Positions 1 through 64,000 of a stretch of 64,000 bases of DNA are shown here, piece by piece. The position numbers and the translations under genes were made by a program. Numbering within the stretch: position 1 is the first letter of the stretch; every line of letters begins with the position of its first letter. The stretch spans positions 62,001 through 126,000 of the forward strand of contig NZ_WYDS01000011.1 of the NCBI RefSeq assembly GCF_009914765.1, given 5' to 3'. The notes under the pieces are model-generated. The model saw only the letters and a list, made by a program, of their open reading frames with translations, ran no database searches and was not told the origin of the DNA. This stretch comes from Halodesulfovibrio sp. MK-HDV (GTDB lineage: Bacteria > Desulfobacterota > Desulfovibrionia > Desulfovibrionales > Desulfovibrionaceae).

Positions 1-531
1 CTGTGGCTCAAACGAGCCACCCATATGAATGACTTCGTTAATAAGCGGAGCAATATCCGGATCTTTTTGTAATGCTAACGCAAGGTTAGTAAAGCTGCCT
101 AATGCTACCACCACTATCTTGTTTGGATTAGCCCGCACAGCATCAATCAGTACATCAACTCCTGACGGGAGTGTGGAAACATCTACAGCCGGAACCTGTG
201 GCGCATTATCCCAGTAAGCCGTCCATGCGCTGTACGCTTTTGCTTCCAAGAATTGGTGATGCGCCTCTCTATCACCGGAAAGGGGCGTTTCCGCCCCCAA
301 CCCTACAGGAATATCAGTAATTCCGAATTGCTTAAGAAGATACAGAGTGTTTTGCGCCGCCTCATATGCCCTGCAATTACAGGCCGAAGCAACAATGGCC
401 TTCACGTCTACCTTTTCTGACACAAGGCTTACAATAAGCGCTATGCCATCATCCAGATCACGCACAGGCATTCCAAAAGCATTGTCTGTATCAATAACAA
501 GCGGAATTGCGTCACTATTTTTTAAGAACAT
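1..531 (-). CDS. Nucleoside hydrolase, IU-NH family (partial, runs off left edge)
   Basis: Inosine/uridine-type N-ribohydrolase that would split ribonucleosides into base and ribose. Only the N-terminal 177 residues are in the window. Seen directly: an N-terminal DTDNA followed by a conserved D-D pair (residues 14-18 and 27-28), which in this family bind the active-site calcium; a GSFTNLAL segment (family form GPLTNLA); and HMGGSF near the edge, matching the family MGG motif. The ATG at 529-531 lies inside the 3' end of the upstream binding-protein gene (17-base overlap), so the two are almost certainly co-transcribed and translationally coupled. Pairing with a YnjB-like binding protein suggests nucleoside or base uptake and salvage, but that is inference. 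The C-terminal half with the catalytic His is outside the window. Confidence 0.88.
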   Translation of the reverse strand, partial: MFLKNSDAIPLVIDTDNAFGMPVRDLDDGIALIVSLVSEKVDVKAIVASACNCRAYEAAQNTLYLLKQFGITDIPVGLGAETPLSGDREAHHQFLEAKAYSAWTAYWDNAPQVPAVDVSTLPSGVDVLIDAVRANPNKIVVVALGSFTNLALALQKDPDIAPLINEVIHMGGSFEPQ

Positions 532-1744
532 GCTCTTCCCAGCCTTGTTCCAATGCTTCCAGCCACTCAGAAGGGATCTCTGGAACTGCTACAGCACTCA
601 GTTCAGCAGGCTTCAGCGTTGCTTGGCCAAGGTCAACCTCAGCAAACTGCGCTACAACCTCTGGGGATAATTTGTTCATATCCAATACAGGAAAATCACC
701 CCAGATATTCGGAGAAAACTTCGAAAGTTGTGCCTCAGGGGAAAGTAAATAGTTCATAACAATAAGTGCTCCGGATTTGTTTGAAGCATTCTTCGGAATA
801 GCCGTAAAATGGGTGTTGTAAATAGAGCCTTCTTCCATGACGAAAGTGCGGACACTTTCAGGATATGTTCCGTCTATGACACGGTTCTGTGCATGAGTCG
901 GATGGTACGCCATCATCACATCAATTTCCCCGCGAGAGAACAATGTAGCCTGAAATGCTGGATCTTTCGGATATGCTCTTCCTTCCTGCCACAGGTACGG
1001 TGCAATATCGTTAAGGTATGCCCAAAGCTTTGGTGCATTAGCGTCAAACAACGCCTGATCAAATCCATTTGCATACTGCTCATGCCCGCCAGTTACTGCA
1101 TAAAAAACCTGACGGATGAATGCGGAACCTGTGAAGTCCGGCGGAGACGGGTATGTAAATTTACCAGGATTCTTCTTCACCCATTCTTGTAATTCAGCAA
1201 ATGACTTTGGAGGATTCGGCGTGCGCGCACTGTCGTACTCAAAAACAAATTGTGCACGACCATACGGTGCCTCATACCCATCCACCGGGTATCCAAAATC
1301 TGTCGCAGCTTCGTCAGGATTCACATATGCCAAATAGTTTGGAAGAAGCGGCGTGACAGGCCCTTCTATCAGATCGGCCTTACGGGCATTCTTGAAATTT
1401 TCACCATTTATCCACAGCAGATCAATGCTGCCTGTGGATTTTCCAGCACTCTTCTCAGCCAGCATTTTATTCATAAATACTGGAGCACTCATAGGCACTC
1501 TTTCAACCGTTACCCCGTACTGCTCTTTCACAGCAGGAGCGATGACATTGTCTATCCAGTCGTTGACGTTATTCATGCCACCATACATGTAAAAACGTAC
1601 GGTCGTGTCTTTTGCACGAGCCACATGTTCATCCCAACTGATATCCGTTGTTGCCTGCTGCTTCTCTTCTGCACCGCAGCCCGCTGCCAACAAAAGCAGC
1701 AAGCATACCGCTCCCGTTGCAAAAAAACGAATAAATTGTTTCAC
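515..1744 (-). CDS. ABC transporter substrate-binding lipoprotein, YnjB-like
   Basis: Periplasmic solute-binding lipoprotein of 409 residues. The N-terminus has a basic start, a hydrophobic core and a lipobox LLAAGC, so it should be lipid-anchored. The body resembles the YnjB/COG4134 branch of the thiamine/iron-type binding-protein fold (RFYMYGGMNNVNDWI and a DLLWINGENF segment). GTG is the start codon, with a GAGGTG ribosome site 4-5 bases upstream. It overlaps the downstream nucleoside hydrolase gene. The expected permease and ATPase (ynjC/ynjD-like) are not in the window and could lie beyond the left edge. The substrate is unknown; YnjBCD is often labelled thiamine or polyamine-like without proof, and the hydrolase neighbour points instead to a nucleoside-related ligand. 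Confidence 0.82.
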   Translation of the reverse strand: MKQFIRFFATGAVCLLLLLAAGCGAEEKQQATTDISWDEHVARAKDTTVRFYMYGGMNNVNDWIDNVIAPAVKEQYGVTVERVPMSAPVFMNKMLAEKSAGKSTGSIDLLWINGENFKNARKADLIEGPVTPLLPNYLAYVNPDEAATDFGYPVDGYEAPYGRAQFVFEYDSARTPNPPKSFAELQEWVKKNPGKFTYPSPPDFTGSAFIRQVFYAVTGGHEQYANGFDQALFDANAPKLWAYLNDIAPYLWQEGRAYPKDPAFQATLFSRGEIDVMMAYHPTHAQNRVIDGTYPESVRTFVMEEGSIYNTHFTAIPKNASNKSGALIVMNYLLSPEAQLSKFSPNIWGDFPVLDMNKLSPEVVAQFAEVDLGQATLKPAELSAVAVPEIPSEWLEALEQGWEEHVLKK

Positions 1745-2063
1745 AAATCACCTCGGTTTGTTGAACGCCAGATATGCCAGAGGCAACTGACTAAAGTCAT
1801 TTCTTCAGATTAAGACCATGCGCCCAATGCACCGCTTCAATCTTACACGCACAAGAAGAACTAAGGTAAGAAGTAGTTACGACTCGGCATTACCATTGCA
1901 AAACGAGTTTTCTCATGCAATCTGAATCTTAGTTTCAGTATTATTGATATTGCTGATAAATAACAACCACCGACTTGCATTTTTCCTTATCATTACACAT
2001 AGAAAAAGGCACTCTATCTAATAAGAATAGAGTGCCTTTATAGATTCAGCTGACTTGTATCAA
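1745..2063. other. Intergenic region between binding-protein gene and TSUP gene
   Basis: About 320 bases without a gene. The left part must hold the promoter of the minus-strand binding-protein gene; the right end holds the terminator of the TSUP gene. I looked for a TPP riboswitch because of the YnjB-like protein and saw no thi-box (no CTGAGA core with a matching ACCTGA segment). Only a small TGACTTTAGTCA-type dyad near 1785-1797 was noticed. Confidence 0.5.
2001..2036 (-). terminator. Intrinsic terminator of the FadR/TSUP operon
   Basis: Perfect 10-bp arms GGCACTCTAT (2008-2017) and ATAGAGTGCC (2027-2036) around a 9-base loop. Read on the minus strand the hairpin is followed by a T-rich run (complement of 2001-2007). 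It sits 28 bases past the TSUP stop codon. Confidence 0.85.
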
Positions 2064-2861
2064 CTAAAACAGACTTAAAAGCATCTTTGTTGCCACAACA
2101 AGCAGTAATGCAGCAAAAATTTTAGTTAATTTTGCAACAGGAAGAGAGTGCGCGAGTTTGGCTCCAAGAGGAGCTGTAAACCAACTGGCACTGATGATAC
2201 CGAGAAGCGCCGGAACATAAACATACCCGAAAGAGTATGCAGGTGTGGATGGATCAGAAAATCCAGTTGTCACATACCCGATTGTCCCAGCAAGCGCGAT
2301 TGGCAATCCGATGGCGGAAGCAGTACCAATTGCAACACGTAACGGCACGTTACAGAAAGATAGGAACGGTACAGACATAGTACCACCACCGATACCTACG
2401 ATGCTGGACACCATACCGATAATACCACCAGCACCTGTAATGCCAACAGTTCCCGGGAGTTCACGGCTGGCTTTCGGCTTGATACCAAACAACATCTGCG
2501 AACCTACGTAGTACAAGAAACAAACAAAAATACCTTTCAACAGGCTGGAAGACATACGGGAAGCAACTTCTGCTCCCAGCAAGCCACCAATAATAATACC
2601 CGGTGTGATCATACGGAACACATCCCAACGCACTGCACCACGCTTATCGTGCGCTCTAAAACTTGCAATCGAGGTAAAGATAATTGATGCGAGAGAAGTA
2701 CCCAAAGCAAGGTGCATCAGCACATCCGGAGAAATTCCTTGTAATGTAAAACTAAACACCAGCAACGGAACAATAACCAGCCCGCCGCCAATACCGAGCA
2801 AACCTGCCAGCACACCTGCAAATGCCCCGACAGCCAGATATAAAAGCACCACTGAAATCAT
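2064..2861 (-). CDS. TSUP (TauE/SafE) family anion exporter
   Basis: Inner-membrane protein of 265 residues with about eight hydrophobic segments and the duplicated glycine-rich motif typical of the sulfite/sulfonate TSUP family: GLLGIGGGLVIVPLL near residue 20 and SSIVGIGGGTMSVPFL near residue 150. TSUP members move sulfite, sulfoacetate, thiosulfate or other organic anions across the membrane; the substrate cannot be read from sequence. It lies 44 bases downstream of a FadR-type regulator in the same direction and ends at a strong terminator, so it is probably the sole transport target of that regulator. A role in exporting sulfite or taking up a C2/C3 sulfonate or carboxylate would fit a sulfate reducer, but this is inference. 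Confidence 0.88.
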   Translation of the reverse strand: MISVVLLYLAVGAFAGVLAGLLGIGGGLVIVPLLVFSFTLQGISPDVLMHLALGTSLASIIFTSIASFRAHDKRGAVRWDVFRMITPGIIIGGLLGAEVASRMSSSLLKGIFVCFLYYVGSQMLFGIKPKASRELPGTVGITGAGGIIGMVSSIVGIGGGTMSVPFLSFCNVPLRVAIGTASAIGLPIALAGTIGYVTTGFSDPSTPAYSFGYVYVPALLGIISASWFTAPLGAKLAHSLPVAKLTKIFAALLLVVATKMLLSLF

Positions 2862-2904
2862 AGAAGTTCTCCATTCTCATTACAACAAACGGGGGGGCGA
2901 GACA

Positions 2905-3630
2905 CTACCCTTCCCCTTCCAATTCGGAAAGCGCTAGCGATTCAACATACGCTATATGCTCATACATTTCCTTGCGTGCCGTCTCAGGATCTCTATTCTC
3001 AAGCGCACGCAAAATACGTTCGTGAGTCTCAATAGCCCAGTGCCTGCGATGACTGTTTTCCAAAGTAAATTCTAAACTCTGCGACACAATATCATGAATT
3101 CGCGTGACCATCTCCAGCATAACGCTGTTTCTGGTTCCGGCTGCAATTAACTTATGAAATTCACAGTCTGCCTCAGAGCCTTTGCGCCCCTGACTTATTT
3201 CATCAATCTGTTCATCCAGAACCCGTCGCAGTTCAATCAATTCGTCTTCCGTAATATACTGTGCTGCAATTGCGGCTATCTGCGGTTCAATAACTTTTCG
3301 TAATTCGAGCACTTCCACATACCGGCACTTATTTCTATCAAGAGCTGCCGAAACAGGCTTCCTGCCCTGTGCTTCTTCAATTCTTCGCACATATGTACCG
3401 TCGCCTTGTCTCGAAAAAACAAGTCCCTGCTCTTCCAGCTTACGCAAAGCTTCACGTACCCCGTGACGCGATACTGAAAAAATTTCCGCAAGCTTACGCT
3501 CTGAAGGAAGCCTTTTACCCGGAAGAAATTCTCCACGAGTAATAAGATCACGCAGCTGATCCGCAATGTTTTCATGCACTCGGCGCTGCCTTGTACTATT
3601 ATTGCTAGTTCCCTTTTTGGACGACGTCAT
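2905..3630 (-). CDS. GntR-family regulator, FadR/LldR subfamily (FCD domain)
   Basis: Transcription regulator of 241 residues. Residues about 17-85 form the GntR winged helix (LITRGEFLPGKRLPSERKLA, then VSRHGVREALRKLEEQGLV). The C-terminal helical FCD domain keeps a D-x3-H (DCEFH) and later His residues (in THER and EHIAY) expected to bind a metal and a carboxylate ligand. ATG start with AAGGAG five bases upstream. It is first in a two-gene operon with the TSUP transporter. A perfect 15-bp palindrome of the TTGGTC-n-GACCAA class at 3691-3705 lies 60 bases upstream of the start and is probably its operator, giving autoregulation. By family analogy the ligand is a small organic acid such as lactate, glycolate or a sulfonate. 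Confidence 0.9.
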   Translation of the reverse strand: MTSSKKGTSNNSTRQRRVHENIADQLRDLITRGEFLPGKRLPSERKLAEIFSVSRHGVREALRKLEEQGLVFSRQGDGTYVRRIEEAQGRKPVSAALDRNKCRYVEVLELRKVIEPQIAAIAAQYITEDELIELRRVLDEQIDEISQGRKGSEADCEFHKLIAAGTRNSVMLEMVTRIHDIVSQSLEFTLENSHRRHWAIETHERILRALENRDPETARKEMYEHIAYVESLALSELEGEG

Positions 3631-3690
3631 ACCTACTCCTTACGTATTGCAGCTCACTATACCATGAGCAGGCTCACCTCAGCCACTTGC

Positions 3691-3705
3691 ATTGGTCAGA
3701 CCAAT
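3691..3705. promoter_or_regulatory. Candidate FadR/LldR-type operator
   Basis: ATTGGTCAGACCAAT is a perfect palindrome with 7-base arms around a central base. It matches the TTGGTnnnACCAA pattern known for FadR/LldR-subfamily GntR regulators and lies directly upstream of such a gene. Autoregulation is inferred. Confidence 0.7.
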
Positions 3706-3854
3706 ACGAACGTGATAGCAAGCCCAAAATCGTCTGTAAACAAAAAAGACATCTGTTGTGTATTCTCAAATACATTCAAAACAGCCAATTGCAGGATATC
3801 TCTTTCGTTTTACACAAGAATCTAAAATCCAGTGTACGCTTTTGCCTACAAAAA

Positions 3855-3897
3855 AAGCCAAGTTTCGACATGCATATTGCAAATCAAAACTTGGCTT
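3855..3897 (-). terminator. Intrinsic terminator of the ArsR-family gene
   Basis: Perfect 11-bp arms AAGCCAAGTTT (3855-3865) and AAACTTGGCTT (3887-3897) with a 21-base loop. On the minus strand the stem is followed by TTTTTT-rich sequence (complement of 3849-3856). It lies just past the stop codon at 3934. It sits in the ~300-base gap 3631-3933, which otherwise holds only the FadR promoter/operator region. Confidence 0.8.
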
Positions 3898-3933
3898 TTC
3901 TTATGTGATTACATTCTTCACTATTTGTAACTT

Positions 3934-4293
3934 CTACCCTTCCAAAATATGCTCAAGTGCTGTGGAAAGCAGCACTGTCACATGATCATCTGCAAGGGAG
4001 TAATATACATTTTTCCCAACCTTTCTGTACCGCACAAGTTTAGCGGTTCGTAATAATCGCAGCTGATGTGAAACAGCAGGTTGGCTCATTCCGATAATCG
4101 TAACAAGGTCACAAACGCATAGTTCGTGATGCGACAACGCGTTCAGGATACGCATGCGTGTCCCGTCGCCTAAAATTTTAAATAATTCTGAAAGACTATT
4201 CAGGTGCTCACTAGGAGGCATGGCTTCTCGAACTTTCGCCACTGCTTCATCATGAACACATGTAATTTGGCAAACAGGTGTAAGTTCTGCCAC
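3934..4293 (-). CDS. ArsR/SmtB-family metal-sensing repressor (SmtB/ZiaR-like)
   Basis: Winged-helix metalloregulator of about 119 residues. It carries two complete metal sites by motif. The alpha-5 site D-x-H-x10-H-x2-E near the C-terminus matches the SmtB/CzrA/ZiaR zinc site exactly. The alpha-3N-type site is ELCVCDL in the recognition-helix region plus an N-terminal C-x3-C-x-H (CQITCVH), as in ZiaR and CadC. Zn or Cd/Pb sensing is therefore likely. The reading frame is open to a TTG at 4308, but the GTG at 4293 has AGGAGG five bases upstream and is preferred. It lies downstream of a histidine kinase gene and has no transporter beside it, so its metal-efflux target is unknown. An HMA_2-like gene lies upstream on the same strand. 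Confidence 0.87.
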   Translation of the reverse strand: MAELTPVCQITCVHDEAVAKVREAMPPSEHLNSLSELFKILGDGTRMRILNALSHHELCVCDLVTIIGMSQPAVSHQLRLLRTAKLVRYRKVGKNVYYSLADDHVTVLLSTALEHILEG

Positions 4294-4399
4294 CCGCTCC
4301 TCCTGCAAAGTTAGTATGCTACAGAATAAATCTGATTAACGGTGATGATACTTTAGTCTACTGATAAAGTCTATTTAGCCAGCTTCGAAAAAAGAAAAG

Positions 4400-6418
4400 C
4401 TATTTACTCATGTCTACAGCGCAAATAGGAACCGCTGCACGTACCAGTGTTCCCTCACCGTTGAGAGATAAAATATCCAAGCTACCGTTAGCAAGTTCAA
4501 TCCGTTCGCGCATACTGCCAAGCCCGACACCTGCTCTTGAACAATTATCCACAGCAAAGCCTACACCGTCATCCTGTACATACAGTACACAGTTATTGCC
4601 TTCCTGCTTGATGTGGAGCGAAATATTATTACCACGACTATGTTTTGCCGCATTGGTGAGCGCTTCTTGAGCCACGCGGAAAAGAACTGTTTTCTGCAAC
4701 TCACTGAAAATTTGTTCAGACAAGTCAAAAGTACCGGAGAAAGAAAAGGAGGGATGCAGAATAGATGCTTCGTTCAACAACCAGCGCAAGGCAGAAATAA
4801 GCCCTAGATCATCAAGAATTGTCGGACGAAGCGCCATAATGATGTGGCGTAATTCAACAATTGCACCTTGCAACAGTTCAATCATTTTGCCGAGCCGTGC
4901 AGGAGCAATTTGCGCTCCCCGTTCCATACGCGCCACTTCACTTTCCAATAAATACTTGATGCCGGAAATGGTCTGTGCTGTGCTGTCATGCAACTCACGT
5001 CCGATCCGCTTTCGCTCGTCTTCCTGTGCTGAAAGCACCCGTTTTGACAGCAGCTTCATCTGCTCTGCCGTACGTTTTTCAAACGTGATATCTTCCGCAT
5101 ATATCGCGACAGCGCTAATATCCAGACTCTCGGTAAATACGGGAAAAAAAGATACATTCCAGCATCGGCTCACATCCGTTTCTATATGCTCTGCCATCCC
5201 CATCACCAACACAGCATCAAAAGCACCGCGCCATGCATCTGCAACGCGTTCACTCAAGATATCAAAAATATTCACACCGTCTGCAGACTGTCCCACGCAT
5301 TTAAATTCCTGTCCGGCGGCATGGTTCATGGTAATAACCTGCCCATCCGGATCAACAAGCAACGCGCAATCACCCATCGCATTCATTAATGCTTTCAGGT
5401 TATTTTTGTGCTCATGCACCTTACGCTCTGCTTCGATCCGTTCACTGATATCAATAATAAATGCGTAAACGAGTAGACGGCCTCTGTTCTTAGCGCCGAC
5501 AAAGTGAACTTCAACATACTTCATTTCACCATTTGCCTGACGATGAAGCGCAGTAAATGACACCTGTCCGGAACGCCTCACTTCATCAATTCTGTCGTGA
5601 ACGGCTGAAGTAGACATACCCGTTATCTTCTGCAACGGCTGACCGATCATATCACCCTGTTCATATCCATAAAATTCTGCCGCACCGCTGTTCGCTTCTT
5701 CTATTTCGAACGTGGCGGTATCCCACAATAAGCGAACACCATGCTTGTTCAAGAAAATATTGCGGAACCGTTCTTCACTTTCCACAAGCGCCTGCTGCTG
5801 GCGTTTGCTTCGCGCAACTTGCTCTTCCAGTGTGTTGTTCACTTTTGCAAGAATGGTGGTGCGTTCTTTTACCCGTTCTTCCAGTTCATCACGGGTTTGT
5901 TTTAACCCTATTTGCGCTGTTTTCTGGTGCGTAATGTCTGTAGCGACATACAAATAGACGGTTCCTGCACCATCAGCTTTAACTATCTGTGTACGAGTCT
6001 CAAACCACACGTATGTACCGTGTTCGCTTAATTTGCAGCACTCGCCATTTGTTTCTTGCTGTCTTTCCCTAACAGCAAACACATTTTGACCGACACAACG
6101 CCACAGGCTCGTTTTCTTTTGTGTAAGCCTTTTAGCGTTGGCACCTTCGAGCGAACCGAAATATTGTTCAAAACGGTCATTCCAATACATGGGACAACAT
6201 GTCTCAGAAAACAATGCAATCGCCATAGGGCCTGAATCCAGTACCTTTAGCAACAACTCATATGGCAAAACAGATTGCGACGACGGCACTGTATCCGTAC
6301 AGCTAGGAACTTCAGCATCACAAATATACTGCGCAACAAATGCCTCAAAGTCGTTTGCACTTTGTTGTTTGTCCGCATTGCTTTTTATACGCCCATTCTT
6401 TCCTGACACACCTGACAT
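4400..6418 (-). CDS. PAS-containing sensor histidine kinase, NarL/DegS type (HisKA_3), orphan
   Basis: Signalling kinase of about 672 residues with no clear membrane segment, so probably cytoplasmic. Order: a PAS-like domain (about 55-160), a coiled coil of the EERVKERT type (about 180-215), a second PAS (about 220-340), a third PAS (about 350-455), then a HisKA_3 dimerisation domain with the phospho-acceptor in RIGRELHDST near residue 476, and a HATPase_c domain (QEALTNAAKHS N-box, DDGVGF, GLGSMRERIE). The frame is open to a TTG at 6430, but ATG at 6418 has GGAG six bases upstream. This kinase type normally phosphorylates a NarL-type response regulator; none is encoded in the window. It is followed by the ArsR-family gene after about 100 bases, so they may be co-transcribed. 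The signal is unknown. Confidence 0.9.
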   Translation of the reverse strand: MSGVSGKNGRIKSNADKQQSANDFEAFVAQYICDAEVPSCTDTVPSSQSVLPYELLLKVLDSGPMAIALFSETCCPMYWNDRFEQYFGSLEGANAKRLTQKKTSLWRCVGQNVFAVRERQQETNGECCKLSEHGTYVWFETRTQIVKADGAGTVYLYVATDITHQKTAQIGLKQTRDELEERVKERTTILAKVNNTLEEQVARSKRQQQALVESEERFRNIFLNKHGVRLLWDTATFEIEEANSGAAEFYGYEQGDMIGQPLQKITGMSTSAVHDRIDEVRRSGQVSFTALHRQANGEMKYVEVHFVGAKNRGRLLVYAFIIDISERIEAERKVHEHKNNLKALMNAMGDCALLVDPDGQVITMNHAAGQEFKCVGQSADGVNIFDILSERVADAWRGAFDAVLVMGMAEHIETDVSRCWNVSFFPVFTESLDISAVAIYAEDITFEKRTAEQMKLLSKRVLSAQEDERKRIGRELHDSTAQTISGIKYLLESEVARMERGAQIAPARLGKMIELLQGAIVELRHIIMALRPTILDDLGLISALRWLLNEASILHPSFSFSGTFDLSEQIFSELQKTVLFRVAQEALTNAAKHSRGNNISLHIKQEGNNCVLYVQDDGVGFAVDNCSRAGVGLGSMRERIELANGSLDILSLNGEGTLVRAAVPICAVDMSK

Positions 6419-6716
6419 GCAATTCTCCAATAATAATTTCGGCTCTTCGGCTACTCATACTCATACGGAAAATAAGGTTAATTGCAATACGTTACGCGAC
6501 TTTCTAAAACGTTTGGTCATAGTATTTTGATTCTATAATAACCACAAAACCGCTCTTTATTCGTACTCTTGAACGGTAACACACTCTTATTAATAGTTAT
6601 AATAACAAAAACACCCCGCAAAGAGTAGTCTCTGCAGGGTGTCATCTGTTTCACAAAACATTGCATGACCTCCTTTAAGAAAGGAAATCACCAAGGATGT
6701 TTATCTTATATCAGTG
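6419..6716. other. Intergenic region upstream of the histidine kinase
   Basis: About 300 AT-rich bases holding the kinase promoter and, at its right end, the terminator of the HMA_2-like gene. No small gene or structured element beyond that hairpin was recognised. Confidence 0.5.
6605..6642 (-). terminator. Probable intrinsic terminator of the HMA_2-like gene
   Basis: Imperfect hairpin with arms beginning ACACCC (6611) and ending GGGTGT (6642), extended inward by GCA/TGC and AGA/TCT pairs. On the minus strand it is followed by GTTTTTGTTAT. It lies about 75 bases past the stop codon at 6717. Confidence 0.6.
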
Positions 6717-7025
6717 CTAAACGCTTACGCTGGCCATCAGCTCTGTGGCTAACAAGGCAATACGATCCGGATCATCGCTGGAGAGCAGCTCCTGCAATGC
6801 TTCGAAAGGCAACATAGCGCTGTCGTAATCAACAGTTAATGTTTGCGTAAAAATGTTCAGATTGGTCTTCTTAATGGCAGAACTTCCACCTTTGGCTGCA
6901 TTCTGCAATTCCGGGAACTTAGGATGATTGCGGATAGCTAAGCTAACTTTAACCTTCAACCTACCCGGAGTATGTTGTTTTACTGTAAGATATTCTTTTA
7001 ACTCTGCTAAAACACGTAAATCCAT
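6717..7025 (-). CDS. Small HMA_2-like (heavy-metal-associated-like) protein
   Basis: Protein of 102 residues. The segment HTPGRLKVKVS near residue 18 and the later LTVDYDSAMLPF match the HMA_2 pattern (PGR-[IL]-[RK]-x-[RK] ... v-YD), a ferredoxin-like fold related to heavy-metal-associated domains but without a CxxC motif; indeed no Cys is present. The frame is open to 7064, but ATG at 7025 has AGGAGA nine bases upstream and is the better start. HMA_2 proteins are often found near metal or iron transport and encapsulation genes; here the nearest metal gene is the SmtB-like repressor 2.4 kb downstream on the same strand. Its function is not known. Confidence 0.68.
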   Translation of the reverse strand: MDLRVLAELKEYLTVKQHTPGRLKVKVSLAIRNHPKFPELQNAAKGGSSAIKKTNLNIFTQTLTVDYDSAMLPFEALQELLSSDDPDRIALLATELMASVSV

Positions 7026-7162
7026 TATACCAAGTCTCCTGCGAGTTACTCGTATCAGAAGCAATCTGACTTATTACAAATGAGAATATTTCTAAAATAA
7101 AATGCAGTGGTTCATTACCACTTCAACCAGTTATTTGCAAACCACATCAAGGCTGTTTAACC

Positions 7163-8038
7163 ATGCTTAATTACAACAAATCGATGATATGGAACATGAC
7201 AAGGAATTGTAACTTTCAATGTTCCTACTGTTATTTTCCCCATACAAACGGCAAAATAACTGATCCAGTATCTACTGACACGCTTTTAGATTTTCTTAAC
7301 AATAAAAATGCCCGTTGGTTAGTGGGAATGACAGGTGGAGAGCCTTTCATTTATCCTGATTTTGTTTCTCTATGTGAACAAGTTACGCAAAATCATTATA
7401 TTGGTGTGGACACAAACCTAAGTTTATCTACTCAGATAGCAGATTTTGCAAAAAGAATTTCTCCTTCACGCGTTAATGATATCTATGCATCTTTGCATAT
7501 AGAAGAACGTGAAAAAAGAAATGCAGTACCACAATTTATAGAAAATTATCATACACTTGCCGATGCAGGGTTCACCATTAAAGTTAACTATGTACTGCAT
7601 CCTTTAATGGAAGATCGATACGCTGCTGACGTCGAATTTTTCAAAAAAAATGGTGTTCCTATTACGCCCCGTCCATTCAAAGGTATCTACAATTCATTAA
7701 AATACCCGCAAAACTACTCTGCAAATATCAAAAGCATCTTTGCTAGTCATCCGGGAGCAGGAACCAAAATGGTGTTCAACTTCCGCGGTGTTGACTGTAA
7801 AAGTGGTCATTCTTTCATTCGTATGGAACCGGACGGAACAATCTTACGCTGTCCGGGAGACAGAACCGTACTCGGTAACATTCATAATGATGTCTCCCTC
7901 AACGCCGGTGCCACACCTTGCGCCGTTGACAGATGTCCATGTCAGGGAATCAACTATGTGGACCTTAATCCTGCCGAGGGATGGTTCATTGAAGGAATGC
8001 GCTCGTTTCTCACCGGATCAGAAAAAAAACGCCGCTAA
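7163..8038 (+). CDS. Radical SAM/SPASM-like protein (N-terminal part of a frameshifted radical SAM-TPR protein)
   Basis: Radical S-adenosylmethionine enzyme, 291 residues as written. C16-x3-C20-x2-C23 (CNFQCSYC) binds the [4Fe-4S] cluster that cleaves SAM, and MTGGEPF is the GGE motif that holds the SAM amino group. The C-terminal part carries further Cys (DCKSGHSF, LRCPGD, CAVDRCPCQG), resembling a SPASM-type auxiliary cluster. Translation stops just after an A8 run at 8022-8029; removing one A joins the frame to a TPR segment (8028-8339), so the intended product is probably about 390 residues. It heads the long plus-strand cluster and faces the HMA_2-like gene across a 137-base divergent promoter region. 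Substrate unknown; a peptide, sugar or lipid modification linked to the glycosyltransferases downstream is inferred. Confidence 0.85.
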   Translation: MLNYNKSMIWNMTRNCNFQCSYCYFPHTNGKITDPVSTDTLLDFLNNKNARWLVGMTGGEPFIYPDFVSLCEQVTQNHYIGVDTNLSLSTQIADFAKRISPSRVNDIYASLHIEEREKRNAVPQFIENYHTLADAGFTIKVNYVLHPLMEDRYAADVEFFKKNGVPITPRPFKGIYNSLKYPQNYSANIKSIFASHPGAGTKMVFNFRGVDCKSGHSFIRMEPDGTILRCPGDRTVLGNIHNDVSLNAGATPCAVDRCPCQGINYVDLNPAEGWFIEGMRSFLTGSEKKRR

Positions 8039-8339
8039 TGCCTTCCGCCAAACACTCGTCTATGACAGCGAGCACTCCAGCGCACTGAACAACATTGGAA
8101 TCTTTGCACACGGCAATGGAGACTATGCTCACGCCAAACGACTTTTTGAACACGCAAACAGCATCCATCCACACATTCCGCTGTATAAGCAGAACCTTGC
8201 CATAATAGAAGATCTTATCAGTGAGCAAAGACTATCTCCTGACCATCCTGAAATCAGCGAAATAGTACGCCCGAGCGCTACAACAGCCGAACATTTTGTC
8301 GCAACAGGACAAGCAATACCGCTGTCGGAAGAAAAATAA
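8028..8339 (+). pseudogene. TPR-containing C-terminal part of the radical SAM protein, displaced by +1 frameshift
   Basis: No start codon of its own is convincing. In the +1 frame relative to the radical SAM gene, codons from 8028 read N-A-A-N-A-F-R-Q, then a clear tetratricopeptide repeat (ALNNIGIFAHGNGDYAHAKR, followed by an H-x-P turn), ending at TAA 8337-8339. Because the join is exactly at an A8 run and the TPR reading is intact, this is most simply the C-terminal domain of the preceding gene, separated by an extra A. It could be a sequencing error, a real mutation, or a site of polymerase slippage that restores the frame in some transcripts. Confidence 0.65.
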
Positions 8340-8452
8340 CGTTTCACCACGGGCTCTTACAAAAACAATAATACTATTTTTTTCTGTAATGATTCACAGA
8401 CTTAGATACTTGCATTCACTGTGAACATCTTACCAAGGTGCGGTAATTACTC

Positions 8453-9658
8453 ATGAGTTCTACATACAATATCCTCATGTATTCCCACGATACATACGGA
8501 CTTGGGCATATACGAAGAACAATGGCTATTGCACGGAATTTAAGTGCGCCCGGCGTTAATATTCTTATTCTGACAGGGTCTCCCATTGCCGGTCGCTTCC
8601 CCATTCCGTTCGGTGTCGACTTCGTCCGCATCCCCGGTATGATCAAGCAAAGCAATACCGTCTATGTGCCGCATTCCATTAAAGTTGATCCACAAAAAGC
8701 TTTGGAAATACGGCAGGAAATCATCACTGCCACTGCAAAGTCTTTTGACCCTGATCTGTTCATTGTGGACAAAGTTCCTGTGGGTCTCAAAGGGGAAGTA
8801 CTCCCAGTACTCCAATGGTTTAAAACATCACGTCCTGACACTAAAGTAGTGCTGGGATTACGTGACATTTTAGACGATTCAGCATCTACCCGTGCAGAGT
8901 GGAATGAAAAAAACTACTTCAACGTACTGGATTCCCTATACTCCGAGATATGGATTTACGGACAAGAAAATTTTTACAACCCGATTGTTGAATACGGCCT
9001 TCCCCCTTCCATCAGCAACAAGTGTGTCTTCACCGGCTACATACCTCGCCAGACACCCAATCGAAAAATCACACTCAAGCAACTTATGAATGGAAATGGA
9101 AACGGAACAGCTGATTCCAGCAAGCTTATTGTTGTAACCGCCGGAGGCGGAGGCGACGGGTATCACATGCTGGATACCTATCTAACAATGATAGAAGAAA
9201 CACCGGACATTCCATTTAAAACCTATATGGTTTCTGGCCCGTTTGTTCCGCAGGACTTGCAAGACTCGCTTGCAAAACGAGCAAAAAAATGTGGTGTCAT
9301 TTTCGCCACTTTCCATAAACGGTTGGAAAAGATCATGGCGGCAGCTGACCTTGTAGTGAGCATGGGCGGGTACAATACTATCTGCGAAATTTTATCACTC
9401 AAAAAACCATCGCTCATTATTCCTCGGGAAAGCCCGCGACTTGAACAGCTCATCCGTGCACGCGTATTACAATCCGCAAAACTGGCAGACTATATCAAAT
9501 GGGATTGCCTCACCCCATTAGCACTGCGCGAAAAATTGGTCACCATGCTGGAAGACTCTTCACAGTATGAGCAAAGTATTAACGAATTTTCCATGACCGG
9601 ACTAGAGATCATTCGCTCACGACTCTCCGCATTTAAAGGGGACACCATCGATGCATAG
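8453..9658 (+). CDS. Glycosyltransferase, GT28/MurG-like (GT-B fold)
   Basis: Cytoplasmic or membrane-associated GT-B glycosyltransferase of 401 residues. The N-terminal Rossmann half begins YNILMYSHDTYGLGHIRR, with the glycine-histidine acceptor loop (GLGH) usual in MurG-like enzymes. The C-terminal half has a glycine-rich GGGGDGYHM loop (about 223-233) and the nucleotide-sugar binding segment SMGGYNTICEIL near residue 303. It is not MurG itself, as the signature loops differ and there is no cell-wall cluster. A paralogue with the same architecture is encoded at 12776-13978. It overlaps the next glycosyltransferase gene by 8 bases, which indicates coupled translation. Donor and acceptor sugars cannot be told. 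Confidence 0.85.
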   Translation: MSSTYNILMYSHDTYGLGHIRRTMAIARNLSAPGVNILILTGSPIAGRFPIPFGVDFVRIPGMIKQSNTVYVPHSIKVDPQKALEIRQEIITATAKSFDPDLFIVDKVPVGLKGEVLPVLQWFKTSRPDTKVVLGLRDILDDSASTRAEWNEKNYFNVLDSLYSEIWIYGQENFYNPIVEYGLPPSISNKCVFTGYIPRQTPNRKITLKQLMNGNGNGTADSSKLIVVTAGGGGDGYHMLDTYLTMIEETPDIPFKTYMVSGPFVPQDLQDSLAKRAKKCGVIFATFHKRLEKIMAAADLVVSMGGYNTICEILSLKKPSLIIPRESPRLEQLIRARVLQSAKLADYIKWDCLTPLALREKLVTMLEDSSQYEQSINEFSMTGLEIIRSRLSAFKGDTIDA

Positions 9659-10259
9659 CGTACCTACACTGGGTATGATTCTGAAAGGATACCCGCGCAT
9701 CTCTGAAACTTTTATCTCCAACGAGATCAAACTATTAGAAGAACAAGGCTTTACTATTCACATTTTTTCAATGCGAAAACCGCGTGAAACATTTTCACAC
9801 AAATCAGTAAAGTCAATCCACGCACAGGTAACATACTTACCGGAATATCTTTCTCTAGGCTTCCCGCGTCTGCTGTGGAACACGCTTTTATGTGCCCTGC
9901 TGCACACTCCGACGTTCTGCAAGACGTTCAAATTCTTTCTTTCCCGCTTCTCAGGAACCGCGAAAGTCCACACGTGGGTTAAGCATTTTATGCAGGCATG
10001 TGTGGTCGCCAATACGGTTCAAGCAAAAAACATTACCCATCTCCACAGCCACTTTGTGCATACTCCGACATCCGTTGCCATGTACGCAGCCAAGCTTGCG
10101 AATATTCCGTTCAGCTTTACCGCCCATGCAAAAGATATCTACACTCAGAAGCCGGAACGAGTTGCAGAAAAAATGCAACACGCTCTTTTTGCTATCACCT
10201 GCACAAAATACAATAAGCTTGCGCTGGAAACCATTGCCAGATCATACCCCCGCCCCTAA
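9651..10259 (+). CDS. Glycosyltransferase family 4, N-terminal half (frameshifted gene)
   Basis: N-terminal half (202 residues) of a GT4-type glycosyltransferase: GYPRISETFISNEI at the N-terminus and HLHSHFVHTPTSVAMYAAKL (about 125-145) are typical of this group's acceptor domain. It ends prematurely at TAA 10257-10259, right after the run TACCCCCGCCCC. Deleting one C gives Y-P-A-P-N-A-P and runs straight into the C-terminal half encoded to 11016, so one base is extra here. As written the protein would lack the nucleotide-sugar binding domain and be inactive. The start overlaps the upstream gene by 8 bases. Confidence 0.8.
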   Translation: MHSVPTLGMILKGYPRISETFISNEIKLLEEQGFTIHIFSMRKPRETFSHKSVKSIHAQVTYLPEYLSLGFPRLLWNTLLCALLHTPTFCKTFKFFLSRFSGTAKVHTWVKHFMQACVVANTVQAKNITHLHSHFVHTPTSVAMYAAKLANIPFSFTAHAKDIYTQKPERVAEKMQHALFAITCTKYNKLALETIARSYPRP

Positions 10260-11016
10260 TGCTCCGCCCCGTTATGCATTGGCTCCGATAGAGGACGGCT
10301 CTCCGGTTCGAACTCCGCAACCCGGCTACTGCCCAATCCATACAATCTACCACGGCATAGACTTGTCCCTCTTCTCTACAAATAAGAACGGACTTACAAA
10401 CCACCCTCCCTATTCAATTCTCACGGTGGCACGTTTGGTGGAAAAAAAGGGACTTTATACAATTCTGGAAAGCCTTCGCCTCCTATTTTTGCGCAATCTT
10501 CCCTTCAGATACACGCTTATCGGTGAAGGACCATTGTTAGAAAAGCTTGAAAGCATTGTGTACCAATATGGACTCACTGATTTTGTAGAATTTACAGGCA
10601 CGCTTCCTCACGAGGAAGTACTGCGCCATTACCGCAAAGCCGATCTTTTTCTTCTGGGATGCACCACCGCGCAGGATGGCGACAGAGACGGCATTCCCAA
10701 TGTGCTGGCAGAAGCCATGGCAATGGGAGTTCCTGTAGTTGCAACCCGCGTGTCTGGAATCCCTGAACTTATAGAACACAACAAGTCCGGTCTTCTTGTT
10801 CCTTGTGACAATGCAGATGCACTGGCGAATGCCACGGAACAGCTACTTACCAACGAAGCACTTCGTCAGACCATCATATCCGGTGCCGAACGTAAGGTTC
10901 ATAAAGTATTCAACAACAGACAGCTGATTATGGAGCTTGGGGATATATTTGAAGAAAATGGCATTGTTCGGGAAGAAGCAGACACCATGTCAGAAATGGA
11001 GTGGTCATCTTCATGA
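10255..11016 (+). pseudogene. Glycosyltransferase family 4, C-terminal half (displaced by frameshift)
   Basis: Continuation of the preceding gene in the +1 frame. It has the GT4 donor-binding domain: IYHGIDLSLF, the strand-loop ILTVARLVEKKGL, LIGEGPLLEKLE, and the E-x7-E type signature GIPNVLAEAMAMGVPVVATR followed by GIPELIE. It ends at 11016 and overlaps the next gene start by ATGA. Together the two halves make about 455 residues, somewhat longer than usual for GT4. Whether the break is real or an assembly error cannot be decided from this sequence. Confidence 0.72.
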
Positions 11017-12131
11017 AAATTGCGTTCTGCACCCCGTTCAAACCACTAACACATCCACGCATATCCGGAGATGTGACCATTGCAGAAGACTTAGCAACAT
11101 TTTTCAAGACTCAAGGGCATGACGTATGGATAGTTCCACAAGTATCTACACGCTATATCTGGAAAACCCCTCGTAACTGGGGGCAAGCATACGCAACCGC
11201 GCAGCTTGTAAAAGAGATACTGCAAAGTAATGAAAAGCCCGATGTATGGTTTACCTATCATTCGTACTATAAGGCTCCGGACATTTTAGGATCTCTGGCA
11301 GCAAAAGAAGATATTCCATATACGATTTTTGCCCCGTCCCATGCGCCCAAGCGAAAGAAAAGTTGGAACACCAAGCCGGGGTATTATCTCAATAAAAAAG
11401 CGCTGCAACAGGCAACGCATATTTTTGCAAACAAACATCGAGATCTGAAAGGGTTACAACAGATTATCCCTTCCAGCCGTCTAACATTCATCCCGCCCGG
11501 TATCCAGACAACTAAGTTCACACGGGATGAAACATTGCGCGAAAAAAATCGCACTGTATGGAATGCAACAAACAGCATTGTCGTGCTGACAGTTGCCATG
11601 CTGAGAGAAGGAACAAAATCGGAAGGCGTAGAGCATGTGATTAACGCTTGTCATGATCTGATCTCTCAAGGGCATGACATTCAGCTGGTCATCGCGGGAA
11701 ACGGCATAATGCGCGCGTATCTCGAAAAAAAAGCTCAGCAATTGTTGCCGAACCGATACACCTTTCTGGGTACTGTTCCTTCAGAACAATTACCGCAAGT
11801 CTATTCCAGTTGCGATATTTTTGCCTTTCCCGGCATCCATGAAGGACTTGGAATGGTATATCTGGAAGCCCAAAGCTGCGGCTTACCAGTCGTTGCATGG
11901 GATCATGATGGTGCCCCGCAAGTTGTGAAGAATGGAAAGACAGGCATCATTACCCCGTCGTACGACCACAACGCTTTTACTCAAGCAATTGCCAGACTGG
12001 TAGAATCGAAAGAATTACGAAGAACCATGGGCACGGCTGCAACAACACATGCTGTGACCAATCATAATATCCAACATAACTATGAAGAAGTAGACGCAAA
12101 GCTTCGTGTCATCACAAGAACAACATCATAA
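11013..12131 (+). CDS. Glycosyltransferase family 4
   Basis: Intact GT4 glycosyltransferase of 372 residues. N-terminal acceptor domain: KIAFCTPFKPLTHPRISGD. C-terminal donor domain: FIPPGIQTTKF, VAMLREGTKSEGVEHVI, VIAGNG and the signature FAFPGIHEGLGMVYLEAQSC-type block with conserved Glu residues, then GLPVVAWD. The ATG at 11013 overlaps the upstream stop (ATGA). A GTG 12 bases upstream is possible but less likely. It forms part of the sugar-transfer set of the cluster; the nucleotide sugar and acceptor are unknown. Confidence 0.88.
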   Translation: MKIAFCTPFKPLTHPRISGDVTIAEDLATFFKTQGHDVWIVPQVSTRYIWKTPRNWGQAYATAQLVKEILQSNEKPDVWFTYHSYYKAPDILGSLAAKEDIPYTIFAPSHAPKRKKSWNTKPGYYLNKKALQQATHIFANKHRDLKGLQQIIPSSRLTFIPPGIQTTKFTRDETLREKNRTVWNATNSIVVLTVAMLREGTKSEGVEHVINACHDLISQGHDIQLVIAGNGIMRAYLEKKAQQLLPNRYTFLGTVPSEQLPQVYSSCDIFAFPGIHEGLGMVYLEAQSCGLPVVAWDHDGAPQVVKNGKTGIITPSYDHNAFTQAIARLVESKELRRTMGTAATTHAVTNHNIQHNYEEVDAKLRVITRTTS

Positions 12132-12158
12132 GCCAACTACTCCACCCCAGAGGTTGCC

Positions 12159-12776
12159 ATGAAACAAACACATATTGGTCTCCTACGCCACGCTCCCACA
12201 GGCTGGAATGCCATGAAACGAATTCAGGGACAATACGATGTTCCGCTTCCGCAAGAAAGTTACGAAGTCATTGACGGATGGATTCCCTCCATCATGCAGC
12301 ATCCGTGGACACGAATCCTCACCAGCGATCTATCCCGTGCATACTTCACCGCATTAGCATTGAACAAACATTTGAATATCCCGTTTGATCTTGATTCTCG
12401 CTTACGGGAGCAGGACTGGGGCGCATGGACTGGTGATTCAATTCGCCATCTGCGTGAAATTGCCCCTGAAGAAGTAGCGCGTCAGGAAGCAGCAGGATGG
12501 GAATTTACACCACCAAGCGGTGAAAGCAGAACAAAGGTTCTCAACAGAACGCTTGAGGCATTGCATGATGCAACCCTCCGCTGGGAAGGGGAAAATATCC
12601 TCATCGTGACCCACTATGGTAATATCGCAATCCTAGCCAACCATCTTATGCATAAAAATTTTCTTCCCGAGGAAGGAAGGCTTATTGAAAAACATGCCCT
12701 GCATCGTCTTGTTGCAGAGCAAGCCACACCGGAATCAACTCAATATTCTGTGTTAGCCCTTAACGAGGTGCTCTAA
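12159..12776 (+). CDS. Histidine phosphatase superfamily protein (phosphoglycerate mutase-like)
   Basis: Phosphatase of 205 residues, branch 1 of the histidine phosphatase superfamily. LLRHAPTGWN near residue 9 supplies the phospho-accepting His in R-H-x-x-T; REQDWGAWTG supplies the acidic proton donor region; VTHYGNIA near residue 150 supplies the second catalytic His. It resembles CobC-type or sugar-phosphate phosphatases more than glycolytic mutases. Flanked by glycosyltransferase genes and ending in a TAATG overlap with the next one, it probably removes a phosphate from a glycosylated intermediate, in the manner of glucosyl-3-phosphoglycerate phosphatase; this is inference. Confidence 0.87.
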   Translation: MKQTHIGLLRHAPTGWNAMKRIQGQYDVPLPQESYEVIDGWIPSIMQHPWTRILTSDLSRAYFTALALNKHLNIPFDLDSRLREQDWGAWTGDSIRHLREIAPEEVARQEAAGWEFTPPSGESRTKVLNRTLEALHDATLRWEGENILIVTHYGNIAILANHLMHKNFLPEEGRLIEKHALHRLVAEQATPESTQYSVLALNEVL

Positions 12777-13978
12777 TGCGCATTGTTCACTACTGCCAGC
12801 ATGTGCTTGGCATGGGGCATTTTTTCCGTAGTCTGGAAATAGATAAAGCACTCGAGGGGCATGATGTAACCCTCATTACAGGTGGTACTCCTTTATCCAT
12901 CACCTATCCGCCTCATGTGCAGGTTATTGAGCTACCCTCACTCTCCATGGATGAAGAGTTCGGTGCATTCATTCGTACAGACAAAGACGGCACCAAATAT
13001 GTTCTCACAGAACACGAGCTTGATGCCATTAAAGCGCAGCGCACAACGATTTTAACAGAGTCACTCAAAGCATTGCAGCCGGACATTTTTCTTGTGGAAC
13101 TTTTCCCCTTTGGTCGTAAGCAATTCAGCTTTGAACTTATGCCTGTTCTGGAACTTTCAAAACAAAACGCCTTCCCCAATATGAAGACAGTGTGCAGCGT
13201 GCGGGACATCCTTGTCGAAAAAACAAAACAGCAGGAATTTGAAGAGCGTGTTCTTTCTATTTTGAACACCTATTTTGCTGCTGTCCTCGTGCATACTGAT
13301 CCAAAAGTGATCACGCTGGATGCAACCTTTCCCCGAATCAACGACATCAAAATTCCAATTTACAATACTGGATACATCACACCGCTGCCTCACAACATCA
13401 GCCCTAAAGCAGTTCGAGAATCACTCTCCATTGCACCGGATACGCCGTTCATTCTTGGTAGTATCGGCAGCGGGTCAGTGCATCCGGAAATTATGGAACA
13501 ACTTGCAGCCGCATCCATTCAACTCAACAATTCAACGCCCCATAAACTCCTCATATCCACTGGTCCTTTTATGCGGCAAGACAGCCAAGTACGCATTCAA
13601 CAGCTCTGCGATCCACACCCGCATATTACTGTCACCGATTTTATTCCGGATTTCATCAATCATCTCAGCGCAGCTGACATCTCGTTGAGCATGGCTGGAT
13701 ACAACACGACCATGAATTTACTCGCAGTAAACACCTACGGATTGGTGTATCCGTTCGATCAAAATCGCGAACAACGTATGCGTTCAACAAGTCTGGAACA
13801 GCTCGGAGCACTCAAAATTCTTGAACAGGAAGACATGCAGTCAGATCACCTTTGCAATCTACTCACGCAGCACATCAACACCCCAGCACCGCCACCGAAT
13901 CATCAAGTTGATCTACAAGGGGCAGCTGAATCTGTTCGAATATTAGAGCAATTATTGAGTCATAAAGCAGCAGGGTAA
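12776..13978 (+). CDS. Glycosyltransferase, GT28/MurG-like (second paralogue)
   Basis: GT-B glycosyltransferase of 400 residues with the same plan as the protein at 8453-9658: N-terminal MRIVHYCQHVLGMGHFFRSL (GMGH loop) and C-terminal SMAGYNTTMNLLAVNTYGL, aligned with the SMGGYNT block of its paralogue. Mid-protein ILGSIGSGSVHPEI corresponds to the glycine-rich donor loop. It starts at the A of the upstream TAATG. Two related enzymes in one cluster suggest successive additions of similar sugars or a shared donor. Confidence 0.85.
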   Translation: MRIVHYCQHVLGMGHFFRSLEIDKALEGHDVTLITGGTPLSITYPPHVQVIELPSLSMDEEFGAFIRTDKDGTKYVLTEHELDAIKAQRTTILTESLKALQPDIFLVELFPFGRKQFSFELMPVLELSKQNAFPNMKTVCSVRDILVEKTKQQEFEERVLSILNTYFAAVLVHTDPKVITLDATFPRINDIKIPIYNTGYITPLPHNISPKAVRESLSIAPDTPFILGSIGSGSVHPEIMEQLAAASIQLNNSTPHKLLISTGPFMRQDSQVRIQQLCDPHPHITVTDFIPDFINHLSAADISLSMAGYNTTMNLLAVNTYGLVYPFDQNREQRMRSTSLEQLGALKILEQEDMQSDHLCNLLTQHINTPAPPPNHQVDLQGAAESVRILEQLLSHKAAG

Positions 13979-14083
13979 AGACAACCTTTCAAAACGCAAC
14001 ACTGTCAAAGATAGCTTTGCTGCAAAACAATTATGTTGAAAGATAATTTTGTGCATTTTTAACCTATTGGAGGCAGTGAGACT

Positions 14084-14887
14084 ATGGCAAAACAACGACC
14101 GTATATTTCAGCGCTATGGCATGCAGTGCCTTCCAATATTCTAGCATTACTTGCACAAACTATTCAGGCAGGCGTAGAAGCGCACGCAGAAAACGGCCAT
14201 CCTATGGGAGAAGTGCCTACAATCTTTTTCCGCGCGGATGACGTAGCCATTCCATCAACTCCATGTCGAAAAATGCTGCAAATTTTTGCAGAGCACGACA
14301 CACCGCTAGCACTGGCTGTCGTACCTGCATGGAGCACAAAAAAGCATGTTGAGGCTCTTCAGTCTGTATCACCAAACAAAAACCACCTGTGGGGCTGGCA
14401 CCAACACGGTTGGTCACATGTAAACCACACAACGCATGGTCGTAAGTGTGAGTTTGGTAGCGACAGACTTCATCAGACATGCGCAGAAGAATTGCAGAAG
14501 GGGTATGAAACCCTGACATCGCTATTCGGAGAATCTTTCTCTCCTATCTTCACCCCGCCGTGGAACAGAATTTCAGATTCAAACATCCAAATTTTACAAA
14601 ACATCGGTTGTAAAGCCATCTCACGTGTCTCTTCTGCACCCCATCAAGAAATTCTGCCGGACATTCCGGTAAATGTTGATCTGCACACCCGTAGCGAGCT
14701 CACGGCGGCAAGTGGCTGGAATGAACTTCTGGCAGAGTTGCGCTCGGGCATTGCTTCCGGTCGATGCGGCGTCATGCTGCATCACGATAGAATGAACAGT
14801 GCTGCCGAAGAATTTTTGCAACGCCTTCTGATAATTTTACAAAGCTACCCTGTCCGACCTGTTCCCATATATTCCTATATGCTATGA
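14084..14887 (+). CDS. Polysaccharide deacetylase family protein (NodB-like)
   Basis: Protein of 267 residues with the NodB homology motifs in order: FRADDVAIPS near residue 48 (the D-D motif, catalytic base and metal ligand), WGWHQHGWSHVNH near residue 104 (H-x3-H metal site), FTPPWNR near residue 150 (motif 3), and MLHHDRM near residue 228 (late His motif). No signal peptide is seen, so it should act in the cytoplasm on a sugar intermediate before export. GGAGG precedes the ATG. It lies 105 bases after the second GT28-like gene. The likely reaction is removal of an N-acetyl group from a hexosamine; other amidohydrolase roles are possible. Confidence 0.88.
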   Translation: MAKQRPYISALWHAVPSNILALLAQTIQAGVEAHAENGHPMGEVPTIFFRADDVAIPSTPCRKMLQIFAEHDTPLALAVVPAWSTKKHVEALQSVSPNKNHLWGWHQHGWSHVNHTTHGRKCEFGSDRLHQTCAEELQKGYETLTSLFGESFSPIFTPPWNRISDSNIQILQNIGCKAISRVSSAPHQEILPDIPVNVDLHTRSELTAASGWNELLAELRSGIASGRCGVMLHHDRMNSAAEEFLQRLLIILQSYPVRPVPIYSYML

Positions 14888-15035
14888 TGGCGATTACTCA
14901 TGATTTTGCTCAACCATAGAACACAATTTTACAGCATGCAGTCAAAGATTGTTCCTTTTATTGCGTAGCTTCAGAGAACATTCTTCTCTACTAAAAATCT
15001 GGGTTGTATGTTGAGCAGCAACTGTAGGGATAGTT

Positions 15036-15728
15036 ATGCCGGAAAAAACATCACGCACCGGATTTTTCACTCAAGACGAAAGCCATCGTATCGGCTTTCC
15101 GTGGAGTAAATCATTCGACTTTGCGGTTCAAAATTTACGCAACCGATTCACCCGCTCTCTCATCACCATGAGCAGCCTTATCCTCGCGGTTGCCTTTCTT
15201 GCGTTTATTCTGGTTAACCTGAATATCGCGACCGGACTTGTTCAATTCGGTGGAACCCAATTTGCGTCACTCCTCACAGAAATGGGGTTTGATGTTGATA
15301 CCGCCCTCGGCACTGTAACAACAGGCCCCAAAGAACGCTGGATAGTCCTCCTCTCTCTTCTCGTATGTACTGTCGGCATCATCAATGCGCAGCTTATGTC
15401 CGTTACTGAACGCTTCCGCATTATCGGTATATTCAAATGCCTTGGTGCACTTGATTCTATTATTCTCAGACTATTCCTTATCGAAGCAGCAATCATCGGC
15501 ATTATCGGTGCAGCCATCGGAGCAGCCGCAGGGATCGCTTTTGCGTTCCTAAACGGGCTGGTCAATTTCGGTGTCGCGTCCCTAATTCTTGTTTCACTGG
15601 CCGATGTATTTGTCTCATTTCTTATTGCAACAGCTACCGGATTTACGCTGAGTATTATCGGCGTATTGTACCCCGCAATCCTTGCAGCACGCATGGAACC
15701 AGTAAAAGCACTTAACGCACAGCACTAG
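15036..15728 (+). CDS. Small FtsX-type ABC transporter permease
   Basis: Permease of 230 residues with four membrane segments and the FtsX/MacB core: an N-terminal amphipathic segment FAVQNLRNRFTRSLITMSSL, a first helix, a short periplasmic part of about 50 residues, and a C-terminal three-helix unit starting at the coupling helix (TERFRIIGIFKCLGALDSII) and ending PAILAARMEPVKALNAQH, the usual FtsX C-terminus. The periplasmic domain is very short compared with LolC or MacB. It probably pairs with the ATPase at 16616-17356 and the large FtsX protein at 17356-22331 as the second permease half. Confidence 0.85.
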   Translation: MPEKTSRTGFFTQDESHRIGFPWSKSFDFAVQNLRNRFTRSLITMSSLILAVAFLAFILVNLNIATGLVQFGGTQFASLLTEMGFDVDTALGTVTTGPKERWIVLLSLLVCTVGIINAQLMSVTERFRIIGIFKCLGALDSIILRLFLIEAAIIGIIGAAIGAAAGIAFAFLNGLVNFGVASLILVSLADVFVSFLIATATGFTLSIIGVLYPAILAARMEPVKALNAQH

Positions 15729-15737
15729 GAACTACGC

Positions 15738-16634
15738 ATGACACGCACGCTCTCACAGTCCAAACGCAACCGTATGCTCACTGCTTTATGGTACCTGTTG
15801 CGCAAGCCGCATAAAGCGCTGAAATCTATTTATCGCGATAGGCATGACACGCAATGGTGGCAGCAATACGTTACGAAATCATACGGACTGGGACTCGGTC
15901 TGCCACAGGTGGATCTGCTTGAGCTTATACCGGAATTTGAAGAAACAATTACGCCGTATGCCATGCTGGAAGCCGCAGCAACGCCTATGGACATTGCCCT
16001 GCTAAAAGGACTGGCCCGATCATATGACGACTGTGACTATCTGGAAATAGGCAGATGGCGCGGTGAATCTATTACCAATGTGGCACCGCATACCAACACT
16101 TGCTATTCCCTGAGCCTTTCCCCAGCGCAACAGTCACAAGCAGGATTCAGCAATTCCATGATCCGGCAGGATGGATTTTTTATTACACCTGAGCAGTATC
16201 CCAATATTACATGTATTAACTGCGATACACTTTCATTCGATTTTTCAACCCTTACAGAAAAATTTGATCTTATTTTTGTCGACGGTGATCACCACGCAGC
16301 AGCAGTCACCAGTGACACTCAAAATATTTTCCCTCTGCTGAAAGACGATGACTCGATGATTGTATGGCATGACTACGCCGACTCACCGGAAAAAGTTCGT
16401 TGGGCTGTTCTGGCAGGTATTATGGACGGACTGCCACCGGAAGAGCACCGGAACCTGTATCATGTATCCAACACTCTTTGCGCCATCTACACACGAAAAA
16501 AACTGTCAGCAACGTATCAGGAGTTTGCCATAACTCCGGATAAATTTTTTGAAGTAACCATCCGCGCCCACAAGCTGGAAGCACCGGCAGCAGCGCACAG
16601 CCAGGGAGAGGCTCGATGGAACAAAAGCAGATAA
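15738..16634 (+). CDS. Class I SAM-dependent methyltransferase-like protein (Methyltransf_24 type)
   Basis: Protein of 298 residues. The Rossmann-type SAM site is YLEIGRWRGESI (about residue 98), and LIFVDGDHHAAAV (about 178) plus MIVWHDYADSPE are typical of the Methyltransf_24 group that often modifies sugars or acts near glycosyltransferase genes. It begins 9 bases after the FtsX permease and its 3' end overlaps the ABC ATPase gene by 19 bases, so it is firmly in the operon. A role methylating the glycan or lipid cargo is inferred from context. Confidence 0.8.
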   Translation: MTRTLSQSKRNRMLTALWYLLRKPHKALKSIYRDRHDTQWWQQYVTKSYGLGLGLPQVDLLELIPEFEETITPYAMLEAAATPMDIALLKGLARSYDDCDYLEIGRWRGESITNVAPHTNTCYSLSLSPAQQSQAGFSNSMIRQDGFFITPEQYPNITCINCDTLSFDFSTLTEKFDLIFVDGDHHAAAVTSDTQNIFPLLKDDDSMIVWHDYADSPEKVRWAVLAGIMDGLPPEEHRNLYHVSNTLCAIYTRKKLSATYQEFAITPDKFFEVTIRAHKLEAPAAAHSQGEARWNKSR

Positions 16635-17356
16635 TTGTCCGAGTTGAAGGCGTTAAAAAGACCTTTAAGATGGGTAAACAACACGTGCATGCACTGCGTG
16701 GTGTCAATCTGGAAATCTACGCTGGTGAGTACCTTTCCATCATGGGCTCTTCCGGTAGCGGTAAGACGACGTTGTTCAATATGATCGGCGGGCTGGATAA
16801 ACCGACCGAAGGAAAAGTCTTTATCGATGAAGTGGATATTTCGCAGTTGGATGCCTATGAACTGGCATGGCTGCGTAACCGCAAAATCGGATACATATTC
16901 CAGACATTCAATATTATTCCGACTTTGACCGCGTTGGAAAATGTCACCCTGCCTATGACCTTTGCAGGCGTGCATAGTGATGCCGCAACAGAGAAGGGAC
17001 TAGAACTGCTTGACCTTGTAGGACTTGGTTCACGCCATCAGCACAAGCCTCTGGAATTATCCGGTGGCCAGCAGCAGCGTGTCGCCATTGCACGTTCCTT
17101 CGCGAATGATCCTGCCATTATTCTTGCGGATGAACCTACAGGCAACCTCGACCAGCGCACCGGTGAAGAAGTCATCGAACTGCTGCGAACTCTGTGCAGA
17201 GAACGCGGGGTAACCATCATTACCGCTACACACGATTACAAAATGATCAATGTTTCTGACCGAGTTGTATGGGTCAAAGACGGACGTGTTGATAGAATAG
17301 AACACCGCGACGAACTGAATGTTTCTCTTGGAACAATCGGAGAGAAGGAGCGCTAA
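16616..17356 (+). CDS. ABC transporter ATP-binding protein, LolD/MacB-like
   Basis: ATPase of 246 residues with complete motifs: Walker [10 protein letters not shown] (about residue 43), Q-loop [16 protein letters not shown], signature [14 protein letters not shown], Walker [13 protein letters not shown], and the switch His in TATHD. The sequence is of the class that pairs with FtsX-fold permeases (LolCDE, MacB). It ends in a TAATG overlap with the giant permease gene. With the two FtsX proteins it would form a mechanotransmission-type ABC machine that works on periplasmic or outer-leaflet lipids or lipoproteins instead of conventional import. Confidence 0.93.
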
Positions 17357-17931
17357 TGAACTCCATCTTCGCCATACCGGCTCGCAAGGTCTTATCCTCG
17401 TTATGCATAGCTATGCTTTTTGCATCTTGTTTTGTGTTCTGCTTCACCGTTCAAGACAGCTTTGCTAAAAAAAGTTCAGACAGTGCCAAACAGTTTAGAA
17501 AGACAACCTACGCTCTTTCTTTACTCCATGACAGATTCACAGGATCGCAAGGAGTAAAAGAGGCTGCACGCTTTATCCATGACCATTTTAAAGCAGATTT
17601 TTCGAATCACAAGTCTGTCAAAACTGGCATTCAATCCTTTCTTCTCCCTGTTACACATTTCAAAATTGGCACTCTTAAACGAGCTGGTATCATAAACCAG
17701 CAACCAGTAATGCTTCCGCCTTTGCGCCTGAATGCTGTCACTCCGCCAACCACGACAAAGGAAGGTATAACAGGCCACATTATTTACGTTAAGAACGGTG
17801 ACCTTGTTGAGTTCAATGGCAAGGACGTACAAGGTGCCATTGTCATAATGAATCTGGCATCAGGGAAGAACTGGGTCAACGCTGCACAACTTGGCGCATC
17901 AGCCTTATCTACGTTGATGACGGGCATATGA
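17356..17931 (+). CDS. N-terminal fragment of the giant M28-like/FtsX protein (frameshifted gene)
   Basis: 191 residues as written. A signal peptide or signal anchor (hydrophobic run LCIAMLFASCFVFCF) is followed by the start of an extracytoplasmic M28/PA-type peptidase-like domain. The frame ends at TGA 17929-17931. Inserting one base in the CC of GCCTTATC (17902-17909) turns the end into G-A-S-A-L-I-Y-V-D-D-G-H-M and joins it to the frame of the following 1467-residue open frame. The I-Y-V-D-D-G strand is what the M28-associated domain should have here, so the break is a one-base deletion relative to a working gene. Confidence 0.75.
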   Translation: MNSIFAIPARKVLSSLCIAMLFASCFVFCFTVQDSFAKKSSDSAKQFRKTTYALSLLHDRFTGSQGVKEAARFIHDHFKADFSNHKSVKTGIQSFLLPVTHFKIGTLKRAGIINQQPVMLPPLRLNAVTPPTTTKEGITGHIIYVKNGDLVEFNGKDVQGAIVIMNLASGKNWVNAAQLGASALSTLMTGI

Positions 17932-20900
17932 CACCACCAACAAAAGCTCTTTTTAATGACAAATTTGAGCTCACACCTATCGACTTTCCCCGCTTCTGGA
18001 TTTCACATCAAAAAGCGGTAGAACTTTTTGGCGATCTCGACGCGCTCTATGATCAAACCATGGCGCAAAATCAAGAAATCAAAGTGACTGTCTCTGCCAA
18101 TGTCCAATGGGTTCAGGCAGAAGGTGAAAACGTATGGGCTTTTATTCCCGGAACAGGGGAAGACGCTGATAAAGACTATATGCTCGTTGAGGCATTCTAC
18201 GACACAGGCGCTTTCGTTCCAGAACACGCCCCGGGAGCAGATGAATCAACTTCCATCGCCACGCTCCTGTCCATTGCTGAACGTCTTGGCGACAATCCGC
18301 CTAAAGAATCTGTTCTGTTGCTTGCCACATCCGGACACTCCCAGAGTAATGCCGGAATGCGCTCTTTTGCGTCGCTATTAGCACAATCACTGGGCAACAT
18401 AAAAAAACTATCCACAGGTCTTGCACAAAAAGCTTCTGACACACGAGACACCATTGCAATTCTCAACAATCCAAATCTGCTGGATACGCCGCAATCACTA
18501 TCCACTTATTCTCCAAGAGAATGTGAGTTGCTCCGGCTTGCACTCGACTCCGTATCCAAAACACAAGCAGACATGTACACACGGGAAGTTTCACAACTGC
18601 GCCTTGCCGCAACCGGCTCAGAGGAAGACAACAGCCGTATTAAAGAACTCGCAGCAAAACGGCTGGAGCTTCGTAATCTCCTCTGGTTAAGCTCCAAACA
18701 GCAAGCAACGCGCCCTATTCCACCAGAAGAACTTACAATATTACGCAGTCTATTGTCGCTTGCCACTGCAGAACAGCAGGAACGGTTCGCCGACCTCGTC
18801 ATTCGTTTACGCAGTGCAGAAAGCAAACGGCTTTTAAAAGAAGCAATTGGCGAACGCACATTACAAGCAGGTTTCGGGCTCTATCTTTCTACCCACAGTT
18901 CTGGTGTTGGGGGATTTACCCGAGGCTACTTATATGAATTAAAAGCGAGCATTAATCGCACATCGTTCTTCGGACCATTATCGGAAATGGTAACGGAACA
19001 TGCCAAAAAATTACCGAACTATGACGAACTATGGCAGGATTCACTACACCCGACTCCGACAACGCCATGGCAAAGTTATCTTCCAGACAATCCGAAGTTC
19101 AGTAGCGAAGTTTTAGCTATTGCCGGTTTCCCGATGATCAGTCTTGCGTCTCTGCACGATTTCCGTCCGTTGTGGGGAACTCCGTACGATGTTCTGGAAG
19201 CCACAGATCAAGAATACGCACTGATTCAAAATGAATTTATTACGTCACTCATTACAACAATAGCAAACAACCCCCTGCCTGTTATTGATCGAGGCAGAAA
19301 CGGCTCTGCCACACTGGGCGGAAGCGTAAACTTACAGCGTCAGGGTGAACCGTTTCCAGATAAACCTGCGGTGGGTACGCTTGTTCTTGCCTATCAAGGA
19401 CCTACCCGTTTTTACTCCATGGTTAATACAGATGGCAGCTTTGATCTTCCGGGACTTGCAACATCCCAGTTCACTGTGCACAAAGCTGTCATTGAAGCCT
19501 ATAAAATAAATCCTGAGACCGGCCTTGCCGTATGGGCAGTGGATAAACCGACTACCGGCAAAAGCAACTATCGTGTAAAAATGCGCCGCAATAACATGGG
19601 GACACAGCTCACCATGTTTGACTGTGCGCAAACTACGCTATTTAACCTGCTTGATGCTCGAACACTTGCGTATCTGTACCGAACAGAGATTATTGATGCG
19701 CGGACTGAAACCAGCCCGTTACGTTTCTGGTATTCTCGTCTGGATACACGCAGTTCAACACTGGGGACATTCTTCCTTGAACCGGAAGTACCCTTCAAGC
19801 TCACACTTTCGGACACCGTTCTCGGTAAAAAAGTTCTTCTGTTAAATAACACTCCAGAAGATCCGCTGGGTAAGGGATACCTCATCAGCGAGTGGCCTGT
19901 TATTCCGTTTACTGAATACCATGCAGCAAAAGACATGTGGACGCTGCTCATTCCACGCATTGCAAATCTGGAAAGCAAAGGTATTCACAACGAGCGTATA
20001 TCCAGTCTCTACAGCCAGGCACAACTGCTTTTAAAGCAGGCAGATGAATACTATACGCAAAAAGACTGGGTCGGTTTGCTTAACACATCCCGCGCATCAC
20101 TTGCGACAGCTTCGCTTGTGTACAACGATATTGAAGGAACCCAGCGAGACGTTCTCTCCGGCGTGCTCTTCTACATTGCGCTGTTTGTACCGTTTGCCTA
20201 CTGCCTTGAACGACTGCTCTTCGGGTATGCTTCCATCTATAAACGAATTCTTGCATTCCTCGGACTGCTCACAGCCACAATCCTTGTGGTCTATTTTGTA
20301 CACCCTGCATTCCAACTTACATACAGCCCGCTCATTGTAATTCTAGCATTTTTCATCATTGGGCTTTCGTTCCTTGTGTCGATGATCATATTCCTCCGCT
20401 TTGAGCGAGAGATTAAGAATTTTCAGGAGCAATCGCACAATATACGAGTTTCTGAAGCGAATAAAAGTGCGACCTTTACTGCTGCGATGGCTATCGGAGT
20501 GAGTAACTTACGCCGCAGACCGTTGCGTACTGCGTTAACTATTGCAACGCTTACCATTCTGACATTTACCATTATGAACTTTACCTCTACCAAAAGCATC
20601 CGTACTGCCGGATGGGTAGAGTTCAGCAACTCTGCTCCATATTACGGATTACTGCTAAAGAACCCGAACTGGCGTGATATGCCGGTAGAAACACTGCAAA
20701 TCACCACAGATTTGTTTGGAGCTGAGGGAATATTATCCCCGCGTGTATGGCTTGAAATCCAAGACAAAACACGCGCCCCGTTCCTGCCTGTGGAATATAA
20801 CGGCAAGGAATCAGTAGCACGTGCACTCATCGGGCTTGCTCCTTCTGAAACAGAGATGAGTACGATAAGTAAGCATCTTATCTCCGGGTCATGGTTTGAG

Positions 20901-22331
20901 GAAAGTGATCAGCACGCCATTATTCTTCCTGAAGAAATTGCGACCCAGCTTGGCATAACCTACATCGGTGCAATTGCTCCTGAAGTTCTCTTTTGGGGGA
21001 TACCTTACACCGTACGTGGCATCATAAAGAACAAAGCACTGGCCGAAAGTAAAGATCTTGATGGCGAGCCAATCACGCCGATCATTTACCCTAACATTGC
21101 CGCTTCCGACCTAAGTGATACTGAGGCTGAAGCACTCAATCGAGGGGAAGACCTCTTACGTTACGAAAGCCGGTACGAACATATAAGTGGCGCACGCACC
21201 GTTATTATTCCTGCACGAACACTTTTATCCGAAGGCGGCTCACTTAAAGCTGTCGCCATTAAAACAGGGAAAGATAAACCGGACGATGTAAACCATGGTC
21301 TGCTAAATCTCGGCTACCGCTTCGGTATGCTTATATTCAGCGGCACCACTTCTGGTACATATCTGTACTATGCCTCTAATTTTATCAGCTACAGTGGTCT
21401 TTCCACTATCCTGATTCCTATTGGCATTGCTGTACTGATTGTTCTGAACACTATGATCGGTTCAGTGTATGAACGCCGCGGTGAAATCGGCGTTTACACA
21501 TCTGTCGGACTGGCACCGTCCCACGTGGCTTTCCTCTTTGTCGCAGAATCTCTAGCCTTTGCGGTCATCAGCGCAGTGTTCGGTTATCTCATAGCGCAAA
21601 CGGTGTCCGGCTTTATGTCCGGCACGGAGCTGTGGGCTGGCATGACTGCTAACTATTCCTCCACTGCCGGTGTTATGGCTATGTTGCTCATCATAATTGT
21701 TGTGCTCATATCCTCCATCTACCCTTCCAGAATTGCGTCAGAAATTGCCATTCCGGATGTCACACGAGCATGGAAACTGCCAAAACCGGAAGGCGATGTT
21801 ATGCGCATCGAATTGCCATTCCTTGTAAGAAGCTCTGAACAGGCCTTCGCCGGAGGCTTCCTGTACGAGTACTACCATGGACACGCGGACATATCGCATG
21901 GGGACTTCTCAACTGAAGACATCACATGCTCTTTCCTGCCGCCCGATGATCTTGTTGAAAAAGGACTCATACCAGACGCAGTACAGCAGGATGCCGCAGG
22001 TGACGCATGTCTTACTTTCGATTTTAAAACGTGGCTTGCCCCGTTTGACTTTGGTGTACGCCAAAATGTGCAGCTTATCATGTGTCCTTCTGAATCGCAT
22101 CACGGTTTCAAAGAAATTCATGTAATCCTGACCCGCGAAGCAGGAGAAAAACGCGTCTGGCAAAATCTGAATAAGCCATTCCTGCATGGTCTGCGGAAAC
22201 AACTTCTTGTATGGCGTTCTATCGAAAAAGGCTCACGCAAAAGCTATGAAGATGACTTTAAAACTGCCTTTGCTGAAACAGGAAAAGAGATTCCGCATAC
22301 AGCGATGGAGACCAAAGGAGACAGCGCATGA
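17928..22331 (+). CDS. Giant M28-peptidase-like/FtsX permease protein, main part
   Basis: About 1467 residues from ATG 17928; the intact protein, including the upstream fragment, would be near 1658. Order: M28-like extracytoplasmic domain (VEAFYDTGAFVPEHAPGADE, then LLLATSGHSQSNAG), where the usual H-x-D, D-D/N and G-E-E metal and catalytic residues are largely replaced, so probably a pseudo-enzyme; a helical region; a carboxypeptidase-regulatory-like beta domain near 480-560; a membrane helix cluster near 740-840; FtsX helix 1 after NLRRRPLRTALTIATLTIL; an MacB-like periplasmic domain; three FtsX helices with ERRGEIGVYTSVGLAPSH; and a C-terminal cytosolic domain. It overlaps the ATPase gene upstream and the next gene by ATGA. 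It is likely the large permease of the ABC system. Confidence 0.8.
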   Translation: MTPPTKALFNDKFELTPIDFPRFWISHQKAVELFGDLDALYDQTMAQNQEIKVTVSANVQWVQAEGENVWAFIPGTGEDADKDYMLVEAFYDTGAFVPEHAPGADESTSIATLLSIAERLGDNPPKESVLLLATSGHSQSNAGMRSFASLLAQSLGNIKKLSTGLAQKASDTRDTIAILNNPNLLDTPQSLSTYSPRECELLRLALDSVSKTQADMYTREVSQLRLAATGSEEDNSRIKELAAKRLELRNLLWLSSKQQATRPIPPEELTILRSLLSLATAEQQERFADLVIRLRSAESKRLLKEAIGERTLQAGFGLYLSTHSSGVGGFTRGYLYELKASINRTSFFGPLSEMVTEHAKKLPNYDELWQDSLHPTPTTPWQSYLPDNPKFSSEVLAIAGFPMISLASLHDFRPLWGTPYDVLEATDQEYALIQNEFITSLITTIANNPLPVIDRGRNGSATLGGSVNLQRQGEPFPDKPAVGTLVLAYQGPTRFYSMVNTDGSFDLPGLATSQFTVHKAVIEAYKINPETGLAVWAVDKPTTGKSNYRVKMRRNNMGTQLTMFDCAQTTLFNLLDARTLAYLYRTEIIDARTETSPLRFWYSRLDTRSSTLGTFFLEPEVPFKLTLSDTVLGKKVLLLNNTPEDPLGKGYLISEWPVIPFTEYHAAKDMWTLLIPRIANLESKGIHNERISSLYSQAQLLLKQADEYYTQKDWVGLLNTSRASLATASLVYNDIEGTQRDVLSGVLFYIALFVPFAYCLERLLFGYASIYKRILAFLGLLTATILVVYFVHPAFQLTYSPLIVILAFFIIGLSFLVSMIIFLRFEREIKNFQEQSHNIRVSEANKSATFTAAMAIGVSNLRRRPLRTALTIATLTILTFTIMNFTSTKSIRTAGWVEFSNSAPYYGLLLKNPNWRDMPVETLQITTDLFGAEGILSPRVWLEIQDKTRAPFLPVEYNGKESVARALIGLAPSETEMSTISKHLISGSWFEESDQHAIILPEEIATQLGITYIGAIAPEVLFWGIPYTVRGIIKNKALAESKDLDGEPITPIIYPNIAASDLSDTEAEALNRGEDLLRYESRYEHISGARTVIIPARTLLSEGGSLKAVAIKTGKDKPDDVNHGLLNLGYRFGMLIFSGTTSGTYLYYASNFISYSGLSTILIPIGIAVLIVLNTMIGSVYERRGEIGVYTSVGLAPSHVAFLFVAESLAFAVISAVFGYLIAQTVSGFMSGTELWAGMTANYSSTAGVMAMLLIIIVVLISSIYPSRIASEIAIPDVTRAWKLPKPEGDVMRIELPFLVRSSEQAFAGGFLYEYYHGHADISHGDFSTEDITCSFLPPDDLVEKGLIPDAVQQDAAGDACLTFDFKTWLAPFDFGVRQNVQLIMCPSESHHGFKEIHVILTREAGEKRVWQNLNKPFLHGLRKQLLVWRSIEKGSRKSYEDDFKTAFAETGKEIPHTAMETKGDSA

Positions 22332-24304
22332 ATACATTACGACTCCCCGCTCTAGCCTTTGCCATTCTTCTCGGCATACTCATGTGCGCAGCAGGGCCAT
22401 TCAATACCGCATGGCTTGGCGGTACACCGCTTGGTGGTGGACATTTTCCACTTGCACCGTTTTTCATCTCATTCTTTTTATTTATTGGCACAGCAATTAT
22501 TGCCACATCAACAAACACAAAACCTATACTGAATGGTACTGAGCAACTTGTCACATGGCTCTTTATGGTCATCGGTATAGGTATCGGATATTCCGGACTG
22601 GCAGAATCATTCTTCCTTAATATTACTGCACCGGTTTATTACCAGACTGGTGGATACGGCTGGGTAAAAACACTCACTCCTTACCTTCCAGACTCATGGT
22701 ATATGAACGACCCTTCCGTGGTGAAACCGTTGTACGAAGGATTCATCGGCGGACGGAACATGAGCCTCCTGCAAGTTGTTCAACAGATCCCTTGGGTAGC
22801 GTGGACAGGTGTTCTTACATTGTGGGGACTATTCATCATGATGGCGTACCTCACCATGCTTTGCCTCGTTAACCTGTTCGGCAGACAATGGGTAGAAAAC
22901 GAACGCGTCAACTTTCCTCTCCTGCGCGTGCCGCAGTTTTTGAGCGATGCTTTGGACTCCGGTACAATGCGGGAATTTCTGACCAATAAATTCCTGCTCT
23001 GGGGCATTGGTATTCCAGTATTTATTCACATGATTAATGGGCTGAGCTACCATTATCCGTCCATTCCTCAACTGCCAATGATCGTACTTGCCGGACAATA
23101 TTTCCCGAAATATGGGCTCTTTTCCGGTTTCAACAAGCTGCAACTGTTCCTTGTTCCGGCATACATCGGCTTTGCCTTCCTCGCCACACGGCAAATCGCG
23201 TTCAGTTTCTGGTTCTTCTATATCTTCGGTGCTCTTTTTATGGGTATCCTGTATGTACTGGGATTCAATGTTCCTCAATCTGCCATGGGCATTAACTTCG
23301 GACCAAACCTTGCGCGCCCGGCAGAAGCTATGGTCATGGGCTCTACCCTGATTTTCTTTTTGTTTATTCTCTGGCTCGCACGTGAGCACCTCGTTAATGT
23401 TTTTAAATCAGGCTTACGAAATACAGATGTTCATCAAGGCGAAATTATACCTGCAGCATGGTCTTTATGGGGCGCAGTTGCCGGTATCGCAGCCATGATG
23501 GTTTGGTGCCGATGGTTCGGTATGTCCATTGGTGGTTCCGTGGTAATGCCTGTCATCTTCTTTGTAATCTTACTGGTTATTTCCCGCGTCATCACTCAAG
23601 GCGGGCTGCCACAGTTTATGCTTACTGCTGCACCTTCCGACGGTGTTACCGGTATACTTGGAACCCGCTTCCTTGGCGTAGCTGGTATTGCCCTTACGGC
23701 TGTGATGCAAAAAATGATGTTCCTTGATGTTCAAGAATCCCTCATGCCGAACCTTGTGCACGGCAACAAGATTTCCGAAAACACAAAAAGTAAACGGCGC
23801 TTCTTCCTTGCGCTGACAATTCTTCTCGCCCTGTGCGTCTGCACCGCATTCTGCTCCATGCTCATTCTTGGATACAAAACAGGACTGCGTGATCTTCAAC
23901 TCGAAGTTCAATCACAGTCCATATTATCCATCTATGAAAATGCAGGCAGATTAATTGATGCACCACTGAGCGCCAACTCGTGGACCACATCTTTCGCTAT
24001 CATTGGTGCCATATTCATGGGCGTACTTGTATTTTGCTTCTACAAGTTCCCTTGGTGGCCGCTTCATCCATTAGGTTTTATCGCAGCGTACAGCAAAAGC
24101 ATGCGCATCCTGTGGGTTTGCTTCTTCCTCGGGTGGCTCTGCAATTATTTGGTACTGCATTACGGGGGCACAGCTCTCTATCGAAAGATTCAGATGGTAT
24201 TTGTGGGGCTTGTTATCGGTGACATGCTTATGGGCGGCGTATGGGCTATCGTGAGTCTCTTCTCTGGAATTGTGTATCCAGTATTTCCGGTACTTGGGGG
24301 ATAG
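22328..24304 (+). CDS. OPT-like polytopic membrane protein (DUF6785/DUF6784 type)
   Basis: Integral membrane protein of 658 residues with about 14 predicted hydrophobic segments. It resembles the DUF6785/DUF6784 proteins distantly related to oligopeptide transporters (features such as FGRQWVENERVNFPLLRVPQ and RVITQGGLPQF). Its start overlaps the giant FtsX gene (ATGA) and its end lies 3 bases from the next gene, which encodes a similar protein, so the two probably form a heterodimer. Conserved polar residues sit in the ENERVNFP loop. The family has no established substrate. Family assignment is from recall of the sequence type and should be verified by profile search. Confidence 0.7.
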   Translation: MNTLRLPALAFAILLGILMCAAGPFNTAWLGGTPLGGGHFPLAPFFISFFLFIGTAIIATSTNTKPILNGTEQLVTWLFMVIGIGIGYSGLAESFFLNITAPVYYQTGGYGWVKTLTPYLPDSWYMNDPSVVKPLYEGFIGGRNMSLLQVVQQIPWVAWTGVLTLWGLFIMMAYLTMLCLVNLFGRQWVENERVNFPLLRVPQFLSDALDSGTMREFLTNKFLLWGIGIPVFIHMINGLSYHYPSIPQLPMIVLAGQYFPKYGLFSGFNKLQLFLVPAYIGFAFLATRQIAFSFWFFYIFGALFMGILYVLGFNVPQSAMGINFGPNLARPAEAMVMGSTLIFFLFILWLAREHLVNVFKSGLRNTDVHQGEIIPAAWSLWGAVAGIAAMMVWCRWFGMSIGGSVVMPVIFFVILLVISRVITQGGLPQFMLTAAPSDGVTGILGTRFLGVAGIALTAVMQKMMFLDVQESLMPNLVHGNKISENTKSKRRFFLALTILLALCVCTAFCSMLILGYKTGLRDLQLEVQSQSILSIYENAGRLIDAPLSANSWTTSFAIIGAIFMGVLVFCFYKFPWWPLHPLGFIAAYSKSMRILWVCFFLGWLCNYLVLHYGGTALYRKIQMVFVGLVIGDMLMGGVWAIVSLFSGIVYPVFPVLGG

Positions 24305-24307
24305 GTC

Positions 24308-26263
24308 ATGTATCAAGATAAAGAATTACAAGAATATCGTGATCTACTTCAGCCGCCTACTCAATTTGAAGAAGGCTTTGACTGGAAAACCATAATCGGT
24401 GCTGTCTTCATCGGCTTCCTGATGATGCCGGGCAGCATGTACTTGCAGCTCGTTATCGGGCAAGGAATCGGCCCTGCTGCACGTTGGGTAACCATTATTC
24501 TCTTTGCAGAAGTAGCCAAGCGCTCATATACCGAATTAAAACAGCAAGAAGTTTTTCTCCTGTTTTACATGGCAGGTGCTGCGCTTGCATCGCCATTTTC
24601 CGGTCTTTTATGGAGCCAGTATCTTGTCCAGTCGGACGCGGCCAAGATGCTGGGACTTACAGAATTTATTCCAACGTGGATTGCGCCACAACCCGGCTCA
24701 GAAGCACTGGCGGACAGAACATTTTTCCATCAGGATTGGCTCATTCCAATTTTGCTTCTAGCGGGCGCGCAGCTTGTTCAGCGTATTGACCATTTTGGTC
24801 TGGGCTACGCTCTCTTCCGTCTTACATCTGATGTGGAAAAACTGCCGTTCCCAATGGCACCGGTTGGTGCATTAGGTACCATGGCTTTAGCAGAATCTAC
24901 TGAAGACCGTAAATCCGGCTGGAAATGGAGAGTGTTCTCCATAGGCGGGGTAATCGGACTTCTCTTCGGCTTTTTCTATATACTACTTCCGGCGCTTTCC
25001 GGCTTACTTTTTGAAGAACCCATACGGCTGATCCCGATACCGTGGATTGAGCTGACACGACATACAGAGTCGATTCTTCCTGCGGTTGCTACCGGCTTCC
25101 AGTTTGACCTGACGCTCGTTTTTGTTGGTATGGTTCTTCCGTTCTGGGCAGTCATCGGTGGGCTTGTAGGTCTGCTTGTAACCATTGCCGCAAACCCTTT
25201 CCTCTTCGATGCTGGAATTCTTCATCGTTGGAAACCGGGAATGGAAACTGTTGAAACGGTCTTCGCTAACAACTTCGACTTCTACATGTCTTTCGGTATC
25301 GGCCTTGGTCTTGCCATTGCGATTATCGGTATCTGGCAGGTTATCCGTTCTTTCAGCTCAAAAAGCGGAAAACTGGACTTTTCAAAACTCTTCAAGCCAC
25401 CTCCTGGACGTGGTGATATTAACTTCTGGCTTTCAATCGGCATCTATTTCTTCTCAACCATGACCTACATACTCATTTGCCACTGGCTTGTTCCAAGTTT
25501 CCCTTGGATTTTCTTTCTCATTTACGGCTTCATCTATACACCGATTGCATCATACATCAGCGCCCGTATGGAAGGTATTGTCGGACAGTTTGTTTCCCTG
25601 CCGTTTGTACGTGAGGCAAGCTTCATCGCTGGAGCTAAATATTTTGGCTACAACGGGATAGAAATTTGGTACGCCCCGATTCCTTTGCATAACTATGGTG
25701 AAGCAACCGTTCAGTTCCGTGAAATCGAGCTTACCGGTACAAACTTGCGCGGCATTATTAAAGCTGAGTTTGTAGTGTTCCCAATTGTTATTATTGCCTC
25801 GCTCATCTTCTCCCAGTTCCTCTGGAGACTGGCACCGATACCTTCGGCAAGTTATCCATATGCCCAAAAGATTTGGCATTTGCAGGCACTGAACTCTCTT
25901 CTCCTGCAATCATCAACGCTTGAAGGTAACTCGCTATTCTATCAGGCTCTCAGCTACGCCTATGTTGGCTCCGGTGTCGGACTCGGGATCATTTTGTACG
26001 CGTTCCTATCCGTATTCGGGCTCCCCATAATGCTTATTTATGGAGTTGTGCGCGGACTTGGGCAATCTACCCCGCACGGCATTATTCTAGAAGTAGTCGG
26101 CGCGTTGCTAGGACGCTATTTCTTCCTAAAAAAATACGGAAAAAAATGGAGGCACTACGCACCAGTTCTACTTGCTGGATTCTCCTGCGGCATGGGGCTC
26201 ACCGGCATGCTTGCCATGGGTTGCACATTGATTCTGAAGTCCCTAAGCCAACTTGCGTACTAA
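24308..26263 (+). CDS. OPT-like polytopic membrane protein, second partner (DUF6785 type)
   Basis: Integral membrane protein of 651 residues, related in plan to the preceding protein, with about 14 membrane segments. It has an OPT-like run near the N-terminus (IGAVFIGFLMMPGSMYLQL) and a VEKLPFPMAPVGALGTMALA block aligned with the ENERVNFPLL block of its partner. The C-terminal LIYGVVRGLGQSTPHG and a glycine-rich last helix end the protein. It is the last gene of the cluster and is followed by a strong terminator. It may be the second half of a transporter or a membrane scaffold for the glycan machinery. Confidence 0.7.
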   Translation: MYQDKELQEYRDLLQPPTQFEEGFDWKTIIGAVFIGFLMMPGSMYLQLVIGQGIGPAARWVTIILFAEVAKRSYTELKQQEVFLLFYMAGAALASPFSGLLWSQYLVQSDAAKMLGLTEFIPTWIAPQPGSEALADRTFFHQDWLIPILLLAGAQLVQRIDHFGLGYALFRLTSDVEKLPFPMAPVGALGTMALAESTEDRKSGWKWRVFSIGGVIGLLFGFFYILLPALSGLLFEEPIRLIPIPWIELTRHTESILPAVATGFQFDLTLVFVGMVLPFWAVIGGLVGLLVTIAANPFLFDAGILHRWKPGMETVETVFANNFDFYMSFGIGLGLAIAIIGIWQVIRSFSSKSGKLDFSKLFKPPPGRGDINFWLSIGIYFFSTMTYILICHWLVPSFPWIFFLIYGFIYTPIASYISARMEGIVGQFVSLPFVREASFIAGAKYFGYNGIEIWYAPIPLHNYGEATVQFREIELTGTNLRGIIKAEFVVFPIVIIASLIFSQFLWRLAPIPSASYPYAQKIWHLQALNSLLLQSSTLEGNSLFYQALSYAYVGSGVGLGIILYAFLSVFGLPIMLIYGVVRGLGQSTPHGIILEVVGALLGRYFFLKKYGKKWRHYAPVLLAGFSCGMGLTGMLAMGCTLILKSLSQLAY

Positions 26264-26778
26264 GGGGAGATTTCATTTGTAACCTCCCCGCACATTCTAG
26301 AATCACAACTTGCTAATCTGACACCATAAAAAACAAAAAACCGGAAAATCGACACACGATTTTCCGGTTTATTTTGTCTAACGCTCTGTTATTGACAGAG
26401 CATAATCAAAACTTACTATAATAGTATTATCTACTAACCACCACCTCGCCTCTTTTGTCCACATCCGGTGCATAGTGCTTCCTTCACAGAATGGCATTCA
26501 TCCTGTAAATACAAGCACTGCAACCATGTCGACCCTCAGTTACGTATTCGTTCATCATTTCAATACATAACGTGCGATGTGCTTTTGCTTTAAACAAACA
26601 ATGTTCATTCTGGTTATTTCTGGTTCTTTTTAGTTATACAGTGTCGTGCTATTTTTCGTACAAAAATTCACATTGTGTAATACTATGAGCAGGAAATAAA
26701 AGCGTTGTTCTCACTCGTAGTCACGATACAGTACGACCTTCCTGAATGTTCAGATATAAATCTTCCTGAGGAGATAGC
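26264..26778. other. Intergenic region between the glycan cluster and fdhE
   Basis: 515 bases with no convincing gene. It contains the cluster terminator (26341-26370) and the leader and promoter region of fdhE, AT-rich after 26570. A near-palindrome TTCACA-T-TGTGTA at 26668-26680 is the only operator-like element noticed and is weak. Confidence 0.5.
26341..26371 (+). terminator. Intrinsic terminator ending the 7-26 kb cluster
   Basis: Perfect 11-bp arms CCGGAAAATCG (26341-26351) and CGATTTTCCGG (26357-26367), loop ACACA, extended by flanking AAA/TTT and followed by TTTATTTTG. It is 78 bases after the last stop codon. Confidence 0.85.
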
Positions 26779-27660
26779 ATGGAATTCGATTTGGAATTAG
26801 AAACAAAAAGACTTGAACGTAAACTTAAACATATCGCTGGAAAAGGTTTTCTCCCTCAAGCTCTTTTGCAAATCGTAAGCAACACAGCTGTGCTTCAACT
26901 TGCAAGCCGTGTTAATGTTTCTGTGCAGCCGCTGCGTCCTCAAGTTACACAGGACATGCACATTCAAGGTGCACCGCTTGTAAACAGAGCTACGTTTACG
27001 TATGATCCTAAAGAAACTGCTATTCTCTTTGGAAAATTACTGGCAATGCTGGATAAAGCTGAGGAACCGCTGGCATCTTCTGCTGTTAAAATCCGTGAAG
27101 CCATTGAAAAACAAGAATTAAGCATTCAGGAAGCATGTGATGCATTTATTGCAGATGACAATATGTTCTACGCTGACTGGGCTGCCCGTATTCCAGAATC
27201 ACCGAGCCTCGTACGTTTTCTGGCTCAAGGCAGCCTGACCCCGTCATTACAAGTACAGACAGATCTTTTAAAAGAGCACAGAAGCGACGAAGAACCTTGG
27301 CCTCATGGACACTGTCCGCACTGTGGTTCCCAGCCGCTCATCGCTACTTTGAAAGAAAAAGAAGGTCTTAAACACCTCACCTGCTCCTTCTGTCGTCTTG
27401 AGTACCGTGCAAAACGCTTACAGTGTGCTTTTTGTGGTGAAGAAGGCCACGATAAGCTTGAATACTTTAAAGCTGACGGCGAACCGGGGTACGAAGTACA
27501 TGTATGTAAAACATGCACCTGTTATATCAAAGTTAGCGATTTCCGCGAATTTGACCGGGTGAGCATCCCAGTCCTTGATGATCTTGAATCTCTCACTCTT
27601 GACATTCTAGCACGTAAACAAGGATACGCTCGCCCTACACTCTCAGCATGGGGGTTCTAA
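26779..27660 (+). CDS. fdhE: Formate dehydrogenase accessory protein FdhE
   Basis: Protein of 293 residues matching FdhE, a rubredoxin-like iron protein needed to assemble periplasmic formate dehydrogenases. Four Cys pairs of the CxxC type lie in the C-terminal half: CPHCGS, CSFC, CAFCGE and CKTC, which bind iron in characterised homologues. The N-terminal half is helical. GAGGAG precedes the ATG. It is first in the operon fdhE-fdhD-mobA-moaA, with a TAATG overlap to the next gene. Its likely client is the FdhAB enzyme encoded 10 kb downstream. Confidence 0.93.
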   Translation: MEFDLELETKRLERKLKHIAGKGFLPQALLQIVSNTAVLQLASRVNVSVQPLRPQVTQDMHIQGAPLVNRATFTYDPKETAILFGKLLAMLDKAEEPLASSAVKIREAIEKQELSIQEACDAFIADDNMFYADWAARIPESPSLVRFLAQGSLTPSLQVQTDLLKEHRSDEEPWPHGHCPHCGSQPLIATLKEKEGLKHLTCSFCRLEYRAKRLQCAFCGEEGHDKLEYFKADGEPGYEVHVCKTCTCYIKVSDFREFDRVSIPVLDDLESLTLDILARKQGYARPTLSAWGF

Positions 27661-28379
27661 TGCCAAAAAATGAAACTCGTTGTAGCTGCGAACCAAAACC
27701 AATTACGGTTACGCAGTATAAAGACGGCCAGTGGGCTGTGCATCCTGACGTCGTAAGTATTGAAGTACCCATCAAACTGAACTTCAACGGTGAACAGCAC
27801 ATGCTATGGGCATGGCCGGAGCACCTTGAAGATTTGGTAGCAGGTCATGCTCTACTCGACCTTGGTGGCGGTAGTGTCAAAACTACGGTTGAAAAGGTCA
27901 GTGAAGGCGAATTTACCGTGACCACTGGTGATGCCATTGAAAACGACCTTGAGCCGGGTAAACTTCACGGTTCAGAAATGCTCGGAGCAATGGCTACCTT
28001 TATTGCAGAAGAGGGCCAATGGCATGGCACTGGTTGTTTCCACCGTGCCGGTGTGTACAATGCCAGTACACACACCATGCTCCACCGCACAGAGGATATC
28101 GGACGTCACAACTGCGTTGACCGCCTTGCCGGATGGGCAAGCCGTACAGAAACACCGTTGTCCGGTCTCGTACTCATGGTCTCTGCCCGAGTAACAGCTA
28201 GTCTGTGCGCCAAGGCCATCCGTGCCGGATACAAGTTTATTATCAGCCGTTCCGCTGTAACAAGTGCTTCTATCGCAATGGCAGAAGAACACGGTGTTAC
28301 ACTGGTAGGCTTTGCTCGAGATCAAGAAAAACGCTTTACCGTTTTTCACGATTTACAGACTCCGAGGGTCCTTACCTAA
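27660..28379 (+). CDS. fdhD: FdhD-like sulfurtransferase (atypical, CxxC missing)
   Basis: FdhD passes sulfur from IscS to the molybdenum/tungsten cofactor of formate dehydrogenase. The 239-residue protein has the C-terminal FdhD hallmarks: TEDIGRHNCVDRLAG (family DIGRHNAVDK), VSARVTASLCAKAIRAG and SRSAVTSASIAMAEE. In place of the family TGG-x-H motif it has GTGCFHRAG. The sulfur-carrying CGxCG loop expected at about residues 95-115 is not there (the region reads TTGDAIENDLEPGKLHG); a CSC pair occurs near the N-terminus instead. The ATG overlaps the fdhE stop (TAATG); an in-frame ATG 12 bases upstream inside fdhE is less likely. Confidence 0.85.
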   Translation: MPKNETRCSCEPKPITVTQYKDGQWAVHPDVVSIEVPIKLNFNGEQHMLWAWPEHLEDLVAGHALLDLGGGSVKTTVEKVSEGEFTVTTGDAIENDLEPGKLHGSEMLGAMATFIAEEGQWHGTGCFHRAGVYNASTHTMLHRTEDIGRHNCVDRLAGWASRTETPLSGLVLMVSARVTASLCAKAIRAGYKFIISRSAVTSASIAMAEEHGVTLVGFARDQEKRFTVFHDLQTPRVLT

Positions 28380-28993
28380 TGCATAAAGACGGTTCTGATA
28401 ATCTCACCGGAATCGTTCTTGCTGGTGGATTAAGCTCCCGCATGGGTCATGATAAGACTCGCATTCATGCGCATGGAGATTCCGAACCTGATTTGCTTGT
28501 GTACACATGCAAGCTGCTTGAATCAGTGTGCTCAGAGGTCTGGATTTCCAGTAGGGATGTCAGGCCGCACGCGGACGGGTATCTCTGGGTTAAAGATGAA
28601 ATTGAAGGCAAAGGGCCTATAGGCGGTGTAATGACCGCCTTGCGCGCTGCGCAGGGTCCTGTGCTTGTACTTTCATGCGATCTACCGTTTATGAACCCCG
28701 AAATGCTGCAACAGCTTATCGACTTTTGGAAACAGAAGCCTGAAGGAACGTTGCACACAACCTTTTTACAGGCAGAAACAGGCTTCATCGAAGCTCTTGT
28801 TTCTATCTATGAACTCGAGGCGCTGCCCCTTTTTGAACGTGCAGTTGATGACGGGATGTATAAATTGAGTCGCGTTGTTCCAACAGAACAGCAACACTGT
28901 TTGCCATATGTCCAGCAGGAGTCACTACCGTTCTTTAACGTAAACTATCCCGCAGACCTTGAAATGGCCCGCCGGATCATAGCTGCAATATGA
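28379..28993 (+). CDS. mobA: Molybdenum cofactor guanylyltransferase MobA
   Basis: Adds GMP to molybdopterin to form the guanine dinucleotide cofactor used by formate dehydrogenases. The 204-residue protein has the nucleotidyltransferase signature LAGGLSSRMGHDK (residues about 13-25), GPIGGVMTAL and VLSCDLPFMNPEML, all conserved in MobA, and an NVNYPADLEMA motif near the C-terminus. It overlaps fdhD by one base and moaA by four (ATGA), so translation is coupled through the operon. Confidence 0.93.
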   Translation: MHKDGSDNLTGIVLAGGLSSRMGHDKTRIHAHGDSEPDLLVYTCKLLESVCSEVWISSRDVRPHADGYLWVKDEIEGKGPIGGVMTALRAAQGPVLVLSCDLPFMNPEMLQQLIDFWKQKPEGTLHTTFLQAETGFIEALVSIYELEALPLFERAVDDGMYKLSRVVPTEQQHCLPYVQQESLPFFNVNYPADLEMARRIIAAI

Positions 28994-30024
28994 CACATAC
29001 CACATTAAGTGCAGAGACAAAGGCGTCCTTAGCTCTTACCGATAATCACGGGCGTACTGTCAATTATCTGCGCGTATCGATCACTGACCGCTGCAACCTG
29101 CGCTGTATGTACTGTTGGTCTGCCGACGGCATGCAGTTCATCCCTCACGATAACATTATTACCTACGAAGAGATTGCCAGACTCGTCGACCTTTCCGTCG
29201 AAATGGGAGTCAGCAAAGTCCGCCTGACCGGAGGCGAGCCATTTGCCCGACGCAATTGCCTTGATCTTATCGAGATGCTGCTTAAAAAACATCCCGATCT
29301 TGATCTGCGTCTTACCACAAACGCAACTCTTATGAACGGCAAGGCGAAAGCATTAGCTGACCTTGGTGTCCGTCACATAAATATTTCTCTGGATACCTTT
29401 GAACGCAAAAAGTTCCAAAGTATTACAGGCCGTGACATGCTCCGAAGCGTGACACGTTCCATTGATGAATGTTTAGCAAGCGGACTTAAGGTAAAAATCA
29501 ACACTGTTGCGCTTAAAGGCGTTAACAATGATGAGCTGCCTGTCTTTGTCAACTTCGCTAAGAACAATCCGGTAGACGTGCGTTTTATCGAATTCATGCC
29601 TATGGGAAGCTGTAGCACATGGAACGAAAGTAACTTCTGGTCTGCTGATGACATTTTTGAAGAAGCTAGCAAGCTTGCTGTCCTTACAAAACTTGAAAAA
29701 GGCGAACGACGCTCCGGCCCTGCCAAGCTGTTCGGCATAGAAGGCGGTAAAGGGCGACTTGGTTTTATTACGCCAATGTCCAACCACTTCTGCTCTTCTT
29801 GTAACAGACTGCGAATAACTGCTAACGGAATGCTGCGCACCTGTCTTTTCTCTGACAGTGAGATCGATTTACGCACTATGTTGCGTAATACTTCGATTAC
29901 CGATGCAGACATAGCCAACGTAATGCGTGAAGCTAATGTTGGTAAGCCACTTGGTGTTGAATTGCTTAAGGCAAAAAAACAAAATGAAGTTGCGTTAAAA
30001 CGCATGAACGCCATTGGCGGCTAG
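28990..30024 (+). CDS. moaA: GTP 3',8-cyclase MoaA
   Basis: Radical SAM enzyme for the first step of molybdopterin synthesis. The 344-residue protein has CNLRCMYC (C-x3-C-x2-C) for the N-terminal [4Fe-4S] cluster, LTGGEPF for SAM, and the C-terminal CSSCNRLRITANGMLRTC with the C-x2-C-x13-C spacing for the GTP-binding cluster. It ends in the Gly-Gly tail typical of MoaA. Last gene of the operon, followed by a strong terminator. Confidence 0.95.
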   Translation: MTHTTLSAETKASLALTDNHGRTVNYLRVSITDRCNLRCMYCWSADGMQFIPHDNIITYEEIARLVDLSVEMGVSKVRLTGGEPFARRNCLDLIEMLLKKHPDLDLRLTTNATLMNGKAKALADLGVRHINISLDTFERKKFQSITGRDMLRSVTRSIDECLASGLKVKINTVALKGVNNDELPVFVNFAKNNPVDVRFIEFMPMGSCSTWNESNFWSADDIFEEASKLAVLTKLEKGERRSGPAKLFGIEGGKGRLGFITPMSNHFCSSCNRLRITANGMLRTCLFSDSEIDLRTMLRNTSITDADIANVMREANVGKPLGVELLKAKKQNEVALKRMNAIGG

Positions 30025-30347
30025 TTTTACCTAAAGCATAACAGCAAATGCATGCTGTTATGTGCCCCGACCATATCTGAGAATCAAAAGAGTGGATGCA
30101 ACTATGCATCCACTCTTTTTTATTGGAAAAATAGTAAAAACTTATTTTTACACATGCAACATATTGTAAATGTGGAACTTTACATCACATGAACACTGTT
30201 TTTATGTGTAATGCCGCATTGATAAGCTAAAGTAATACCCTTATATCCCGATTTGGATGAAGTGCGAACAAGGTAACAGCTGTGCATCCACAACTTTTAT
30301 CTCTTTGTATATTCACATTCATAACCCAACACGCCTCGGAGTTATAT
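30025..30347. other. Intergenic region between moaA and the chemoreceptor gene
   Basis: 323 bases. Besides the moaA terminator it is very AT-rich and contains three TTTACA/TGTAAA elements (30147-30152, 30165-30170 inverted, 30179-30184), which may be promoter or operator elements of the chemoreceptor. No gene seen. Confidence 0.45.
30086..30123 (+). terminator. Intrinsic terminator of the fdhE-fdhD-mobA-moaA operon
   Basis: Perfect 15-bp arms AAAAGAGTGGATGCA (30086-30100) and TGCATCCACTCTTTT (30105-30119) with loop ACTA, followed by more T. 62 bases after the moaA stop. Confidence 0.92.
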
Positions 30348-32471
30348 ATGAACTTCAAATCGCTAAAGCTAAAATTACTCGTACAAATTTCTGCTTGCTT
30401 CATTGTATTCATTGGACTTCTCCTCGTCATTTCAATCAGCTCTATTCGTGAAGAAGCTATTGATTCTGCACATCTTTTATCAGAAGAAGTGGTACGAGAG
30501 CACAAATTGTCGATCGAGAAAAATTTTGACAAGGGCTTTACTATTGCCCGAACCCTTTCGCAAACCATTGAAGGAATACTCAACGCGAACACATCAAAAA
30601 GTCGAGAACAGCTTGTTCAAGTGTTAAAGAATGTTGCTCTCGGAAATCCCGATCTATTCGGAGTTTGGCTGGCATTTGAGCCGGATGCCTTCGGTGAAGA
30701 CTCTGCTTATTTGAACGAGAAGACATTCAGCATGAGTAACGGTCAATTTGCTCCATACTGGAGCCGCTCCGGAGGGAGATTAAGTTTAGCACCTTGCCCG
30801 CCGCTTAATGACTCATGGTACACGTACAGTCGCGATACGCGTGAAGAGTACGCAACTGAAGTCACAAGTTATACAACCTCATCTGGTACTTCCTACAGTG
30901 TTTCAAGCCTCTCTGTTCCGATTATAGTGAACGGAAAAGCCATTGGAGTTGTCGGTGTCGATCTTTCGACCGATTTTCTCAATAACATTGTAGACACGCT
31001 GACCGCATACAACGGAAACTGTAATTTAACGCTTGTAGCTTCAAACGGTAAGGTTCAGGCCCATACAGGCAAGCCTGACGCATTAGGAACATCAATCGAT
31101 AGAATTATCCCGAATGGTCGATCCTTATTCCAGCGCGCACAGCAAGATGAAGTTGTTCAGATAGAAAACGATGACCTTCTCCGTGTTCTCGTGCCGGTTC
31201 AACTCGGCAATACAAAAATGAAATGGGTTGCCACCCTGTCGGTAGCTAAAGACGTTGCACTTTCCAGCGCTAATGATCTAACCCTGAAGATGATCCTACT
31301 TGGCCTGCTATGCATTCTCGGTGCACTAGGTGCCACCTTCTATCTTGCCGGTTTTATCTCCCGCCCTATTATTCAAAGCTCTGATGTTATCACTGAAATT
31401 GCACAAGGCAATCTTTCCGCCCGTTGTCATCCAAAGGGACAAGACGAAATTGCCACCATGCAACACGCCGTAAACTCTATGGCAGAAACACTTCAGGAAA
31501 ACATCCATGAAATTGAGCGGAATATGAAAGAAGCACGCGCCCGTTCTAAAGAAGCAGAAAGAGCCACAACACAAGCGAAGTCTGCTGAAGAAAGCGCGTT
31601 ACAGGCGTACAGTCAGGGACAGGAAGCTGCAAAAGAACTTGATTTGCTTGTGCTGAATCTTACCTCGGCATCATCAGACTTGAGCGTGCAGATCCAAAGC
31701 ACTTCAGAAGGTGTTAACCAGCAGGATGCACGTAACAGCGAAACCGCCACTGCAATGGAAGAAATGAACAGCACGATTTTAGAAGTTGCCCGAAACGCTT
31801 CAGAAGCTGCTTCCAGCGTGGATGTTGTTTTCCATGAAGCAGAGTCCGGACTTGCTGTTGTGGGAGAATCCGTTTCCACGATTCAAAATGTATCCAAGCT
31901 TTCAGCACATCTTACAAAAGAAATGAGCCAGCTCGGTTCGCAAGTTGAATCCATTGGTGAAATTCTTAATGTGATTAGTGACATTGCAGATCAGACAAAC
32001 TTGCTCGCACTGAATGCAGCTATCGAAGCCGCACGTGCTGGCGATGCTGGACGTGGATTCGCGGTTGTAGCGGATGAAGTACGTAAGTTGGCTGAAAATA
32101 CAATGGAAGCAACCGGACGCGTTGGAACCGCCATTCAAAATATTCAAGCTGGAACTCAGCAGAATATTAATGCCATGACCAACACAGCCAATGCAGTAGA
32201 AAATGCAACAACATTGGTTACCCAGTCTGGTGAAGCTTTCGAACGGATTGTAGCCAAAATCACCCCTGCCACCGATCAGGTACGTGCCATTGCAACGGCA
32301 GCAGAGCAACAATCTTCTGCAAGTGAAGAGATCACTCAGGCAATTGAAGAAATCAGTCGTATTTCCTCAATGACTACTTCTAAAATGAATGATGCTGAAT
32401 CTGCCGTACACGATTTGAATTCAGTTTCTGATTCATTGAAAGTAACTATGAATAAATTGCTAACCGTCTAA
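30348..32471 (+). CDS. Methyl-accepting chemotaxis protein (dCache sensor)
   Basis: Transmembrane chemoreceptor of 707 residues. One helix at about 10-30, a periplasmic dCache-type domain at about 35-305 (YWSRSGGRL, then [13 protein letters not shown] and [13 protein letters not shown]), a second helix at about 310-335, a HAMP domain to about 390, and the cytoplasmic signalling hairpin with the near-invariant tip [20 protein letters not shown] at about 550-570. ATG 30348 has GGAG six bases upstream; an upstream in-frame start is less likely. The ligand may be an amino acid or organic acid, as is common for dCache. No C-terminal CheR-tethering pentapeptide is present. Confidence 0.93.
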
Positions 32472-32496
32472 AATTTTTGCCCCGATACAAAAATGA

Positions 32497-32540
32497 TGGA
32501 TATAAAAAGAGCGACCCGAGGGTCGCTTTTTTTATATCCA
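32497..32540. terminator. Bidirectional terminator between chemoreceptor and SlyB-like gene
   Basis: GCGACC-CGAG-GGTCGC core (32511-32526) extended by A-rich and T-rich arms and by GGATATA/TATATCC, giving a stem of about 18 bp. T-runs occur on both sides, so it can end both the plus chemoreceptor gene and the minus lipoprotein gene. Confidence 0.88.
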
Positions 32541-32550
32541 ATCTCTACAA

Positions 32551-33027
32551 CTAGTACGGAAGTACTCTTGTGCGTCCGTTTGGTGAAGTCACCACCCGAA
32601 CACGCTGACCTACGCTATAGTTTGACCCTTCAGCTGCCTGTACAATTGATACAGACCTTCCGGCATCTAATCTTACAGTAATCTGTACACCGTCGGTTTT
32701 TTGAAATTCTTCTTCCGCAACTGCACCGGCTACAGCACCTACAATTGCACCACCGACAGCACCTACAACGGCACCGGAACCACCACCAATCTGACTACCA
32801 AGAACGCCACCGGCAACACCGCCGCCGACCAGGCCTACACCTGTATTATCATCCTTAATAGTCACCGCATTCATACGTGTAATTGTTCCGTAGCTGATAT
32901 TATCAGCCTGCATTGTCTGATTACCGGAGTAAACATTAGGACTATGTCTATTTGTACAACCTGCTAGAACAGCAAGCGCGATCAATACCAGTAGTATTTG
33001 ATACCGTTTTGTTGTTGACCGTGTCAT
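32551..33027 (-). CDS. SlyB/Pcp-like outer-membrane lipoprotein (glycine zipper)
   Basis: Lipoprotein of 158 residues. Signal peptide with lipobox VLAGC, then a glycine-zipper segment of about 40 residues (GVGLVGGGVAGGVLGSQIGG and further G-x3-G repeats) expected to span or pack in a membrane, flanked by short beta segments with SYGTITRMNAVTI and VRLDAGRSVSIVQ as in SlyB-type proteins. In other bacteria such proteins stabilise the outer membrane under stress. It is monocistronic, with the bidirectional terminator downstream. Confidence 0.87.
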   Translation of the reverse strand: MTRSTTKRYQILLVLIALAVLAGCTNRHSPNVYSGNQTMQADNISYGTITRMNAVTIKDDNTGVGLVGGGVAGGVLGSQIGGGSGAVVGAVGGAIVGAVAGAVAEEEFQKTDGVQITVRLDAGRSVSIVQAAEGSNYSVGQRVRVVTSPNGRTRVLPY

Positions 33028-33172
33028 GTCTCACCTCCTGATAGTTAGGTACCTTGTAAAAAAATAACAAAAAAGCTACCAGACTGAACACGATTTTTTT
33101 AGCAATATCCCCACAATTCGGGGCTTAAAAGCCAATCACGCGGCCTAACTATCAAGCATCGTGGACTATATC

Positions 33173-33871
33173 CTACATTTCCAATTCTTGTATATTATCT
33201 ACAAAAGTTGCAAATCTAGTTACACCCATGATTTCAAACACATTACGGAAGTTTTCTGACAAGCCTGAAATAACAACCTTGCCACCGTCGTTGTAGAAAG
33301 AACGGATTGCATCCGTTAATAACGCTATCGCAGCACCGTTGATAGATGTGTTTTCTGCAAAATCCAAAACAATCCGCTGCGCTTTTCCAGCACCTTTAAA
33401 GGCGTGCTTTATCTCTGACTCATCCGCTGTACCAAGTGTACCGCGAACGGTTATTACCATTGTATCGCTTGTGAATCGTGTGGACAGTGTTACAAATTTT
33501 TCTGTGCTCAACTTAATGCGCTCTTCCACTCGTTCCAAAGCTTTTTGGAGTACTTCAAGGCGGAGAGGCTTATTGATGAAGTCTGTCGCATCAAGGTTTA
33601 GCGCCTGAATAGCAACATCCATATCGCCATGCCCTGTAATAACAACCACTTCAACACTAGGCTCTTCTTCTTTAAGACGACCGAGCACTTCAATACCGTC
33701 CATGCCCGGCATTTTAATATCAGTTAACACCAGCGGCGGATGATGTTCTGCAAAAACTTCAAGCCCGCGTTCTCCGGAGTTAGCGAGCAGGACTTCGTGT
33801 CCTAACGTACTTAATAACAATTCAAACATTGTTAGTGTAGGTTGCTCGTCATCAATCACTAAAATCTTCAT
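33173..33871 (-). CDS. Response regulator with REC and STAS domains
   Basis: Protein of 232 residues. Residues 1-118 are a receiver domain with the acidic pocket D7/D8, phospho-acceptor D51 (LTDIKMPG), T80 region (VITGHGD) and the Lys in INKPLR. Residues about 130-230 form a STAS domain like anti-sigma factor antagonists, but where SpoIIAA has D-S-S-G it reads S-I-N-G-A-A, so the usual phospho-serine is missing. Output would therefore be controlled by the receiver and not by a serine kinase. Third gene of the binding protein-kinase-regulator operon, 15 bases after the kinase. Confidence 0.9.
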   Translation of the reverse strand: MKILVIDDEQPTLTMFELLLSTLGHEVLLANSGERGLEVFAEHHPPLVLTDIKMPGMDGIEVLGRLKEEEPSVEVVVITGHGDMDVAIQALNLDATDFINKPLRLEVLQKALERVEERIKLSTEKFVTLSTRFTSDTMVITVRGTLGTADESEIKHAFKGAGKAQRIVLDFAENTSINGAAIALLTDAIRSFYNDGGKVVISGLSENFRNVFEIMGVTRFATFVDNIQELEM

Positions 33872-33886
33872 ACAAATTACCTTTCC

Positions 33887-35881
33887 CTAATTGGCTGCGA
33901 GAGCCACCTCTTGACGCGGGAAACGAACAGTAAAGCATGTGCCGTCACCTACTGCGCTTTGAATATTGAGCTCTCCTCCATATTCACGCACAATGCCGTA
34001 GGATATGGCAAGGCCTAGTCCCATTCCTTGCCCTGTGGCTTTTGTTGTAAAGAATGGTTCAAATACCTTCTCTGCCACATGGTCAGGAATACCGGTTCCG
34101 TTATCTTCTACCGAAACAGATACTCCTTCGTCGTCATATTCTGTTCGAATCAGGATACGGCCTCTCACATCCGCTCCATCTTCATTTCTTTCTACAATAG
34201 CGTCACGGGCATTAATTACCAGATTCAGCAACACCTGCTGCAACTTGTTGTGCTGTGCAGTAATGTACGGCAGTGCCGGATCAAGTTCTGTGACAATATG
34301 AACATCTTCAATAAGGAATTGCCTGCTGAGTAATGAAACAACAGACCCTACCGGCTCGTTCAAATTAACGTCTTCAAGCAGTAAATCTGCCTTTCGACCG
34401 AACGACCTGAGTGTATTAATGATGTCAGAAGCCCTGTCTACCTGAGTGCTTATTTCTGTAATCACCTGTACATATTGTTCTTGCGGGATTTCAATACCCT
34501 GCTCATGTACCATGGTTAAGAAATCGCTGCCCATACGGATAGCATTCAATGGCTGATTAAGCTCATGTGCAACCCCTGTGGACATTTCACCAAGAGACTT
34601 CATTTTAGATGCCTGAATAAGCTGGGCATCTTTTTCTACAAGATCGGTAACATCCGTTGTAGCAACAATTATTGCAGGACGAGTACGATAGCTAATGAGA
34701 CACGCAGTTACGTTGACGTACATCGGAATGTTACCGTTACGTAAATGCACAACACGCGCGGACTTCATCGCCTCTGCGCATAAATCATCATTGTTAAAGT
34801 ATTCAAAGCATTCTTTTGCATGCTCTTCACCCAGAACTGAATATCGCATACCGACCAGTTCATCACGGGAATACCCGTAGATTTCTTCTGTTCGCGGGTT
34901 TGCGTCCACAAGTTGCTGTGTAAGTACATCCACAACAAAAATAGGGTCAGGACCACTGCGGAACAAGGAACGGTAGGTACTTTCAGATTCCTGCAATCGA
35001 CGACGGTACAAGCGAATAGACCACACCATGTTTCGGAAGGACGTGGTTAACTGCTGTACTTCATCGCCATCGCTCGGTTCATTATAGAATGCACACTTCT
35101 TACAACGGTGCGGCCTGGCTCCCGCTTTCGATCCCGCTCGCTGTTCATCAAAATGCCAGCAAGGGAGATCCGTATCGTGGAAGGCAGGACACGCTATTTG
35201 CTCCTCAGTATTCATAAGATCTGAAGAGCTAAAATTACCCCGCGACAAATCATCAGATATCTTCGTCAGCGTCATGACAGGATCAGCAATATATTTTGTT
35301 AACCTGTGACTGACCCAGAAAGTAATAATAATGACTGCGGAAATAAATCCTAAGAACATTGCGCGCAACTTACCAACGAGGTTATCTATATGCGCCTTAG
35401 ATAACCCCACATGAACCGTACCTATTTGGTAAATACCCTCTTTAATGGGTACTGCAATATCATACGCTTCATGCTCTCCAAGTGGCACAACCTCCACACT
35501 CTTCTCCACCCTTTCGGTTACGGGGTTAACACCCTTTAACCTTTTAGGAAACGGAGTGGTAAAAGTATGGCTAAGTATTTTTCCGTTTTTTCCTTCAACG
35601 TAAATATACGCAACGAGATTTCTACGCTCGTTGAGTTGCTTTTCATCAAAAAGAACATTCAGCAAATGGTCTGTGTCATTCTCTAGAATATATTCTGTGC
35701 CACGCGTTGCAACACTGTGCGCGATGGCTGTACCCCGCATTTCCAGTTCCTGAGTCAAACCGGAAATAAGAATCCAACGCGCGAGCAAAGCAATAGTGCC
35801 GCTGATGAGCAGAATAACTATCAGAATAGAAAAGAAGAATTTATTCTTCAAACTAAGCTGTGCAAATTTTGAGCGAATCAT
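33887..35881 (-). CDS. Membrane sensor histidine kinase with HAMP, Cys-rich insert and PAS
   Basis: Kinase of 664 residues. Membrane helix at about 15-37, periplasmic sensing domain to about 170, second helix at about 172-192, HAMP, then a Cys-rich insert (residues about 229-262) reading CPAF...PCWHF...CKKCAFY, like the two-CW type motif often seen in Desulfovibrio sensors and possibly a metal or Fe-S site. A PAS domain (about 300-420), HisKA with [14 protein letters not shown] (phospho-acceptor His), and HATPase_c ([29 protein letters not shown]). Start overlaps the binding-protein stop (ATGA). Partner regulator is the REC-STAS protein directly downstream. Confidence 0.92.
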
Positions 35882-37128
35882 TGCTTAACAGGCTCCTCAA
35901 GTTTGACCAAAGCTCTACGCTTCAACAATAGGTCTGTGTCGTCAATCAATTTAAATTCGCCATTCTCTAACACGGTATAATACACCATATCCAAGCCCTG
36001 ATGATCTTTAGGCGTAAACGCCACAGATGCATAACCGCCAAGCGGAAATTCCTCCATGGATTCTAGCGCATTCATAAAACTTTCACGGGTCAAATTTCTT
36101 CCTGCTCTACGCAGTCCCTCAACCAATACCCGTGCATTCAGGTAGCCCTCAAGACCAACCGCATTAGGAACGTCGTCCGGATAAAATTCATTCAAATGAC
36201 GTACATAATCGTCCGCAATCCCCATCAGGTCTCGAACCTGAGGTGCAGACGGAGGAGGAACAACTTGTGAAACAAGCACCTCTCCCTTTATGTCGTCCGG
36301 CAGACGTCTGGCAAGCTCTTCCGCACCAACAAAAGACAAATTAAAAAACGCGGCGTCCAGCCCGAGAGCGTCCGCTTTTTTTATAAATTCTGCACATGGC
36401 TCGTACGTACCGACAAGCACAACAGCATCCGGTTGAGCACCGACTATACGCTGTAACGCTTCATCAATATCAATTCCGCCACGAACATATGAGCCACGCG
36501 CAACAGGCGCAAGCCCTACTTCACGCAAAGCAAGCTCAGTCCCCATAAGACCGTCAAATCCATACGCATCGTATTGATAAAAAACTGCAACGCGCTTGTA
36601 CTTCATACGAGACACAAGCAAATCAACAGCGGCTTTTGTTTCCTGATAGTAGGATGCGCGAATATTAAAGACATATGGATTGAAAGGCACACGCAAGGCA
36701 TTGGCACCTGTAAAGGCTCCAACTAGCGGTATTTTGGCATCTTCTATCAAAGGTAAGACACGTACAGTGGTAGGGGTTCCTACAAAACCGAAGAGAGAAA
36801 AGACGTTGCCGCTACTAATAAGCTGATGTGTATTAGCAAGGCATCTGGTCGGGTCATACCCGTCATTGATGGCCTGCAACGTGATGAGCCGGCCGTGTAC
36901 GCCCCCAAGAGCGTTGACATTGCGTAAATAGCTTAACGCACCACGCAAGGTTTGCGTGCCCAGGTAACTAGCGTGCCCCTCGAGGGCAAGCGAGGAACCA
37001 AGGGTGATTTCAGTGGAAGAGACACCTGGCACCATGGCATGCTGTCCAGTTTTTTTCACTTCCGTTTCACATCCCAGCAGTACAAAACAAAGTACTGCCC
37101 AAGCCGCAAACTTGAATGCTTCACGCAT
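35878..37128 (-). CDS. Periplasmic binding lipoprotein, branched-chain amino-acid (LivJ) type
   Basis: Lipoprotein of 416 residues with a lipobox VLLGC and a type I periplasmic-binding fold (Peripla_BP_6): ITLGSSLALEGHASYLG, INDGYDPTRCLANT, LFGFVGTPTTVRVLPL, FNIRASYYQET and AVFYQYDAYG are typical of the LivJ/AmiC group. No permease or ATPase gene is adjacent. Instead the gene overlaps the sensor kinase gene, so the protein probably delivers ligand to the kinase's periplasmic domain and not to a transporter. Ligand likely an amino acid, amide or aromatic acid. Confidence 0.9.
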   Translation of the reverse strand: MREAFKFAAWAVLCFVLLGCETEVKKTGQHAMVPGVSSTEITLGSSLALEGHASYLGTQTLRGALSYLRNVNALGGVHGRLITLQAINDGYDPTRCLANTHQLISSGNVFSLFGFVGTPTTVRVLPLIEDAKIPLVGAFTGANALRVPFNPYVFNIRASYYQETKAAVDLLVSRMKYKRVAVFYQYDAYGFDGLMGTELALREVGLAPVARGSYVRGGIDIDEALQRIVGAQPDAVVLVGTYEPCAEFIKKADALGLDAAFFNLSFVGAEELARRLPDDIKGEVLVSQVVPPPSAPQVRDLMGIADDYVRHLNEFYPDDVPNAVGLEGYLNARVLVEGLRRAGRNLTRESFMNALESMEEFPLGGYASVAFTPKDHQGLDMVYYTVLENGEFKLIDDTDLLLKRRALVKLEEPVKQ

Positions 37129-37197
37129 ACACTCTCCCTAGAAAAGCAGGAAAAAACAATGGGACCCTTCTTATATGATGTATACTCTCAGGTAGTT

Positions 37198-37218
37198 ATT
37201 CGCAAGTTGTTTGTGAAT
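37198..37218. promoter_or_regulatory. Inverted repeat in the divergent promoter region
   Basis: ATTCGCAA-GTTGT-TTGTGAAT: arms match at 7 of 8 positions, spacer 5. It lies between the divergent binding-protein operon and the transposase-like gene, so it could be an operator for either. No known regulator is assigned. Confidence 0.45.
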
Positions 37219-37367
37219 CAAAGCTGACTCTTACAGACTTCCTACGTTGACATATACAGTATTTTGCAAATTTTATAACACTTAATAATTTCACGTTTTT
37301 GATTGTGCAACCAACTAAAAAGAATGTAGTTCTTGCGGTAGTGTCATTTTAGCAGTAAGTAGGCTGT

Positions 37368-38243
37368 ATGCAAGAAACAGCAGTTTTCGACCTTTCAATG
37401 CTTGATTCTGAAGAAGCAGCATTAGAATACCTTCTTTCTTTTTGTTGGCCTTCTGGTGTACGGTTTTGTCCAAGATGTGGACAACACAAACTTTACACTT
37501 TGTCGGGGGGTCGCTATCGCTGTGCAACTTGCAAATATACATTTCAGGATTTCAGCGGCCGCTGGATTAACAACGGCAGCCTGTCTCCTTCCACATGGCT
37601 CCATCTGGCACACATGTTCCTACAGGAATACACTGTGCACGAACTGGCACAAGAAGTTAATCTTTCCTACAACGCTGCCTACAAAGCAGTAACAACCATT
37701 CGTTTCGCCCTGCTTGCGCACGCAACTGATGCGCGCCAGCTTCTCGGGCCGGAAACCGGTCTTGGTAAATACATCAACGGAAAGAAACTCACCGGTGCAC
37801 CGCCACCTAGAGCCAAGGGTGCCATCCCTGTTTTCGGAATTATGGAACGAAACGGCTGGGTCTTCATTGACCTTGTCAGTGGCATAGAGGCAGAAACTGT
37901 CTTCCACTTCAACCATAGCTTCCACCTTACGCTCTTCCGCGCCGGTAACATTATATACACGGGTAAATACCGTCAGTATGATGCACTTATCCTGTGCGGA
38001 GACGATTCCCTGCCGTATGAATACATACGAAAATACAATCACGACTTCCCGATTAAAGAAGGCTCCTTCTGGGAATTCGGTCACTCCCGTCTTAAGCGCT
38101 TCAAGGGTATCACCCCACAGCGTTTCCCGCTCTACCTCAAGGAACTTGAGTTCCGCTACAACAATAAAGAGGGCGACATTCTTTCCCTTTTATTGAACCA
38201 GTTGTGCGACCTTGTTCCTGACTTTGACCCTTTCAAGAAGTAA
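37368..38243 (+). CDS. IS1595-like transposase-derived protein, catalytic residues lost
   Basis: Protein of 291 residues. N-terminal zinc ribbon C34-x2-C37 ... C52-x2-C55 (CPRCGQ, CATCKY) of the IS1595 type, a helix-turn-helix-like stretch (HELAQEVNLSYNAAYKAV), then an ISXO2-like nuclease fold. Aligning by eye, the first catalytic Asp (family VDETYIGGK) falls in GLGKYINGK, and the second (family YTDGY) in IYTGKYRQYD, so both are replaced; only a Glu in the last block (KEGSFWEF...RLKR) remains. I found no terminal inverted repeats or target duplication. It is therefore probably a domesticated DNA-binding protein. It sits in the same direction 530 bases upstream of fdhA and may regulate it. Confidence 0.78.
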   Translation: MQETAVFDLSMLDSEEAALEYLLSFCWPSGVRFCPRCGQHKLYTLSGGRYRCATCKYTFQDFSGRWINNGSLSPSTWLHLAHMFLQEYTVHELAQEVNLSYNAAYKAVTTIRFALLAHATDARQLLGPETGLGKYINGKKLTGAPPPRAKGAIPVFGIMERNGWVFIDLVSGIEAETVFHFNHSFHLTLFRAGNIIYTGKYRQYDALILCGDDSLPYEYIRKYNHDFPIKEGSFWEFGHSRLKRFKGITPQRFPLYLKELEFRYNNKEGDILSLLLNQLCDLVPDFDPFKK

Positions 38244-38290
38244 GTAATCACAGTAAAATTTCAACATGTTAGACACTTACGTCTCATATG

Positions 38291-38333
38291 GTGTCAAACT
38301 GTGCGTATATATTGTGCCAGACCGTGCGTAATT
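38291..38333 (+). repeat. Tandem direct repeat, candidate operator pair for fdhAB
   Basis: Copy 1 at 38291-38310 (GTGTCAAACTGTGCGTATAT) and copy 2 at 38314-38333 (GTGCCAGACCGTGCGTAATT) match at 16 of 20 positions, with a 23-base period, close to two helical turns. Such phasing is typical of a regulator binding as adjacent dimers on one face of DNA. Confidence 0.6.
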
Positions 38334-38511
38334 GATTTTCGTCATATCACAACATACTGATTTTACAGGCTATACACCGTATACCGAGTGCAGTAGACCT
38401 TCTAAGTTCGTTTCTTTTGTCGAATGCTTTCTTTCGTCGCTAATATACCTCCATCATAACGATTACATCGTGTCTCCAACACTGTGATCATTTTGGAAGG
38501 GGTTTTTTGTT

Positions 38512-38748
38512 ATGGAACGTAGAAATCGTTCGCAACACAATGAAGCAAAGTTGCTTCCTTTTTCAGGACTCGGGATATCCTTATCCTGCGTTAGTACGCG
38601 TGCAGCGTTGTGTGAACTTACGCCCATCCCAACTGGAAAAGTGTCCTCTATTCGACCATTGCTTTCTGAATACATACCGATCTGTAACGGATACGGCTCC
38701 GGATTCAGCATGTTAATTGCGCTTGGTCGTGAAATTAGAGGCCGATGA
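38512..38748 (+). CDS. Small open frame in the fdhA leader (uncertain)
   Basis: 78 codons in the same direction as fdhA, with GGAAGGGG about nine bases before the ATG and a stop 26 bases before the fdhA start. The product (starting MERRNRSQHNEAKLLPFSG, ending IALGREIRGR) has no recognised domain or signal peptide. An open frame of similar length runs on the opposite strand (38463-38774), so coding status is undecided. It could be a leader gene or just non-coding leader. Confidence 0.28.
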   Translation: MERRNRSQHNEAKLLPFSGLGISLSCVSTRAALCELTPIPTGKVSSIRPLLSEYIPICNGYGSGFSMLIALGREIRGR

Positions 38749-38773
38749 CAACTCTTCATTACTAGGAGGAACA

Positions 38774-41700
38774 ATGACAGTCTCCCGTAGGCAATTCCTC
38801 AAGCTTTCTGCAGGCGCTGCCACCGCGTCTGCATTTGGCGGACTTGGCATTTCTTTAAAGCCAACCGTCGCGAGAGCTGAGCTCCAAAAGCTTAAATGGG
38901 CTAAACAGACAACGTCCGTATGTTGTTACTGTGCTGTAGGCTGCGGCCTTATTGTACACACGGCTAAAGACGGTGAAGGCCGTGCAATCAACGTAGAAGG
39001 CGATCCGGATCATCCGATCAACGAAGGTTCCCTTTGTGCGAAAGGCGCGTCCATCTGGCAGCTCGCAGAAAATGCAAACCGACCACAAACTCCATTATAC
39101 CGTGCTCCTAACAGCGGAGAATGGAAGCCAGTTTCATGGGACTGGGCACTCACTGAAATCGCTAAACGTGTCAAAAAGACTCGTGACAAATCTTTCCAGC
39201 TCAAAAACGACAAAGGCGAACAAGTTAACCGTACCGAAGCAATCGCTTCTGCGGGCTCAGCAGCTATGGATAACGAAGAGTGCTGGGCATATCAGTCATT
39301 ACTCAGATCTCTCGGCTTGGTGTACGTAGAACACCAAGCACGTATCTGACACAGCGCAACTGTAGCGGCTCTGGCAGAGTCGTTTGGACGCGGTGCGATG
39401 ACAAACCACTGGATCGACCTTAAGAACAGTGACTGTGTATTAATCATGGGCAGTAACGCTGCCGAAAACCATCCGATTTCTTTTAAATGGGTGATGAAAG
39501 CTAAAGACAAGGGCGCAACACTTATCCACGTTGACCCTCGCTTTACCCGTACTTCCGCTAAGTGTGATGTATATGCTCCTATTCGCTCCGGTGCGGATAT
39601 TCCGTTCCTTGGCGGTCTGGTCAAATACATCCTCGATAATAACAAATTCTTCCACGAGTATGTTGTTAACTATACCAACGCATCATTTGTAGTTGGTAAA
39701 GACTTTGAATTTAATGACGGTTTATTCTCCGGCTTCGATCCGAAGAAAAGTTCCTACGACAAGTCAAAATGGGCTTTTGAAATGGATGACAAAGGTGTAC
39801 CGGTTCGTGATGAATCGCTCAAAAACCCGCGTTGTGTATTTAACCTGCTTAAAAAGCACTTTGAACGTTATGACGTAGATACCGTCTCCACCGTTACCGG
39901 AACTCCTAAAGAAGATATTCTTAAAGTTTACGAAACATACGCAGCATCCGGTGTTCCAGATAAGTCTGCAACCATCATGTACGCAATGGGCTGGACTCAG
40001 CACACTGTCGGCGTTCAGAACATCCGCACAATGGCCATGGTGCAGCTCCTCCTTGGCAACATCGGCGTAGCCGGTGGTGGCGTGAACGCCTTGCGTGGTG
40101 AATCAAACGTACAGGGTTCCACCGACCACTGTCTGCTCGTCCACATTCTGCCTGGCTACCTTGGTACACCTAAGTCCAAATGGTCAGACCTTGCAGCGTA
40201 CAACAAAAATTGTACTCCTCAGTCTGCAGACCCTATGTCCGCTAACTGGTGGGGCAACAAGCCTAAGTATGTATCCAGCTTTGTAAAAGCAATGTATCCG
40301 GAAGCATCGCCTGAAAAAGGCTACGAAATGCTGCCAAAGCTTGATGCACACAAGCAGATGACTGAATACTACTGGCTTTCCATGTTCGAAAAAATGCACA
40401 AAGGTCAGTTTGACGGCTTCTTTGCATGGGGACAGAACCCTGCCTGCGGTGGCGCAAACGCCAATAAAAACCGCGAAGCAATGGCAGAACTGGACTGGCT
40501 TGTTAACGTAAACATCTTTGACAACGAAACAGCCTCCTTCTGGCGTGGTCCTAAGATGGACCCGAAAGATATTAAGACAGAGGTCTTCTTCCTTCCGTGT
40601 GCTGTTTCCATTGAGAAAGAAGGTTCAGTTACAAACTCTGGTCGCTGGATGCAGTGGCGCTACAGAGGACCTAAGCCATACGGACAGACACTTCCTGACG
40701 GTGACATCATCCTTAAACTCACCGACAGAATTCAGCAGCTCTACAAAACAGAAGGCGGCGCATATCCTGATCCTATCGTAGGTCTTGGCCTTAACGATTG
40801 GCAGAACAGCCATGGTCATTTTGACCCGCATGGTATTGCAAAACTTATCAACGGTTACTTCTTAAAGGATACCGAAGTTAAGGGTAAGCAGTTCAAAAAA
40901 GGCCAGCAGGTTCCGAGCTTTGCCTACCTTAAAGATGACGGCTCCACCTGTTCCGGTAACTGGCTCTACTGTGGTTCCTACACAGAAAAAGGCAACATGG
41001 CTGCCCGCCGTGACAAAACTCAGAATGGTGCACAGGCAAACATTGGTCTGTACCCTAACTGGGCATGGTGTTGGCCTGTAAACCGTCGTATTCTTTACAA
41101 CCGCGCATCAGTTGACCTTAACGGTAAACCGTATGCACCTAAGAAAGCGGTTATCGAATGGACTGGTGACAAAACCAAATGGCAAGGCGACATTCCTGAT
41201 GGCGGCTGGAAACCGGGTACAAAGCACGCATTTATCATGCGTAAGCACGGCTTCGGTCAGATTTACGGACCGGGACGCGCAGACGGACCATTCCCAGAGC
41301 ACTATGAACCGCTCGAATGTCCAATTGCGAAAAACCCATTCTCTTCCCAGCTGCACAACCCTACTGCTTACCAAATTAGCAGTGAGGAAAAAGCAGTTGC
41401 CAACCCGCGCTTCCCTTACGTTGGTACAACCTACCGCGTAACAGAGCACTGGCAGACTGGTCTTATGACCCGTTATCAGGGTTGGTTGATTGAAACAGAG
41501 CCACAGTTGTTCTGTGAAATCAGTGAAGAACTTGCGAAGAAAGAAAACATTGATAACGGCGAGACGGTTAACGTTTCCAGCCTACGCGGCAAGCTCGAGT
41601 GTGTTGCCATCGTTACCAAGCGCATCAAGCCTTACAAAGTCCATGGTCAGGACGTACATCTCGTTGGCCTGCCTTGGCACTATGGCTGGGTGACACCGAA

Positions 41701-41812
41701 AAACGGTGGTGATTCTGCAAACCTCCTCACACCTTCTGTGGGCGACCCTAACACCGGTATTCCGGAGACTAAGGCGTTCATGGTTAATGTGAGCAAGATA
41801 AAGAGAGCGTAA
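38774..41812 (+). CDS. fdhA: Formate dehydrogenase catalytic subunit FdhA, selenocysteine-containing, periplasmic
   Basis: Mo/W-bis-MGD subunit that interconverts formate and CO2; about 1012 residues when the in-frame TGA at 39347-39349 is read as selenocysteine (residue 192). Tat signal SRRQFLKLS at the N-terminus directs the folded protein to the periplasm. The [4Fe-4S] site is C-x2-C-x3-C (CCYCAVGC) plus CAKG. The TGA sits in HQARI-U-HSATVAALAE, the conserved position of Sec followed by His in Desulfovibrio formate dehydrogenases, and the frame continues without a break to 41812. ATG 38774 has AGGAGG seven bases upstream. fdhB follows after 3 bases. No cytochrome subunit is adjacent, so it should be the two-subunit FdhAB form that donates to periplasmic cytochrome c3. 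Confidence 0.96.
39347..39349 (+). other. Selenocysteine codon (UGA) in fdhA
   Basis: In-frame TGA between ATC and CAC, followed by an uninterrupted formate dehydrogenase sequence and a hairpin at suitable distance. Recoding needs SelA, SelB, SelC and SelD from elsewhere in the genome. Confidence 0.95.
39366..39382 (+). promoter_or_regulatory. Bacterial SECIS-like hairpin in fdhA
   Basis: CGGCTCT-GGC-AGAGTCG: 7-bp stem with one G-U pair and a small GGC loop, starting 17 bases after the UGA. Position and size fit bacterial SECIS elements that recruit SelB. Confidence 0.7.
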
Positions 41813-41815
41813 GCC

Positions 41816-42526
41816 ATGGCTAAAAAATTCCTCGTCGATCTTACACGTTGTACGGCATGTCGTGGTTGTCAGGTAGCGTGTAAGCAATGGAAAAAGCTTC
41901 CGGCCGAAGCAACTGTGAACTGGGGCTCCCACCAGAACCCTAGAGATCTGAGCTTCAACACATTGCGGCTCGTCCGCTTTGAGGAAGTCGTTAATGATGG
42001 CAAAGTTGACTGGCTGTTTTTCCCTGAGCAGTGTCGTCACTGTTACGAGCCGCCTTGTATGGGGCAGGCTGAACTTGATGACGAACGCGCTGTAGTTCAG
42101 GATGAAGAAACCGGTGCTGTTATCTTTACCGAATATACTAGAAATGTTGATGCTGAAGGCGTTCGCGAATCATGTCCGTACGATATTCCACGTAAGGACC
42201 CAGCAACGGGACAGCTCTCTAAATGTGACATGTGTATCGACCGTATTCAAAACGGCATGAAGCCGTCCTGCGTTTTATCCTGTCCAACAGGCGCTATGAC
42301 GTTTGGCGAAGAAGAAGAAATTGATGCACTGGCAAAAGAACGACTCGCGGCTGCGCAAAAGCGTTACCCAGAAGCCGTTCTCGGCGATCCGGACGATGTA
42401 CGCGTGGTCTACCTATTCCAACAGGACCCAACCAAGTACTTTGAAAAAGCAATTGCAGCGGCTTCACCAAATATGATGAATCGTAAGCAGATGTTTGCAC
42501 GTCTGCTCGGCACAACAAAAGCATAA
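41816..42526 (+). CDS. fdhB: Formate dehydrogenase iron-sulfur subunit FdhB
   Basis: Electron-transfer subunit of 236 residues with ferredoxin-like Cys clusters: CTACRGCQVACK near residue 12, CRHCYEPPC near 74, CPYD, CDMCIDR and C-x3-CPTGAM, able to hold up to three or four [4Fe-4S] clusters. No signal peptide, so it is presumably exported with FdhA by the Tat route as a complex. It passes electrons from FdhA to periplasmic cytochromes. Ends just before a strong terminator. Confidence 0.94.
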   Translation: MAKKFLVDLTRCTACRGCQVACKQWKKLPAEATVNWGSHQNPRDLSFNTLRLVRFEEVVNDGKVDWLFFPEQCRHCYEPPCMGQAELDDERAVVQDEETGAVIFTEYTRNVDAEGVRESCPYDIPRKDPATGQLSKCDMCIDRIQNGMKPSCVLSCPTGAMTFGEEEEIDALAKERLAAAQKRYPEAVLGDPDDVRVVYLFQQDPTKYFEKAIAAASPNMMNRKQMFARLLGTTKA

Positions 42527-42547
42527 TAAGTCGCGATCCTGATACGA

Positions 42548-42580
42548 GGCACGCAGATACCCATCTGCGTGCCTTTTTTT
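42548..42580 (+). terminator. Intrinsic terminator of fdhAB
   Basis: Perfect 11-bp arms GGCACGCAGAT (42548-42558) and ATCTGCGTGCC (42563-42573), loop ACCC, then seven T. 22 bases after the fdhB stop. Confidence 0.93.
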
Positions 42581-42659
42581 ATTTGAAGATAACAATGCTT
42601 GATTTTTCCTGAACCGAAGGCGAACATACATTTTTAAACAACGTATTGAGGTTTCCGTC

Positions 42660-43373
42660 ATGAAAGCAGTCAGCATTGTTGGATACAAAAAATCAGGCAA
42701 AACTACTCTCACCCGCAAAATTGCAGATGCTCTTGAAGCACGCGGCAAAACCGTGACAATTGCAAAGTTCACTCATTCAGGATTAACAAAACCAGATACC
42801 GACACTGGCCACTTTATGAAAGATGGCAGAGCCGTTATCGGTCTCGGTGAAAAAGAGTGCGCAATTCATTGGGGAGAAAAAAAGATGCTTCCTGATATGC
42901 TTCCTTTAACACAAGCTGACTATTTGCTCGTCGAAGGCGGCAAAACATTGAGCTGGTTACCGCGTATTGTTCTTCTTCGTGAACCGGAAGAGCAAGAAGC
43001 GCTGGATAGAGGTCTCGCAATCGCATCCTTTGGAGATCTCAAAGCGACAGGTGTTCCAAGCTTCACGTCTGCAAACTTTGATGAGCTTGTGGATCGCATT
43101 GAAGAAAAGTCATTTATGCTTCCAGCACTCGACTGTGGAGCCTGTGGTGAAGAAACCTGTGAAGCAATCGCTCAAAAGATTGTTGCAGGCAAAGCCACCA
43201 TGAAGGCGTGCAAGTCCATCAACAACTCCGCAATGACGATCACCGTAAACGGCTCACCAGTCGGGTTGAACCCGTTTGTGGAGAACATTATTCGAGGTTC
43301 CATTGAAGGAATGCTCGGTTCCTTAAAGGGATATGCACCGGGCAGCAAAGTAGAAATAAAAATTTCGAAATAA
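42660..43373 (+). CDS. mobB: Molybdopterin-guanine dinucleotide biosynthesis protein MobB with Fe-S-like C-terminal domain
   Basis: Protein of 237 residues. The N-terminal 150 residues are a MobB-type P-loop GTPase (VGYKKSGKTTLTRK; DYLLVEGGK). A C-terminal part has C-x2-C-x4-C then a later Cys (LDCGACGEETCEAI...KACKS), the spacing of a four-Cys Fe-S (FeS/PF04060-like) motif, followed by a VNGSPVGLNPFVENII block. Such extended MobB proteins occur in anaerobes. It lies just downstream of fdhAB but with its own terminator on either side. It probably supports loading of the cofactor into formate dehydrogenase. Confidence 0.87.
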   Translation: MKAVSIVGYKKSGKTTLTRKIADALEARGKTVTIAKFTHSGLTKPDTDTGHFMKDGRAVIGLGEKECAIHWGEKKMLPDMLPLTQADYLLVEGGKTLSWLPRIVLLREPEEQEALDRGLAIASFGDLKATGVPSFTSANFDELVDRIEEKSFMLPALDCGACGEETCEAIAQKIVAGKATMKACKSINNSAMTITVNGSPVGLNPFVENIIRGSIEGMLGSLKGYAPGSKVEIKISK

Positions 43374-43380
43374 AATACAT

Positions 43381-43415
43381 GAGCCGATCAGGAATCCCTG
43401 ATCGGCTCTTTTTTT
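43381..43415 (+). terminator. Intrinsic terminator of mobB
   Basis: Perfect 12-bp arms GAGCCGATCAGG (43381-43392) and CCTGATCGGCTC (43397-43408), loop AATC, then a run of T. Eight bases after the mobB stop. Confidence 0.93.
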
Positions 43416-43585
43416 ATTTCTCATGCAGAAACAGATGGTTCTGCCAAATCTTGAGTCATATACTTTTTGCCAGACACATTTCAAGCAACGTATTGAACTG
43501 ATGAGACTGGCTGACATTGTTACGCAACAGAATGCAGCGTGCCAGAAAGAAACTCACAGTCATCACTCGTGATAACGAACTTTTT

Positions 43586-43918
43586 TTAAAAATCGCTCAC
43601 CGCATCATCACGGCTTGTATACATTCCGAACAGCTGGTCATAACCGGATATTTCAAAGACTTCCTGAATGTAATCACGCGCACAGCATACAGCCACTTTC
43701 CCACCATTCGGATGAAGCTGCTGATATGCCATTACAAGAATGCGAAGGCCTGCACTATTAATGTAATCAAGCTCTTCAAAATCAAATAGCAAGCGTGAGT
43801 ACCCGCCGCCTATCAATTCTTCCACTTTGACTTCAAGCTCTTTTGTATGGGAACCATCCAGACGGTTGCTCATGGCGAGAACCGTACAATTGGGTAATTC
43901 AATGGTTGATAATGCCAT
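43586..43918 (-). CDS. STAS-domain anti-sigma factor antagonist (RsbV/SpoIIAA-like)
   Basis: Single STAS domain of 110 residues. The conserved phosphorylation site is present as YINSAGLR (Ser55), aligning with D-S-S-G of SpoIIAA. In partner switching the unphosphorylated form binds the kinase-type anti-sigma factor and releases its target. Its partner is presumably the ATP-binding protein encoded directly upstream (13-base gap), and the phosphatase at 44365-46644 would dephosphorylate it. Confidence 0.9.
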   Translation of the reverse strand: MALSTIELPNCTVLAMSNRLDGSHTKELEVKVEELIGGGYSRLLFDFEELDYINSAGLRILVMAYQQLHPNGGKVAVCCARDYIQEVFEISGYDQLFGMYTSRDDAVSDF

Positions 43919-43931
43919 ATCTGGCTCCTTT

Positions 43932-44372
43932 CTAATGAGTTTCCGGATCTATTTTTGTACAAATAAGAACATAGTTTTTGCCCGCATGGCGATAGTATGT
44001 AAACGAATCCATGAGCTTACGTACGAGGTGAACCCCCATACCTCCCACAGGTTTTCGCCTTTTTTCTATCGGTGTATCCAGCTCTGGTTCCTTTATTTGA
44101 GAAATATCAAACGACATTCCGTCATCTATTATCTTAGCGTAAAACACGTCCCGTTCAATGCACACAACAACATCCACCTTTGGTTCCTGTGTGTCTGTAA
44201 ACGCATAATCAAAAATATTACTTATCAGTTCATCCAATGCGAGAGTGATCTTAAAGACTACAGAAGGCGCAATAGAGCGTTTATCTGCCATTTCATCTAT
44301 AGCAGATACAAGCTTGATGAATTCATCACGGGAATGAATCACCATTCTATAGCAAATACGCCCGTTACTCAT
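43932..44372 (-). CDS. ATP-binding anti-sigma/serine kinase protein (RsbW/SpoIIAB-like)
   Basis: Protein of 146 residues with the GHKL ATPase motifs of RsbW-type kinases: N-box DELISNIFDYAF, G1 box IIDDGMSFD and G2 box GGMGVHLVRKLMD. It would phosphorylate the STAS protein and bind a sigma factor or other target. It overlaps the phosphatase gene by 8 bases. No sigma factor gene is in the window. Confidence 0.9.
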   Translation of the reverse strand: MSNGRICYRMVIHSRDEFIKLVSAIDEMADKRSIAPSVVFKITLALDELISNIFDYAFTDTQEPKVDVVVCIERDVFYAKIIDDGMSFDISQIKEPELDTPIEKRRKPVGGMGVHLVRKLMDSFTYYRHAGKNYVLICTKIDPETH

Positions 44373-46644
44373 CCTTATCCTTATCCTTCTCTTCTATGAA
44401 GAAATCAAGGTTGCAAATAGATACTTCTTCACACCCTTTATTAGCATTTTTATCTTTCTTAATAACCACAAGAGTTACGTCATCTGCATTCGGTACATTC
44501 TTTTGCCATGCTTCTACAGCTTCAAGCACGTAGTCTCGTATCTCTTCTGCTGTTTTGGAAGCATGTTTACGAATGACTTCACGTACCCGGTCTTTGCCGT
44601 ACAAGTCACCGTACCCACCTTTACGAGCTTCCCAGATACCATCCGTGCCTAATAATACGATTGTACCTTGCTGAGTAAGATCAATTTCACTCTCTTCATA
44701 TTCAAAACGCTCAATAACACCAAGCGGCAAGCCTTTGCCGCGCAGTTCAGTAAATTCTTTTTGTTCCGGCAGATATACTATTGCTGGATCATGTCCTGCT
44801 CTAACCCATCGCACGGTATCGCTATCTAACATTATTTCCAGATAAAACAGTGTCATAAACTGCCCAGTACCATGAATATCCTGCGCAAGTAGATTGCTGA
44901 CCTGAGAAACTCTGCGAGACGCACTTATACGTGTGCACTCTGTATGTACTCTCAACAACGCACGCGCTGTGGTCATCAACAAAGCTGATGCAACACCATG
45001 ACCGGAAACATCGCCGACAACAACGGACAGCACAGGATTACCATCACACGCCGTCATGTAGTAATCGTAATAATCCCCGCCAGTCTGATCACAGTAGCGA
45101 ATAGCACCGGAAATTTGCCACCCCGGTAATTTTGGGCTTCTAGCGGGAAGCAAATTTTCCTGAATCTCATGCGCAACATCCAGCGCTTGCTGAGTCTCCA
45201 GTAAATGCTCCAATTGAGGCCCTATTCGGTTGAAGGTCTCCACAAGAGTATCGCGTTCATCACCGGTTTTAAATTCAACACGAGCATTAAAGTTACCCTG
45301 AGCAAGCTCTTTAAAGGCTTCCACCATCAAGTTCATCGGTTTGGAAATAGTCTGACTCGCGTACATGGCAAAAAGGAATGTCAAAAAGACAATTACAACA
45401 ACGGCAATTTCCACCACACGCTGTTGAGCAGAGCTTGCCCAATAAAGATAGGCAAGTATCTTATTAGTCAAATGCATTACGTCATCTTCAGGCACTACTG
45501 CGATGAAGTAACTATTTTCTTTGAACGGCGCCCAAGCCACAAGACTGGATTCCCTATCCCACGGCATTAGCAAGGTACCGGATGTTCCTGAAGCAATGGC
45601 ATTCATAAATTTTGCCTTCACTTCATCATTATTAAACTTGACCCATTGCTCTTTCGAACCACCCATGACCCATGTGTATTCACGGTCGGTTTTTCCACGC
45701 TTGTAGGTATGAGCAATTGTGCGCAGGCCCGCGCTACCAGTCACTTTGTCGTCAGCCTCTTCCGCAAGAATCAGACGGGCGTGGTTCGACCATGCAGCAG
45801 AAATATTTCCACCGGAAAGTCCCTGTTCCATGAGAACATCAAGACCGACAACGCCGACAATCTCTTTTTTTTCATTAAACAGCGGAGCCGACACGGTAAA
45901 CACAAGCCTGCCCGTCGAGATATCCCGCAGCGGTGCTCGCCAGACCATTTTTTTTTCCTCAACAGCCAGTCGGTACCATACGCGCTTACGCGGATCATAC
46001 GTTTTAGGAATACCACCATGAGCAGGATAATACGCTAACAGCCCAGACTCAGTACCAATGTAGAGGTTGTAGATGAATGAGCCATATGATTTTTTAAGCT
46101 CTTTGAACAAGGGGAGCAGTCGAATCAGTTTTCCCGCTTGAAGCTTTGCAGCGGCTCGCTCTATCTGATCTTGCGGCAGGAAGTATGCGATATCACCAAA
46201 GGAAATATACTTGCTTATGTCATTGCCATATTTGACCATATACTGACGAGTTGGTGCATGCTGAGGATCGACGACGAGGTCTTCAGGATACGGAACAGTC
46301 GGTTTAATCTGATCAGAGTAAAGCAGTTTTTCCTTAGATGGGGCATGCATATCAAGAAAATGCTGAGCAGAAAAAGCCACAACATCGATAATGACGCTTC
46401 GCATCCGCTCACTGTTCTCAAGATTTTTAGCAACGTTGACGGCGATATTTTCAATAGAAAGACTCGCCTGTTTCACCAAGTCTTTACGGGTACTTTCATA
46501 CAAATAATCTTTAATATCTGTTTCCAGCTGTTGCACCGTTATGAGAGTGCCACAGATGGGCAACACACTGAACAATACCAGCGTGAGGAACAACTTCCAT
46601 CGTAAGGACAACCTATGAATAAAGGTCAACTTTCTAAGTGCCAT
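44365..46644 (-). CDS. Membrane sensor PP2C phosphatase (RsbU/SpoIIE-like) with Cache and HAMP
   Basis: Protein of 759 residues: helix at about 17-37, large periplasmic Cache-type domain (dCache motifs YDPRKRVWYR, GVVGLDVLME) to about 410, second helix at about 415-440, HAMP to about 495, then a PP2C SpoIIE domain with GGDYYDYY and VVGDVSGHGVASAL (metal-binding Asp residues), VRAGHDPAIVY and LLGTDGIWEARK. It would sense a periplasmic signal and dephosphorylate the STAS protein. First gene of a three-gene partner-switching operon. The ATG has AGGA immediately before it, so the exact start is slightly uncertain. Confidence 0.92.
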   Translation of the reverse strand: MALRKLTFIHRLSLRWKLFLTLVLFSVLPICGTLITVQQLETDIKDYLYESTRKDLVKQASLSIENIAVNVAKNLENSERMRSVIIDVVAFSAQHFLDMHAPSKEKLLYSDQIKPTVPYPEDLVVDPQHAPTRQYMVKYGNDISKYISFGDIAYFLPQDQIERAAAKLQAGKLIRLLPLFKELKKSYGSFIYNLYIGTESGLLAYYPAHGGIPKTYDPRKRVWYRLAVEEKKMVWRAPLRDISTGRLVFTVSAPLFNEKKEIVGVVGLDVLMEQGLSGGNISAAWSNHARLILAEEADDKVTGSAGLRTIAHTYKRGKTDREYTWVMGGSKEQWVKFNNDEVKAKFMNAIASGTSGTLLMPWDRESSLVAWAPFKENSYFIAVVPEDDVMHLTNKILAYLYWASSAQQRVVEIAVVVIVFLTFLFAMYASQTISKPMNLMVEAFKELAQGNFNARVEFKTGDERDTLVETFNRIGPQLEHLLETQQALDVAHEIQENLLPARSPKLPGWQISGAIRYCDQTGGDYYDYYMTACDGNPVLSVVVGDVSGHGVASALLMTTARALLRVHTECTRISASRRVSQVSNLLAQDIHGTGQFMTLFYLEIMLDSDTVRWVRAGHDPAIVYLPEQKEFTELRGKGLPLGVIERFEYEESEIDLTQQGTIVLLGTDGIWEARKGGYGDLYGKDRVREVIRKHASKTAEEIRDYVLEAVEAWQKNVPNADDVTLVVIKKDKNANKGCEEVSICNLDFFIEEKDKDKDE

Positions 46645-46727
46645 TCCTCATAGTACCGTACCTTGCTTCTTAATATTGTTATATATGCCCGCACGATGTG
46701 TCTTTCTTACATCAAAGGATACCAAGC

Positions 46728-49256
46728 ATGGCAAATGAGTCCACACCGGTTACAAAGCGTTCTATGTACTACTGGGTATTACATAAAAATAGACCGCTTC
46801 AACTGGCCATGATTACGATCATTGTTGTAACGGTCGCAATGCGACTTGTTCCTATTGAAATGCAAAAGCGTATTATCTCTGATGCCATTCAGCTAAAGAA
46901 AGTTGATGCTCTCATCTACTACTGTATGATCTATATCACTGCCGTATTCTCTGCTGGTATCCTCAAATATGCGATCAATATACTTCAAGCAAAAGTAGGC
47001 GAAAGCACACTCTTTAGAATTAGAAAGCACCTGTACGATCATATTCTCACACTCCCCATGCCTTTCTTCCGCAGAACCTCACCGGGGCTTGTTGTTTCAA
47101 CACTTATGGCAGAACTGCTTCCTATGGCGACATTTGCGGGCATGGCTATTTCTGCACCGCTAGTTAATATCCTTACATTCTTCGCATTCGCTGGATACAT
47201 GCTCTACCTCGACCCACTTCTTGCCGGACTTTCCGTCTCAATCTACCCCATTGAAATGATCATTATTCCTATCTTGCAACGTAAATACAACAAGCTCAAT
47301 CGTCAAAGAACAAATGGATTGCGACAGACAAGCAGCATCATCAGCGAATCCATGACAGGGATTCATGAAATCCAAGGAAACTGTGCGTTTTCGCTTGAAG
47401 AAACCAAATTTAAAAAATCAGCACGTTGGCTTTACAACATTACCTACCGTCTCCTAATTGTAAAATTCGGCATCAAATTTACAAACAACATATTCCAATC
47501 CATTGGCCCGTTCATCCTATTTTTAGTTGGTGGTTATCTGGCGATTCAGGGGAAATTCCAACTGGGTGCATTGGTCGCGTTCCTGTCTGCGTACGAAAAA
47601 TTATACGATCCTTGGAAAGAGCTCATGGAATTTTATCAGCTCTATCAAGACTGTGTCGTACGCTACAAACAGGTAATGGATTATTTTGATCTCGCGGCAG
47701 AATTTGATTCAATTCCGGAAGGTAGAGCTACCTATAAACTGAATGGCGACATTCATATTAAAGATCTCTCTTTCACTATCGGAACAAACATTCGTATTCT
47801 TGATAATATTGATTTAGATATAAAAGCTGGTGAGCACCTTGCTCTCGTAGGCTTTTCAGGAAGTGGTAAATCCACCCTCGCAAGTGCTGTAGGGCAAATG
47901 CTCAAATATACTGGCGGTAATGTGCAGCTGGATGGATACGAGGTTGCCCAACTGAGTAAGCAGGATATTGCGGAAAACGTTGGGATTGTTGCACAGCACC
48001 CATTTATTTTTGACGGCACTATTCGCAACAACCTAGTGTACAGCAGTGAAGCGCTTATGCGGCAAAGGGGTGAAACAGACCCTGTGCTTCCGGACTTGGA
48101 TCGAATCATTGAAGTGGCACAGCAGGTTGGTCTCTTTGTTGATGTACTCGGTTTCGGCCTGCGCACAACTCTTAAAAAGGACTCATCACCTGAGTTGATA
48201 GAAAGCCTGATCCGAGCACGTGAGCAGTTCCAGCAATTGCATGGTGCGAAGCTTCATAACGACATTGAATTCTTTAATTCTGAAAAATATCTGCAATATG
48301 CTTCCATCGCTGAAAATATTGTGTTCGGTGCATCACGGGATGAAAACATACTTCTTTCAAACCTTCACACACAACAACATTTCGTCAACTTCCTTAAAGA
48401 GTTCAACTTGCTTACTCAGCTGGAACTACTAGGTTGCCTCATTGCCACGCGTACTATTGAGCTTATCCATAATTCACCGGATGAGCAGGAACTTTTGCAA
48501 CGTAGCCCAGTTCCGGCTGATGCGCTTCCAACCTATCATCAGATTGTTGAACAACTGCGCAAATCGCAGACTCTAGAAGAGGGGCTGGTTAAATTGGAGC
48601 AGGATGCACGTGCCTCACTTCTTTACCTGAGTCTCAACTTTACACCGAGCCAGCATTCCATCGCCTCCATCCCAGAAAAACTATTCACTTCGATAAGTAG
48701 CATTCGCAAGTCATTCAAAAAATACATGGATGAACATATGCCGCAAACATTCACTACATACAGTAGAGAAAACTATGTGCATACGCTCACCATTATGGAC
48801 AACATCGCATACGGTCACATCAAACTCGATAATGCAGGTGCTGAAGAACGCGTTCAGCGACACATGAACCAGTTACTCATTATTGAAGGCGTACTGGAGC
48901 CAATTTTGGAGATTGGTCTGAACCACAACGTCGGCAATATGGGTGAAGATCTCTCCGGTGGTCAGCGCCAAAAAGTTGCGCTGGCACGTGCCTTCCTTAA
49001 ACAACCACCTATTTATATTTTTGATGAAGCCACATCTGCACTCGATAACGCGTCACAGACACGCATCCAGAATATTATGGAACGCATGCTGAAAGGCAAA
49101 GCGACCATACTCTCTGTGGTACACCGCCTCGACACCCTACCGGGGTATGACAGTGTGGCCGTGCTGCGTAGTGGCAAGCTTGTAGAAAAAGGTACCTACG
49201 AAGAACTTATGGAGAAAAAAGGATCCCTTTATGAGCTTGTGCACGGAGCGTCTTAA
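46728..49256 (+). CDS. ABC exporter (permease-ATPase) with a ~240-residue insertion in the ATPase domain
   Basis: Protein of 842 residues. Six-helix exporter membrane domain (about 1-300), then an ATPase domain. Walker A GFSGSGKST (Lys381), Q-loop Gln423 (VAQHPFIFDGTIRNN), signature LSGGQ at 742-746, Walker B FDEATSALD (Glu767), and switch His in VVHRLD. Q-loop to signature is 319 residues against roughly 75 to 80 in ordinary exporters, so about 240 residues are inserted. The insert repeats Q-loop-like segments (YASIAENIVFGAS and LTIMDNIAYGHI). Chosen ATG 46728 has AAAGGA seven bases upstream; an in-frame ATG 30 bases earlier lacks this. Substrate unknown. The next gene encodes a cyclic-nucleotide-binding protein. 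Confidence 0.88.
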   Translation: MANESTPVTKRSMYYWVLHKNRPLQLAMITIIVVTVAMRLVPIEMQKRIISDAIQLKKVDALIYYCMIYITAVFSAGILKYAINILQAKVGESTLFRIRKHLYDHILTLPMPFFRRTSPGLVVSTLMAELLPMATFAGMAISAPLVNILTFFAFAGYMLYLDPLLAGLSVSIYPIEMIIIPILQRKYNKLNRQRTNGLRQTSSIISESMTGIHEIQGNCAFSLEETKFKKSARWLYNITYRLLIVKFGIKFTNNIFQSIGPFILFLVGGYLAIQGKFQLGALVAFLSAYEKLYDPWKELMEFYQLYQDCVVRYKQVMDYFDLAAEFDSIPEGRATYKLNGDIHIKDLSFTIGTNIRILDNIDLDIKAGEHLALVGFSGSGKSTLASAVGQMLKYTGGNVQLDGYEVAQLSKQDIAENVGIVAQHPFIFDGTIRNNLVYSSEALMRQRGETDPVLPDLDRIIEVAQQVGLFVDVLGFGLRTTLKKDSSPELIESLIRAREQFQQLHGAKLHNDIEFFNSEKYLQYASIAENIVFGASRDENILLSNLHTQQHFVNFLKEFNLLTQLELLGCLIATRTIELIHNSPDEQELLQRSPVPADALPTYHQIVEQLRKSQTLEEGLVKLEQDARASLLYLSLNFTPSQHSIASIPEKLFTSISSIRKSFKKYMDEHMPQTFTTYSRENYVHTLTIMDNIAYGHIKLDNAGAEERVQRHMNQLLIIEGVLEPILEIGLNHNVGNMGEDLSGGQRQKVALARAFLKQPPIYIFDEATSALDNASQTRIQNIMERMLKGKATILSVVHRLDTLPGYDSVAVLRSGKLVEKGTYEELMEKKGSLYELVHGAS

Positions 49257-49319
49257 CGTTTCATCACTCTTATGCTTACGTTCATTGTAAACTGACTGAT
49301 ACATAATTCAGGAGATAGT

Positions 49320-49832
49320 ATGGATACCCCTCAAAAGCCCCCGTCCTGCGAATATGATCGAAATTTAGAATTGCTGCTTAAAGCAGAAATTTTTTCTAAA
49401 TTTCCAATTGAACGTCTTCGTTCGTATGCTTTGCTTGTAAAGCGCATGAATTACCAAGCTGGTGGATACGTTTTCCATCAAGGAGACACAGACAACAAAG
49501 CCTACTTACTCGTGCAGGGTTCACTTTCTATTACTCATACCTACTCAGATAAGCCCAGCACACACGGCACCATCACTCAGGGGCGAGTATTCGGTACGTT
49601 GGCATTACTTGCAGATACAGAACGTCTTTTTTCTGTTGAAGCTGTTGTGCCTTCAACCTGCCTTATTCTGCCGCGCCCTAAAGCGTTAAGTGAGCTTGAT
49701 AAAGACCCTGAAAACGCAAAAACGTTCATAAAAATTATCACAGATCGCTTAAGCCATTGGGAGAAAAATTGTCTAGTAGAAGCAGCAACAATTGAAAGTT
49801 GCCCATGTAAATATGGAGTAAGCTTGATTTAA
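49320..49832 (+). CDS. Cyclic-nucleotide-binding domain protein without DNA-binding domain
   Basis: Protein of 170 residues: a Crp-like cNMP-binding beta-barrel (AGGYVFHQGDTDNKAYLLVQ and GRVFGTLALLADTERLFSV, which has the position of the phosphate-binding cassette but lacks a clear R-x-A-T). No helix-turn-helix follows, and the C-terminus ends with a CPC near residue 162. It lies 63 bases after the ABC exporter gene in the same direction, so it may regulate that protein directly. Ligand binding is not certain. Confidence 0.8.
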   Translation: MDTPQKPPSCEYDRNLELLLKAEIFSKFPIERLRSYALLVKRMNYQAGGYVFHQGDTDNKAYLLVQGSLSITHTYSDKPSTHGTITQGRVFGTLALLADTERLFSVEAVVPSTCLILPRPKALSELDKDPENAKTFIKIITDRLSHWEKNCLVEAATIESCPCKYGVSLI

Positions 49833-50040
49833 AATAAGGCAGCGCTACTATTTTGCATGAAGTGACAGTCAAAACCTTACATCATACTGTTTTTTCAACT
49901 TCATACATAACTATCAGTAACAATAGAGTATTCTACAAGCACCACTGTCTTTTGAACAACTGACACTGCTATTTTAACTTGCAACCGATATTGATTGAGT
50001 ATACAACTTAATCAAGCTATCTGATGTAGCCAAAAATTTC
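49833..50040. other. AT-rich intergenic segment upstream of the structured RNA candidate
   Basis: No gene or hairpin recognised; may contain the promoter of the RNA at 50041-50290. Confidence 0.4.
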
Positions 50041-50290
50041 TCTCTGCAGCACCTTCGGGTGCGCTCATTGCCACTCCAGTCTGTCATCGACTAGCCCGCG
50101 TTTGACAGACTGCTTACCGAGAGAACAGCGGTCTTCTCCTCTGTCTTTAAATATATGCCTGCAACATATATGCGATCTCTCGGTCGGCGAACCGACTAGC
50201 CCACACCTTGTCGGTTCGCCAACCCTTTTCCCCAATAGTTCCCTAGTGGACAAAAAAAAGCCGTATGCATTGCATACGGCTTTTTTCATA
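50041..50290 (+). ncRNA. Candidate structured small RNA
   Basis: About 250 bases with very dense pairing: GCACC-TTCG-GGTGC (50049-50062); a 10-bp perfect stem CAGTCTGTCA/TGACAGACTG (50077-50086, 50103-50112); a long-range 9-bp stem ACCGAGAGA/TCTCTCGGT (50116-50124, 50176-50184) enclosing ATATATG/CATATAT (50151-50171); an 11-bp perfect stem GGCGAACCGAC/GTCGGTTCGCC (50186-50196, 50210-50220); then an intrinsic terminator. The decamer CGACTAGCCC occurs at both main loop entries (50088-50097, 50193-50202). No known RNA family was recognised by eye. Strand is inferred from the terminator order and is not certain. Confidence 0.5.
50252..50286. terminator. Bidirectional intrinsic terminator
   Basis: GCCGTATGC (50260-50268), loop ATT, GCATACGGC (50272-50280), flanked by A8 and T6. 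It can end the RNA candidate on the plus strand and the C_GCAxxG_C_C gene on the minus strand. Confidence 0.9.
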
Positions 50291-50314
50291 TCTCATGTAA
50301 CTTACGCGGTTATG

Positions 50315-50926
50315 TTATCGACATGCAGCTGCACATTTCTGAACAAGACTTCTCAAGGTACTTCCTATTCGCATACCCAAAACCTGAGGTTTTGATAACG
50401 GCTTCCGTATTGGTTTTTCCAAAACGACCCCGTTACGTTCTGCTATAATCATACGTGCTGCAAGCTCAGTCACATTTCCAGTAAGCATTGTACACTGCGC
50501 AAAATGCTTTGCCGGATCATCTTTGAGGTGGCGCGTGAGACTGCGACAACAGGTGGATTTATGATTTCTCACAAACGCATCATGTAATTCTTTTCCGCAG
50601 TCACGTGCGTGTGCATTGCTTGTAGCAATGCGTCCTTTTCCGGTAAACATACCTACAGAGGCAAGTCCCCCAGCAAGAGCACCACACATGCAACCAGCAC
50701 TGCCCACCCCCATACAGAAGGTTGAACCAAGGTTGATTGCTTCCTCTTCAGAAAGGGAACCATCAAACGCATCGTTCAGGGTAAACAGTACGGCTTCGGC
50801 ACACAGCAGAGCTCGTGTCTCAAAGAGATTCTCGGCCTGAAGTTTCAGCTTATCAATTGTAGCTGCAATTTCAGGAGATAGTTCAGCGTCAGCAAATGAC
50901 GCATCAGTGTACTTATTTAATTTCAT
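50315..50926 (-). CDS. C_GCAxxG_C_C family redox-type protein
   Basis: Protein of 203 residues. The family signature is visible as C-x-G-x-G-S-A-G-C-M-C-G-A-L-A-G-G (residues about 70-87) plus later Cys residues (STCCRS, AQC). Members carry conserved Cys in a pattern that suggests redox or metal binding, without a proven function. It overlaps the rhodanese gene by 14 bases and is last in a three-gene minus-strand operon. Confidence 0.85.
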   Translation of the reverse strand: MKLNKYTDASFADAELSPEIAATIDKLKLQAENLFETRALLCAEAVLFTLNDAFDGSLSEEEAINLGSTFCMGVGSAGCMCGALAGGLASVGMFTGKGRIATSNAHARDCGKELHDAFVRNHKSTCCRSLTRHLKDDPAKHFAQCTMLTGNVTELAARMIIAERNGVVLEKPIRKPLSKPQVLGMRIGSTLRSLVQKCAAACR

Positions 50927-51422
50927 CTACAGGGTATCCTGCTTCTTTCCATGCTTTAATACCACCCGGGTGACGGTAAACATTGGTGTAGCCAAGTTTG
51001 CGTGCCCACATGGCACCATTATGAGAACGGGTACACTTTACAAAGCCGCAATAGAAAACAAGCATACGATCTTTATCTGAGCCAAGAAGCGCTTCAAATT
51101 CTGCCTGAGTTTTGCCTGCGGTTTCGTTAGTATCCCAGCTGGTCATATCTGGAATAGGAAATAAAAATTGTTCAGCAGCAGGAATGTGGTTCTTTTTGTA
51201 AGAAGCTTCGTACGGCATGGTATCAATAACAAGCAGGTTGCCCTTACTCAAAGCATCTTTCAATTCCTGTGTAGAGATTACGTTGTAATCACCACGCTGG
51301 ACTTCTTTAGCAAGCTTAATGGACTTAGTTTCGAGGTCCATTTCAGATTCACCAATACCCATGAATCCGCTTAACATAACAACCCCAACCAACAACACAC
51401 AGCATACAAAAATCTTACGCAC
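50913..51422 (-). CDS. Exported rhodanese-domain protein
   Basis: Protein of 169 residues with an N-terminal signal peptide or anchor and one rhodanese domain: LVIDTMPYEASYKKNHIPAA, then the catalytic loop VFYCGFVKCTRSHNGA, and YRHPGGIKAWKEAGYPV. The catalytic Cys is that of FYCGF. Rhodaneses transfer sulfane sulfur; a periplasmic location would fit handling of sulfur compounds in a sulfate reducer. Middle gene of the operon. Confidence 0.88.
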   Translation of the reverse strand: MRKIFVCCVLLVGVVMLSGFMGIGESEMDLETKSIKLAKEVQRGDYNVISTQELKDALSKGNLLVIDTMPYEASYKKNHIPAAEQFLFPIPDMTSWDTNETAGKTQAEFEALLGSDKDRMLVFYCGFVKCTRSHNGAMWARKLGYTNVYRHPGGIKAWKEAGYPVDEIK

Positions 51423-51461
51423 AGCATACTCCAGTTTGAAATATCTTTTTAGTAACAGCGA

Positions 51462-51950
51462 CTACAAAATTTTAGCAGTCTGTTTTCTTCGCATGGGAGA
51501 AAAAAATAAAAAACAACAGGCAGCCAACAGACCCACATCCCGTATGAATGCCTCTCGCAATGCACTGCCATCATCATAACCGGCAGGAACTTCACCCGCG
51601 GCAAAACAGCCGCAATCGGCAATGACAAGTCCTTCGTACATGGCGTAGCTAAGCACTGCCATAAACATTACGGTCATGGCAGTGATCGCAGTCAAACTCC
51701 CGCGCACATTCCAGACAAGCCCAGCACCTGCCAGAATTTCAAGCACAGGAAGTCCAACTGCTACATATGGAAGCAGTTCCAAGGGAACCACGCCAAATTC
51801 TTCTATGATGATCGCAAATCCACGTAAATTCCAAAGCTTTCCGGCTCCCGCATATACAAAAACGGCACCGAGAAAAATGCGCACAACCAGCATAACGGTA
51901 GTGCGTTTTAAAATACGTGGAAAAAATTTATCGAGCAGATACATACTCAT
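51462..51950 (-). CDS. MauE/DoxX-like membrane protein
   Basis: Membrane protein of 162 residues with four hydrophobic helices. The FVYAGAGKLWNL segment near residue 33 and DCGCFAAGE near residue 112 are typical of the MauE/DoxX-like family, whose members serve thiol redox or disulfide chemistry at the membrane. First gene of the operon with the rhodanese and C_GCAxxG_C_C genes; together they look like a periplasmic sulfur-redox unit. Confidence 0.87.
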   Translation of the reverse strand: MSMYLLDKFFPRILKRTTVMLVVRIFLGAVFVYAGAGKLWNLRGFAIIIEEFGVVPLELLPYVAVGLPVLEILAGAGLVWNVRGSLTAITAMTVMFMAVLSYAMYEGLVIADCGCFAAGEVPAGYDDGSALREAFIRDVGLLAACCFLFFSPMRRKQTAKIL

Positions 51951-52103
51951 TGTTTTATCATCCTGAAGTTTTTAATCAAATCGATAATCCTCATTGCAAT
52001 CACCACATTGCATCAGCTTTATCTATGATAGCGGTAATATTTGCAGATAGTACAGCAGACTAATGTTTTTGCAATTTCGCCCACACAGCAGTATACATTG
52101 AAA

Positions 52104-53216
52104 ATGGCTGAAAAGAGACTACGAGAAGGATACACAACAGGCTCATCAGCATCGGCTGCTGCCGGTGCAGCGCTCCGTTTACTGCTCAAACAGCAGACGG
52201 TTACAGCGCTTGAAATAGCCCTCCCACCGTTTTTACGAGAAAACGGGGCTACAGATGCGCCTAAAGAACGACTGATAATCCCTGTTTATGCAGTTCACCT
52301 TGAAGAAGGTGGAGCTGTTGGCAGTGTTATAAAAGACGGTGGTGACGATCCGGATGCAACCAATGGGTTACACATTGAAGCACATGTTTCGTTATTTCCT
52401 GACAATGCAGAGATCATTCTTGAAGGCGGGAAAGGGGTTGGCAAAGTGACGCTCCCCGGATTACCCGTACCGGCAGGAAATCCTGCAATTAATCCAGAAC
52501 CACAGGAACAAATAAAAGCAGCAGTACGAGAGGCATGTGCCGAAGCCAACTACACTGGCGGCGTGCGTGTACGTATAGAAGTGCCGCGCGGTGAAGAGCG
52601 ATCCAAGAACACCATGAATGCCCGATTGGGAATTCTCGGTGGAATATCTATCCTTGGAACACGCGGAACCGTAAAGCCCTTTAGTCATAGCTCATGGAAG
52701 GCAACCATTCTGCAAGGTATGGATGTTTCACTTGCAGCCGGTGTAGATTACATAGGATTTTCCACAGGCAGACGCAGCGAGCGGCTACTTATGGAAACCC
52801 TGCCGGAGTGGAAAGAACTCGCCTTTGTTCAGGCAGCAGACTTTGTTCAGTTCTCACTGGAGTCAGCGGCAGACAAAGGGTTCAAGCGCGCGGCATGGTC
52901 ATGTTTCTTTGGGAAACTGGTCAAGTTGGCGCAAGGACACGCATACACCCACGCCAAAACTGCACCTGTTGATTTTCTATTACTCGCACAATGGTGTCGC
53001 GAAGCCGGTATCGCCGACTCTTTGCTTCCTGAAATTGAGGGAGCCAACACTGCGCGGCAAGTACTCGACATCATCAAGGACGATCCAAACAGAGAAACAG
53101 CGCTGCGCCACGTAGCAACCATAGCACGTGACATTGCGCAGGCATGGGCTAAAAACTCCGTAGAAATTACTGTCTATTTATTTGATTTTGATGGCACACT
53201 GCTCACAGTTGTGTAA
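52104..53216 (+). CDS. cbiD: Cobalt-precorrin-5B (C1)-methyltransferase CbiD
   Basis: Anaerobic cobalamin pathway enzyme of about 370 residues. The N-terminus MAEKRLREGYTTGSSASAAA matches the CbiD start (LREGYTTG-[ST]-C-A-A-A), with Ser in place of the common Cys. GGDDPDATNG, GVGKVTLPGLPV and PGNPAINP-type blocks are conserved in the family. The frame is open to TTG 52041, but homology supports ATG 52104. The last residues (LFDFDGTLLTVV) read like the start of a HAD motif and may be a remnant or extension. Followed by cbiET with a small gap. Confidence 0.92.
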   Translation: MAEKRLREGYTTGSSASAAAGAALRLLLKQQTVTALEIALPPFLRENGATDAPKERLIIPVYAVHLEEGGAVGSVIKDGGDDPDATNGLHIEAHVSLFPDNAEIILEGGKGVGKVTLPGLPVPAGNPAINPEPQEQIKAAVREACAEANYTGGVRVRIEVPRGEERSKNTMNARLGILGGISILGTRGTVKPFSHSSWKATILQGMDVSLAAGVDYIGFSTGRRSERLLMETLPEWKELAFVQAADFVQFSLESAADKGFKRAAWSCFFGKLVKLAQGHAYTHAKTAPVDFLLLAQWCREAGIADSLLPEIEGANTARQVLDIIKDDPNRETALRHVATIARDIAQAWAKNSVEITVYLFDFDGTLLTVV

Positions 53217-53257
53217 TGTTACCAAAGCATTGCAACCGGAAACTTGCTGGAGGGATT

Positions 53258-54487
53258 ATGGCTATTCACGTTGTAGGTCTTGGAATTGATCCTGACACGC
53301 TTCCTGAAATTTACGAACAGATTATTACAACTGCTGATGTGCTTGTGGGCGGCAAACGCCAACTGGCAGCCTTTGACGAACTTGATGTGGAAACCATTCC
53401 CATTACAGCACCATTATCCAATGTTTTTGATGCCATGTCCGCCAGCTACAATGCTCGTAAAGAAGTCGTTGTTATTGCGGATGGCGACCCACTATTCTAT
53501 GGAATTGGTGACAGAATAATCAAAGAATTCGGTTCAGAAAACGTCGTTGTTCACCCTAACACAGCAACCGTACAAGCCATTGCATCCAGAGCCAGCGTTT
53601 CTTGGCAGAACATGCGAATGGTATCATTGCACGGACGCAACGACTTCACCCCGCTCTTTACATCACTCATGCAGTGTGACCATGTCACTGTGCTTACAGA
53701 TGATACAAACATCCCTGCCTTTATTGCTCAAAGACTGCTCGACAGGGGCATCTCGTGGTTTCATATGAGTGTTTTTGAGAACATGGGGACTAGCGAAGAA
53801 AAATTTTCCAATTACACTCTGGAAGAAGCAAGTAATCTGAGTTTTTCCAGACTTAATGCTATTCTGTTAGAACGCGTCGGGGCTCCTGCACAGCCATTAC
53901 GATTAGGTATTCCAGACGCAGAGTTTGCGACTGAGCGCAAGCTTATTACCAAACGTCCCGTCCGCGCTGCATCGCTCGGCATGCTTGAATTGGAACCACA
54001 TAACACCATGTGGGACATTGGAGCAGGGAGCGGCTCTGTCAGTATCGAAGCCGCGCACCTTTTATCGAAAGGTGCTGTCTTTGCTATTGAACGCAAAAGT
54101 GAACGCATTGATCTTATCCGGGAAAACCGTACACGTTTCGGTGCCATCAATGTGGACGTACGACATGGCGATGCGCAGGCAACCATTAAAGACTTACCGA
54201 CACCGGATAGAATTTTTATTGGCGGCGGGTTAGGTTCTGATACCACCCTCCTCGCGCCACTTTGCGAACGCCTACAAAACGGCGGAATTATCGTGGTTAA
54301 CTGTACTTTGCTCTCAAGCCTTGAAGCTGCAAAAAATCACTTTAAAACCACAGGCTGGGAATACGAAGTAACCATGATTCAAGCAGCCGCTTCCAGCCCA
54401 CTCGCTGGAGACATCCGCCTCGACAGCATGAATCCGATATTTATCATCAGCGCACACAAACCTGTGCCTGAAAAACAATCAGACTAG
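53258..54487 (+). CDS. cbiET: Cobalt-precorrin-7 C5/C15-methyltransferase, fused CbiE-CbiT (CobL-like)
   Basis: Protein of 409 residues. Residues 1-210 are a tetrapyrrole methylase (CbiE; IHVVGLGIDPDTL, VVIADGDPLFYGIG), and 220-409 a Rossmann methyltransferase (CbiT; DIGAGSGSVSIEAAHL). The fusion is that of CobL, which methylates C5 and C15 and decarboxylates the acetate side chain. ATG 53258 has GGAGG four bases upstream; the frame is open further 5'. Part of cbiD-cbiET-cbiF. Confidence 0.93.
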   Translation: MAIHVVGLGIDPDTLPEIYEQIITTADVLVGGKRQLAAFDELDVETIPITAPLSNVFDAMSASYNARKEVVVIADGDPLFYGIGDRIIKEFGSENVVVHPNTATVQAIASRASVSWQNMRMVSLHGRNDFTPLFTSLMQCDHVTVLTDDTNIPAFIAQRLLDRGISWFHMSVFENMGTSEEKFSNYTLEEASNLSFSRLNAILLERVGAPAQPLRLGIPDAEFATERKLITKRPVRAASLGMLELEPHNTMWDIGAGSGSVSIEAAHLLSKGAVFAIERKSERIDLIRENRTRFGAINVDVRHGDAQATIKDLPTPDRIFIGGGLGSDTTLLAPLCERLQNGGIIVVNCTLLSSLEAAKNHFKTTGWEYEVTMIQAAASSPLAGDIRLDSMNPIFIISAHKPVPEKQSD

Positions 54488-54509
54488 AATTAATCGACAC
54501 GGAATATAT

Positions 54510-55289
54510 ATGACGACCACACGTTCTGAATGGAAGACAGCGCCAGTATGGTTCATTGGTGCAGGCCCCGGTGACCCTGAACTTATCACCGTAAAAGGTG
54601 CCCGCATGATTGCAGAGGCAGACCTTGTACTCTACGCCGGTTCATTAGTACCGACAGTCATAATTGAAGGTGCAAAAGAATCTGCAAAGATCATGGATTC
54701 TGCTCCAATGAATCTGAACGAAACGCACGCAGCAGTTATGGAAACAGTACGCAACGGCGGCACGGTTGCCCGTGTACATACCGGTGATCCAAGCCTCTAC
54801 GGTGCCATCCGCGAACAAATGCGTTTGCTGGATAAAGAAGACGTCGGCTACGGAACCATACCGGGGGTTACCGCAAGCTTTGCAGCCGCGGCTGCATCCG
54901 CAACCTCCCTCACCGTGCCGGAAGAGTCACAATCAGTGATCATTACCCGCCTCGAAGGTCGCACCCCTGTTCCGGAAACCGAAAAACTGCGCGACATGGC
55001 AAAACATCGCTGTGCAATGGCAGTCTACCTTTCCGCAGCACATCCGGAACGCCTTGTTGAAGAACTGCGTGCCGGTGGGCTTGAAGATGAAATCGTAGTC
55101 GTGATCGCCTACCGTGTCGGCTGGCCTGAACAGAAAATTATCCGTACCAACATTGGCAGCATCTGCGCCACTGTTGCAGAGCACAACCTCACACGCCAGA
55201 CAGTTTTCCTTGTCCTCCCCGGCGAAGACAACAAAGAACATTTCTCAAAGCTTTACGACGCAGGATTCCTGCATGGATTCAGAAGCTAA
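54510..55289 (+). CDS. cbiF: Cobalt-precorrin-4 C11-methyltransferase CbiF
   Basis: Tetrapyrrole methylase of 259 residues: VWFIGAGPGDPELITVKGAR, LYAGSLVP, RVHTGDPSLYGAIREQ and PGVTASFAAAAA are typical of CbiF/CobM, which methylates C11 of the corrin precursor. Third gene of the cobalamin cluster, 22 bases after cbiET. A GC-rich hairpin (55299-55319) follows but without a T-run. Confidence 0.94.
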   Translation: MTTTRSEWKTAPVWFIGAGPGDPELITVKGARMIAEADLVLYAGSLVPTVIIEGAKESAKIMDSAPMNLNETHAAVMETVRNGGTVARVHTGDPSLYGAIREQMRLLDKEDVGYGTIPGVTASFAAAAASATSLTVPEESQSVIITRLEGRTPVPETEKLRDMAKHRCAMAVYLSAAHPERLVEELRAGGLEDEIVVVIAYRVGWPEQKIIRTNIGSICATVAEHNLTRQTVFLVLPGEDNKEHFSKLYDAGFLHGFRS

Positions 55290-55395
55290 GAAAAACAACG
55301 GGCAGGAAGAACCTGCCCGAAAAAATCATCCTTCCGACAGTTTTTTCTAAAAAACGGTCAAGAATCACAATTCGCTTCGTGGTAAAGGAAACCAG

Positions 55396-56253
55396 ATGAA
55401 CACGAAGAAAGTACATATCCGCGACCAAATAGCGCAATCACAACGGTATATTGAGAAACATCTCGATTCAACCATTACACTCGAATATCTAGCAACTTCA
55501 TGCGGATATTCTGCCCTCTATTTCCACTCTATTTTTACTGGAATAGTTGGAGAAGGAGTTAAGGAATACCAACGCCGTCTGCGCTTACAACGTGCCGCGA
55601 ATCAATTACTTTTCTCTGAAACATCCCTCATAGATATAGCACTGGATGCAGGATATGAATCCCAAGAAGGATTCTCACGCGCATTCAAAAAGCGGTTCTC
55701 CTTTTCACCACTCAAATTCAGAAAATTGCAGTCTGACTACAATTTTCTGGCTGGAGGCAAAATCATGAATACCCCCATTCAGCAATCCGACCCAACCGTT
55801 GCAATCAAAAATTTCGCCCCAATAACCGTAGCCGCCGTTCGTCACACCGGTCCATACTCTGAATGCGCCAAAGCCTTCACCACTCTTTTCAAATGGACAC
55901 GCGAACAAGGTCTTTACGGCACCTACCGGCAAGTAATCGGCATTTCGCACGATGCTCCACGGACAACTCCAGCAGAAAAGCTACGCTACGATGCCTGCAT
56001 GGAAATTCCCGAACACTTCATTGTCACTGGTGAAGCACAAAAGTACACCATCCACGGTGGCCGCTATGCATGTTGCGTGCATAAAGGATCATACCGTAAC
56101 ATCCAGAAAACTTTTGTAGCCATGCTCGGCAGCTGGTTCCCCGATTCCGGCGAGGAACTCACAAACAACCCGCCGCTTGAGGTATACCTCAATTGCCCAT
56201 CCATCACTCCAGAAGATGGGCTGCTCACGGAGCTTCGGATTCCGCTTAAATAA
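55396..56253 (+). CDS. AraC-family regulator with GyrI-like effector domain
   Basis: Protein of 285 residues. N-terminal AraC-type double helix-turn-helix (LEYLATSCGYSALYFHSIF; IALDAGYESQEGFSRAFKK), then a GyrI/BacR-type ligand domain (about 130-285; AVRHTGPYSECAKAF, YAVHKGSY-like block CCVHKGSYRNI, and LEVYLNCPSI near the end). This arrangement (HTH first) is that of Rob/SoxS-type multidrug or stress regulators. AAAGGAAA lies before the ATG. Target genes unknown. Confidence 0.92.
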   Translation: MNTKKVHIRDQIAQSQRYIEKHLDSTITLEYLATSCGYSALYFHSIFTGIVGEGVKEYQRRLRLQRAANQLLFSETSLIDIALDAGYESQEGFSRAFKKRFSFSPLKFRKLQSDYNFLAGGKIMNTPIQQSDPTVAIKNFAPITVAAVRHTGPYSECAKAFTTLFKWTREQGLYGTYRQVIGISHDAPRTTPAEKLRYDACMEIPEHFIVTGEAQKYTIHGGRYACCVHKGSYRNIQKTFVAMLGSWFPDSGEELTNNPPLEVYLNCPSITPEDGLLTELRIPLK

Positions 56254-56285
56254 GCTACCGTTGAGAGGATATATGCCTTCGGCGA

Positions 56286-56739
56286 GTCTTCGACGAGCCT
56301 CCGGCCGCTTAAGAACCCTTTAAAAAGGGCTTCTTAAGGATCTCCTAAACTTTTTTAGCTGCGAATTTAGCACGTTGCTTTAGTAGCCTCGCGGCTATGC
56401 CCCACTAACTTTCTTTGCAACTAACTTTTGTACTCTTTTAAAAACTCAGTCCATTTTTTAGAACGAACAATAAGAATTTTGCGCCTACCTTAGTAAATGC
56501 ACAAAAAAGGCTGCCTTACATGTAAGGCAGCCTTTTCGTTATCAGAAAGGTAATGTGGATAAGCCGCGAGGTTGTGTAAAAAACGTACTAACCTCGCAGG
56601 TAAAAGTCTTTGGAGATTTTTAAGAATCCTTTCTACAGAGCCTTAGCCGTTCTCAAAAAATGAGAGATTACGGATAAGGACAGTGAAACAAGGCTCTTAA
56701 AGCCCCGCTGGCAAGCGCCGCCGGAGGCTCGTCGAAGAC
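56286..56739. repeat. REP-like inverted repeat pair
   Basis: GTCTTCGACGAGCCTCCGGC at 56286-56305 is repeated exactly as its reverse complement at 56720-56739. Related GC-rich CCTCCGGC elements are common in Desulfovibrio intergenic DNA. A fragment GTCTTCGGCGGGCT recurs near 60002-60015. Confidence 0.7.
56505..56536. terminator. Bidirectional terminator between AraC-type gene and mqn operon
   Basis: Perfect palindrome GGCTGCCTTACATGTAAGGC plus AGCC (56509-56532), flanked by AAAA and TTTT. It can end the plus AraC-type gene and the minus mqnE-mqnC-mqnA operon. Confidence 0.8.
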
Positions 56740-56744
56740 ATTTA

Positions 56745-57590
56745 TCAGCACTGATGCGAATAAAATTCAAGCTCCGGTGCTGACGGAATTTCTTTTGCTT
56801 CGGCAAGTCGCTTGAAGAACAGGCGCAAACCTTTTTGTTCTTCTTCACCCAGATCAAAAACAAGACTTTGAAAATACTGTGTAAGCCCTTCAGTATCCAT
56901 GTATCCGGCTTTTTCTGCGAGTTCGATGACGTGCTGAATATTTTCATCACCCCAATTCTTTGCATTTCTAAAAAGCTCTGCTGGATCTTGTGTGAAACAG
57001 CCGGTTTCTACTGATTTGCGAGAAACAATCCAGACGCCGAAAATAAACGGAAGTCCTGTCCACTCGCGCCATGCTTCACCGAGATCAAGAAGGTATGGGT
57101 AACGATCATCATTTCTGAGGCGAAGTGCTTCGTCACCAATACAGAGCGCTGCTGTCGGCAGTTCACCTTGTTCTATGTGATCTGACACAGACCCTGTTTT
57201 GTAGGACACGTTAAGCTTGAGGCAATCACGAAAGAGCATACGCAGCAGTGCTGCTGATGTATGTGACTGTGCAGTTGTGAGAATTTCTTCCCCACCGAGT
57301 TCAGAGATAGGCTTTTTACTAATAAGAAGCACACTCATGACCGGACCAGCACTGCCTATGGCGATGTCGGGCAACAGGAAATATTTTTCTGGATGCCTTG
57401 CGTACTCGAATGAGGAACACGAGGACACGTCAAGCTTTCCTGCTTCCATCTGTTCATTCAATTCTGCTGGAGTTCCGTATACGAGGTCAAAATTTTCACC
57501 AAGTATGCCGGTTTCCAGTGGATGATAGATTGGAAGCACGTTTAAATAACGGATGCGACCGACTTGCAGTTTTTTTGCAGATTTCTGCAC
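56745..57590 (-). CDS. mqnA: Chorismate dehydratase MqnA
   Basis: First enzyme of the futalosine menaquinone pathway; turns chorismate into 3-enolpyruvylbenzoate. The 281-residue protein has the periplasmic-binding-like fold used by MqnA: GRIRYLNVLPIYHPL at the N-terminus, YGTPAELNEQM, DVSSCSSFEYARHP and the TAQSHTSAALLRML block. Last gene of the minus-strand mqn operon, 3 bases after mqnC. Confidence 0.93.
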   Translation of the reverse strand: MQKSAKKLQVGRIRYLNVLPIYHPLETGILGENFDLVYGTPAELNEQMEAGKLDVSSCSSFEYARHPEKYFLLPDIAIGSAGPVMSVLLISKKPISELGGEEILTTAQSHTSAALLRMLFRDCLKLNVSYKTGSVSDHIEQGELPTAALCIGDEALRLRNDDRYPYLLDLGEAWREWTGLPFIFGVWIVSRKSVETGCFTQDPAELFRNAKNWGDENIQHVIELAEKAGYMDTEGLTQYFQSLVFDLGEEEQKGLRLFFKRLAEAKEIPSAPELEFYSHQC

Positions 57591-57593
57591 GAG

Positions 57594-58706
57594 TTAGACT
57601 TCCTTGTCCTCAATGAGGGAATAATCCATTGTGCGCTGCTTTGGAGTAAATCCTGCTGCTTCAACAATAGTATGAATTTCCTCACGTGTAAGCTGGAAAG
57701 AGGTGCCTGCCGCTGCAACAACGTTTTCTTCGATCATTAATGACCCAAAATCGTTTGCACCGTAGGAAAGAGAAAGCTGAGCAATCTCTGGTCCCATTGT
57801 CACCCAAGATGCCTGAATGTTGTCGATGTTATCGAGAACAATACGTGACATGGCAAGCACCCGAAGGTAACCGGCGCTTGGCTCAGGGCGGCAAGAAATG
57901 TTGGTATTACCCGGCTGGAATGTCCAAGGGATGAAGGCTGTAAAACCGTTTGTTCTATCCTGTACTTCACGTACAGCAAAGAGGTGTTCGATACGATCTT
58001 CAGGCTTTTCTTCGTGCCCGAACATCATAGTCGCGGTTGTATTCAAGCCTTGGTAATGAGCTTCTTCCATCACCGCAAGCCAGCGGGTTGCGCTACACTT
58101 GTTAGGAGAAACATGCTTACGGACTTCATCCACGAGAATCTCAGCACCGCCACCTGGGATAGAATCAAGACCGGCAGCACGAAGCCGCGCGATTACGTCT
58201 TTTACGAGTAATTTTTCGTTCTCAGCAAAGAAAACGATTTCAGGCGGGGAGAATGCATGAATGTGAATGGAAGGAAATGTCTTCTTAATCCAGCGAATCA
58301 TATCTTCGTAGAATTCCATGGTCAGGTCAGGGTTATGTCCACCCTGCATAAGAATCTGTGTACCACCGAGTGCGATGGTTTCTTCGATTTTCTGACCAAG
58401 TTCTTCACGAGAAATTACGTAGCCGCCGTCTGTGTCTGCTTTTTCAGGAGCAACATAGAAGGCGCAAAAACGACAGGCACAGCTGCAAATATTGGAATAG
58501 TTAATATTGCGGTCTGCAACATATGTAACCATGCGTTCAGGATGTTTTGCAAAACGTACATTGTTCGCAAGGTATGCAAGGGTATGCAAGCTTGCCTCAT
58601 TGTACAGAACATTCGCTTCGCCCTGATCGATTCGATCCCCGCGAAGCACTTTCTTAGAAACTTCGACTACGGCGTCGTTTTCATGAAATGGACTATGAAC
58701 AAACAT
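57594..58706 (-). CDS. mqnC: Cyclic dehypoxanthinyl futalosine synthase MqnC
   Basis: Radical SAM enzyme of 370 residues. CSCACRFC gives the C-x3-C-x2-C cluster motif, followed by the AFYVAPEK aromatic segment typical of MqnC, LMQGGHNPD, and a C-terminal FGADD-like SYGANDFGSLMIEENV. It cyclises dehypoxanthine futalosine in menaquinone synthesis. Two bases after mqnE in the operon. Homologous to the upstream MqnE, which it resembles over most of its length. Confidence 0.94.
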   Translation of the reverse strand: MFVHSPFHENDAVVEVSKKVLRGDRIDQGEANVLYNEASLHTLAYLANNVRFAKHPERMVTYVADRNINYSNICSCACRFCAFYVAPEKADTDGGYVISREELGQKIEETIALGGTQILMQGGHNPDLTMEFYEDMIRWIKKTFPSIHIHAFSPPEIVFFAENEKLLVKDVIARLRAAGLDSIPGGGAEILVDEVRKHVSPNKCSATRWLAVMEEAHYQGLNTTATMMFGHEEKPEDRIEHLFAVREVQDRTNGFTAFIPWTFQPGNTNISCRPEPSAGYLRVLAMSRIVLDNIDNIQASWVTMGPEIAQLSLSYGANDFGSLMIEENVVAAAGTSFQLTREEIHTIVEAAGFTPKQRTMDYSLIEDKEV

Positions 58707-58708
58707 GC

Positions 58709-59833
58709 TTACGCCCCCTGCTCTGGGTTAACTGGCTTAAAGAAACTGTTACGGCGTACCGGATTAAAGCCGGAACGAACAATCATCTCTTCAAGCTGCG
58801 GAATTGTCATAGCCTGATCAGACGCAGCACCTGCATCGTGACCAATTTTCTCTTCAACAATAGTTCCGTCCAAATCATCAGCACCAAAGTGCAATGCAGC
58901 TTGCGCAAGCTTTACGCCAAGCATAACCCAGTATGCTTTAATATGCGGAATATTATCCAGCATAAGGCGGGAAATAGCGATAGTACGGAGTTTATCAAGC
59001 CCTGTATGTTTACCTTTGCGCTCTTCAGGTAATTCAAGCATGCTGTTTTCTGTGAGGAACGGAAGCGGAATAAAACAGGAGAAGCCGTTGGTTTCATCCT
59101 GAAGCTTACGCAGTTTATCAAGGTGATCTAAACGATCATCAATTGATTCAAGATGCCCGAACAGCATTGTACAGTTTGATGTAATACCGAGCGTATGCGC
59201 TTCACGCGCCACATTCAGCCATTCATCCCCTGTTGCTTTTCGTGGACAAATTTTTTCGCGAACTTCAGGTGCAAAAATTTCTGCGCCGCCGCCCGGCATG
59301 GCTTCTAAGCCGGCAGCTTTTAAGCGCTCTAACACTTCCTGAGTAGAAATATTTTCAAGCTCAGCAAAGTGTGCAATTTCTACAGCGGTAAATGCTTTTA
59401 CAACAATACCGGGGTAGGTTTCCTTGATGCGCCCAATGGCTTCTTCAAAAAAGCTCAAAGGAAGCTTAGGGTGACAGCCGCCGACGATATGTACTTCATC
59501 GTACGGAAGACCATCTTTAGGATCGAGCTTAGCTACAATATCATCTAGGCTCAGACAAAATGCGCCCTCTTGCTCGTCTTCTTCTTTCTGGTAGGCACAG
59601 AAAAGACAGGCATTTACACAAACGTTTGTGTAATTGACGTGACGGTTAAGAACATAATACGTGGAATCCCCATGCATACGTGTACGCGCATGATGCGCCA
59701 ACGCGCCAAGGGCGTTTATGTCTTCACAGGCAAACAGTTTTCTTCCGTCTTCAATGGACAGTCGATCACCGTTCATGACCTTTTCAAATACACTGCCCAA
59801 TCCGAGATGGGCATAGTAACCAGCATCTAACAT
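58709..59833 (-). CDS. mqnE: Aminofutalosine synthase MqnE
   Basis: Radical SAM enzyme of 374 residues joining the MqnA product to adenosine. CVNACLFCAY supplies the cluster Cys; VHIVGGCHPKLP and LHFGADDLDGTIVEEKIGHD are MqnE-type blocks. The frame is open to 59899, but ATG 59833 has GGAG nine bases upstream and matches the family start. First gene of the mqnE-mqnC-mqnA operon. Confidence 0.94.
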   Translation of the reverse strand: MLDAGYYAHLGLGSVFEKVMNGDRLSIEDGRKLFACEDINALGALAHHARTRMHGDSTYYVLNRHVNYTNVCVNACLFCAYQKEEDEQEGAFCLSLDDIVAKLDPKDGLPYDEVHIVGGCHPKLPLSFFEEAIGRIKETYPGIVVKAFTAVEIAHFAELENISTQEVLERLKAAGLEAMPGGGAEIFAPEVREKICPRKATGDEWLNVAREAHTLGITSNCTMLFGHLESIDDRLDHLDKLRKLQDETNGFSCFIPLPFLTENSMLELPEERKGKHTGLDKLRTIAISRLMLDNIPHIKAYWVMLGVKLAQAALHFGADDLDGTIVEEKIGHDAGAASDQAMTIPQLEEMIVRSGFNPVRRNSFFKPVNPEQGA

Positions 59834-60123
59834 AATCACGGTCTCCAGATGTCTACTAAAAACAACCACGCAGCATGCGTTATGGAAAGGCAGTATCACG
59901 ATGTACTGTTGTTACCGCAGTGTGAAAAGCAAATTAAAACGTTCCAATTTACCTAACAAACAAAGCACAGTATAAAAAACGTGCGGCAACTTGTGTGTGT
60001 GGTCTTCGGCGGGCTGAGTATCTGCTTGCATGCGAGCTATGTCAACCGTAAGAATAGACACAAACAAACCCCACTAAGTGCGTTACCTTTAGAACAATAA
60101 GCTCCTATATATCGGAGGTTTTT
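59834..60123. other. Divergent region between mqnE and mqnD
   Basis: 290 bases holding both promoters. A short GC-rich piece GTCTTCGGCGGGCT near 60002-60015 resembles the REP-like element at 56286. No gene seen. Confidence 0.45.
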
Positions 60124-60960
60124 ATGCAGTTAGAACTCGGCATTTCCCCCTGCCCTAACGACACATGGATTTTTTACGCCCTCGCAAACAACAAAATCGA
60201 TTTACCCTTCGACATCAAAATGTACATGGCAGATGTTGAAGACTTAAATATCCGAGCACGCAAAGGCGATATCGCCGTAACAAAACTTTCAGTGGCAGCC
60301 ATGACAAACTGCCTCGACGAGTATATTTTGCTCCGCACCGGTGGTGCCCTCGGCAGAGGCTGCGGTCCGATAATCGTTACAAAAAAAGACGCATGCTTCC
60401 AGTCCGCAAGAGAACCAGACAAAAAGGTTGCCATACCAGGCAAGCTCACCACTGCAAACATGCTCCTATCGCTCAACAATTCACTCAAAGGTGAACGAGT
60501 AGAAATGCTCTTCGATGAAGTCATGCCAGCAGTACAAGCAGGCACAGTAGACGCAGGTGTTGTCATCCACGAAGGACGCTTCACCTACGAAAAATTCGGG
60601 CTCAAAAAAGTTCTAGATCTCGGTCAATGGTGGGAAAACACAACAGGTCTTCCCCTGCCACTTGGCGCAATTGCCGTACGCCGCGACCTCGGTATGGACG
60701 TAGCACGTCAGCTCGAAAAAGCTATTCGTGCAAGTCTCGCATACGTACAACAGAACCCCGATGAAGCTACCGCATACATTAAAGAACATGCACAAGAAAT
60801 GGACGACAGCGTCATCAAAGAGCACATAGCGACCTTCGTCAACGAATTCTCAATGGAACTCGGCGCGGATGGCGAATATGCCATCCAGCTCATGCTTGAA
60901 AAAGCATTTGAAATCGCTGGCAAGCCAATGCCAGATCTTCCTGTTTTTGTGACTGACTAG
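60124..60960 (+). CDS. mqnD: 1,4-dihydroxy-6-naphthoate synthase MqnD
   Basis: Fourth step of the futalosine pathway. The 278-residue protein has the MqnD N-terminus LGISPCPNDTWIFYAL, DVEDLNIRARKGDIAVTKLS and AVIHEGRFTYEKFGL-type block (GVVIHEGRFTYEKFGL), and the TGLPLPLGAIAVRR segment. A good GGAGG lies before the ATG. It is divergent from mqnE; mqnB is not in the window. Confidence 0.94.
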   Translation: MQLELGISPCPNDTWIFYALANNKIDLPFDIKMYMADVEDLNIRARKGDIAVTKLSVAAMTNCLDEYILLRTGGALGRGCGPIIVTKKDACFQSAREPDKKVAIPGKLTTANMLLSLNNSLKGERVEMLFDEVMPAVQAGTVDAGVVIHEGRFTYEKFGLKKVLDLGQWWENTTGLPLPLGAIAVRRDLGMDVARQLEKAIRASLAYVQQNPDEATAYIKEHAQEMDDSVIKEHIATFVNEFSMELGADGEYAIQLMLEKAFEIAGKPMPDLPVFVTD

Positions 60961-61081
60961 CCTGTCGTGTGTTAACAGCAAATTATGATGAACTACCTGT
61001 ATACATGCCTCTTCCCACTTGTTAATGCGTACAGGGAGTGAAACAATTTGCTAAGTTCTTTAAGTGAAACTGGAGATGATA

Positions 61082-61696
61082 ATGGTGAGCAATGAATTTC
61101 TTTTAACAACATTACTTGTTGTATTAATGCCTGGTACTGGAGTTATCTATACAGTATCAAACGGTCTTTTTGGTGGAAGACGATCCGCACTTGCAGCGGC
61201 ATTAGGTTGCACCGCCGGTATTATTCCCCACCTGCTTGCAAGCATTTCTGGACTTTCTTTACTTCTTCATACGAGCGCCCTTGCCTTCCAAACGATAAAG
61301 ATAATCGGAGCAGGTTATCTACTGTATATGGCGTGGGTAATGTGGCGTGACCCCAATGCCCTTAAATTTGAGAATTCTGGTAAAGAGCAAGGTGTATGGC
61401 GAGTCGCTGTAAGAGCGATGCTCATTAATATTTTGAATCCTAAACTCTCGCTTTTCTTTTTGGCTTTTCTCCCACTCTTTATTTCCGCGGAGGAAACCTC
61501 GCCAACAGTGCAGATGTTTATCTTGAGTGGAATTTTTATGGGCCTTACGCTGTGTATTTTTGCACTCTACGGACTGTTTGCTCACAGTGTTCGCTCTTAC
61601 GTTATTAATTCTCCGAACATTATCAAGATGCTACAACGATCTTTTGCATTCGCTTTTGCTATGTTTGGTATAAGATTAGCAATGGCAGAGAGATAA
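61082..61696 (+). CDS. LysE-family translocator (RhtB-like)
   Basis: Membrane exporter of 204 residues with about six helices. VLMPGTGVIYTVSNGLFGGR near the N-terminus (family form P-G-P), GAGYLLYMAW, and INILNPKLSLFFLAFLPLF are typical of amino-acid exporters such as RhtB. Chosen ATG 61082 has GGAG six bases upstream; an earlier in-frame ATG at 61064 is less likely. It would export amino acids or a related metabolite. Followed by a terminator at 61822-61857. Confidence 0.9.
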   Translation: MVSNEFLLTTLLVVLMPGTGVIYTVSNGLFGGRRSALAAALGCTAGIIPHLLASISGLSLLLHTSALAFQTIKIIGAGYLLYMAWVMWRDPNALKFENSGKEQGVWRVAVRAMLINILNPKLSLFFLAFLPLFISAEETSPTVQMFILSGIFMGLTLCIFALYGLFAHSVRSYVINSPNIIKMLQRSFAFAFAMFGIRLAMAER

Positions 61697-61821
61697 AAGC
61701 TCGCCGGACTTCTTCCCAAATCGAGAAGTGAGCATTTATATTATTCTACTGTAGTGACTAAGAAACAAACCAAGAGAAACTAAATAATACCAAAAAGTTA
61801 GGTATAGTCGTTAAAAAACAT

Positions 61822-61857
61822 AGCCCTTGTTATCTAAATGATAACAAGGGCTTTTTT
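61822..61857. terminator. Bidirectional terminator between LysE and EamA genes
   Basis: Perfect 13-bp arms AGCCCTTGTTATC (61822-61834) and GATAACAAGGGCT (61840-61852), loop TAAAT, T-run after it and A-run before it. Confidence 0.92.
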
Positions 61858-61914
61858 CATAACAAAAATTTAAAAAATCCAAGTTGCTGATAAAACAGTA
61901 TTTTAGATCAATAA

Positions 61915-62823
61915 TTACTCGTTGTTTTTGGCTACAGCTTGCTGCCCATATATGCCCATACCGATGGCAAAAAGGACAAGCGCCACACCAAAGAGACCGT
62001 AGGCGCCTGTTGGACGGCTGAAAAGCACGACATCCCATACGAACGCCAACGCTGGTTGCAGAAGCATGAGAAGCCCTGCGATTGCTGCTGGCAGGTTCGG
62101 GAGCCCTTTTGATATGAACGCCCAGCCGATGCCTTGGCAGAATACACCGTAAATGATGAGATAGAGCCAGTCGCTTGAAGTTGGAATGACAAACGAATCG
62201 CCTGTTACATTCATCGATATGCCGACACTCAGAGCTGTAAGCAAAGAGATTATGCCCATGTTGGCAAATAGCGGCAGCTTTTTTTCTGTAGACTGCGACT
62301 GACGCAGACATATTATGTAACTAGAATATGATATGGCTGTAAGGATACCGAATAAAAGTCCCCAGAGGATATCTGATGATATTTCATTCAGATCAAGACC
62401 TATGAGAAGGAATAGACCTATTACGGCAAGCGGCAACGCAACTATGAGCCGTTTGGAGATTACTTCTTTGAACAGAAGTGCCCCGAATGCTGCTGTTGCG
62501 AATACTTGCAAGTTGCCGAGGATGGTTGCTAACCCGGGACCGACGTATCCGATAGCTCTGTGCCAGCATTGAAGATCAATGGCAAAAAAGAGTGCCGTCA
62601 GTATGACTAGTCCCCATATTTTTAGGGGAACAGAAAACCGCTCTCGTCTAATGACGGAAAATATCATGAGAGTTATTCCACCAAAAAATACGCGATAAAA
62701 AGCTGAGCTATCTGGTGACACACTGGAAAGCCGTACAAGTACCGGCGAAAAACTGATTATGAAGGCACCTATTGGCACCGCAATATATGGCGAAGAAAAA
62801 AACGTCTTCAACTGCTGAAGCAC
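61915..62823 (-). CDS. EamA/DMT-family transporter
   Basis: Membrane protein of 302 residues with ten hydrophobic helices and two EamA repeats (GAFIISFSPVLVRLSS, then TAISYSSYIICLRQ and GLLMLLQPALAFVWD). Members export or import amino acids, nucleotides or drugs; substrate unknown. Start is GTG at 62823, with GGGGAG five bases before it, and it overlaps the stop of the upstream TPR gene (TAGTG), so the two are coupled. Confidence 0.9.
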   Translation of the reverse strand: MLQQLKTFFSSPYIAVPIGAFIISFSPVLVRLSSVSPDSSAFYRVFFGGITLMIFSVIRRERFSVPLKIWGLVILTALFFAIDLQCWHRAIGYVGPGLATILGNLQVFATAAFGALLFKEVISKRLIVALPLAVIGLFLLIGLDLNEISSDILWGLLFGILTAISYSSYIICLRQSQSTEKKLPLFANMGIISLLTALSVGISMNVTGDSFVIPTSSDWLYLIIYGVFCQGIGWAFISKGLPNLPAAIAGLLMLLQPALAFVWDVVLFSRPTGAYGLFGVALVLFAIGMGIYGQQAVAKNNE

Positions 62824-64000
62824 TACAACTCCCCTGCTTTCACAAGCGCCTGATGCGCATCCTGTTTCTTACCGCACGCTTCTAACGCACGGGCAAGCTG
62901 GAGCCATGCTCCTTTAAAGTCCGGTCGCAGTGCTGCTGCCTGTCTGGCAAGCACTTCTGCAATTTCCGGATCTTCTCCCCCATCCAGATAAATACGCGCC
63001 ATTAATTCCAGCGCTACCGCGTCCTGTGGATTGTAAAGCAATGCCTGATGAAGATGTTCGCGAGCTTTGTCCGGATTTTCTTCCTTCATGCATAGACGCG
63101 CAAAGTTGCGCTCCACAAGAGGTTTGTTTTCTTCCAAAGCACGTGCACGTTCAAAGAAAGTACGCGCTGTGGCAAAGTCGCTCTCCATTTCATTCACCTG
63201 CCCAAGGCGAATGAGGGAGAAAAAGTGTTTCTCATCATGCAGGAGACAATCATCGTAATAGTCACGGGCAGCTGAAAAATTGCCGATTGTCTGCGATATG
63301 TGCCCTAAGTTGTACAAGGCCATCACATCATCTTCGTCACGGGCGAGTGCGCCTTCAAAGTGCTTACGAGCCTCTTCTGGTCGCCCTAATCCGGCGTAGC
63401 ACACCCCGAGGGAATTCCACGCCATTGTGTTATCTTCATCTGCAAGCAGCGCGCGCTTATATTCTTCGATAGCACCAAAAGAATCATTCTTGGAATAAAG
63501 CTTGTCTGCACTGATGTTAAGCGCGAGAGAATCAAGAATACCGACCCGTGGAGCCGGAAGCAGCATGCCATATTCAAGTGCTTTTAAACAACATTCCAAG
63601 GCATCACCTTTACGGTAATCCAAGTATGGATAACAGAAAACACCCACTGCTGCTTCGATCCCTAAGTTCGTTAACAGACGTTCACACAGTTCATTAAAAA
63701 GAATCTGTACAAACTCCGGCTTACCTTCTGGATAAAAGCAAATAAGTGAGTTGAGACCGTATCGACCACCGATCATTTCGCTACCGAGAATGTCACGGCA
63801 TTGCTGCGTGGCTTCCGCTAAAATTTGTTCCCCTGCTCCGCCCTGTACGTGCGGGATACGGGAAAGGCGGATAAGCGCAAGAGCAAAGGAATCTGTTTTT
63901 TCACGTTCTTTGGTGAAACGACCGATGAAGTCTCTGTGCTTGTAAAGACCGGTGAGCGAATCCAACTGCTCTGCCTCGTCGTTCTTTTCTACCGCTACGC
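62823..64000 (-). CDS. TPR protein with degenerate GGDEF-like N-terminus (partial, runs off right edge)
   Basis: The frame is open at the window's right edge. It enters with DSLTGLYKHRDF, the typical start of a GGDEF domain, but the catalytic site is replaced (MIGGRYGLNSLICFYPEG), so cyclic-di-GMP synthesis is unlikely. The next 250 residues are TPR repeats (TMAWNSLGVCYAGLGRPEEA, VMALYNLGHISQTIGNFSAA and more). About 390 residues are visible; the N-terminus lies outside, and the TTG at 63965 is not believed to be the true start. Its stop overlaps the EamA start. Confidence 0.82.
   Translation of the reverse strand, partial: VAVEKNDEAEQLDSLTGLYKHRDFIGRFTKEREKTDSFALALIRLSRIPHVQGGAGEQILAEATQQCRDILGSEMIGGRYGLNSLICFYPEGKPEFVQILFNELCERLLTNLGIEAAVGVFCYPYLDYRKGDALECCLKALEYGMLLPAPRVGILDSLALNISADKLYSKNDSFGAIEEYKRALLADEDNTMAWNSLGVCYAGLGRPEEARKHFEGALARDEDDVMALYNLGHISQTIGNFSAARDYYDDCLLHDEKHFFSLIRLGQVNEMESDFATARTFFERARALEENKPLVERNFARLCMKEENPDKAREHLHQALLYNPQDAVALELMARIYLDGGEDPEIAEVLARQAAALRPDFKGAWLQLARALEACGKKQDAHQALVKAGEL

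Follow-up and report, generated by a model that had tools for sequence, protein, structure and literature searches.

Type VII ABC systems typically act on the periplasmic side, without passing their substrate across the membrane, according to the accessible part of PMC12646458. YbbAP-TesA of E. coli—such an ABC system with a periplasmic hydrolase—shares with the locus described here an FtsX-type permease, a LolD/MacB-like ATPase and a hydrolase-fold periplasmic part, and the solved relatives of the ATPase in the locus include YbbA. LolCDE and MacAB-TolC likewise join a Type VII ABC ATPase to FtsX permeases. On the sugar side, MurG and other GT28 enzymes carry the C-terminal GT28 domain found in two proteins of the locus, and the mycothiol and bacillithiol pathways (MshA, BshA) also use a GT4 glycosyltransferase alongside a phosphatase and a deacetylase—the latter being of PIG-L type, not of NodB type as in this locus. 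Finally, Wzx/Wzy, ABC-2 and synthase (Pel-type) export resemble it in clustering glycosyltransferases with membrane proteins. A directed search of the open-access literature found no described system with the present gene set, as the preliminary description had supposed; PMC10553843, in the part available, covers other polysaccharide clusters.

The locus departs from each of these systems. Compared with YbbAP-TesA, its hydrolase fold belongs to the M28 type, is without catalytic residues and forms part of the permease itself, and the cluster bears two very unequal permeases together with a glycosyltransferase set and two additional polytopic proteins. In contrast to LolCDE and MacAB-TolC, no LolA, MacA or TolC partner is recognised in the cluster, one permease has a giant pseudo-peptidase region, and the smaller permease (FtsXs) reaches 35.2 bits against the NCBIfam lolCE equivalog cut-off of 362.45. 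The two MurG-like proteins, GT28a and GT28b, are paired paralogues tied to the present system and stay far below the MurG equivalog cut-off (36 and 21.2 vs 250.25 bits; NCBIfam). Unlike in the mycothiol and bacillithiol pathways, no ligase is recognised in the cluster, and the GT4b protein misses the NCBIfam equivalog cut-offs of MshA (82 vs 462.5 bits) and BshA (75.4 vs 273.7 bits) by far. Of the Wzx, Wzy, ABC-2 and Pel families, no match is found in any of the 15 cluster ORFs scanned (Pfam, E ≤ 0.1).

The cluster is a co-directional gene run on the plus strand, at 7163–26263 of the window, by which we mean the whole analysed stretch of 64,000 nucleotides from Halodesulfovibrio sp. MK-HDV (Table 1). 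Six neighbouring gene pairs overlap by 1–19 bases, which bears out the run of overlapping genes reported earlier; the number of genes given there, 14, does not hold, as same-genus relatives have 13. Frame breaks divide three of the genes, which brings the ORF list to 16 pieces. The terminator reported at the cluster end is recovered as a terminator-like hairpin. Gaps of 113, 105 and 148 bp lie upstream of GT28a, NodB and FtsXs, respectively, and gene spacing makes a single operon for the whole cluster plausible; a promoter scan was uninformative (25 sites vs 30.6 expected from shuffles).

Table 1. Features of the cluster, with positions in the window.
Feature	Position	Strand	Evidence and remarks
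Radical SAM-TPR gene	7163..8339	+	PF04055 57.5 bits; frame-broken ~8030; lineage-specific add-on
GT28a, MurG-like glycosyltransferase	8453..9658	+	PF04101 59 bits; core
GT4a glycosyltransferase	9651..11016	+	PF00534/PF13692 on 3' piece, PF13477 on 5' piece; frame-broken ~10251; core
GT4b glycosyltransferase	11001..12131	+	PF00534 132 bits; core, kept in relic loci
Histidine phosphatase (HisPhos)	12159..12776	+	PF00300 127 bits; ancestral set
GT28b, second MurG-like glycosyltransferase	12776..13978	+	PF04101 38.5 bits; core
NodB/DUF2334 deacetylase	14084..14887	+	PF10096 28.8, PF01522 24.3 bits, both barely above cut-off; ancestral set
FtsXs, small FtsX-type permease	15036..15728	+	PF02687 49.5 bits; 5 hydrophobic segments; transport-half core
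Methyltransferase (Methyltransf_24)	15738..16634	+	PF13578 49.9 bits
Type VII ABC ATPase (MacB/LolD/YbbA type)	16616..17356	+	PF00005 122 bits; core
Giant FtsX permease	17356..22331	+	PF02687 40.7 bits; frame-broken ~17904; core
DUF6785 + DUF6784 polytopic membrane protein	22328..24304	+	PF20581 453.5, PF20580 106.5 bits; 13 hydrophobic segments; core
P651 polytopic membrane protein, family-less	24308..26263	+	Hydropathy; conservation; best-conserved component
Terminator-like hairpin	26338-26370	.	14-pair stem, found on both strands; closes cluster

Pfam matches support the family labels assigned beforehand to the two GT28, two GT4, histidine phosphatase, NodB, methyltransferase, ABC ATPase and two FtsX proteins. 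The label radical SAM-TPR is supported in its first half by PF04055, while TPR appears only as a TPR_2 signal of 21.9 bits in an intact relative, below the Pfam cut-off of 27. Locus profiling—taking the best match per query and locus, with profiles built from matches of 0.6–1.5 times the reference length—places both this gene and the methyltransferase outside the conserved set to which they had been counted: the former is present in 11 of 138 profiled loci (L017–L154), and the latter is confined to the window's genus among these. The core is GT28a-GT4a-GT4b-HisPhos-GT28b-NodB, the sugar half, and FtsXs-ABC-giant FtsX-DUF6785-P651, the transport half.

Had the two halves never co-occurred in other genomes, they would have to be seen, as the preliminary description put it, as two unrelated operons that happen to adjoin. 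Instead, co-occurrence is near-perfect in samples of 149 and 297 genomes. Giant FtsX, GT28a and GT28b are present in the identical 62 of 149 class genomes, 61 of which also carry P651 (E thresholds of 1e-3 for giant FtsX and 1e-30 for P651, GT28a and GT28b). For giant FtsX, only matches above 1,000 bits were counted; the others are second pieces or part-length FtsX similarity below 31 bits, or N-terminal pieces of genomes already counted. Across the phylum, P651, GT28a and GT28b mark the identical 20 of 297 genomes (E 1e-10, 1e-60 and 1e-40, respectively), beneath which lie four genomes with weaker GT28a matches and one with a weak GT28b match, which falls on the gene that already gave the GT28a match of this genome. 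Of 148 phylum genomes, nine carry DUF6785 (E 1e-5); every one of them is P651-positive, and long FtsX-core matches (E 1e-15) occur in those same nine. The whole-genome counts cover these five families; the remaining core genes were followed by linkage. P651, giant FtsX, GT28a and GT28b—and, in the smaller sample, DUF6785—are thus retained or lost together across Desulfobacterota. A neighbour of about 296 residues in many genomes, D300, was considered as a further core member; it is found in 62/62 positive and in 10/87 negative class genomes (E 1e-5), and is hence regarded as a frequent companion.

The association persists when the two halves are widely separated in the genome. All 11 core genes form a single run in L119, L029, L031, L154 and L017–L021, according to a linkage table based on bit-score thresholds with overlapping ORFs removed, by which some real genes are lost in GC-rich loci. 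Of the 80 named loci (the best 80 of 206), 50 keep the five transport genes in the same order. GT28 genes lie near the transport half in 10 of the 20 class loci read and are absent nearby in the other 10, which speaks for two operons without a functional link, one for glycosylation and one for a transporter. Within the named set, P651 stands without any transport partner in the 7–10 kb upstream at L053 and L073, and DUF6785 is its sole partner at L082 and L097. Divergence is correlated (rho 0.53–0.91 for 28 family pairs, using proteins above length limits from 27 genomes). The positives come from 11 of 38 genera in the class sample and 17 of 199 in the phylum sample, so that common descent accounts for part of the co-occurrence and co-divergence.

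Losses can be followed as well. Two same-genus genomes (G019 and G090) are without giant FtsX, P651, GT28a and GT28b, and both genomes of genus g5 have lost the transport markers together with three of the sugar genes—with giant FtsX, P651 and both GT28 genes sought genome-wide, and the other lost genes at the locus only (G018 and G049). GT4b, HisPhos and NodB persist there with open frames, a second point in favour of two separate operons. Because these three genes are intact, the loss in g5 is no proof that every gene is linked to the others, and since they survive without the rest in 2/2 genomes, part of the sugar half can work alone. Nevertheless, the near-perfect co-occurrence, unlinked cases included, and the shared losses largely refute two unrelated operons, which we regard as highly improbable. 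At the level of gene content, co-occurrence whether linked or unlinked, correlated divergence and the shared loss in g5—the three persisting sugar genes aside—show that the two halves belong together, in line with the single system, joining a sugar half to FtsX-type transport, that had been proposed.

Within the sugar half, both GT28 proteins exceed the PF04101 cut-off of 22 bits. The closest solved relatives of GT28a are MurG structures (7d1i, E 2e-6; 1f0k, E 7e-6), and the GT28b profile is related to that of GT28a (E 1e-37 in profile comparison). HisPhos stays under every listed NCBIfam cut-off, the best being CobC (96.5 vs 162.9 bits), and NodB membership is marginal with a PF01522 cut-off of 23.1 bits. 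Hydropathy predicts no transmembrane segment in GT28a, GT28b, GT4b, HisPhos or NodB. This would suit a product like mycothiol or bacillithiol, a small soluble glycoconjugate that the membrane proteins export or import without any lipid being involved; GT4b-HisPhos-NodB is also the unit that survives alone in two genomes, and GT4b does score on the MshA and BshA models. These scores are, however, far under their cut-offs, the cluster has no recognised ligase or acetyltransferase, four glycosyltransferases would be a large number for making a cofactor, and the cargo of Type VII ABC systems is usually membrane-embedded or periplasmic. We hence consider a soluble product unlikely and favour a membrane-bound one.

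The transport half is assigned to Type VII because of its FtsX domains—both permeases exceed the PF02687 cut-off of 25.5 bits—and its MacB/LolD-type ATPase, whose top solved relatives are MJ0796, MacB and LolD, with YbbA lower in the ranking. By analogy, the two unequal permeases could possibly form a LolC/LolE-like heterodimer. Giant FtsX measures 1,581–1,715 residues wherever a named locus has an ORF above 1,500 residues (54 loci, among the best 80 of 206), and consists of a signal segment, a periplasmic region of about 890 residues with an inactive M28 fold, extra transmembrane segments, the FtsX unit and a conserved C-terminal domain. Its predicted model (pLDDT 90.5) matches the M28 fold of 2anp with Z 29.1, rmsd 2.3 and 17% identity over 259 aligned residues (model residues 1–608). 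Pfam M28 is above cut-off in the L072 and L087 homologues but not in L037. At what we take to be the catalytic positions—from the M28 motif, placed by eye—the metal-binding His is Phe in 25 of 26 alignment rows, and no Glu occupies the catalytic-Glu positions in any of the 26. The extracytoplasmic pseudo-peptidase read from the sequence beforehand is supported by the model and its fold matches. Such a permease extends Type VII ABC machines to a dead enzyme fold that probably serves recognition.

Type VII permeases have a large periplasmic domain between the first two FtsX helices; in L037, residues 1018–1342 of giant FtsX contain no called transmembrane-like segment, but the first FtsX helix itself is not called either. 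The conserved C-terminal domain, which has no solved relative by sequence, is probably cytosolic. Such a domain would be compatible with a sensor or quality-control machine in place of an exporter, giant FtsX, its dead M28 domain outside, reporting on or clearing envelope material that the sugar half supplies or repairs. The membrane part of giant FtsX matches the PADLOC model CARF_m8--CARF_LolE_TM (E 8e-53, profile positions 11–583 of 810), and both BceAB, which has a sensor kinase, and YbbAP-TesA count among the Type VII systems, as noted in the accessible part of PMC12646458. On the other hand, the match covers the profile to position 614 of 810 at best and leaves one end, presumably the CARF end, unmatched; two further polytopic proteins are kept nearly always (P651 in 61/62, DUF6785 in 9/9 genomes); and a dedicated cargo would better explain the tie to two GT28 genes. 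A sensor is hence quite improbable in our view, and export remains our preferred reading. Anti-phage defence was also considered and rejected, with only 3 of the 10 cluster proteins scanned matching PADLOC: both FtsX proteins hit CARF_m8 LolE-TM models, and the ATPase hits mad3 (E 2e-30) and weaker ATPase models. These matches are best read as general ABC similarity.

The two polytopic proteins had been labelled OPT-like, which finds no support: neither the DUF6785/DUF6784 protein nor P651 matches Pfam OPT (PF03169) at E ≤ 0.1, a P651 homologue likewise lacks such a match, and PF03169 finds nothing in 60 class genomes (E 1e-3). An 'OPT superfamily protein', Dde_0728, is named in PMC10533852, with no tie to this cluster established from the accessible part of that source. 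P651 fits no model in Pfam (E ≤ 0.1) or NCBIfam (E ≤ 0.01), and the homologue mentioned fits none either. The median identity of P651 is 79% in the main clade and it stays at or above 67% over the 26 genomes compared, vs a minimum of 61% for the ABC ATPase of the system. As the predicted model of P651 is unusable (pLDDT 35), its putative role as a transporter is drawn solely from hydropathy. A kinship between P651 and DUF6785 was not retained: the profile comparison is empty, with a very low diversity in the P651 alignment (Neff 1.4).

Taken together, we see about an even chance that the core genes encode a single conserved envelope system which assembles a glycolipid or lipid-linked oligosaccharide, moves it through the inner membrane and extracts it with a Type VII ABC machine. 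The four glycosyltransferases, without transmembrane segments, would assemble a short oligosaccharide, attached to a membrane lipid or to a lipid carrier, and HisPhos and NodB would trim it by dephosphorylation and de-N-acetylation. Since Type VII machines typically do not pass their substrate across the membrane, a separate translocase is needed, which the two polytopic proteins could supply; P651 and DUF6785 would then carry the product across the inner membrane. FtsXs, the ATPase and giant FtsX might act as a MacB/LolCDE-like mechanotransmission machine that extracts it from the outer leaflet, driven by ATP, while the catalytically dead M28-fold domain may bind either the product itself or some partner. 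The cluster contains no recognised lipid acceptor, initiating enzyme, adaptor (MacA/LolA/EnvC-like) or exit through the outer membrane. As the glycosyltransferases vary and P651 is nearly invariant, a variable glycan on a constant carrier is suggested. More tentatively, this might be a categorically new exit route from the inner membrane for glycans or glycolipids made in the cytoplasm—a P651-DUF6785 translocase coupled to a Type VII motor, with a dead aminopeptidase fold on its giant subunit as receptor, for a variable oligosaccharide that a matched GT28/GT4 set builds in many sulfate-reducer lineages. If our main reading is right, many such lineages possess an envelope system for glycans in which the membrane is crossed in a new way, and two membrane families without known function become testable in cultured strains.

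The copy in the window strain itself carries single-base frame breaks in the radical SAM-TPR, GT4a and giant FtsX genes. For giant FtsX, ORFs of 191 (17356–17931) and 1467 residues (17928–22331) correspond to one gene of 1,657–1,659 residues in 5/5 same-genus relatives (L017–L021), and in L017 the radical SAM gene (391 residues) and GT4a (454 residues) are unbroken. With three genes broken, this copy may be inactive or mis-sequenced. Decay of the system in this strain is possible, though we rate it somewhat below an even chance: three broken genes fall within the 19-kb cluster, and 60 flank rows against same-genus genomes show no credible break, but the source is a draft genome of 54 contigs, two of the three breaks lie in homopolymer runs—a usual site of sequencing error—and the flank comparison took in part of the flank genes. 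Matches of relatives had at least 60% identity, and for the flanks proteins covered by less than half were additionally excluded. One flagged split in the flank resembles an over-extended start.

The plus-strand cluster at 7163-26263 comprises, in this order, in its 5' part, genes for a radical SAM(-TPR) protein, the glycosyltransferases GT28a, GT4a and GT4b, a histidine phosphatase (HisPhos), a second GT28-type enzyme (GT28b) and a NodB/DUF2334 protein. In its 3' part follow a small FtsX permease (FtsXs), a methyltransferase, an ABC ATPase, a giant FtsX permease (FtsXg), a DUF6785+DUF6784 protein (DUF6785 in the following) and P651, a 651-aa polytopic membrane protein. The segment from GT28a to NodB is referred to as the sugar half, and FtsXs, the ATPase, FtsXg, DUF6785 and P651 as the transport half. 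Six adjacent gene pairs overlap by 1-19 bases, and gaps of 113, 105 and 148 bp lie ahead of GT28a, NodB and FtsXs, respectively.

The source assembly of the window is a draft of 4.17 Mb in 54 contigs, and comparison with five genomes of the same genus calls three single-base frame breaks in the cluster, which might reflect either decay or sequencing error. The counterparts in the same-genus locus L017 are unbroken—391 aa for the radical SAM-TPR protein, 454 aa for GT4a and 1,658 aa for FtsXg. Hence, a 191-aa ORF of the window is the 5' start of the giant FtsX gene, including its signal segment, and the count of 14 genes in the preliminary description has to be corrected, as three of the window's genes are frame-split and each is one ORF in L017. 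In the flanks, 60 comparison rows covering part of the genes (genome G108 on both sides, G076 downstream only) gave no credible break; the one split flagged there looks like an over-extended start. The downstream neighbours of the cluster encode formate dehydrogenase and molybdenum cofactor functions.

Features of the cluster, its flanks and a relic locus (window positions unless a locus is named)
Feature	Position	Strand	Remark
Multi-PAS histidine kinase	4400-6430	-	just upstream of cluster
Frame break, single-base	near 8030		A run, radical SAM-TPR gene
Frame break, single-base	near 10251		C run, GT4a
Frame break, single-base	near 17904		giant FtsX
Hairpin ending cluster	26338-26370		
fdhE, fdhD, mobA-like, moaA-like genes	26779-30024		directly downstream of cluster
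Relic cluster of genus g5	L160:4442-10905		

That the two halves belong to one system, as had been proposed, is well supported and in our judgment very probable, since their co-occurrence is near-perfect in 149 class and 297 phylum genomes—unlinked cases included. Within the class, FtsXg (matches >1,000 bits), GT28a and GT28b are each found in 62/149 genomes, and these are the identical 62. P651 is found in 61/149, being absent from G022, a 140-contig assembly in which the giant-FtsX match stops 2.5 kb from the contig start, on the side where P651 is expected. Two genomes congeneric with the window, G019 and G090, lack all four genes in this search. Within the phylum sample, P651 marks 20/297 genomes, and GT28a (E <1e-110) and GT28b (E <1e-80) mark the identical 20; with weaker matches, GT28a is listed in four more genomes (E 1e-84 to 1e-98) and GT28b in one more (E 1e-42). 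Positives come from 11 of the 38 genera in the class sample and from 17 of the 199 in the phylum sample, and Fisher tests, uncorrected for shared ancestry, give 2e-41 and 3e-30. A 148-genome sample holds nine genomes with DUF6785, all of them P651-positive and the same nine that show long FtsX-core model matches; 13 further genomes match this model only over part of its length, with ORFs of 227-516 aa. For eight families, compared over 20-26 genomes per pair, the pairwise distances are correlated (rho 0.53-0.91), with a contribution from species phylogeny; in 199 permutations the observed rho was not reached for any of the 28 family pairs.

Physically, the two halves often lie apart. The transport half is present in all 20 class loci read, and the GT28 genes adjoin it in only 10 of these. 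In G109, 150-410 kb separate GT28a, GT28b and FtsXg, and G220 and G252 do not keep all transport genes adjacent. The order GT28a-GT4a-GT4b-HisPhos-GT28b-NodB-FtsXs-ABC-FtsXg-DUF6785-P651 is found in four loci (L119, L029, L031 and L154) and, with the methyltransferase inserted, in L017-L021 of the window's genus. The methyltransferase was assigned in eight loci, every one of this genus, and the radical SAM gene in 11 (L017-L022, L029, L137, L140, L146 and L152). A survey for P651 reported 206 loci, of which the best 80 were analysed; by title, these come from organisms of Desulfobacterota type or from unplaced members of the Deltaproteobacteria, Proteobacteria or Pseudomonadota, and the closest named relatives by P651 are Halodesulfovibrio (92-94% identity). 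Fifty of these 80 carry the five transport genes in order, and in most of the remaining 30 the contig ends within 8 kb of P651. Two loci, L053 and L073, depart from the conserved order, with P651 standing there without recognised transport partners despite 7-10 kb of upstream DNA; in L082 and L097 DUF6785 is the sole transport gene adjoining P651, and L045 and L090 show no recognised FtsXs.

Relic loci in one genus (g5) bear on how strict this unity is. In G049 (L160), GT28a is gone, stops interrupt GT4a, GT28b ends after about 71 residues, and the only transport remnant at the locus is a C-terminal piece of P651 (residues 582-640) after NodB. In G018 (L173), GT4b, HisPhos and NodB are present and the remaining core genes are not seen at the locus. 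Between both genomes these three frames are open at 65-71% amino-acid identity; the frame of a neighbour protein, D300, is likewise open in both. Hence, the system decays together, yet GT4b-HisPhos-NodB can persist—which is evidence against a strict unity of the sugar half. Within the phylum sample, families f43, f76, f96 and f32 carry a divergent version of the system that makes up a second clade, and some of its genomes measure only 2.3-2.8 Mb.

P651 is the most conserved component: its median identity within the main clade is 79%, whereas the ATPase reaches 75%, DUF6785 50%, FtsXg 46% and the glycosyltransferases 42-57%; between the two clades P651 retains 67-75% (seven second-clade genomes compared). 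It matches no Pfam or NCBIfam family, a sequence search against solved structures gave nothing credible (best E 0.77), and profile comparison found no relation to DUF6785. The OPT-like label that both membrane proteins had received is unproven, as Pfam OPT matches neither and is carried by 0/60 class genomes.

In the homologue of locus L037, FtsXg consists of a signal segment, about 890 predicted periplasmic residues, hydrophobic segments at 931-1018, the FtsX unit, whose C-terminal helices lie at 1342-1462, and a conserved domain at the C-terminus. The periplasmic part, modelled from 26 natural sequences (mean pLDDT 90.5), matches the M28 aminopeptidase 2anp (Z 29.1; 259 residues aligned at rmsd 2.3); at the sequence level, the L072 and L087 homologues pass the Pfam M28 model and that of L037 does not. 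With the M28 motif placed by eye, the position of the metal-binding His holds Phe in 25/26 rows, the bridging Asp is retained in 26/26, and the catalytic Glu positions lack Glu in 26/26. The suspected pseudo-peptidase is supported by the modelled M28 fold with its lost catalytic positions. The transferrin receptor, which has no peptidase activity, is among the fold matches, and by this analogy so well-kept a dead enzyme fold suggests a binding role. The membrane part (window 17928-22331, ORF residues 678-1304) matches the PADLOC model CARF_m8 LolE-TM with E 8e-53, leaving uncovered the end of the model, which is taken to be the CARF domain; this strong match hints that FtsX-type proteins bearing cytosolic sensor domains form a wider family.

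The nearest solved relative of GT28a is MurG, and some members of the GT28 family, MurG among them, use membrane lipids as acceptors. Together with HisPhos and NodB, this precedent makes a glycolipid or lipid-linked oligosaccharide our best guess for the product. Type VII ABC machines typically work on the outer face of the membrane—extracting lipids or lipoproteins, for example—rather than moving substrates across it (PMC12646458). This would suit a division of labour, in which P651 and DUF6785 might carry out the membrane crossing and FtsXs-ABC-FtsXg might extract or present the product. We propose this glycolipid-and-extraction mechanism tentatively, with slightly more doubt than confidence. 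The step across the membrane has an appreciable chance of being new in kind. Directed full-text searches of mostly open-access literature turned up no publication that treats DUF6785, COG4671 or this gene combination.

Common neighbours in other genomes are D300 (~296 aa, no Pfam match), a secreted protein of ~206 aa, a PqqD-like protein and an MsbA-like ABC transporter; the latter bears a large insertion within its ATPase domain. D300 occurs in 62/62 positive and 10/87 negative class genomes. At L087:11996-17818 and about 40 similar loci, the companions also include STAS and HATPase regulators and a cNMP-binding protein. The window's genome itself carries D300 and a PqqD-like gene away from the cluster, on contig C28 (L158:8543-9869), next to a 314-aa ORF.

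Follow-up and report, generated by a model that had tools for sequence, protein, structure and literature searches.

Upstream of the genes of a periplasmic formate dehydrogenase, Halodesulfovibrio sp. MK-HDV carries a gene, here called T, whose product resembles an IS1595-type transposase. What does such a gene do at this place? Control of periplasmic formate dehydrogenase in sulfate reducers is poorly known, and the enzyme matters for energy metabolism and for CO2-reduction technology. We analysed a window of 64,000 nucleotides (contig NZ_WYDS01000011.1, positions 62,001 to 126,000), for which an earlier note had suggested a former transposase reused as a DNA-binding regulator. The relevant features are as follows.

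37368–38243, + strand: gene T, a catalytically dead IS1595-type protein of 291 aa (ORF, Pfam, alignment to IS1595 transposases)
37407–37541, + strand: zinc ribbon of T, residues 14–58 (Pfam; conservation in 43 homologues)
37587–37718, + strand: three-helix HTH-like segment of T, residues 74–117 (AlphaFold2 model)
37737–38162, + strand: DDE_Tnp_IS1595 domain of T, residues 124–265 (Pfam; alignment)
38286–38330, + strand: tandem repeat of two 22-nt copies, candidate operator of the fdhAB unit
38512–38748, + strand: conserved small ORF of 78 aa (LPFSGLG ... ALGREIRGR), directly before fdhA
38774–41812, + strand: fdhA, periplasmic formate dehydrogenase large subunit, with a selenocysteine TGA at 39347–39349
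41816–42526, + strand: fdhB, 4Fe-4S subunit
42660–43373, + strand (the same strand): MobB-like cofactor protein with an FeS domain; its function is likely related

T and fdhAB thus run in the same direction, as had been noted. The small ORF between the tandem repeat and fdhA and the in-frame TGA of fdhA had both been missed.

The retention of the zinc ribbon and of the relation to IS1595, claimed before, was borne out by two Pfam matches above cut-off, DDE_Tnp_IS1595 (E 5.6e-20; 72.3 bits, cut-off 27) and Zn_ribbon_IS1595 (E 7.2e-15; 55.1 bits, cut-off 25.4). The NCBIfam IS1595 equivalog was not reached (36.4 bits against a cut-off of 75). Within the zinc ribbon, C34, C37, C52 and C55 are invariant in 43 homologues. 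An AlphaFold2 model built with 43 homologues (mean pLDDT 90.8) shows three helices at residues 74–117, followed by a strand-rich domain. A fold search in the PDB gave no whole-fold match, only likeness to zinc ribbons and a weak resemblance of the helical segment to HTH folds (Z about 3), which is no proof. The Pfam matches of T included neither HTH_17 or PBP_like, the domains of the TaoR family, nor the phage-integrase-type DNA-binding domain and ModE/TOBE sensor of the TunR family.

Alignment to multi-copy IS1595 elements from the same order and to ISEc69, all of which have D, D, N, showed that the catalytic site is lost more completely than previously thought. Instead of two of three catalytic acids, all three are gone: G133 (codon 37764–37766) and G199 (codon 37962–37964) take the places of the first and second D of active transposases, and the third position (N/E) falls in a gap. 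An intact D-D-E site was thus looked for and not found. In the 81 T proteins compared, more than half have G or H at the first position and 19 have D; 58 retain the second D, and the HINGIE motif around the third position is lost from every T row among those listed. The variable D positions together with the lost HINGIE indicate that full-site loss is a trait of the family, complete in Halodesulfovibrio.

The ends of a mobile element are missing as well. No inverted repeats above the level of shuffled sequence flank T, in agreement with the earlier note, and no second copy was found in this genome, where T is the sole DDE_Tnp_IS1595 match; a search for identical copies with terminal repeats was accordingly negative. 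Real IS1595 elements of related genomes occur in up to about 30 near-identical copies with clear ends, and those of one related genus have the terminal repeats GGGGCTGTRCCAGATAACT. IS1595 (ISXO2-like) transposases, ISEc69 and the multi-copy Desulfovibrionaceae elements among them, share the zinc ribbon and DDE_Tnp_IS1595 with T, whereas T lacks D, D, N and terminal repeats, is not multi-copy and belongs to a separate clade. This single clade set T proteins apart from all IS1595 rows tested (SH-aLRT 98.6) in a quick tree in which the Legionella row sat on a long branch.

The search for orthologues proposed in the earlier note recovered T with intact frames across the order. It is found in all ten genus genomes. 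Of 297 Desulfovibrionales genomes sampled, 189 have a match at E <= 0.001; about 31 of these matches are weak and resemble ordinary IS1595, and without them about 158 genomes (hand count) carry T. Between close congeners dN/dS is 0.008–0.03, values that are rough because dS is near or above 1. Some genomes carry paralogues of about 35–40% identity beside other fdhAB copies. As for T being mobile, plasmid matches among those listed were ordinary IS1595 (23–28% identity), and one unannotated phage record matched with 26% identity over 57% of the query; mobility was rejected.

Conservation extends to the neighbourhood. In 80 T loci, picked non-randomly across genera, fdhA or fdhB lies within 3 kb of T in 53 and fdhD, fdhE, moaA, moeA or mobB in 24, so that a position near fdhAB or cofactor genes recurs in 77/80; the earlier note had wished to see the position near fdhA checked. 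One genus has the arrangement tupABC, fdhD, fdhE, moaA, T (names by sequence resemblance, not by profile scan). Three loci have neither kind of gene within 3 kb; G002 (L083) is one of them because other genes intervene between T and fdhA. There, several kb including a large efflux-pump-like gene separate T from the small ORF–fdhA unit, which is still on T's side and strand. A close FdhA is encoded in 157 of about 158 genomes with T as against 80 of 139 without it (p 3e-22, inflated by genome relatedness). The small ORF was seen upstream of fdhA in 36 loci from several genera and families, with PF.GLG near its start and GY.LL..LGREIRGR at its end; it has no Pfam or NCBIfam match, and its AlphaFold2 model is poor (pLDDT 65).

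Could T simply be a decaying insertion-sequence remnant that lies by fdhA by chance? Its lost catalytic site and missing terminal repeats would fit, whereas the conserved linkage, a dN/dS near 0.02 and reading frames that stay intact throughout the order do not, and selection and conservation together refute this idea, to which we give practically no weight. T is a single- or low-copy gene in orthologous position under purifying selection, as is typical of domesticated transposases. Order-wide orthologues, purifying selection, the lost site and the conserved position near fdhAB or cofactor genes argue strongly for a former transposase reused by the host, as the earlier note had proposed; on these sequence data we consider domestication of T almost certain.

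The tandem repeat next to T is real, with two 22-nt copies at 38286–38307 and 38309–38330 (start-to-start distance 23) and the core GTGYCARACYGTGCGTA at 38291–38307 and 38314–38330. T does lie upstream of it, as described before, with 42 nt from the end of the gene to the first copy. Close congeners have the repeat at the same place. In the 4.17-Mb genome its pattern has eight matches with <=2 mismatches. Two are the fdhAB copies; the sole further match with one mismatch precedes a ModE-like gene that lies ahead of fdhA-3, and one of the five matches with two mismatches is upstream of fdhA-2. The best independent matches are therefore upstream of this genome's other two fdhA genes. Across ten genus genomes, every one of the 12 matches with <=1 mismatch has an fdhA downstream: nine are fdhAB-1 sites related by descent, and three belong to further fdhA copies (G000 C2, G004 C8, G005 C163). 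This makes the repeat a formate dehydrogenase promoter motif, whatever its binder. The ModE-like gene between motif and fdhA-3 at G000:C2 (L159) is short and of the HTH type, and L246 has one like it ahead of an fdhA. A Sigma-70 promoter scan of the T–fdhA gap gave nothing usable.

A dyad, ATGYC-N6-GRCAT, occurs in fdh and T promoters across the order, and its spacer of 6 stands out from other spacers. With <=1 mismatch it was present in 13/49 fdh-side regions, about a quarter, in 11/80 regions upstream of T and in 74/1280 control upstream regions (Fisher p 6e-6 for the fdh side and 0.014 for T), the consensus being partly derived from the same regions on which it was tested. Among the listed sites with a perfect TTATGYC-N6-GRCATAA, 10/11 precede fdhA, fdhE-T or an aldehyde:ferredoxin-oxidoreductase-like gene (the latter identified by eye from sequence), one of them reaching fdhA through an intervening ModE-like gene; the eleventh precedes a sensor-like gene. 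G118 and G127, whose T is away from fdhA, have the dyad before both fdhE-T and fdhA. Four genomes lacking T, a small sample, had no perfect dyad among the matches listed. The Halodesulfovibrio motif, TTGTGY-N8-GCGTAA, is arranged in much the same way and is mostly 3–4 mismatches from the dyad, so the two may be different sites. Several Halodesulfovibrio fdhA-3 promoters contain both motifs, and Halodesulfovibrio aor promoters neither.

An order-wide motif at about -350 from fdhA was rejected: T abuts the small ORF and many matches were coding, namely T's last codons (V-P-[DN]-F). They were discarded and the scan was repeated on non-coding gaps. The likeness of GTRCCAGAT in the ends GGGGCTGTRCCAGATAACT to GTGCCARAY comes from that flawed scan, may be due to chance and was not used.

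We propose that an IS1595-type transposase was captured in Desulfovibrionales, that its catalytic site was then lost and that it may now serve the host by regulating transcription of formate dehydrogenase, in several genera probably also of other W/Mo enzymes and of cofactor genes. The zinc ribbon and HTH would let T bind DNA, most likely at repeats in fdh promoters, here the tandem copies at 38286–38330, and T would thereby change transcription of the small ORF–fdhAB unit. Such regulation of formate dehydrogenase, and probably of other W/Mo enzymes, by a captured and catalytically dead T seems probable to us, and some role of T in regulating formate dehydrogenase or W/Mo genes is likely. The term DNA-binding regulator in the earlier note is still the best description, given the kept zinc ribbon and HTH, the lost catalysis and the conserved promoter motifs; the binding itself we infer. 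More tentatively, T may bind the tandem repeat, the candidate operator of the fdhAB unit, directly. It is likewise conceivable, though somewhat short of probable, that throughout the order this DDE transposase family directly controls the transcription of formate dehydrogenase and other W/Mo enzymes by binding the dyad or, in Halodesulfovibrio, its variant, and that it does so independently of TaoR.

The repeat and the dyad could also belong to another W/Mo regulator, such as TaoR, a ModE-like protein or some other factor, with T regulating other sites or co-acting, a possibility that we take seriously without favouring it. TaoR is described as a regulator of the tungsten aldehyde oxidoreductase (PMC11980592), and the dyad set includes aor-type genes; DVU3193 acts on tupABC (PMC10102598). 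The dyad is found, too, before aldehyde oxidoreductase genes remote from T, as would be expected of a general W/Mo regulator, and a ModE-like gene lies between motif and fdhA-3. TaoR does exist in Halodesulfovibrio, and a PF12727 search found TaoR-type proteins in G003, G019, G130 and G000, the genome of this window. The one in G000 is frameshifted; its gene (L307, G000:C30:4500-8000, about 1051–1677) is split, perhaps by an assembly error, and is intact in a congener (L289). On the other hand, the aor promoters of Halodesulfovibrio lack both motifs, and six genomes in which the dyad stands at fdh, fdhE-T or aor-type genes (G118, G127, G208, G058, G045, G053) had no TaoR-type protein among the PF12727 matches inspected, which took in part of the weak ones and were a MoeA-type fusion and PstS-, LysR- and TupA-like proteins. 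This argues against TaoR as sole owner of the dyad and is compatible with T, without being proof.

Alternatively, T might use its zinc ribbon and inactive nuclease fold to assist formate dehydrogenase as an accessory protein, for example by inserting the cofactor, decoding selenocysteine or handling mRNA. Its tight linkage to fdhAB and the maturation genes fdhD/fdhE/moaA would agree with this, as would the TGA in 43/47 T-adjacent FdhA. The other four have Cys, which led us to reject a selenocysteine-specific role; some genomes have FdhA without T, and HTH and zinc ribbon are kept as in DNA-binding transposases. We therefore find an accessory function unlikely and return to T as a probable regulator.

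To our knowledge, few bacterial DDE-class recombinases are known as recruited regulators. TunR, ascribed to work by Kazakov in 2013, is said to combine an XerC/XerD-like DNA-binding domain with a ModE-type sensor. Like the T proposed here, it is a recombinase-derived W/Mo transcription factor of the same bacteria; unlike T, which is of DDE origin and showed no sensor domain in the Pfam scan, it is of tyrosine-recombinase origin and has a metal-sensing domain. TaoR, reportedly described as a W/Mo-enzyme regulator of sulfate reducers by Rajeev in 2019, shares with T the setting in Desulfovibrio, a DNA-binding part from mobile elements (excisionase-like in TaoR) and the link to W/Mo enzymes, whereas its domains are unrelated and it was not found in six genomes having T and the dyad. 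TldR is a nuclease-dead TnpB (PMC13418256) and thus, like T, a mobile-element protein reused after loss of catalysis, with transcription control predicted in the case of T; unlike T, which has its own DNA-binding-type domains, it is RNA-guided and TnpB-derived. Mobile-element-derived regulators are therefore known already, and in the open literature searched we found no described IS1595 case with the role suggested for T and no paper describing T. Under domain-based annotation these genes would be labelled transposases and escape notice. If our reading is right, T would add another mobile-element recombinase, here of the DDE class, to those that have come to control W/Mo genes in these bacteria. 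As an order-wide transposase-derived candidate with named target sites, it lends itself to direct tests in two laboratory strains, D. vulgaris Hildenborough and D. alaskensis G20.

A few further observations concern genes around T and the dyad. Next to T lie genes for a sensor kinase and a periplasmic binding protein (33887–37128, - strand); in many genera such a pair is again found close to T and fdhAB, and it may share their control circuit. Dyads also precede W-/Mo-type aldehyde oxidoreductase genes at L238, L244 and L251 (aor-like) and, with one mismatch, a mop-like pair at L247 and L255. Some of the aldehyde oxidoreductase genes that bear the dyad have a conserved neighbour coding for about 200 aa.
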